Positions 1 to 27,269 of a stretch of DNA of 27,269 nt are shown piece after piece. The notes under the pieces were generated by a model, which did no database searches, was not told the DNA's origin, and was given only the letters and a program-made list of their open reading frames with translations. The stretch is from positions 1 to 27,269 of the forward strand of contig CAIQOG010000355.1 of NCBI GenBank assembly GCA_903873355.1, in the 5' to 3' direction. The stretch is from an uncultured Bacteroidales bacterium (GTDB lineage: Bacteria; Bacteroidota; Bacteroidia; Bacteroidales; Paludibacteraceae). Within the stretch, counting starts at the first letter, position 1; every line of letters starts with the position of its first letter. Made by a program: the position numbers and the translations under genes.

Positions 1-162
1 CTGAAAAAGTACGGTTTTGAGCAGGGCGATTTTGTGAAAGTGAGCGTTACAAAGAACAAAATCACGATTGAAAAAAATGTGGACACAGGGCTTTTGACCT
101 GTATGGGAACGAAAAACCCCGCACTTTTGCAAATGATTGAGGGATTAAGTTTGACGCTGTAA
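1..162 (+). CDS. C-terminal end of a small SymE/AbrB-like protein (partial)
   Basis: An open frame enters from the left edge and stops at TAA 160-162, leaving the last 53 residues. The visible part begins LKKYGFEQGDFVKVSV and goes on to a short basic beta-hairpin (KNKITIEK). This pattern of a glycine-phenylalanine turn followed by a 'GD-V-V-V...I-I' strand pair resembles the SymE-like/AbrB-fold proteins found as toxins or DNA/RNA-binding proteins in accessory DNA. The tail after residue 30 (LLTCMGTKNPALLQMIEGLSL) has no feature I recognise. The N-terminus is missing, so the start and full length are unknown. It reads towards the repeat and terminator at 214-343. The family call is tentative. 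Confidence 0.4.
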   Translation: MKKYGFEQGDFVKVSVTKNKITIEKNVDTGLLTCMGTKNPALLQMIEGLSLTL

Positions 163-213
163 GTGCCTGAAAAGGGCTGAAAATAGGCTTCTCGCTTCTT
201 ATCTGAAGGGGTG

Positions 214-335
214 AAAAGCCGTTTTTGGACTACTTTTGTCGCGCCAAAAGTAGCAAAAGGCGCAAACGCCCGAAATGGGCAGAGTGGTATGAAATATTTT
301 GTAGTGTGTTTGCTCTGATCTGTGAAGATCGGAGC
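214..335 (+). repeat. Hairpin-rich dispersed repeat, copy 1 (about 122 bp)
   Basis: This stretch closely matches 1825-1947 in the same orientation. It contains several nested inverted repeats: CTACTTTTG (230-238) pairs with CAAAAGTAG (245-253), GGCG/CGCC pairs across 259-270, GCCC/GGGC pairs across 268-280, and a 10-bp stem lies at 312-335. The left two thirds are well conserved between copies, the segment around 285-305 is not, and the terminal hairpin is nearly identical. No protein is encoded. The structure suggests a small non-autonomous or REP-like intergenic element; whether it is mobile cannot be told from two copies. Confidence 0.75.
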
Positions 336-343
336 TTTTTTTT
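312..343 (+). terminator. Intrinsic terminator at the end of repeat copy 1
   Basis: GCTCTGATCT (312-321) pairs with AGATCGGAGC (326-335) across a GTGA loop, with one G-T type mismatch, and is followed directly by eight T (336-343). This is a standard rho-independent terminator on the plus strand. It would end transcripts of the partial gene at 1-162. The second repeat copy keeps the hairpin (1924-1947) but not the T tract. Confidence 0.75.
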
Positions 344-396
344 AGTGATTATGTATTACTCAAAGACTATCAATATTTAATGAGAATGTGAAATGA

Positions 397-1590
397 TTAA
401 TACAGCAATCCAAACAACCAAAGTGGAATGGTATTTCCATACCCAGTCTCAATGTCATCCTTGGCAATATAACTTTCAGGCAATTCTTTAATCTGTTTAA
501 ATGTTTTATTAATCCCGCCAATTTCAAAGGTAAATCTATCGTCAACAATAAAATCACCTTTTTTTGCACCTGATATAGTATGTTTTAATGTTAGTTGGTT
601 TGCAAAAAACGTTTCACGAATATTCCCAGTATTGTAGTTTTCCGGTGCAAGTGCATGAATAAGATTGGTGTTGTCTAAAAACAACTTTTCGGGCTTATTC
701 ATTAAATTCATGCCTTTCTGGTCGGCAAGTAACATACGAACTAAACCGGCTTTCTGCAAATAAATAAAATACTTCATTACCGAAGCCCTATTTATTTCGA
801 GTTGACCACTCAATGTGCTTATATTAGGTGTATAAGGAACTAATGACGATACAATCATTAGCATTTTACGCAGTTTGTAAATTGAAGCATATTCAATTTT
901 TTCAACGGCGGGTAAATCAGTTTCTAAAATTACATTCACGACATTCCTTAATCGCATCGAATAGCGTTTTACACCTTCTTTAAAAAAAGGATAATATCCA
1001 TATTCAAGATAAGCACGAAATGCAGGGGTAATTTTAATTTCAGAACAGATCCTAGACGCTATCTCCATATGATTTTCAATGACATCTTGTAAAGATAAAA
1101 TTGGTGCATCATAGTTTTTTTCCAATTTCAGAAACTCCCGAAATGACAGTCCATGAAGGTGATACGTGATAGCACGTCGTGATAAGTCGGCATTGGATTT
1201 GTAAATTTCTAAAATAGATGAACCTGTAAATACGATATGCAAATCAGGGTAACTGTCATAAAGATTTTTAATTTCAATGGCCCAATTCGGATACCTGTGG
1301 ACTTCATCAATAAATATATGTGTGCCTCCCAAAGTGTAAAATTCATGTACTGTTGGTTTTAACTCGGTTTTTGTGAAACGAATATTGTCTAAACTTATAT
1401 ACAAGGCTTTTTTACGTTGAGGAAATTGTTTTTTAATGTGCTGTAAAATTAGCGTTGTTTTGCCTGTTCCCCGTGGTCCGACTATGCTTATAAGCCTATC
1501 CTTCCAGTCAATCTCGGAGTAAAGATAACGCTCAAAGTCTAATCTAGTAGCTTCTATTAATCGATTAAAATCCTCGTATAGTTCTTCCAT
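397..1590 (-). CDS. AAA ATPase with C-terminal DUF4143-type domain
   Basis: The 397-residue protein has a Walker A motif GPRGTGKTT at residues 38-46 and a Walker B motif HIFIDEVH at 91-98, followed by FTGSS (sensor-like) near 120. This is the usual layout of the AAA_14/DUF4143 family, in which an N-terminal ATPase is joined to a winged-helix and nuclease-like C-terminal region; the length is normal for the family. The biological role of these proteins is mostly unknown. They are common in accessory DNA of Bacteroidota and archaea. There is no signal peptide, so it is cytosolic. It is the only gene on the minus strand, is transcribed away from the glycan locus, and is flanked by the two repeat copies. 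The ATG at 1590 sits about 25 nt from a good -7 box. The gene looks intact. Confidence 0.85.
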   Translation of the reverse strand: MEELYEDFNRLIEATRLDFERYLYSEIDWKDRLISIVGPRGTGKTTLILQHIKKQFPQRKKALYISLDNIRFTKTELKPTVHEFYTLGGTHIFIDEVHRYPNWAIEIKNLYDSYPDLHIVFTGSSILEIYKSNADLSRRAITYHLHGLSFREFLKLEKNYDAPILSLQDVIENHMEIASRICSEIKITPAFRAYLEYGYYPFFKEGVKRYSMRLRNVVNVILETDLPAVEKIEYASIYKLRKMLMIVSSLVPYTPNISTLSGQLEINRASVMKYFIYLQKAGLVRMLLADQKGMNLMNKPEKLFLDNTNLIHALAPENYNTGNIRETFFANQLTLKHTISGAKKGDFIVDDRFTFEIGGINKTFKQIKELPESYIAKDDIETGYGNTIPLWLFGLLY

Positions 1591-1615
1591 AATTTTTTAT
1601 TTGTTATTTCGGGTT

Positions 1616-1623
1616 CAAAGATA
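1616..1623 (-). promoter_or_regulatory. Bacteroidota -7 box for the ATPase gene
   Basis: Read on the minus strand, 1623-1616 is TATCTTTG, a match to TAnnTTTG. It lies 26 nt before the ATG of the ATPase gene. No clean TTTG is found at the -33 distance; that position falls in the first of the iterated motifs at 1634-1706, which suggests an activator or repressor acts here. Confidence 0.5.
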
Positions 1624-1633
1624 CATATTTGTT

Positions 1634-1706
1634 CAATACATTGTACATTAAAATCAACATATTGTACATTTAAATGTTCATTTACACCAACATAATGTAT
1701 ATTTTA
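1634..1706. promoter_or_regulatory. Three iterated AT-rich motifs upstream of the ATPase gene
   Basis: Three related copies start at about 1634, 1655 and 1688, with the shape CAA-ATA-TGTA-ATT. ATTGTACATT occurs exactly at 1640-1649 and 1661-1670, a 21-bp offset (two helical turns); the third copy (CAACATAATGTATATTTTA, 1688-1706) is offset by a further 33 bp. The first overlaps the expected -33 region of the ATPase promoter. They look like operator sites, perhaps for autoregulation, but the local AT richness makes this uncertain. Confidence 0.35.
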
Positions 1707-1824
1707 TGGTTCATCTTTGATTATTCATTTGCATAATGTCACCAAGCGAGCCAGTAAACATTTTCAATGTAAGTGGAATATCACCTATAAAGCAGGTTAA
1801 ATCAAATGTTTTTCTAGTTTTAGT

Positions 1825-1947
1825 AAAAGGCTGTTTTTGGACTATATTTGTCGCACCAAAAGTAGCATGAGGGGCAAACGCCCGAAATGGGCAGAGTTGA
1901 ATTAATATATTTTTAGTGTGATTGCTCTGATCTGTGAAGATCGGAGC
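1825..1947 (+). repeat. Hairpin-rich dispersed repeat, copy 2 (about 123 bp)
   Basis: This is the second copy of the element at 214-335, in the same orientation, about 1.6 kb away. The long CTACTTTTG stem has decayed (CTATATTTG against CAAAAGTAG), GGGC/GCCC replaces GGCG/CGCC in the short middle hairpin, and the terminal hairpin 1924-1947 is kept but is followed by ATAAATAG instead of a T tract. The stretch 1707-2048 around it encodes nothing that I can see. Confidence 0.75.
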
Positions 1948-2048
1948 ATAAATAGAATTCTAAAAAATATATTATTGAACAATATTAGACCTATTTATGA
2001 ACGGAACTTGCCTATATGAAAATAATTTGATATAAAATTATATATATT

Positions 2049-2080
2049 TTTGTAATGCTATTGTAAACTAATTACCTTTG
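2049..2080 (+). promoter_or_regulatory. Promoter of the hybrid two-component regulator gene
   Basis: TTTG at 2049-2052 and TACCTTTG at 2073-2080, separated by 20 nt, match the Bacteroidota -33/-7 consensus. Transcription would start near 2086-2088, leaving a leader of about 35 nt before the ATG at 2123. This also rules out translation from the upstream in-frame TTG at 2078, which lies inside the -7 box. Confidence 0.65.
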
Positions 2081-2122
2081 GCATACTTAAAGTCACGTAT
2101 AAAACTAAAAACTCAAAATGTT

Positions 2123-5100
2123 ATGAAAATAAAAATGTTTTTTGCAACTGTTGCTGTGATTTTTTATTCGATTAGTTTATTTTCTGCCAACGATATTTAT
2201 TTTTCAAAAATAGGCATCGAACAAGGTCTTTCTCAACTTTCGGTTCAGAGTATTTATCAGGATGAGCTTGGAACCATGTGGATTGCAACACGTGAAGGCC
2301 TGAACCGATACAATGGCAATAGTATGGATGTGTTCAGACCCGTACCAAATGACTCCAATTCCCTTGGTGAGAATTTAATTTTGGGTGTTTGTGGTGACAG
2401 AAATGGACATGTTTTCATTCATAATCAGAATGGAGTCAACGAGTTTGATTTGCGTACATCCTCCATGCGTAACATACAGCGGAAAAACACGGATGGAATT
2501 GCATATGGTACTCAAAACCTCTGGATTGCCGAAAATAATACACTTTACTCCTACAAAGATGGTAAAAAGGAATTGTACTGCGTTGTTAACGAAAGTCGAT
2601 CGGCTATCCGAAGGATTTTACAGACATCAGATCAACGCATATTTGTCGGGACTTTTGCATCGGGTGTTTTTGTAATTGATCAAAATAAAAAAATACGATT
2701 AGTTGTACCTGACTGCAGCCAGGTTTCTCATATTTATGAAGATAGCAAAAAAAACATCTGGATATCCACTTGGGAAAAAGGCTTATATAAAATTGAACGA
2801 GGTGGTAATTTGTTAAATTACAGACATGTAGCATTTAATTCAGAAAAATCATTATCATCCAGTTTCGTTCGCGTAGTGTGCGAGGACAATAATGGTTTTT
2901 TGTGGATTGGCACCAAAAAAGGACTTGACCGCCTGACTCCCGAAACCGGGGTTTTTAAACACTATGACTCCGACGGATATAACAACCGCCAACTTTCAAA
3001 TGAATCGGTATGGGCTCTAACTAAAGATAATCAGGGTACTATCTGGGTTGGAACTTACTTTGGAGGAGTTAATTACTTTAATCCTGACATTAATTTTTAT
3101 AGCTTTCATAATCTTCAGAACGGGGTTTTACTTAATAAACCCTTTCCCATTATAAGTAGCATTATTGAAGACCGAAACGGGAATCTTTTTCTTTGCTCCG
3201 AAGGTAATGGTCTGATATACTACAATCCAAACACTAAGACTTACCGCATTTTTAAAGCTGAGGAGTCGAACGAAAATAGTTTGACTGCTGATAATATAAA
3301 AGCATCCTATTTCGATAGAGATGCTAACGAATTATGGCTTGGGACACACCTGGGAGGTTTGTGCGTGTTGAATACCAAAACATTCCGTCTTACACAGTAT
3401 AAGACTATTAAACCGGAATGGAAACAAAGCAATATTCTGAGTTCAATTCAGCCTTACAACGGAAATTTGTTGGTTGGTACACACGAAGGCTTGTTTTTAT
3501 TTGACCGGAAAAGCAAACAATTCAGCCTTTTTTCGGGCAAACTTCATAAAACCGTGAGTTTTATACAAGATGCCAAAACAGATAAGGCAGGTAATCTGTG
3601 GATTGCCGGAATTAATGGTTTATACCGTTACAATTTCAAGACAGAGAAAATCAGTTCATTTTTTTATAACGCAAATGATTCAATGAGTCTGAGTAATGAT
3701 AATGTGTCACGTATTTTAGTAGACAGTAAAAATCGACTCTGGATTGCAACAAGTGGAGGAGGAGTTAATCTTTATAACCCCAAAACCAATAGTTTTAAAC
3801 GTTATGACAATATGCATGCAGGTTTGCTCAATGATTTTGTGAGTAATATGCTCGAATCGCGTTTCGGCTACCTGATTATTACGACTACTAAAGGTTTTTC
3901 GATGCTCGATGTGGAAAACAATAAAATTCATAATTTCAGTACTGAAAACGGATTGCCTCTCAATTCGCTTTATTGCGGAGGTATGTTTCTTACATCAAAG
4001 GGCGAACTCTACCTTGCAGGTATGAATGGTATGGTGTCGTTTAATGAGGAAAATCTTTCAATTCCACACCGCCGCTTTAATCTGAATCTGGTGAACCTGT
4101 GGATTAATAATAAACTTGTTGCTCCGAACGATGAAACCAATGTACTCAAGAACTCGCTTGCTTTTACTAAAGAAATTAAACTGAACCACAGGCAAACCAT
4201 GCTGACCATTGAGTTTGCGTCTAATAATTATATTCCTGCCAATCAGCCGGTTTATCGCTATAAACTCGAAGGATTTTCTGATTCATGGACAGAGCTGCCT
4301 CAGGGGATTACAAAACTCAATTTTATGAATCTCGGATCGGGAAAATATAAACTTGTTGTGCAGGCTATTTCACCAATCGATGGAGTACTTATCACAAGTA
4401 CAGATCTCGATATCCGTATTTATCCACCGTTCTACCTGGCATGGTACGCCTGGTTGTTCTACATTGCATTAATTTCAATTATTGTATGGCGTTATATTAA
4501 GTTCAGTCGATCCCGATTACTGCTCGAGACCTCGCTTACCTACGAGAAAAAAGAGAAAGAGCATCTGGAAGAAGTAAATCAGTCGAAACTCCGCTTCTTT
4601 ACCAATATTTCGCATGAATTCCGAACTCCGCTTACACTTATAGCCGGTCAGGTGGATATGTTGTTGCAAATGCATAACATTCAGCCTTCCATTTATAACC
4701 GCATTCTGAATATCAAAAGAAATACCCTGAATATGAGTAGTCTGATAAATGAATTACTTGAATTCCGCAAAAGTGAACAGGGTCATCTGAATATTAAAGC
4801 ATCGGAAGTGGATTTAGTGAAATTTCTGTACGAAATCTATTTGTCATTTGCTGAATATGCCAATTACCGACAAATAAAACTACATTTTGATTGTAAAGAG
4901 GAGAAGCTAATGGTGTGGATTGATCCGGCACAGATGCAGAAAGTATTTTATAATCTTATTTCGAATGCATTTAAATTTACACCCAAAGACGGAACGATTA
5001 CTATATCGGTTAATCAGGTTTCTGATCAGATTTATGTAAAAATAACCGACAGCGGGATTGGAATAGGTGGCGATGCATTGGATAAGATTTTTGACCGCTT

Positions 5101-6187
5101 TTACCAGGCCGAAAACGGACTGCAGATCAGTAACATGGTTCCGGGAACAGGGATCGGACTGGCTCTTACTAAAAATATTCTAGAACTACATTCGGCTGAT
5201 ATTCAGGTTGAAAGTCAGAGTAATGTGGGAAGTTGTTTTACAGTGATTCTGAAAAAAGGTCATGCACATTACAAAGAGGATGAAATAGTTGAATACGAGG
5301 ATGCCGACAGCAACTGTATGAATCAGATTCATGAGATTGATAACGAATTTATGCAGGAAGTTATCAGTACGCAGGTTAAAGACGATAAACCGCAGTACAA
5401 CATGCTGATAGTGGAAGATAATGATGAATTGCGGGCAATGCTGAAGAATATCTTTGAACCTATCTATACCATTTATACAGCTGCCGACGGTCAGGAAGGA
5501 CTTGATAAAACTATCGAACATCAGCCTGATATTGTATTGAGCGATCTGATGATGCCCATCATGTCGGGTAGCGAGATGTGTTCAAAAATCAAAAATAATT
5601 TCTCAGTATGTCATATCCCTGTAGTGCTGCTTACAGCTCAAACGGCTGTTGAATTTAATATAGAAGGATTGCGTCTGGGAGCTGATGACTATATTACGAA
5701 ACCCTTTAATGTAAAAGCACTGATTACCCGATGTAATAACCTGGTAAACGGACGAAAACTGCTCCAGGAAAAATTCAGTCGACAAACCGATTTCACACCA
5801 CGACTCATTGCCACTAATAACCTAGATCGCGAGTTTTTGGAAAAAGCACAGGATGTTATTGAAAAACACATTGATAACAGCGAGTTTGATGTGCCATTTT
5901 TCTCACGCGAAATGGCACTGGGACGCACCAAACTGTTCAGTAAAATTAAGGGAATTACGGGGCAGACACCAAACGATTTTATCATAACCGTAAAAATGAA
6001 AAAAGCAGCGGCCCTGCTTAACAACAACCCGGAATATAACATCTCCGACATTACTTATATGCTCGGTTTCAGCTCGCCCAAGTATTTTGCAAAATGTTTT
6101 AAGGAGCAGTTTGGTGTTTCACCATCGACTTTCAGAAAAACAGAAGAAACTGCTGAGGAAGCTGAGGATGAGGAATCCGAGTCTTAA
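2123..6187 (+). CDS. Hybrid two-component system sensor-regulator (HTCS)
   Basis: This 1354-residue protein would sense an oligosaccharide in the periplasm and control the locus. In order it shows a signal peptide (MKIKMFFATVAVIFYSISLFSA), a long periplasmic beta-propeller region of repeats of the type LWIGTKKGLDRL and IWVGTYFGGVNYF, a Y_Y_Y-type domain at about 690-760, a membrane helix at about 770-795, a HisKA domain with ISHEFRTPL (phospho-acceptor His831), an HATPase domain at about 930-1045, a receiver with Asp1141 in VLSDLMMP, and an AraC-type DNA-binding domain at about 1255-1340. All catalytic parts look intact. The ATG at 2123 is chosen because it starts a clean signal peptide; the frame runs up to TTG 2078, but that is within the promoter. 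It precedes the enzymes it probably regulates; the ligand cannot be deduced. Confidence 0.93.
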   Translation: MKIKMFFATVAVIFYSISLFSANDIYFSKIGIEQGLSQLSVQSIYQDELGTMWIATREGLNRYNGNSMDVFRPVPNDSNSLGENLILGVCGDRNGHVFIHNQNGVNEFDLRTSSMRNIQRKNTDGIAYGTQNLWIAENNTLYSYKDGKKELYCVVNESRSAIRRILQTSDQRIFVGTFASGVFVIDQNKKIRLVVPDCSQVSHIYEDSKKNIWISTWEKGLYKIERGGNLLNYRHVAFNSEKSLSSSFVRVVCEDNNGFLWIGTKKGLDRLTPETGVFKHYDSDGYNNRQLSNESVWALTKDNQGTIWVGTYFGGVNYFNPDINFYSFHNLQNGVLLNKPFPIISSIIEDRNGNLFLCSEGNGLIYYNPNTKTYRIFKAEESNENSLTADNIKASYFDRDANELWLGTHLGGLCVLNTKTFRLTQYKTIKPEWKQSNILSSIQPYNGNLLVGTHEGLFLFDRKSKQFSLFSGKLHKTVSFIQDAKTDKAGNLWIAGINGLYRYNFKTEKISSFFYNANDSMSLSNDNVSRILVDSKNRLWIATSGGGVNLYNPKTNSFKRYDNMHAGLLNDFVSNMLESRFGYLIITTTKGFSMLDVENNKIHNFSTENGLPLNSLYCGGMFLTSKGELYLAGMNGMVSFNEENLSIPHRRFNLNLVNLWINNKLVAPNDETNVLKNSLAFTKEIKLNHRQTMLTIEFASNNYIPANQPVYRYKLEGFSDSWTELPQGITKLNFMNLGSGKYKLVVQAISPIDGVLITSTDLDIRIYPPFYLAWYAWLFYIALISIIVWRYIKFSRSRLLLETSLTYEKKEKEHLEEVNQSKLRFFTNISHEFRTPLTLIAGQVDMLLQMHNIQPSIYNRILNIKRNTLNMSSLINELLEFRKSEQGHLNIKASEVDLVKFLYEIYLSFAEYANYRQIKLHFDCKEEKLMVWIDPAQMQKVFYNLISNAFKFTPKDGTITISVNQVSDQIYVKITDSGIGIGGDALDKIFDRFYQAENGLQISNMVPGTGIGLALTKNILELHSADIQVESQSNVGSCFTVILKKGHAHYKEDEIVEYEDADSNCMNQIHEIDNEFMQEVISTQVKDDKPQYNMLIVEDNDELRAMLKNIFEPIYTIYTAADGQEGLDKTIEHQPDIVLSDLMMPIMSGSEMCSKIKNNFSVCHIPVVLLTAQTAVEFNIEGLRLGADDYITKPFNVKALITRCNNLVNGRKLLQEKFSRQTDFTPRLIATNNLDREFLEKAQDVIEKHIDNSEFDVPFFSREMALGRTKLFSKIKGITGQTPNDFIITVKMKKAAALLNNNPEYNISDITYMLGFSSPKYFAKCFKEQFGVSPSTFRKTEETAEEAEDEESES

Positions 6188-6251
6188 AAACCAAATTCGT
6201 TTTTTCCCTGATACTCCCACAATGAACAAAATTGAATGAACAACACCTTGT

Positions 6252-6318
6252 TTGTACAATATTATACCTTTTTCCGTCAGATTTTGGGAAAACTGTTGTG
6301 TTATTAGCAGTATTTTTG
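6252..6318 (+). promoter_or_regulatory. Possible promoter and GTAC palindrome upstream of the first fucosidase
   Basis: TATTTTTG at 6311-6318 matches the -7 consensus and lies 37 nt before the proposed ATG at 6355. The nearest TTTG upstream (6283-6286) is 24 nt away, slightly too far. An 8-bp palindrome TTGTACAA lies at 6252-6259. This 167-nt gap separates the regulator gene from the enzyme group, which fits separate transcription. Confidence 0.35.
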
Positions 6319-6354
6319 CCGGGTAGAATTTATACCCCCATTAATAAAAAAAAT

Positions 6355-7863
6355 ATGCGTAGGATAATCATTCTTTTTACTATTCTAATCTCTTTTTTCG
6401 TTCTGAAGGCTCAGAAAAATAACTCAACAAACGAAGATGACCGTGTAAAAATGGAAAACGCTCAGATTGGTATTCATGAAGATTCCAAATCGGGTTACAA
6501 ACAAAGTACACATCCTGATGCACAATGGTTTGCCAATGCAGGCTTCGGAATGTTTATCCACTGGAGCATAGCTTCTGTTCGTGAAATTGATTTATCATGG
6601 CCCATGATGGCCGGTACTCAGATAGGATGGCGGGCTGCCAACAATAAAATGGACTCAACCGAAGTTCGAAAAATCATTGATTCGGGCGATTATTTTAGTG
6701 GTCATGCCTGTAAAAAGGACAACTCCTGTCTGACCCCCAATGAGTATTTGGAACAAGCAAAATACTTTAAACCAACCGATTATAATCCCGAAGAGTGGGC
6801 CAAAGCAGCCAAAGCAGTCGGAATGACATACATGGTTTTTACAGCACGTCATCACGATGGATTTGCCATGTGGCCAAGCAAATTTGGTGATTTAAATACG
6901 AAAAATTATATGTCGGGCAAGGATCTTGTTAAACCTTATGTGGATGCCTGCAGAAAATATGGTTTGAAAGTGGGCATATACTATTCTGGTCCCGACTGGC
7001 ACTTTAACCGCGAATTTCAGAGTTTTATGTATTACGGAGTATCGCGCGACTACAAAAATATCCCATCGCTGGATGCCAATCTACAAGCCCGAAAAACAGT
7101 TAAAACTGAAGCGGAAAAGCAGGCTCATTACTACGAGGTGGCAGAATACATTAAAGGCCAAGTTGAAGAATTACTTAGCAATTATGGGAAAATTGATATG
7201 ATTTGGTTTGATGGCGGACCCGATATTCCCAAAGGAAATATTGCCTGGAGTAAATGTATCAGCATGAAACGAATACATGAACTGCAACCACGTATCGTGG
7301 TAAGTCCCCGATTTTTTGGTTACGGCGACTATAAAACCTACGAAGGAGATGCCAAATTACCGACAGATATTCAAAAACAATGGGCTGAATTATGCGTAAC
7401 CATAGCAAAAAGTGGTTGGGGATATACAAAGTATCCATTAAAACCCGTTGAAACTGTTTTGAAACAGCTCATCCTATGTCGGTCGCGAAACACAAACTAC
7501 CTGCTTAATTTTGGTCCAACCAAAGAAGGTATCTTTTCAGAAAAAATGAACCTGGAGTTGGATACAATTGCCCGTTGGATGAAAATAAACGGTCAGTCCC
7601 TTACAAATTGTAGTGCGCTTAACATGGATGAAACTGCTTCAGTACCTGCTACATCCAAAAACAAACACCGCTATTTGTTTTTATTCCACGATAATAATTC
7701 TTCTGAAATACAGCTGAAAACTTCTTCAGAAATAAAACAGCTTACATTGCTCGCTGATAAGAAAAAGATACAAACTTCATTTAGGGATGGACTTTATACT
7801 ATTCCGCTTGCTTCCGTTCATCGTACTGAATTAGTTGATGTAATTGATGTAGAACTCAGATAA
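6355..7863 (+). CDS. GH29 alpha-L-fucosidase, secreted
   Basis: The 502-residue protein would release terminal alpha-L-fucose from a glycan by a retaining mechanism. It has a signal peptide (MRRIIILFTILISFFVLKAQ), the GH29 entry motif FGMFIHWS, the ARHHDGF motif with the His pair at 166-167, and MIWFDGGPD with Asp286 as the predicted nucleophile. The usual HWG is HWS here. The frame is open back to an ATG at 6232, but those 41 extra residues look like non-coding translation and would bury the signal peptide, so ATG 6355 is preferred. The sulfatase follows 16 nt later, which suggests that sulfate is removed from the same glycan. The general acid residue was not identified. The position in GH29 subfamily A or B is undecided, so linkage preference is unknown. 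Confidence 0.88.
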   Translation: MRRIIILFTILISFFVLKAQKNNSTNEDDRVKMENAQIGIHEDSKSGYKQSTHPDAQWFANAGFGMFIHWSIASVREIDLSWPMMAGTQIGWRAANNKMDSTEVRKIIDSGDYFSGHACKKDNSCLTPNEYLEQAKYFKPTDYNPEEWAKAAKAVGMTYMVFTARHHDGFAMWPSKFGDLNTKNYMSGKDLVKPYVDACRKYGLKVGIYYSGPDWHFNREFQSFMYYGVSRDYKNIPSLDANLQARKTVKTEAEKQAHYYEVAEYIKGQVEELLSNYGKIDMIWFDGGPDIPKGNIAWSKCISMKRIHELQPRIVVSPRFFGYGDYKTYEGDAKLPTDIQKQWAELCVTIAKSGWGYTKYPLKPVETVLKQLILCRSRNTNYLLNFGPTKEGIFSEKMNLELDTIARWMKINGQSLTNCSALNMDETASVPATSKNKHRYLFLFHDNNSSEIQLKTSSEIKQLTLLADKKKIQTSFRDGLYTIPLASVHRTELVDVIDVELR

Positions 7864-7879
7864 TCTTAATTTTAAGTTC

Positions 7880-9418
7880 ATGAAAACCAAAACAAACATA
7901 GTACCCGCTTTATTAGGATTGACAACTCTCTCTGCACTGTCAGCTCAAACAACCAATCATCCGAATGTAATTTACGTTTTCCCGGATCAGTTCCGAAATT
8001 GTGCTCTTCATTTCTGGAACGACGATGCATTTAAATCTTATGTAAATTTTAAAGCCGACCCCACTCACACTCCTCAGATTGATAAATTTGCGCATGAAGC
8101 AGTGGTACTTTCCTCGGCTCAGAGCAACTGTCCGCTCAGTAGTCCTCACCGGGCCATGTTGTTCAGCGGATTATACCCCGATGCAAACGGAGTGATGCTT
8201 AATTGTCTCGATAAACGTCCGGTAAGTAATTTGAAAGTGGATATAACTACCATTAGCGACGTGTTTAGCCAAAACGGATACGACTGTGGTTACATTGGCA
8301 AATACCATTTGGATTATCCAACTCCCAACAATCCGCAACATCCGGGCAGCTATGTTGATGACAGAGATCCGGTGTGGGATGCCTATACACCCAAAGAACG
8401 TCGTCACGGGTTTAATTATTGGTATTCGTATGGCACATTCGACGAACATAAGAATCCGCATTACTGGGACACGGAGGGAAATCGCCACGATCCTAAAGAA
8501 TGGTCACCAAAACATGAAGCCGACAAAGCCATTGAATACCTGACAAGCGTACGCGACAAAAACAAACCGTTTTTTCTGGTGGTAAGTATGAATCCGCCTC
8601 ACAGTCCATATCAGTCACTTAATGATTGCATGGAAGAGGATTTTTATTTATACAAGGACATTCCGCTTTCGAAATTGTTGGTTCGTCCCAATGTAAATCC
8701 GGAATTGACAAAAAAACAAAAGGCTGCACCTTACTATTTTGCCAACATCAGTGGAGTTGACCGCGAATTTGGAAGGATACTTTCGGCAATTAAAGCTATG
8801 GGACTTGATAAAAATACCATTGTGGTTTTTTCATCCGACCATGGTGAAACACTTGCCAGCCATGTGGAAGACGCAAAAAACAGCCCTTACACGGAGGCTA
8901 TGAATGTGCCCTTTATCATACGTTATCCTGAAAAGTTGAAACCTCACGTGAGTAAACTGTTATTGTCTACTCCCGATATAATGCCCACACTATTGACACT
9001 GGCTGGATTAAAAAGCACCATTCCGTCCACTGTGGAAGGTACTGATTTATCCGAAGAATTTATCCGGTTAAAACCAACTGAGAATGCGCCCAAAGCAGTT
9101 TTATACATCAGAGATGCTGATGGTAAGAAAAACAATGAGAAAAAGACCATAAGTTATTTTCCGGTGGCACGCGGACTAAAAACCGAACGGTATACGCTGG
9201 CTCTGACCATTGATAAAAAATCCAGTAAACTGGCTGAAGTGCTTATGTATGACGATCTGAAAGATCCCTATCAAATGAATAATCTGCCGGTTGACAAAAA
9301 CAGAGAACTTTTTAATTCACTTTGCAGCCAACTGCCTGCTTTATTGAAAAAGGCAAATGACCCCTGGTATCGTGAGAGGATTCTGAGTGATATAATCCCT
9401 TACCAAAATCTGCATTAA
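7880..9418 (+). CDS. Serine-type family S1 sulfatase, secreted
   Basis: This 512-residue enzyme would hydrolyse sulfate esters on the glycan or its oligosaccharides. It has a signal peptide (to about AQ, residue 23), a metal-binding PDQ near residue 36, and the signature S-S-P-H-R at residues 87-91 aligned with the usual C/S-x-P-x-R. Ser87 would be the residue turned into formylglycine, so this is a serine-type sulfatase that needs an anSME-type radical SAM maturase; none is in the window. A nearby Cys84 in NCPLSSPHR is three residues too early to be the modified residue. The second metal-binding part is SSDHGE, with Asp320-His321. The length is typical of S1 enzymes. It follows the fucosidase by 16 nt. 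The target position (fucose or amino-sugar sulfate) cannot be read from sequence. Confidence 0.88.
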   Translation: MKTKTNIVPALLGLTTLSALSAQTTNHPNVIYVFPDQFRNCALHFWNDDAFKSYVNFKADPTHTPQIDKFAHEAVVLSSAQSNCPLSSPHRAMLFSGLYPDANGVMLNCLDKRPVSNLKVDITTISDVFSQNGYDCGYIGKYHLDYPTPNNPQHPGSYVDDRDPVWDAYTPKERRHGFNYWYSYGTFDEHKNPHYWDTEGNRHDPKEWSPKHEADKAIEYLTSVRDKNKPFFLVVSMNPPHSPYQSLNDCMEEDFYLYKDIPLSKLLVRPNVNPELTKKQKAAPYYFANISGVDREFGRILSAIKAMGLDKNTIVVFSSDHGETLASHVEDAKNSPYTEAMNVPFIIRYPEKLKPHVSKLLLSTPDIMPTLLTLAGLKSTIPSTVEGTDLSEEFIRLKPTENAPKAVLYIRDADGKKNNEKKTISYFPVARGLKTERYTLALTIDKKSSKLAEVLMYDDLKDPYQMNNLPVDKNRELFNSLCSQLPALLKKANDPWYRERILSDIIPYQNLH

Positions 9419-9472
9419 GACATCATAATATGAAATCAGATTGAATGTTATGAATCAAATAAAACAATACTT

Positions 9473-10477
9473 ATGACCTATACAGCCAATTTAAACCGTT
9501 ATACCGATATGATTTACCGCCGTTGCGGTAACAGTGGTATTAAATTATCAGCCCTTTCACTGGGCTTGTGGCACAACTTTGGTGATGTTGATGTGGCGGA
9601 AAACTACCGCAATATTCTTCGTTTGGCGTTCGACAGTGGAATTACCCATTTCGACCTGGCCAATAACTATGGACCACCTCCCGGAAGTGCCGAAACTAAC
9701 TTTGGAAGAATACTTCACGAAGATTTCAGAAGCTACCGTGACGAGTTGATCATTTCTACCAAAGCAGGTTATACCATGTGGGATGGACCTTATGGTGACT
9801 GGGGTTCGAAGAAATACCTTGTTTCGAGCCTCGACCAAAGTCTGATACGAATGAAACTGGATTATGTTGATATTTTTTATCACCACCGACCCGACCCAGA
9901 CACCCCGCTCGAAGAAACGATGTCTGCGCTCGATTTAATCGTGCGTCAAGGCAAAGCATTGTATGTGGGTTTATCCAATTATCGTGCTCCCGAAGCTGCT
10001 AAAGCTTTCGAAATCCTAAACCAAATGGGAACACCCTGTCTCATTCACCAACCGAAATACTCGATGTTCGAACGCTGGGTGGAAGGTGGTTTGCTGGATG
10101 TGTTGGAGCAATATGGTGTTGGTTGCATACCCTTTTCACCTTTGGCACAGGGATTACTGACCAATAAATATCTGAACGGAATTCCTGCTGACTCACGGGC
10201 TGCGATTGGTCATTTCCTGAAATCGGATATGATTACTCCGGAGCGAATCAGTCAGATAAAAGCCCTGAACGACATAGCTACAGAGCGAAACCAGTCTTTG
10301 GCGCAAATGGCACTAGCCTGGCTGCTGAAAGACAGACGCGTGACTTCGGTTTTAATTGGTGCCAGTAAACCCTCACAACTGGCTGATTCATTGCTTTGTC
10401 TGAAAAATATTGAGTTCAATGTTCAAGAACTGACAGCCATTGAGTCGATATTGAGCAAAAAAAATAATCGATTTTAA
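9473..10477 (+). CDS. YghZ-like aldo/keto reductase
   Basis: The 334-residue cytosolic protein is strikingly like the YghZ/Gpr group (AKR14-like), an NADPH-dependent reductase of L-glyceraldehyde 3-phosphate and other small aldehydes. The start region matches the group's pattern (RY...M-YRRCGNSGIKLSALSLGLWHNFG), which supports ATG 9473. The catalytic tetrad is complete: Asp61 and Tyr66 in FDLANNYG, Lys97 in ISTKAG, His138 in FYHHR. A C-terminal VTSVLIGAS segment binds the cofactor. It has no signal peptide. Placed between a sulfatase and a sugar transporter, it could reduce L-lactaldehyde made from L-fucose to L-1,2-propanediol, or act on another sugar aldehyde; this role is inferred only from context. 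Confidence 0.85.
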   Translation: MTYTANLNRYTDMIYRRCGNSGIKLSALSLGLWHNFGDVDVAENYRNILRLAFDSGITHFDLANNYGPPPGSAETNFGRILHEDFRSYRDELIISTKAGYTMWDGPYGDWGSKKYLVSSLDQSLIRMKLDYVDIFYHHRPDPDTPLEETMSALDLIVRQGKALYVGLSNYRAPEAAKAFEILNQMGTPCLIHQPKYSMFERWVEGGLLDVLEQYGVGCIPFSPLAQGLLTNKYLNGIPADSRAAIGHFLKSDMITPERISQIKALNDIATERNQSLAQMALAWLLKDRRVTSVLIGASKPSQLADSLLCLKNIEFNVQELTAIESILSKKNNRF

Positions 10478-10521
10478 TAAAACTATAATCAAAATAAATG
10501 TTCTAATCAAATTAAACTATT

Positions 10522-11787
10522 ATGAATAATCAAAAAACAGAAGTAAATTATGTAGGCCCGTTTATAACGCTGGTCTTTTTGTTTTTCATCGTTGGCTTTT
10601 TAACTACAGCTAACGGTCAATTTCAAGGACCTTTAAAAGCTGCTTTTCTAAGCAATGCAGGTGATTTGAAAAATACTTTTGCCACCTTAATCTCTTTTTC
10701 GTGGTTTTTGGCATATCCTTTAACTGGTGGCATTGGCTCTTCTTGGGTTAGCAAATTCGGATACAAAGGTACCCTGCTCAGGGCATTACTTGTTATGATT
10801 TTCGGATTGGGGATTTTCTTTCTTTCATCCTGGTACTACGAACAATTTCCCGGATCCAATGTACAAATCAGTTCGGCCAGTATTCCTGTTGGGTATTTTA
10901 TTTTTTTATTGGGTTCTTTTATTGTAGGTACTTCAGCAACTATTATGCAAGTTGTGTTAAATCCCTATCTCACAGCCTGTAACGTTAAAGGCACACAACC
11001 TGTTCAGCGATTAAATATCGGAGGTTCGTCCAACTCAATCGGGACTACTATAGCTCCTTATTTTGTAACAGGTATTGTGTTTGGCGGTTTATCGATGGAA
11101 AAGGTAAAGGTTAGTCAGTTGATGATTCCATTTATTGCACTCATGGTAGTAATTGCAGTGGTAACACTTATTTTGTCGCGCATTTCTTTGCCCGAGATTG
11201 AAGAAACCAAAACCGTAAAAGGTGAAAAACTTGGTAAAAGTGTTTGGTCATTCAGCCATCTTACTCTTGGAGTTATAGCTATATTTTTTTATGTAGGAGC
11301 TGAAGTGGCAATAGGTGCCAATCTGAATTTATTTGCGATTAGTTTGGGAGGCTCTTTTGCAATCGGTGCTGCCATTATGGCCACCTTGTATTGGAGTGGA
11401 ATGCTGGTTGGACGTTTGATATCAAGTTCGTTAAAGAGTGTTACTCCTCAAACTCAGTTGGCTTTCACCAGCGTATTTGCAACTATTTTTATAGTTCTTG
11501 CAATTGCTTTTAATAATCCCTGGTTATTGGTAGTTGTCGGCTTGTTTCATTCGGTTATGTGGGGCTCTATTTTCACTTTGTCTGTTAGTAAACTTGGAAA
11601 GTATACTTCCAAAGCATCCGGTGTGTTTATGATTGGTGTGTTAGGTGGAGCACTTATTCCGCTCTTACAGGGTGGGCTGGCCGATGCTTATGGTTGGCGT
11701 TGGACCTGGTTGCTGGTAATTATATGCGAAATATTTATTTTGTATTATGCCCTCTACGGGTCAAAAATCAAACAATCAGAAATTTAA
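10522..11787 (+). CDS. FucP/GluP-type (FHS) sugar transporter of the MFS
   Basis: The 421-residue membrane protein has about 12 hydrophobic helices and the family's NPYLT motif (residues 147-151) in the fourth or fifth helix. It would carry a released monosaccharide across the inner membrane. Aligned by eye with E. coli FucP, the two carboxylates needed for proton-coupled fucose uptake (Asp46 and Glu135) correspond here to Gly32 and Gln143. The Gln is as in GluP-type members of the family, so glucose, galactose, N-acetylhexosamine or another sugar is possible as well as fucose. The gene lies 44 nt after the reductase gene, and the group ends after it. Confidence 0.85.
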   Translation: MNNQKTEVNYVGPFITLVFLFFIVGFLTTANGQFQGPLKAAFLSNAGDLKNTFATLISFSWFLAYPLTGGIGSSWVSKFGYKGTLLRALLVMIFGLGIFFLSSWYYEQFPGSNVQISSASIPVGYFIFLLGSFIVGTSATIMQVVLNPYLTACNVKGTQPVQRLNIGGSSNSIGTTIAPYFVTGIVFGGLSMEKVKVSQLMIPFIALMVVIAVVTLILSRISLPEIEETKTVKGEKLGKSVWSFSHLTLGVIAIFFYVGAEVAIGANLNLFAISLGGSFAIGAAIMATLYWSGMLVGRLISSSLKSVTPQTQLAFTSVFATIFIVLAIAFNNPWLLVVVGLFHSVMWGSIFTLSVSKLGKYTSKASGVFMIGVLGGALIPLLQGGLADAYGWRWTWLLVIICEIFILYYALYGSKIKQSEI

Positions 11788-11791
11788 ATAA

Positions 11792-11847
11792 ACTGACAGT
11801 CAGTATTTTTACGTGTTGAAAAGTATCGGTTTTTCGGGATTTTCAAC
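11792..11847 (+). terminator. Weak terminator-like hairpins after the transporter gene
   Basis: ACTGA (11792-11796) pairs with TCAGT (11800-11804) and is followed by ATTTTT. A second inverted repeat, GTTGAAAA (11815-11822) with TTTTCAAC (11840-11847), lies just behind. The first stem is short, so efficient termination is uncertain, but the position at the end of the transporter gene and before a new promoter fits. Confidence 0.4.
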
Positions 11848-11946
11848 CATTCTGATATTTAAGCGAATTATTTTAAGACTTGAATAGCCGCATCAAAAAA
11901 CTTTGCTAAGTATCAATGCTAAGTACTATGATGAATTATATGTCAG

Positions 11947-11964
11947 TTTTGTACGTGTACAAAA
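11947..11964. promoter_or_regulatory. 18-bp palindrome, probable operator
   Basis: TTTTGTACGTGTACAAAA is a perfect inverted repeat of 8+8 bases around GT. It lies 28 nt upstream of the -33 element at 11993-11995, a suitable place for an activator. The regulator that binds it is unknown; HTCS proteins are expected to bind direct rather than inverted repeats, so a separate dimeric regulator may be involved. The remainder of the gap 11788-12057 holds the promoter and hairpins and no gene. Confidence 0.5.
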
Positions 11965-11992
11965 ACGGCATATCTATGTATAATTTTACCCA

Positions 11993-12021
11993 TTGTAAGA
12001 GTTTAATACAAACTATATTTG
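11993..12021 (+). promoter_or_regulatory. Promoter of the lyase gene group
   Basis: TTG at 11993-11995 and TATATTTG at 12014-12021, separated by 18 nt, fit the Bacteroidota consensus. The ATG of the first gene follows about 36 nt after the -7 box. No further TAnnTTTG box was found in the short gaps downstream, so this may drive the whole group up to the window end. Confidence 0.6.
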
Positions 12022-12057
12022 CATATCAAAAATAACAAATCTTAAATTTACAATTTT

Positions 12058-12657
12058 ATGAAAAAACTAATTATTATTGCATTGGTATTATTTTCAGGCT
12101 TTTCAGCTATGGCACAAAGTTACTCATTGAAAAACGGTGGTTTTGAAAATGGAAATTTAATAAAAGGAGTAAAAAATGCTGCTGAAGGCAATGACTGGTA
12201 TTGGCAAGCCGACCAAAACAAAGTACCCGGAAGCGCTATTGAATTAAGCACTACCGAGAAAAATAAAGGCAAAAATTCATTGAAAATGGCTGCCTCCGGA
12301 GAGATACTGGCACGTTACAATGTGGGAATTGTAAAAAGACTGGGTATTCTATCTAAAATTAATTATACCCTGACGTTTTGGGCAAAATCAAATATAGAGG
12401 TAAAATTGAATTGCAACTACGATGGTTTTATCATAAAAGATGGTATATCGACAAAAACAGGAACACCAGGCGACGTAATAAAAATAACAGGAAATAATAA
12501 ATGGGAAAAATACACTCTTCAACTTAAAGGTAAATTATTTTCTGGTGGTGGTAACTGGGATTTTACTCAACCAATTAATTTGAATCTTGGTCTTGAAAAA
12601 CAAACTTTATCGGATAATTTAGAATTATACATTGACGATTTAGAATTACTAGACTAA
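12058..12657 (+). CDS. Small secreted carbohydrate-binding-like protein
   Basis: The 199-residue protein has a clear signal peptide (MKKLIIIALVLFSGFSAMAQ) and then a single predicted beta-sandwich. It opens with LKNGGFENG and closes with LELYIDDLELLD, the framing typical of CBM4/9-like and related galactose-binding-like jelly rolls; aromatic residues that could stack on sugars (DWYWQ, W at several places) lie between. No catalytic motif, lipobox or T9SS tail is visible. It is the first gene after the promoter and is cut off from the lyases by a strong hairpin, so it may be made in larger amounts than they are. A stand-alone glycan-binding role is likely, but the family is not certain. Confidence 0.65.
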   Translation: MKKLIIIALVLFSGFSAMAQSYSLKNGGFENGNLIKGVKNAAEGNDWYWQADQNKVPGSAIELSTTEKNKGKNSLKMAASGEILARYNVGIVKRLGILSKINYTLTFWAKSNIEVKLNCNYDGFIIKDGISTKTGTPGDVIKITGNNKWEKYTLQLKGKLFSGGGNWDFTQPINLNLGLEKQTLSDNLELYIDDLELLD

Positions 12658-12677
12658 GATTTCATGTTTAGTTCTTT

Positions 12678-12708
12678 ATCGGGCAGTCTTCAAATGAAGC
12701 TGCCCGAT
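12678..12708 (+). other. Strong intergenic RNA hairpin
   Basis: ATCGGGCAG (12678-12686) pairs with CTGCCCGAT (12700-12708), and inside it CTTCA (12688-12692) pairs with TGAAG (12695-12699), leaving a 2-nt loop and a single bulged T. The hairpin is about 14 bp long. There is no T run after it, so it is not a classical terminator. It may protect the 3' end of the upstream message or dampen read-through into the lyases. Confidence 0.55.
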
Positions 12709-12765
12709 GGTATTTAACACCGGATGTCCTGTTAAAACACGTGTAAGTCATATGAGTATATCTCA

Positions 12766-15414
12766 ATGAAAAAAATCATACTTCTTTTTTTTACATTAAT
12801 TCCCTCTCTATTGTCCTTTGGCGATACTCCCGCTGAGTTAACAGCCATTGCTAATTTGAGAACGACTTATTCAAAAAGCCTTTCACGTAGCCAGGACTTA
12901 GTAGCCGACAGCTATGATATTTGCCTGAAACAACTTCAACCGAACGGGCAATTTACGGATTATATTTCTACCGAAAATTCGCTAAGTGGCAGCAATTCAT
13001 TTAAAAGTACTTCGTCAACACTCCAAAACAATGCGGGCGATTTTCTATACACTTGTTTTGCCCGAATTTGGCGTATTGCCGAGAATTTCAGAGGAAAATC
13101 CATCCCCGACAGTATTCGGTTAAAGCTTTATCAGTCAATTATTTATTATGGTAATTTAGAAACCTCACGACCCAATGTTTCAGGACGCTTTCACCGTTCG
13201 TGTTTTGCTATACCGAGCTGTGCCGTTAATATATACTTTTGTTTACTATCCACCATGGAATTGATTGAAAACGGGACAGTTACCGACAGTTTGAGTATAG
13301 CTGCCAATGCAAAATTAAAAGCGTTGGGCATGCAAACATGGACTCAGCCTTACCGGAATGATTCAACCGACAATAATGTGGTGAGTGTAAACAGATTCCG
13401 GAACGATGTATGGTGGGTTGGCGGAAACGCTATTGCTTACAGAAGCTTATTGCCTGTGGCTGCCATGTTCAGGTCAGCGCCTATGATTAGTGTGATATCG
13501 CAGGTGGCCATCGGTGCCCTTTCAACCGTTTCGCAAACGACCTACAATACTGCATTTTGGATAGAAGGTTTTACTACTGATGGGGCAGGATGGGGACATG
13601 GAAAACAATGTTTGATTTGGGGTTATCCTGCCGATGGAGCATCATCTGCGATGGATTTGCTTTCAACACTATCTTCCACTCCCTGGCTGCAAAAACTCAA
13701 CCGAAGTAATGTCGATGCGGTTCTGAATTACATACGTCGCTCTGCGTTTTACTATCATAATGGTTATGTTCCACCCTTGTTCGACCGGACAAATGCCACC
13801 GCTAGTAAAACCGCGTCAACCATTAAATCAGCAACCCTTGCTACAAAATTGCTTTCAAATTTTTCATCCTCACTGACAACAGCAGAAATCGCAGAGTTGA
13901 ATCAGTTTAAATCCGAAGCAGCTACTTATAAAATTTCCATGACAAACTATCCGAATGGAAGTTATAATGGCACCCGCTATTTTTTTAATAACGATGACCT
14001 GATTAAAAAGAATAAAGATTACATGGTTTTAATCAATATGGCATCATCGCGTACGTATGGACTCGAAAGTGCCATTGACGCAGCTAATGGATTTAATCTT
14101 TTTGCCTGCGATGGTACCACGCTTTACCAAAAGAGTGGTGATGAGTATTTAAAAGCTTATGGAGCTTTGAATCAGAGTGCTTTGCCTGGCATTACTTCCA
14201 GACAGATTGACAACAGTGCTTTGGTAGGCATAACTCTTTGGGGCGGCTTTAATAGCAAACACAATTTTGCTGCCGGAGCTACCAGTTTGGGAACAAATTT
14301 TGCCGGTGGATTTATATTTGAAAAACAAGATGCTCCTGCCACTGCTGCCGGCACAACTCCCAATAATCAGAATCCGGGTATTTATGGAGTTAAGGCGTAC
14401 AAATCTTACTTTATGATGGGCGATATGCTTGTAGCTATGGGAGCTGGAATTACAAATCTTAATACTTCACTTGCCGGTAATATAATTACATCTGTGGAAC
14501 AAAATCTACGCAAAACGGATTTGGCTGTAAATAACATCCCGGTAACTGCAGCTACTTATTCCGAGATTCTGAAAACGGCCACAGATAATACTGTAGCAAC
14601 GAAGTGGGTGACAAACAACGGCTTTGCTTTTGGAGTTCTTCCGACTTATACCAGCGGTGAGGTAAAACTGACTGCCGAAACCAGGAATACAATATGGCAG
14701 ACATTGGCTCCGGCCCTGAATACCGGTGCTGAAACTACCCAGGCTATGATGCAACTGCAGATTGACCATGGAAAAACAGTAACAAACGGAACCTACGTTT
14801 ATCTGGTTTCGGCAACCGGCACTATTCCTGCTCAACTCCCCGTGATTATTTCCAATAACACTTCACTCCAGGCAACTGCGGCAGTTGACAGTTCGCTTAT
14901 CGGAGGGGTGTTTTATGATAATTTACTGGGAATTACGTTTGGGAAATATAGTTATAAATTGTCGGCACCAGCAGCCTTATTAATTGAAAATTACAATTCC
15001 GATTCCATTTCGGTAACTCTTACCGATGCCAAAATGAACAGTGCTCTTATAACCATGACATTGACCACTACACTGCCAATCTCAGGTACAATTGTGTCGA
15101 AGTCCGGTAATAACTATATCATATCAGTCAATTTGCCTCAGGGAGAGCTTTGTGGGTCTCCTGTAACCGTGAAAGTTAAACGAATTAAAACATTTACTGC
15201 TGTAAATGAGCTTGCTGATGAGAAAATTCATTACTGTATCAATGGTCATGAAGTTACTTTTTCTTCAGTAATTCATGATCTTAGTGTCTACAACCAGTTA
15301 GGTATGCTCATTTCCAAAAAACAAATGACAAATGTATGTCATCTGGCACAAAGCGGTGTGTACATCTTTCAGGCTGATGGAAAAGTGATGAAACTTGTTA
15401 TTGGAAATAATTAA
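12766..15414 (+). CDS. PL8-like polysaccharide lyase with T9SS tail (lyase A)
   Basis: The 882-residue protein is expected to cleave a uronic-acid-containing chain by beta-elimination outside the cell. It has a signal peptide, an alpha/alpha toroid and a beta super-sandwich region. By-eye alignment with PL8 gives Asn221 (VGGN), His278 (GWGHG) and Tyr287 (WGYP), with the 9-residue His-Tyr spacing of chondroitinase AC and hyaluronate lyase, and Arg341. The second Arg of the usual R-x3-R pair is Thr345. Residues from about 806 onwards add a tail with the pattern ...LSVYNQLGMLI...SGVYIFQ...KLVI, like a T9SS sorting domain. It is closely related over most of its length to the next gene. The substrate is not known. 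Confidence 0.82.
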   Translation: MKKIILLFFTLIPSLLSFGDTPAELTAIANLRTTYSKSLSRSQDLVADSYDICLKQLQPNGQFTDYISTENSLSGSNSFKSTSSTLQNNAGDFLYTCFARIWRIAENFRGKSIPDSIRLKLYQSIIYYGNLETSRPNVSGRFHRSCFAIPSCAVNIYFCLLSTMELIENGTVTDSLSIAANAKLKALGMQTWTQPYRNDSTDNNVVSVNRFRNDVWWVGGNAIAYRSLLPVAAMFRSAPMISVISQVAIGALSTVSQTTYNTAFWIEGFTTDGAGWGHGKQCLIWGYPADGASSAMDLLSTLSSTPWLQKLNRSNVDAVLNYIRRSAFYYHNGYVPPLFDRTNATASKTASTIKSATLATKLLSNFSSSLTTAEIAELNQFKSEAATYKISMTNYPNGSYNGTRYFFNNDDLIKKNKDYMVLINMASSRTYGLESAIDAANGFNLFACDGTTLYQKSGDEYLKAYGALNQSALPGITSRQIDNSALVGITLWGGFNSKHNFAAGATSLGTNFAGGFIFEKQDAPATAAGTTPNNQNPGIYGVKAYKSYFMMGDMLVAMGAGITNLNTSLAGNIITSVEQNLRKTDLAVNNIPVTAATYSEILKTATDNTVATKWVTNNGFAFGVLPTYTSGEVKLTAETRNTIWQTLAPALNTGAETTQAMMQLQIDHGKTVTNGTYVYLVSATGTIPAQLPVIISNNTSLQATAAVDSSLIGGVFYDNLLGITFGKYSYKLSAPAALLIENYNSDSISVTLTDAKMNSALITMTLTTTLPISGTIVSKSGNNYIISVNLPQGELCGSPVTVKVKRIKTFTAVNELADEKIHYCINGHEVTFSSVIHDLSVYNQLGMLISKKQMTNVCHLAQSGVYIFQADGKVMKLVIGNN

Positions 15415-15440
15415 CCATTCGACTAAATAAAAACATAAAA

Positions 15441-17903
15441 ATGAAATTTTATTCTGCAATCATTCTTTTTACATTTGTATCCATTTTGATACATGCTCAA
15501 CAAAAAGAAATTGATTTTGCATTTGCGAACTATCATCGTTATTATGCAGATGGGCAAAAAGTGAAAGACCCGGTAAAAGAAGAAGCTATTGTAAAATTCA
15601 GGCAACTTTTTGCCAGGCAAGGGTATCGTTCTGCACAGTTGAATGCCTGTAGCATCGCGGTTGTGAAAGCTATTTCAGAGCTTGATGAGGATGGACGGTT
15701 TACGGATTTAATTTCTATCGAAAAGAAAATTTATGCCGAAAACCTCTGGTTTGAAAAATTCTATTCTACTGAAAACGTTGTGGCTAATTTTCTGGTGGAG
15801 GCTCACAACCGAATATGGAAAATAGCTCTCGAAATTAAAAAAGGAAAACTAAGCGATAATGACCCGAAATACAAGGCTTTTCTCAAAGCAATTTTGCACT
15901 ACGGGAAAATGGAGCTGGGTCGTTCTAATTCGGTGCCACGTTTTCATGCTTCGTGCTTTGCCATACCAACTGCTACAGTGAATACTTACTTTTGTTTGTT
16001 GAAAAAGATGGATGACGTGGAATCCGGAAAGTATAAAGACGAACAACTGACGGCCGTTTGCGATATGTTGAAAGCGCTCTCATTGCAGGCCTGGACTCAG
16101 CCACTGCGCAAAGACGAAACCGACAAGAATGTGGTTCAGATGGATCGATTCCGCAATCATGTTTGGTGGGTTGGTGGCAATGCCCTGGCATACAGAAGTT
16201 TACTTCCGGTTGCATTTATGTATAAATCCATTCCAATGATTGATTTGCTGTCGGACGTATGCCAAAAAGCTATAAGTACCACTTCCCAAAATACAAACAC
16301 CACTTCTTTTTGGACTGAAGGCTTTACCGCCGATGGTGCCGGATGGGGACACGGTCGCCAGAGCCTTGTTTGGGGTTATCCGATTGACGGCACATCCAAT
16401 GCCCTGGCTATGCTGAACATGCTGAAAGCATCGCCCTGGGAAAAGAAACTTTCGCGTGAAAATGTGGATGCGCTAATGAATTTCTTCAGAGGCTCAAACT
16501 GGTATTATTACAAGGGATTTAACTTGTCAGGGCTTGATCGTACGGGTATGCGTTATGATGTTCAACCCAAACCAATCCGCTACATGGGAATGCTGAATAC
16601 GCTCTTAAGCGATTGGAAAGATTCATTTTCTGCTTCCGAATTATCAGAATTGAAGCAACTTGTCAGGGAGGGAGATGACATGAATATAAATATGAATCTG
16701 TTGAATGATGGGGTTTATACCGGAACGCGCTGGTTTTTCAATAATGATGATTTGATGAAGAAGACCGACCGCTATCATATTTTCGTTAATATGGCGTCGG
16801 TGCGTTGCGATGGACTCGAAAGTGCGTTGAACGTGGCTGACGAATACAACTTTTTTACAGATGATGGCATGACCTTGTTTCAACGAGACGGACTGGAATA
16901 TCGCTCCGTTTTTGGCGCCTGGGATGTAAGCGCTACGCCGGGAGTTACTGCACGCGATGGGATGGATAAACTTAAGCCGGTTACTAACTGGCGTGGCTAT
17001 TGCAGCAAATTTAACTTTGCCGGTGCAGCTACAAGTGGTGGTGTAAATGCAGTGGCCGGATTTATAGTTGAAAAAATGAATGGTAGTGATAAAGATAATG
17101 TGAATGATAAAGGAACTAATAATATATCAAACCCAGTTCTATATGGTGTTAAAGCACATAAATCCTATTTTATGCTGGATGATTATTTTGTGGCATTGGG
17201 AGCTGGGGTAACCAATCTGCACCCTGAAATAGATGGAAATATCCGAACTACCATCGACCAGACAGCCTGGACAGAAGATGTGCAAATTTTCTGCAATGGC
17301 CGTTCAAAGCCGGTTTCAGAGGGAATTCAAAACTTTATCGAAAATGGCAAGCCGGTTTGGGTAATTCAGAAAAACAAATTTGCCTACAGCATTTTGCCCG
17401 AATTTACAAAAAATGCCCGTTTCATATCCGAAAGCAAAAAAACGGATTGGATAAAAATGAATAAGGAAAATAAAAAGCTGAAAAATCTTCCCGCATCAGT
17501 TGACATACTCCGGTTGTGGATTGATCATGGTCAACAGGTAGTGAACGACACCTACGGTTACGTGGTTCTTGCCGGCGAGAAAATGCCTTCTGAAAAAATG
17601 CCTTTCAGCGTTTTGAGAAACGATACCCTGATTCAGGCCGTTCAATCTACTGATTATAAAACAACAGAAGTTGTTTTCTTTCAGGCAAATAGTCAGCTCA
17701 GGGCTAAAAACCTTGTGCTGAGTGCTTCAGCTCCCTGTATAATCCTGATTGAGTCAAAAGCCAACCAACAGATACTTTCTGTCAACGACCCTCAAATGGA
17801 TGCAAACCTTAAGCAAATTCAGATAGTACTTAACGGTAAAATCATTTTGGTGGATATGCCAAAGGGCGATTTATGCGGAAAACCGGTGACAATCAAACAA
17901 TAA
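15441..17903 (+). CDS. PL8-like polysaccharide lyase, no T9SS tail (lyase B)
   Basis: The 820-residue protein has a signal peptide (MKFYSAIILFTFVSILIHAQ) and the same body as lyase A, sharing stretches such as SCFAIP, FRN-VWWVGGNA-AYRSLLPVA and EGFT-DGAGWGHG. The catalytic set appears complete: Asn247, His304, Tyr313 (spacing 9), Arg367 and Arg371 (R-x3-R, as in chondroitinase AC and hyaluronate lyase). It ends soon after GDLCGKPVTIK, exactly where lyase A continues into its secretion tail, so it is probably periplasmic. It follows lyase A by 26 nt and is a tandem duplicate of it. The substrate is a uronate glycan of unknown identity. Confidence 0.85.
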   Translation: MKFYSAIILFTFVSILIHAQQKEIDFAFANYHRYYADGQKVKDPVKEEAIVKFRQLFARQGYRSAQLNACSIAVVKAISELDEDGRFTDLISIEKKIYAENLWFEKFYSTENVVANFLVEAHNRIWKIALEIKKGKLSDNDPKYKAFLKAILHYGKMELGRSNSVPRFHASCFAIPTATVNTYFCLLKKMDDVESGKYKDEQLTAVCDMLKALSLQAWTQPLRKDETDKNVVQMDRFRNHVWWVGGNALAYRSLLPVAFMYKSIPMIDLLSDVCQKAISTTSQNTNTTSFWTEGFTADGAGWGHGRQSLVWGYPIDGTSNALAMLNMLKASPWEKKLSRENVDALMNFFRGSNWYYYKGFNLSGLDRTGMRYDVQPKPIRYMGMLNTLLSDWKDSFSASELSELKQLVREGDDMNINMNLLNDGVYTGTRWFFNNDDLMKKTDRYHIFVNMASVRCDGLESALNVADEYNFFTDDGMTLFQRDGLEYRSVFGAWDVSATPGVTARDGMDKLKPVTNWRGYCSKFNFAGAATSGGVNAVAGFIVEKMNGSDKDNVNDKGTNNISNPVLYGVKAHKSYFMLDDYFVALGAGVTNLHPEIDGNIRTTIDQTAWTEDVQIFCNGRSKPVSEGIQNFIENGKPVWVIQKNKFAYSILPEFTKNARFISESKKTDWIKMNKENKKLKNLPASVDILRLWIDHGQQVVNDTYGYVVLAGEKMPSEKMPFSVLRNDTLIQAVQSTDYKTTEVVFFQANSQLRAKNLVLSASAPCIILIESKANQQILSVNDPQMDANLKQIQIVLNGKIILVDMPKGDLCGKPVTIKQ

Positions 17904-17904
17904 A

Positions 17905-19284
17905 ATGAACTCAATGAAAAAGACAAAATTGTTATTAGTTGTCCTTGTTGTATTGGCCCAGGGGCTAATGGCTCAGGAAACTCCACCGAAAGAGTATCAG
18001 GCACGATATCAGGAAGTTATGAAACAAACCCAATGGTGGCGCGAAGCCCGTTTTGGTATGTTCATTCATTTTGGCGCGTATGCAGTTCCGGGCCGTGGCG
18101 AATGGGTAAAATCTAACGAAAGACTGACTACAGAACAATATCAAAAATACGTTGACGCCTTTAATCCGGTGGATTTTGATGCCAGAAAATGGGCTAGAGC
18201 CGCCAAAGCTGCCGGTATGAAATATGCTGTTTTAACAGCTAAACACCACGACGGATTTTGCCTGTTCGATAGTAAACTTACTGATTATAAATTAAGTACA
18301 AGGTTTGGCGGACGTGATGTGGTTCGCGAATTTTTGGATGCATTCCGTGCCGAAGGGCTGAAAGTGGGTTTATATTATTCCATTATCGACTGGCATCATC
18401 CCGATTATCCGAATGTGGGAAATCATCCTCAACGGGGCGATTCTGTCTATGCCAAACAGAAATTCAACTGGTATAACTACCTGAAATACATGCACGGCCA
18501 GGTTGAAGAACTGACCAAAAATTATGGAAAACTGGATATCATGTGGTTCGATTATTCATTCCCGGGATATTATGGTGAAAAATGGAAAGCGAAGGAACTT
18601 GTAAAAATGATTCGAACCAATCAGCCTACAATTATCCTGGATAACCGACTGGAAGAAAATACAGGCGTGGTAGGCGACAAAAGACAAATCAGTGAACTCG
18701 GAGATTTCGATACACCCGAACAGGGCATTCCCGAAGCTCCGCTGGTGGATAAATTCAACAACCCAATTCCCTGGGAAACCTGCCTGACTATGAATGGGGT
18801 TTGGGGGTACAGCGAGCAGGACAAAAACTGGAAATCACCCGAGCTGATTATTCATAGTCTGGTAAACTGCGTGAGTAAAAATGGAAATATGTTGTTGAAT
18901 GTAGGACCCGATCCACGCGGAAATTTCCCTGCAGAATGCGTAAATATTTTATCAGAAGTAGGAAAGTGGATGGAAAAAAATGGAGAAAGTATTTACGGTT
19001 GTGGTGCCAGTCCGCTGAAACGTCAGGATTGGGGACGGTATACGCAGAAAGACAATCTGGTCTTTGCACATTGGCTTTACCCCAACCTGGGAGATATAAA
19101 TGCTAAAGGCATTGATTCGAAAGCAGTTAAAAATGTGTTTATGCTTAATTCAGGAGCTGAACTCGATACTTATAAAACATGGTTTGGAAACAAAGAAGCT
19201 GATAATTTATTCATTCGAGTGAGTAAATCGCCTCAAAAACCCGATATGCACGACACTGTTATTAAAATAGAAATGAAAAAATAA
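17905..19284 (+). CDS. Second GH29-type enzyme, secreted
   Basis: The 459-residue protein would remove fucose or a similar residue from the lyase products. It carries a signal peptide, FGMFIHFG at about 50-57, AKHHDGF with the His pair at 114-115, and IMWFDYSF with Asp216 as predicted nucleophile. The segment after the nucleophile (YSFPGYYG) differs from the GGPD of the other fucosidase here, so the two are not recent duplicates and probably have different specificity. The start may be ATG 17905 or 17914; the second gives a tighter signal peptide (MKKTKLLLVVLVVLAQ). It lies 1 nt after lyase B and overlaps the next gene by one base, which shows tight co-expression with the lyases. Confidence 0.85.
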   Translation: MNSMKKTKLLLVVLVVLAQGLMAQETPPKEYQARYQEVMKQTQWWREARFGMFIHFGAYAVPGRGEWVKSNERLTTEQYQKYVDAFNPVDFDARKWARAAKAAGMKYAVLTAKHHDGFCLFDSKLTDYKLSTRFGGRDVVREFLDAFRAEGLKVGLYYSIIDWHHPDYPNVGNHPQRGDSVYAKQKFNWYNYLKYMHGQVEELTKNYGKLDIMWFDYSFPGYYGEKWKAKELVKMIRTNQPTIILDNRLEENTGVVGDKRQISELGDFDTPEQGIPEAPLVDKFNNPIPWETCLTMNGVWGYSEQDKNWKSPELIIHSLVNCVSKNGNMLLNVGPDPRGNFPAECVNILSEVGKWMEKNGESIYGCGASPLKRQDWGRYTQKDNLVFAHWLYPNLGDINAKGIDSKAVKNVFMLNSGAELDTYKTWFGNKEADNLFIRVSKSPQKPDMHDTVIKIEMKK

Positions 19285-21326
19285 TGAAACAGTATTTATT
19301 TAAACTGACTTTCCTTGCCTTTATTCTAATTGGAAAAACAACAAATATTGCTGCGTCGGATTTTTCGGTAATTTATGACCGGATGTACCGCGAATACCTG
19401 ACTAATCCAACCAAATCATCCATTGAAAACCTGCTCAGTAAGATGGATCAGGATGGTAAATTTGACGTAATTAACTATCAGGCTAAAGATGGCTCACCAC
19501 GGAAACATGTTCAGAATCTGATTATATTAGCAGCAGCTTATCAGAACACCGAAAACGGTTTTTATCATAACGATGACTTAAGAAAGTCTTATCTGAAATC
19601 GCTTAATTTCTGGATTGAAACAAATAATACGGCAACCAATTGGTGGTACCGCTACATTCCATATCCCAAGGAGCTTTCGAAGGGTATTATTCTTATGGCA
19701 GCGGAAATAAAAAAAGACAAAGCGCTGTTTGATAAAACCATTAAATACCTGCGCTGGAGCTATGAGAATTCGGAAGCCGGAAGACTAACCGGTGCTAATG
19801 GCGCGGATATAATCATCGGATCACTTGCAGCCAGTATCCTGACTGAAAATGACGCTCAGATGATTGATTTTAAAAACAAGATGACCGGATTGCTTACGAT
19901 ACAACCGGTTGAAGGCATTCAACCCGATTATTTGTTTGCTCAGCATTGTGGAAAGGGCAGGCAGCTATATTTTACCAACTATGGAAAAGAGTTTGTAAAT
20001 TCGGTTATGTTTTATCTCGAGTTTTGCGACGGCACAAAATATCAGACACCGGGTGTCGATTTATTGCAGGATTTGTTTATCAATGGTGTACAATGGATTT
20101 TTTACAGCAAAAATTACGACCCCAATAATTCCGGGCGTTACAACAGTTCCGATCAGTATTACAGCCAGATAAAAGGACTTACGGACCGGATTCAGAAACT
20201 GAATTGCAGTAAAAAGGCAGAGTTGAAAAAAGCCTGCAGCCGAATTACAGGTGAAAATTCACTTTCTGGCAATCGCATGTTCTGGCGATTTGATTACATG
20301 ATTAACCGCCGTACAAATTATATGGTCAGCACCCGTATGTCGTCAACACGCACGGTGGGAAGTGAAGCCGGAAATGGCGATGGTGAGTTTAATTTCTATT
20401 CCGGAAACGGAACAAACTATATTTTTGTTGACGGAAACGAGTATAACCGCGCTTACTTCAAAAAAATCAACAACCGTCAATTCCCTGGAATAACAGCCGA
20501 GCAGGATGATGTACCGCTTCCCATCCCCAACTGGGGTGAAAATGCCGGCAATAGCAATTCTTTTGCAGGTGGTGCCTCCGACAGTACTTATGGCGTTTGC
20601 GGAATGATTCTTGACCGTAGGGGGCTGAAAGCTCATAAATCCTGGTTTTATTTTGATGATGAATTTGTTTGTCTGGGTGCAGGAATTCATCAAACCGACG
20701 GCAAAGCCAATGTGTACAGTGCTATTAATCAGTGTAATATTGCCGGAAAAGTTCAATTCTCTGAAAACGGAAAAACTAAAATGCTGAAAGATAAAGCAAT
20801 CCTAAAGTCGGCCAGCTGGATTTTGCACGGAAAAGTTGGATATTTTAACCTGAATCCGGCATCTAAGCTGGTTTTGGCGTGCGATAGTAACCTCTTCAGT
20901 TTAAATATCAATCATGGTACCAACCCCGATAATGCAGAATATGCTTATCTGGTAAAACCCAATACAGTAAATGTCGTTGATGCAGATAAATATTCAGCTA
21001 AAATACCGGTCAGCATTTTGCAAAATAAACCTGAAATTCAGGCTGTTCGCCATAATCTGTTGAAAATCAATGAAATTATTTTCTATACAGCAGGTCAGTT
21101 AACTATCAGTAAAGAGCAATCCATTTCGGTGGATGCGCCATGTGCTGTGCTTTGGAACGAACAAAAGGCTGAGTTAACCCTGGCCAATCCGCTTTGCGAA
21201 ACCAATAATCCGGCTGCTATAAAAGTAAAAATCAGCGACAGAGACTCACAGAAAGAAATTATATTTCAGATGCCAACCGGACTAAAAGCGGGAAGCAGCC
21301 TTACAAAGAAAATAGCCAATAATTAA
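19284..21326 (+). CDS. PL8-like lyase closest to chondroitinase AC type (lyase C)
   Basis: This 680-residue protein has a signal peptide and the compact form of PL8 enzymes. LTGANGADI contains Asn172 in the expected context. The catalytic segment QPDYLFAQHCGKGRQLYFTNYG gives His221 and Tyr233, 12 residues apart instead of the usual 9, because of about three extra residues after the His. Arg285 (SGRYNSS) matches the first arginine of the R-x3-R pair; the second is Ser289. It has no T9SS tail, so it is likely periplasmic. Start ATG overlaps the stop of the GH29 gene (TAATG). The fold call is sound, but activity is less certain because of the altered active site. Confidence 0.8.
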   Translation: MKQYLFKLTFLAFILIGKTTNIAASDFSVIYDRMYREYLTNPTKSSIENLLSKMDQDGKFDVINYQAKDGSPRKHVQNLIILAAAYQNTENGFYHNDDLRKSYLKSLNFWIETNNTATNWWYRYIPYPKELSKGIILMAAEIKKDKALFDKTIKYLRWSYENSEAGRLTGANGADIIIGSLAASILTENDAQMIDFKNKMTGLLTIQPVEGIQPDYLFAQHCGKGRQLYFTNYGKEFVNSVMFYLEFCDGTKYQTPGVDLLQDLFINGVQWIFYSKNYDPNNSGRYNSSDQYYSQIKGLTDRIQKLNCSKKAELKKACSRITGENSLSGNRMFWRFDYMINRRTNYMVSTRMSSTRTVGSEAGNGDGEFNFYSGNGTNYIFVDGNEYNRAYFKKINNRQFPGITAEQDDVPLPIPNWGENAGNSNSFAGGASDSTYGVCGMILDRRGLKAHKSWFYFDDEFVCLGAGIHQTDGKANVYSAINQCNIAGKVQFSENGKTKMLKDKAILKSASWILHGKVGYFNLNPASKLVLACDSNLFSLNINHGTNPDNAEYAYLVKPNTVNVVDADKYSAKIPVSILQNKPEIQAVRHNLLKINEIIFYTAGQLTISKEQSISVDAPCAVLWNEQKAELTLANPLCETNNPAAIKVKISDRDSQKEIIFQMPTGLKAGSSLTKKIANN

Positions 21327-21331
21327 ATATT

Positions 21332-22753
21332 ATGAAGAAAATCAGCACCTTAGTAATTTTTGTCAGTCTGTTTTTTATTGCTTTGACGGTAAATGCAGAA
21401 TTAAAAGTAGCATCTGTTCTGGGTAACAATATGGTATTGCAGCGTAATACCGAAGTGAAGTTATGGGGAAAAGCCACGCCTGCAAAAAGTCTGAAGATTA
21501 GCACCGGATGGAGTACTACCGTTTTTACTACTGTAGCCGATGAAAAAGGTGACTGGATGCTAAAGGTCAAAACCGCCGATGCAGGTGGTCCTTATACGAT
21601 ACGAATCGAAATGGGAAAAGAGAAATTACAACTGGATAATATTCTGTTGGGCGAGGTATGGCTTTGCAGCGGACAATCGAATATGGAGATGCCTGTTTTG
21701 GGATTTCCTTCACAGCCTGTCATTGGTTCGGGCGATGCATTGTTTGATGCCGAAAATTCAAACTTACGCCTGTTTACAGTGAAAAAAGCCCCCATGACTA
21801 GCCCTCAGGACACTTGTGCCGGAAAATGGGAATCAGCCAATGCCGAAACAGTTGCAAAATTCAGTGCTGTGGGATATTTTTATGCCAAACTTTTACAGCA
21901 GAAGTTGAAAATTCCGGTAGGAATCATTTGTTCGAGTGTAGGAGGTACACGTATAGAAGCCTGGATGAGTGAAAAAACATTAGCCGGATTTCCCGAGCCT
22001 CTCAAACAATCAGCTCAGGAACTAAGAGAGCAAAACCGCCCTTCGCATCTTTACAACGGTATGATTCACCCGATAATTAACTACACAATTAAAGGCGCTA
22101 TCTGGTATCAGGCCGAATCGAACAGATCTAATTATCAGTATTATGCAGATTTGCTGACTGCCATGGTGGGCAATTGGCGTGACGATTTCGGAGTTGGAAC
22201 ATTTCCGTTTTATTATGTGCAAATTGCACCTTACTCGTATGGTGATAGTAAGGGACTTCAGACAGCTTTTCTGCGCGACCAACAACTGAAAGCCATGTCA
22301 ATGATACCAAATTCAGGCATGGTGTGTACCCTCGATATTGGTAGCGAAGGCTGGATTCATCCCGCCGAAAAACAAACGGTAAGTAAAAGGCTGGCAGGCT
22401 GGGCTTTGTCAGAAACCTATGGTTTTAAGGGACTTGAGTATAAATCACCCACATATAAAAGCTTTGAGGTAAAAGATAGCATAATAACTATTTCTTTCAA
22501 TAATGCTGAAAATGGTCTGACAACTTTTGATAAAAATGTGGAATGTTTTCAGATGGCCGGCAATGATAAAGTGTTTTATCCGGCTAAAATGATGAAAATG
22601 AACAACGATTTCAGGAAAATACAGATTACAAGCGATAAAGTTAAACTTCCGGTTGCCATTCGTTATGCATTCAGTAATTTCCCCAAAACAGAAGGTTATT
22701 TGTTCAGTACTACCGGATTGCCGGTGCCTTCGTTCAGAACGGATAATTGGTAG
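21332..22753 (+). CDS. SIAE-type (SASA family) carbohydrate O-acetylesterase
   Basis: The 473-residue protein would remove acetyl groups from sugar residues. It has a signal peptide (to about VNA), an N-terminal beta-domain, and the SGNH-type nucleophile motif CSGQSNMEMP with Ser116. The oxyanion-like motif SSVGGTRIEAW and a late His343 in GWIHPAEKQ complete the family pattern. The residue usually Asp two before the His (as in DIHP) is Trp341 here. It follows lyase C by 5 nt. Acetylated substrates such as N-acetylated or O-acetylated uronic or amino sugars would fit, but family members also act on plant and sialic acid acetyl groups. Confidence 0.82.
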   Translation: MKKISTLVIFVSLFFIALTVNAELKVASVLGNNMVLQRNTEVKLWGKATPAKSLKISTGWSTTVFTTVADEKGDWMLKVKTADAGGPYTIRIEMGKEKLQLDNILLGEVWLCSGQSNMEMPVLGFPSQPVIGSGDALFDAENSNLRLFTVKKAPMTSPQDTCAGKWESANAETVAKFSAVGYFYAKLLQQKLKIPVGIICSSVGGTRIEAWMSEKTLAGFPEPLKQSAQELREQNRPSHLYNGMIHPIINYTIKGAIWYQAESNRSNYQYYADLLTAMVGNWRDDFGVGTFPFYYVQIAPYSYGDSKGLQTAFLRDQQLKAMSMIPNSGMVCTLDIGSEGWIHPAEKQTVSKRLAGWALSETYGFKGLEYKSPTYKSFEVKDSIITISFNNAENGLTTFDKNVECFQMAGNDKVFYPAKMMKMNNDFRKIQITSDKVKLPVAIRYAFSNFPKTEGYLFSTTGLPVPSFRTDNW

Positions 22754-22781
22754 TTGTTTTTTTTGAAAGTTACTTAAAACT

Positions 22782-25700
22782 ATGAAAACAAAACAGTTAG
22801 TGTTTTTTGCTTTTATTCTGATTCTTCCGGTTCAACTGAAAGCATTAGGTGCTTGGCACGAATGGAGTTCTGCTACCATGACAGCATTAGCTAAAACTAA
22901 CTGTACAATTCAATACAGCAAAACTGCTGTGTATCAGGATTCCTCCATGCTTGTAACATACAGTAAGGGGGCAAGTCTGACTTTTCCATACAATTATGCA
23001 TCATCGTCCATCAATACGGGTGGCTGGTTTCTAATGCCTTTTTTAGATTTGTCGGCCAACCATGTGCAGGATACAGTGAAAGTAGAATTTTTGCTTAACG
23101 GTGTTGTGAAAGCAAGCTATAAAATGAATGCCCGCAAGCCCGGCTGGAATCTGTTTAAAGTACATCAGATAGCTTCCACCAATTCAGTATCGCAGGGATT
23201 TGATACCTGTAAGCTTAGCGGTACTATACCGGACATCCCTACTCAGATTAGAATCAGTTTTCCCAACAATTCCGGTTGTGTTTACCTTGGAAAAGTATTA
23301 CTTTGTCCGGATGCCACCTGGACAGCTTTACGGATGGCTCCTGAGGATAGAAAAGAGGATTTTATTTCGCCCTCGCTTTACAAACTGCCAACAACTCTGG
23401 TTAATGTGAGTGTTGCGCAACAAACTGCACTTCAGCAAATAGCCGTCAATATGGATGAAGCATTCAATGTTTCGGCTGATGTACAGCTAGCCACAGTTCC
23501 TGCAGCAACGATGACAGATTTACAAACGCGCTATAAAACCTGGAATATTGTGAGAAACGGCAGTATTTTAAATGGCATTGATTCGCTGATTTATAATTCC
23601 ACACCCGATTATCATACCACCCTGGCTGTGTTTGGCGATTTGGCTCTGGACATCGCCAGAAACTACAGGAATACACAGAGCGCAACAGATAAAGCTACTT
23701 TATTAGCCCTGTTTTATGACCTGTTCGATTTTGGAATTTTTAGGGGAGGAATGTATGAGAGTTGGAACAATGGTGTCAGTTTTGCCGATGCCACGTTTTT
23801 AATGCGAACCGAATTGCAGCAAAGTGGCAGACTGACCCCCGAAGTACTCAGTGATTTTAAAACCAATACAGGTTATAATCGTATTTTTTTACCCTATTCC
23901 TACATGGCAAAAGGCATGGGACTTTATACAGGCCGGGTTTATCGGACAGGTGAATTGGGAGAAGATATGGATTACTTTCGTTTGACATCCCACCGCCTGA
24001 TACTTTTTAATTTATTGAACAACAACCCAGCCGAGCAGGTGCGCGATATGACGGCTATTTCTTCGTATTTTTCCAATTTTGTTTTTCAATATTCACCCAC
24101 AGTGCTTGATGGATTCAAACCTGATGGCACCCTGAATCATCACTGGGGCTGGATTGACCAGTACGGGCTGGATGGCTTGCATTGGGCAACCCGCATTGTT
24201 TATGTGCTGTCCAATACCGAATTTAAGGTCACACAGCCGGCTTACCAACTTGTATATGATTTGCTTAAGGCACAGGATATGCGAAGTTTGAATAATATCG
24301 TTCCGGTAACGCTTTCGGGCAAAGGTGGAATGCCATATGATTATGGTGGCAATACGCAGGAATCGGTTGACAGATTCGCTTATATGGCCCTTGCCGGAGA
24401 ATACAACGGAGGAACAGTACCGGATAGTTACATGAGCCAGACTTTTATGCGCAAATACGCCAATCAGGTCACTGCGCCCTACAATGGACAGGCAGTTTAT
24501 ACGTTCTCAGCTTTTGAAAATAAGGCCAAAAACCAATTGTCAGCTCTCGGTTTTACAGCCAACTCTGAACCATCCGGGCACAAAACACTCAGTTATGGTG
24601 CGGCCTTTATCCACCGACGCGATAAATGGATAGTAAGTTTAAAAACCAACAGCAGATATCAATTTGTAAGACAATCCAATGATCCCTGGATTACTTATTT
24701 TGCCAATGGAATGTTGGAAATTAATGGTTCCACCTGGCTTCGGTATGGCTCAGCAAAGTTACAATCCGATTTTGGTGCAAATGGTTACGACTGGCGTAAA
24801 ATGCCGGGAACAACGTCCGTTAATTTTGCTGATATTACGAAGATAATCTGTAAAGAATCCTATTATTTCAGAACCGCTAATACTTTTGTGGGTGGAGTGA
24901 TGCAGGACGGAAACGGTGTTTTTACCATGCAAATACCGTCATACCCAAATAACAGTTCAGGTCTGGCATCCTTTACCGGCAATAAAAGTTATTTCTGCTT
25001 CGACAATACCATTGTGTGTCTGGGAAGTAATATCTCTAATAATGTAGTTTCAGATTCTACCATTACAACCCTGTTTCAGGATGCAGTTTCCACTACCGAT
25101 TCAACCTATATTGATAACAAAGGTTTAACCACAAGTCCTTACAATGCTGCCAACTACCTGTATTCACCCTCCTGGCTGATGAACAGTCATAAGGTTGGAT
25201 ACTGGATACCCGTAGAGCAGAATCTGCGGTTTTCGCGTATCTCACAGAGTAATAAAAACTGGACGAATACAGCCACTGTAACCGGAACATTAGCTACAGC
25301 CTGGTTAAATCATGGTATTGGCCCCAAAAATGTAACTTATTCGTACTTTATGAAACTGAATACTTCGAGAACTGAAATGCTGAATTTTGATGCTCAAATG
25401 CAGGGATCAGCTCCACCAGTTACAGTTCTGGCTATGACTGATAAACTTCATGCTGTAGAATCTGTAAGCAACAATAGCTATGCAGCAGCAGTTATCAATG
25501 CTGGTTCGAATATTAACCTGAAAGATGTAATCAGCGTCAGCAAACCCTGTGTGTTTATATTGAAAACCCTGAGCAGTACTCAAAAGAAATTATCGGTGGC
25601 TTACCCTGACCTGGATTTTATTGATAATGGTTTGTATAGTGATCAAACCTGGTGGAGTTATAGCAATACAAACACAGTACAACTAAAACTGAAAGGCAAC

Positions 25701-26078
25701 TGGTCACTGGCTAATCCTGTTTCTCCAAATGTAAGTGTGATTAGCAAGCTGAATAATGTTACCACCATCCAGTACTTGCTTAAGGACGGACTCACAACAG
25801 ATGCATTAATAACACTTGATACAACAGCCATTGACACAATTCAAAAGGCATCAGACCCGAAAATTATAGCTACTCCAACCGAAATTTCAATTTCATTGCC
25901 TGTAGATGGTTGGAGCAATACGACCGGTCAGATTTTAAGTCTTGATGGAAAAACTATACAGGGATTCGTTATGGATAAATCTGTAACTAGTGTTCTAACA
26001 ATTAATTTTGTGCATGGTGCTTATTTGATTCATCTGAAAAGTGATAGTCAGACATTTACACGAAAAGTTATTATTTAA
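22782..26078 (+). CDS. Chondroitinase-ABC-like PL8 lyase with T9SS tail (lyase D)
   Basis: The 1098-residue protein has a signal peptide, an N-terminal beta-sandwich (about 25-180) like the lead domain of chondroitin ABC lyases, a toroid catalytic domain, and a super-sandwich. In PDGTLNHHWGWIDQY the pair His454-Tyr461 is 7 residues apart, the spacing of chondroitinase ABC (His501-Tyr508), not the 9 of AC-type enzymes. The position of its Arg560 falls near Lys514 (LSGKGGM), and Glu596 may match Glu653. From about residue 1030 it has a T9SS-like tail (GQILSLDGK...HGAYLIHL...KVII). It is probably secreted and acts on the outside of the cell. It is a distant relative of lyases A-C. Confidence 0.82.
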   Translation: MKTKQLVFFAFILILPVQLKALGAWHEWSSATMTALAKTNCTIQYSKTAVYQDSSMLVTYSKGASLTFPYNYASSSINTGGWFLMPFLDLSANHVQDTVKVEFLLNGVVKASYKMNARKPGWNLFKVHQIASTNSVSQGFDTCKLSGTIPDIPTQIRISFPNNSGCVYLGKVLLCPDATWTALRMAPEDRKEDFISPSLYKLPTTLVNVSVAQQTALQQIAVNMDEAFNVSADVQLATVPAATMTDLQTRYKTWNIVRNGSILNGIDSLIYNSTPDYHTTLAVFGDLALDIARNYRNTQSATDKATLLALFYDLFDFGIFRGGMYESWNNGVSFADATFLMRTELQQSGRLTPEVLSDFKTNTGYNRIFLPYSYMAKGMGLYTGRVYRTGELGEDMDYFRLTSHRLILFNLLNNNPAEQVRDMTAISSYFSNFVFQYSPTVLDGFKPDGTLNHHWGWIDQYGLDGLHWATRIVYVLSNTEFKVTQPAYQLVYDLLKAQDMRSLNNIVPVTLSGKGGMPYDYGGNTQESVDRFAYMALAGEYNGGTVPDSYMSQTFMRKYANQVTAPYNGQAVYTFSAFENKAKNQLSALGFTANSEPSGHKTLSYGAAFIHRRDKWIVSLKTNSRYQFVRQSNDPWITYFANGMLEINGSTWLRYGSAKLQSDFGANGYDWRKMPGTTSVNFADITKIICKESYYFRTANTFVGGVMQDGNGVFTMQIPSYPNNSSGLASFTGNKSYFCFDNTIVCLGSNISNNVVSDSTITTLFQDAVSTTDSTYIDNKGLTTSPYNAANYLYSPSWLMNSHKVGYWIPVEQNLRFSRISQSNKNWTNTATVTGTLATAWLNHGIGPKNVTYSYFMKLNTSRTEMLNFDAQMQGSAPPVTVLAMTDKLHAVESVSNNSYAAAVINAGSNINLKDVISVSKPCVFILKTLSSTQKKLSVAYPDLDFIDNGLYSDQTWWSYSNTNTVQLKLKGNWSLANPVSPNVSVISKLNNVTTIQYLLKDGLTTDALITLDTTAIDTIQKASDPKIIATPTEISISLPVDGWSNTTGQILSLDGKTIQGFVMDKSVTSVLTINFVHGAYLIHLKSDSQTFTRKVII

Positions 26079-26094
26079 CATCCACAATAATTGA

Positions 26095-27269
26095 ATGAAA
26101 AGACTTTTAATTAGTTGTATTGTTCTTGTCAGTTTAACTGCTGCATTTTCACAGGAGAAAACCGTTTTTGTCGATACAATCAACAGACAAACAGCTATTT
26201 ATAAGCAAAGGCAGCATATTAATTTCCGCGGAAATTTAAACAACTCACGTCTTATTTTCGATAAAGACAAAGTTGGGCGAGTGGCGTTTTTAGGTGGCTC
26301 TATTACAGCCATGAAGGGTTGGCATAATCAGATAATGGAATATCTGACAAAACGATTTCCGGATACAAAATTCGATTTTATTGAAGCGGGAATTGGTTCA
26401 ACAGGTTCTACGCCGGGTGCATTCCGTATGAAGAAAGATGTGTTTAAAAACGGAAAGGTTGATTTGTTGTTCGTGGAAGCGGCAGTGAATGATGATACAA
26501 ACGGATTCGATTCAATAGCTCAAATCCGTGGCATGGAAGGCGAAGTGCGTCAGGCATTACTAAGTAATCCGAACATGGATATTGTGATGCAACATTTTAT
26601 TTATGACCCGTTTATCCCAATCTTAAATGCAGGAAAACAACCCGGTGTTATTCTGAATCATGAAAAAGTGGCCGAATACTACCAGATTCCGTCCATCAAT
26701 CAGGCACAGGAAATTGCTGAACGGATGAAAGCCGGTGAGTTTGACTGGAAACAGTTTGGCGGTACACATCCATTACCCTTCGGACAACGGTTTTATGCTG
26801 CAACGATGAAGGTATTGCTGGATAAAATGTGGTCAGAAACCAATACGAAGACAATATTGGAGCCACATAATATTCCAACCAAACCACTGGATGATTTTAG
26901 TTATTTTAATGGAGCGTTGGTTGATCCGCGTGAAGCAAGAATCAAAAACGGTTGGTTGTACGAAAATCCATGGATGCCTAAAGTACTTGCTGCAGTAAGG
27001 TTTACAAACGTTGGAATTTTGGAGGCGTTAGATCCGGAGTCAGAACTCTCATTTCAGTTTGAAGGCACTGATGTTGGTATTTATTGTGTTTGCGGTCCGA
27101 ATGCCGGAATCGTGAAATTTAGTATTGATGGCGGAGATTTCAAAAAACTGGATTTATTTACCAGATGGAGTAAAAACCTGTATATTCCCTGGCTTCATAT
27201 TCTGGCTAATAATCTGAAAAACAAAAATCACACACTAATACTGAGAATGTCTGAAGATAAAAACAAAGA
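26095..27269 (+). CDS. SGNH/GDSL-type esterase with C-terminal domain (partial)
   Basis: The gene starts at ATG 26095, 16 nt after lyase D, and is open to the window end (391 residues visible). It has a signal peptide (MKRLLISCIVLVSLTAAFSQ). SGNH blocks are visible: FLGGSIT with Ser69, the GIGSTGST segment, EAAVND with Asn132, and GGTHPLPFG with His225. The Asp normally three residues before this His is Gly222, so a Ser-His dyad or a different acid is likely. After about residue 250 a second, beta-rich region begins that I cannot assign. It probably removes acetyl or similar ester groups from the same glycan. The true C-terminus lies outside the window. Confidence 0.8.
   Translation, partial: MKRLLISCIVLVSLTAAFSQEKTVFVDTINRQTAIYKQRQHINFRGNLNNSRLIFDKDKVGRVAFLGGSITAMKGWHNQIMEYLTKRFPDTKFDFIEAGIGSTGSTPGAFRMKKDVFKNGKVDLLFVEAAVNDDTNGFDSIAQIRGMEGEVRQALLSNPNMDIVMQHFIYDPFIPILNAGKQPGVILNHEKVAEYYQIPSINQAQEIAERMKAGEFDWKQFGGTHPLPFGQRFYAATMKVLLDKMWSETNTKTILEPHNIPTKPLDDFSYFNGALVDPREARIKNGWLYENPWMPKVLAAVRFTNVGILEALDPESELSFQFEGTDVGIYCVCGPNAGIVKFSIDGGDFKKLDLFTRWSKNLYIPWLHILANNLKNKNHTLILRMSEDKNK

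What the first reader, a model, noticed from the sequence alone, without database searches (positions are those of the whole stretch)
6355..27269. Candidate locus for a fucosylated, sulfated, uronate-rich and possibly acetylated glycan
The window encodes four PL8-like lyases, two different GH29 enzymes, a sulfatase, two esterases, a lectin-like protein, an FHS sugar transporter and an aldehyde reductase under an HTCS. Fucosylated chondroitin sulfate (chondroitin backbone with sulfated fucose branches) would need lyases, fucosidases and sulfatases together; an O-acetylated fucose/uronate exopolysaccharide is the main alternative and would better explain two esterases. No unsaturated glucuronyl hydrolase (GH88/GH105) is in the window, so the path looks incomplete.
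Basis: partly seen in the sequence, partly recalled or inferred. Interest (0 to 1): 0.75.

Follow-up and report, generated by a model that had tools for sequence, protein, structure and literature searches.

The report
Fucose-adapted chondroitin digestion gene cluster
A Paludibacter-type bacterium, with relatives in lakes, carries a long gene cluster that looks built to strip fucose and sulfate from a chondroitin-like polysaccharide and then cut it up, a fucose-adapted version of a system known from gut bacteria.

Summary
In detail: HTCS, two GH29, one S1 sulfatase, AKR, FHS-like transporter, weak lectin-like protein, four PL8, a SASA esterase and a sub-threshold GDSL protein on one strand. 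The 'missing' GH88 is a window-edge effect. In the nearest genome (99.91% identical DNA) a GH2 split between two contigs leads on to three more PL8, a GH88, a third GH29 and a chondroitinase-B-like protein. Two lake MAGs carry large parts of the set on single contigs, with SusC-like proteins, GH88 and sugar-kinase or NagB-type genes. The sulfatase is closest to two chondroitin-4-sulfate sulfatases and keeps every active-site residue I could map. The four PL8 keep catalytic His and Tyr. Best reading: a utilisation locus for a fucose-bearing, perhaps acetylated, chondroitin-type glycan: fucosidases and the 4-O-sulfatase prepare the chain or its fragments, PL8 lyases cut, GH88 removes the unsaturated uronate. 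Echinoderm fucosylated chondroitin sulfate is unlikely as the natural substrate: the nearest placed relatives are freshwater and C207 and C220 hold no second S1 sulfatase. A GAG-like exopolymer or animal chondroitin fits better. No activity is shown, and the fucose-on-polymer step is inferred. New variant of a known kind.

The parts
2078..6187 (+). Hybrid two-component system regulator (HTCS)
   Evidence: Pfam Reg_prop, Y_Y_Y, HisKA, HATPase_c, Response_reg, HTH_18; 86% and 77% identical copies head the related loci L075 and L040; the HTCS of the L039 cluster is only 41% identical
6355..7863 (+). GH29a alpha-L-fucosidase, N-terminal hydrophobic stretch suggests secretion
   Evidence: PF01120 221.9 bits; WFD motif at residue 284; best PDB match 6gn6, 170 bits; 85% identical copy in L075
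7880..9418 (+). S1 sulfatase, chondroitin 4-O-sulfatase type (S1_27-like), serine-type formylglycine site
   Evidence: 6s21 708.5 bits, 8di0 (Bfo2290) 692.7 bits, 6j66 CS/DS 4-O-endosulfatase 311 bits; S87 in S-x-P-x-R aligns with formylglycine Ser91 of Bfo2290; D36, N108, K141, H143, H241, D320, K333 and W166, T186, D188 kept
9473..10477 (+). Aldo-keto reductase, L-glyceraldehyde-3-phosphate reductase subfamily
   Evidence: PF00248 231.8 bits; NF007388 460 bits, cut-off 448. No counterpart between sulfatase and PL8b in L075 or before the binding protein in L039
10522..11787 (+). FHS-like MFS sugar transporter
   Evidence: PF07690 37.6 bits, cut-off 33.4; gluP and fucP below their cut-offs
12014..12021 (+). 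TATATTTG, fits the Bacteroides -7 box TAnnTTTG (consensus recalled), in the 270 b gap, the longest gap between genes after 6355
   Evidence: sequence; not tested against chance
12058..12657 (+). Small carbohydrate-binding-like protein, remotely like BT4411
   Evidence: CBM_4_9 20 bits, below cut-off; BT_4411_fam 32.1 bits, cut-off 220; 83% identical copy before PL8a in L039
12766..15414 (+). PL8a lyase
   Evidence: Lyase_8 129.7 bits; best PDB match chondroitinase AC, weak at 30.2 bits; catalytic N/H/Y/R columns kept
15441..17903 (+). PL8b lyase
   Evidence: Lyase_8 161.3 bits; 1cb8 90.1 bits; N230, H304, Y313, R367 kept, invariant in the 15-row alignment A1; low-confidence model ranks chondroitinase AC first
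17905..19284 (+). GH29b alpha-L-fucosidase, 1 b after PL8b
   Evidence: PF01120 323.8 bits; 6gn6 508 bits; WFD at 214; directly downstream of PL8b in L039, L040, L041, L075 (these loci were fetched by PL8b)
19284..21326 (+). PL8c lyase, chondroitinase-AC-like
   Evidence: Lyase_8 192.2 and Lyase_8_N 77.3 bits; 1hm2 217 bits; three extra residues between catalytic His and Tyr
21332..22753 (+). SASA-family carbohydrate acetylesterase
   Evidence: PF03629 66.9 bits; GQSN at 114
22782..26078 (+). PL8d lyase, chondroitinase-ABC-like
   Evidence: Lyase_catalyt 99.8 and Lyase_8 90.2 bits; 2q1f 134.5 bits; HHWG..Y motif shared with PL8f and PL8g; T9SS tail 21 bits, cut-off 23
26095..27269 (+). GDSL-like hydrolase, runs off the window
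   Evidence: PF13472 30.8 bits, just under cut-off 32.9; full copy 409 aa in L032

Best explanation
The window is one part of a catabolic locus for a chondroitin-type glycosaminoglycan that carries fucose side groups and perhaps O-acetyl groups. The HTCS senses oligosaccharides and switches the locus on. GH29 fucosidases remove the side groups, and the S1_27-type sulfatase removes 4-O-sulfate from GalNAc, either inside the chain like BT3349 or from the lyase products like Bfo2290. The PL8 lyases (AC-like PL8a, b, c and e; ABC-like PL8d, f and g, the last ones in the continuation) cut hexosamine-uronate bonds by beta-elimination. The GH88 downstream removes the unsaturated uronate, leaving hexosamine, fucose and ketodeoxyuronate for uptake (FHS-like transporter; SusC-like proteins in relatives). 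Shown by computation: families, active-site residues, gene order, likely continuation, conservation. Inferred: substrate, order of steps, secretion, regulation.
For: Sulfatase closest to 6s21/BT3349 and 8di0/Bfo2290, both chondroitin-4-sulfate enzymes; 7 of 7 active-site residues named for Bfo2290, its formylglycine serine, and 4 of 4 further BT3349 residues (one of them the same His, by my numbering) are kept. Best PDB match of each of the four PL8 is a chondroitinase. Continuation with GH88, three PL8, GH29 and a PF14592 chondroitinase-B-like protein, placed by the split GH2 and by G002, where PL8d-GH2-GH88-GH29-PL8g stand in this order on one contig. APH-family kinase and two NagB-type genes at the end of the G008 cluster, APH kinase inside the G002 cluster, suggest hexosamine; BT4240, also PF01636, is a GalNAc kinase, but orthology was not tested. 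Beside PL8b homologues, 7 of 75 loci hold a sulfatase 56% or more identical to this one, in lake MAGs and in Bacteroides and Phocaeicola.
Against: No activity data. GH29b has thousands of relatives (6067 of 7995 scored candidates at E<=1e-100) whose surroundings were not examined, so it may not be specific to such loci. The GH29b-PL8b adjacency in four other loci is partly circular, since the loci were fetched with PL8b. Most loci with this lyase lack a GH29b-like gene (present in 10 of 75). A GH2 beta-galactosidase/glucuronidase-like enzyme and DUF4955 helices are not needed for plain chondroitin. PL8a's match to chondroitinase AC is weak. The relatives are not uniform: the run seen in G008 lacks PL8a, SASA and the binding protein, and that in G002 lacks GH29a beside the sulfatase. 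The binding protein is far below the BT4411 cut-off. No SusD match (PF07980) on C207 or C220, no KduI match in G001 (87% complete).
Confidence: 0.55

Rival explanations
1. The substrate is a microbial or algal exopolysaccharide of fucose and uronic acid, O-acetylated and sometimes sulfated, without a chondroitin backbone. PL8 enzymes act as in xanthan side-chain lysis, and the esterases deacetylate first.
For: PL8 includes xanthan lyases, which appear among weaker PDB matches. In Pinibacter aurantiacus L047, PL8b sits with two GH29a-like, one GH29b-like, a SASA esterase and a GH35 but no S1_27-like match. SASA neighbours in 4 of 75 loci.
Against: The CS-4-sulfatase-type enzyme with conserved site, the chondroitinase-B-like protein and NagB/APH genes in a relative point to an amino-sugar polymer; the top PDB match of each of the four PL8 is a chondroitinase.
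Confidence: 0.22
2. An ordinary chondroitin/hyaluronan/dermatan locus in which the fucosidases act on other glycans of the same source (for example N- or O-glycans of proteoglycans), so fucose is not on the polymer itself.
For: GH29b is a common type. PL8b with GH2, PL8c or an S1_27-like sulfatase but without a GH29 match in the stretch held occurs in gut Bacteroides (L046, L067).
Against: Close packing of GH29b with PL8b (1 b gap here; 3 to 49 b in L039, L040, L041, L075) and three GH29 in the extended cluster; no hexosaminidase, mannosidase or protease family appeared among the C207 and C220 proteins scanned.
Confidence: 0.18
3. Classical fucosylated chondroitin sulfate of echinoderms, with sulfated fucose branches, is the natural substrate.
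For: Composition of that polymer (GlcA, GalNAc, Fuc, sulfate; PMC11545675 passages) matches the enzyme set.
Against: The two best relatives are lake bacteria (the window's own habitat is unknown). Branches are Fuc2S4S, Fuc3S4S or Fuc4S, but no second S1 match lies on C207 or C220; sulfatases elsewhere in G001 could still serve.
Confidence: 0.05

Closest known systems
Bacteroides thetaiotaomicron PUL CS/DS/HA (BT3324-BT3350, PMC6994673; passages and section 11 seen)
   Same: HTCS, PL8 lyases, S1_27 4-O-sulfatase, GH88; SusC-like proteins in the relatives of this locus
   Different: The gene list seen there has three lyases, one GH88, two sulfatases, one SusC/D pair, an HTCS and two unknowns, and 'fucose' occurs 0 times in the main text; here fucosidases, GH2, a SASA esterase and seven PL8 are added
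Tannerella forsythia chondroitin sulfate A operon (PMC9481042; passages seen)
   Same: Sulfatase Bfo2290 is the second-best PDB match of the window sulfatase (692.7 bits)
   Different: 'fucos' occurs 0 times in the main text; Bfo2290 is reported as exolytic
Bacteroides caccae chondroitin locus with PL35, GH88, GH109 and glucuronate dehydratase (PMC12269599; abstract and outline seen)
   Same: Desulfation, lyase and GH88 acting together
   Different: Different lyase family; no GH29 in the abstract
BT4411 hyaluronan-associated protein (PMC12877422; passages seen)
   Same: Small accessory protein beside a lyase; weak profile match
   Different: 32.1 bits against a cut-off of 220; the neighbour lyase is PL8, not PL33

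Membership tests
Polysaccharide lyase family 8 | Lyase_8 domain over the curated cut-off | tested here: met
   4 of 4 window proteins
Polysaccharide lyase family 8 | Catalytic Asn, His, Tyr, Arg (roles recalled from chondroitinase AC) | tested here: met
   Columns kept in PL8a, b, c aligned with PL8e and five other PL8 of the nearest genome; H and Y motif kept in PL8d; Asn and Arg not examined for PL8d; no activity
S1_27 chondroitin 4-O-sulfatase | Closest characterised relatives are S1_27 | tested here: met
   6s21 708.5 bits; BT3349 is S1_27 in PMC6994673; SulfAtlas itself not searched
S1_27 chondroitin 4-O-sulfatase | Formylglycine serine and active-site residues | tested here: met
   S87; 7 of 7 Bfo2290 residues; BT3349 H140, W163, T183, D185 fit H143, W166, T186, D188 with a numbering offset that I inferred
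S1_27 chondroitin 4-O-sulfatase | Endo action | not testable with these tools
   BT3349 is endo, Bfo2290 reported exo
GH29 fucosidase | PF01120 over cut-off and nucleophile motif (WFD, recalled) | tested here: met
   2 of 2
GAG polysaccharide utilisation locus | Lyase, sulfatase, GH88 and HTCS in one cluster | tested here: met
   On single contigs in G002 and G008; for the window itself through the inferred C207-C220 join
GAG polysaccharide utilisation locus | SusC/SusD pair in the cluster | tested here: inconclusive
   SusC-like (about 30% to a G001 SusC) in G002 and G008, SusD there named by position only; no PF07980 match on C207 or C220
Locus for fucosylated chondroitin sulfate | Sulfatase for the fucose branches in the locus | tested here: not met
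   One S1 match on C207 and none on C220, of 21 matches in G001 at E<=1e-20; the genome is 87% complete and the cluster's far end is not held
Locus for fucosylated chondroitin sulfate | Growth on or degradation of the polymer | not testable with these tools
   needs cultures or purified enzymes
BT4411 hyaluronan-binding family | NF058548 over its cut-off | tested here: not met
   32.1 bits, cut-off 220

The most novel reading that the evidence does not exclude
The locus is a dedicated freshwater pathway for a fucosylated chondroitin-like polymer, of a kind I did not find described outside the sea, possibly the sulfated GAG-like exopolymer reported chemically from microbial aggregates. Its GH29-PL8 pairs would then be enzymes coupled to defucosylate and cut such a chain.
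Probability: 0.25. Interest if true: 0.65.

Novelty: new variant of a known kind. Interest (0 to 1): 0.42.

Why it matters
Sulfated GAG-like polymers are measured by dye methods in wastewater granules, with the bacterial production pathways not well known (PMC10483923, passages), and in exopolymers of a marine anaerobe (PMC7356697, passages). A locus that joins a chondroitin-type sulfatase, fucosidases and seven PL8 lyases offers a ready enzyme kit to find out what such a polymer is. The PL8b branch, common in gut Bacteroides, gets a testable substrate guess; I did not search for published work on that branch by name.

Tried and rejected
AlphaFold2 of PL8b with 15 rows gave only mean pLDDT 65. 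Foldseek ranked chondroitinase AC first, but the query TM-score is low (0.38), so I use it only as weak support; pdb_via and a second structure job were not run. I looked for PDB codes 9EU1, 9RZX, 9S0X and 6GN6 in print to learn fucosidase substrates: 9EU1 matched only an unrelated paper, 9RZX and 9S0X none, 6GN6 several fucosidase papers that I did not open. Searches for a fucosylated-chondroitin degradation locus listed no such locus by title or abstract start: 11 of 11 papers listed; 20 of 178 listed; 1 of 1; 7 of 7; subscription papers are not held. A published Paludibacter enrichment on granule polymers, recalled, was not among the listings (20 of 37; 20 of 79). The recurrent 405 aa neighbour (17 of 75 loci) first looked like GH88 but its example is under the cut-off (22.2 bits, cut-off 26.6), so it is not counted. 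Heparin-type substrates were dropped: no heparinase family appeared among the proteins scanned. A consensus scan for promoters and terminators was uninformative.
Full report
Observation. The window encodes, all on the + strand after an apparently unrelated AAA_14 ATPase at 397-1590 (-): HTCS, GH29a, S1 sulfatase, AKR, FHS-like MFS, small binding-like protein, PL8a, PL8b, GH29b, PL8c, SASA esterase, PL8d and a GDSL-like protein cut by the window end. Gaps between genes from 12058 on are at most 108 bases; GH29b starts 1 b after PL8b and PL8c overlaps GH29b by 1 b. The longest gap between genes after 6355 is 270 b, before 12058, with a TATATTTG box.

Organism. The best match of PL8b is a Paludibacter sp. 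MAG protein (99% over 820 aa). The window's own assembly is not held, and its habitat is not known to me. Genome G001 carries the window at 99.91% identity over 26,592 aligned bases on contig C207. It is 4.7 Mb in 440 contigs, 87% complete.

The missing GH88. C207 continues about 890 bases past the window and ends inside a GH2 gene. Contig C220 begins inside a GH2 gene. Aligned one by one to the 910-residue open frame of the GH2 in L075, the first part covers residues 11-281 (244 of 271 identical) and the second 297-910 (571 of 614), leaving 15 residues that neither contig holds; the contig ends do not overlap. C220 then holds PL8e, an RHGA/DUF4955 helix, PL8f (ABC-like), GH88 (269 bits), a third GH29, more DUF4955 proteins, a PF14592 chondroitinase-B-like protein (86.1 bits, cut-off 24), PL8g and another GH2. 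The join is inferred, but relatives support it. In G002 (MAG from lake Loclat; L039, L127-L129) one contig holds an HTCS (only 41%), SusC-like, a SusD-position protein, a DUF5017 protein, four large or beta-rich proteins, then the binding protein 83%, PL8a 78%, PL8b 73%, GH29b 90%, PL8c 66%, PL8e 75%, an APH kinase on the other strand, sulfatase 85%, SASA 78%, PL8d 69%, GH2 72%, GH88 80%, the C220 GH29 85% and PL8g 66%. In G008 (MAG named AM-2014, by my reading lake Alinen Mustajarvi; L075, L124-L126) one contig holds HTCS 86%, GH29a 85%, sulfatase 89%, PL8b 71%, GH29b 84%, PL8c 74%, PL8e 79%, GH2 93%, GH88 83%, two DUF4955-helix-like proteins (22%), SusC-like, a SusD-position protein, a PL8d-like protein (24%), a GH88-family protein (48.7 bits), APH kinase and two NagB-type proteins. 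Not all window genes recur: the G008 run lacks PL8a, SASA and the binding protein; in G002 no GH29a stands by the sulfatase; AKR and FHS are in neither run. Both lakes are in a freshwater metagenome set (PMC8121793, passages).

What the parts say. The sulfatase's best solved relatives are 6s21 (708.5 bits), 8di0 (692.7 bits) and 6j66, a chondroitin/dermatan 4-O-endosulfatase (311 bits). 8DI0 is Bfo2290, a chondroitin sulfate A sulfatase that the paper calls exolytic, and 6S21 is listed there beside it (PMC9481042, passages). BT3349 is the S1_27 endo 4-O-sulfatase crystallised with a chondroitin sulfate A oligosaccharide (PMC6994673, section 11); that 6s21 is BT3349 rests on its name, the paper and recall. 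The seven conserved active-site residues that the paper lists (D40, N112, K145, H147, H248, D326, K340) align with D36, N108, K141, H143, H241, D320 and K333, and formylglycine Ser91 with S87. BT3349 H140, W163, T183 and D185 fit H143, W166, T186 and D188 if its numbering is the chain's minus 5, which is my inference; H143 is then counted in both lists. The serine-type site needs an anSME-type maturase (recalled); G001 has one over the cut-off. PL8a-c match chondroitinase AC best (PL8a weakly) and PL8d chondroitinase ABC. In an alignment of nine PL8 proteins the Asn, His, Tyr and Arg columns are kept in PL8a, b and c; PL8d keeps the HH...Y motif. PL8a and PL8b show no Lyase_8_N match. Both GH29 have the WFD motif.

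How it spreads. PL8b relatives at E<=1e-150 were found in 4 of 295 Bacteroidales genomes searched, G001 included. A scan of the named-genome collection gave 75 distinct loci (158 pattern stretches, 81 confirmed, best 80 kept); some genomes give several. A blastp panel on ORFs of at least 150 aa found in them: a PL8b-type best match in 59 of 75 (13 of the other 16 match PL8a best), an S1_27-like sulfatase at any identity in 22 of 75 and at 56% or more in 7 of 75 (L039, L040, L067, L069, L072, L075, L111), SusC-like in 27, GH29b-like in 10, a GH2 of this type in 5, SASA in 4, GH88 in 3, GH29a-like in 2. L039's SASA is cut by its flank and its GH88 lies beyond, so neither is in these counts. Flanks are at most 10 kb and often cut, so the counts are lower bounds, and no background rate was computed. 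Close copies of GH29b (76-90%) occur in 4 of 75 loci, each directly downstream of PL8b on the same strand, 3 to 49 b away; because the loci were fetched with PL8b, nearness is partly built in. A GH29b search of 395 class genomes at E<=1e-140 found it only in G001, yet the protein database holds thousands of relatives whose surroundings I did not examine. The fucosidases look like an addition to an older PL8b core; this is an inference from counts, not from a tree.

Genome context. G001 has 12 PL8 domains, 10 GH88 matches, 21 sulfatase matches at E<=1e-20, two of them pieces of one frame, one anSME over the cut-off, one fucose isomerase, no KduI and 30 SusD matches (PF07980), none on C207 or C220. 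A separate locus on C375 has three other PL8, a sulfatase and a SusC/SusD pair, so this locus is not the genome's only GAG-type system.

Mechanism. By analogy with the B. theta locus (PMC6994673), the sulfatase frees chain or products of 4-sulfate, lyases cut, and GH88 takes the unsaturated uronate. Here fucosidases are added. In echinoderm fucosylated chondroitin sulfate fucose is linked to the uronate (PMC11545675, passages); that such branches block standard chondroitinases is recalled. A lyase locus for such a chain would need fucosidases first, and the gene pairing fits that. The substrate is inferred, not shown. Sulfated GAG-like polymers have been measured in wastewater granules (PMC10483923, passages), a plausible non-animal source; fish, mollusc or zooplankton chondroitin is another (recalled).

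Verdict. A real, conserved, larger-than-seen cluster; a fucose-adapted variant of known GAG loci.

Noticed in passing
L035 and L036 (G001:C375:20001-60000): A second locus in the nearest genome: SusC/SusD pair, three PL8 of about 700 to 1016 aa, a sulfatase and a GH88-family protein (33.7 bits, cut-off 26.6); probably its ordinary GAG locus.
   Followed up: partly
G001:C207:14764-17223 (window 15441-17903): The G001 copy of PL8b has one in-frame TAG, while the window copy is open; strain difference or assembly error.
   Followed up: no
L046 (Bacteroides rodentium), L067 (B. congonensis), L069, L072: Gut-type Bacteroidales carry PL8b with PL8c, GH2, GH3 or an S1_27-like sulfatase and no GH29 match in the stretch held: a GAG-type module worth a look in gut strains.
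   Followed up: partly
L047 (Pinibacter aurantiacus) 1125-15421: PL8b beside two GH29a-like, a SASA esterase, a GH29b-like and a GH35 gene in a distant Bacteroidota, without an S1_27-like match.
   Followed up: partly
75 loci, e.g. L091:4638-5855: A 400 aa protein weakly like GH88 and GH76 stands near the lyase in 17 of 75 loci; could be a GH154-type uronate dehydratase (guess).
   Followed up: partly
L043:3328-5571 and five other loci: A GH95-family protein (169.6 bits for its example), another fucosidase-type family, stands near the lyase in 6 of 75 loci.
   Followed up: partly
L002 / L004 (G001:C110:6740-8239): A second GH29a-type gene (67% DNA identity to the window stretch) in a cluster with a GDSL lipase and a melibiase.
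   Followed up: no
window 9473-11787: AKR of the L-glyceraldehyde-3-phosphate reductase subfamily next to the FHS-like transporter; both absent from the matching place in L075 and L039, perhaps a lineage-specific insert that handles fucose.
   Followed up: no
window 397-1590: AAA_14 ATPase on the minus strand, apparently unrelated to the locus.
   Followed up: no
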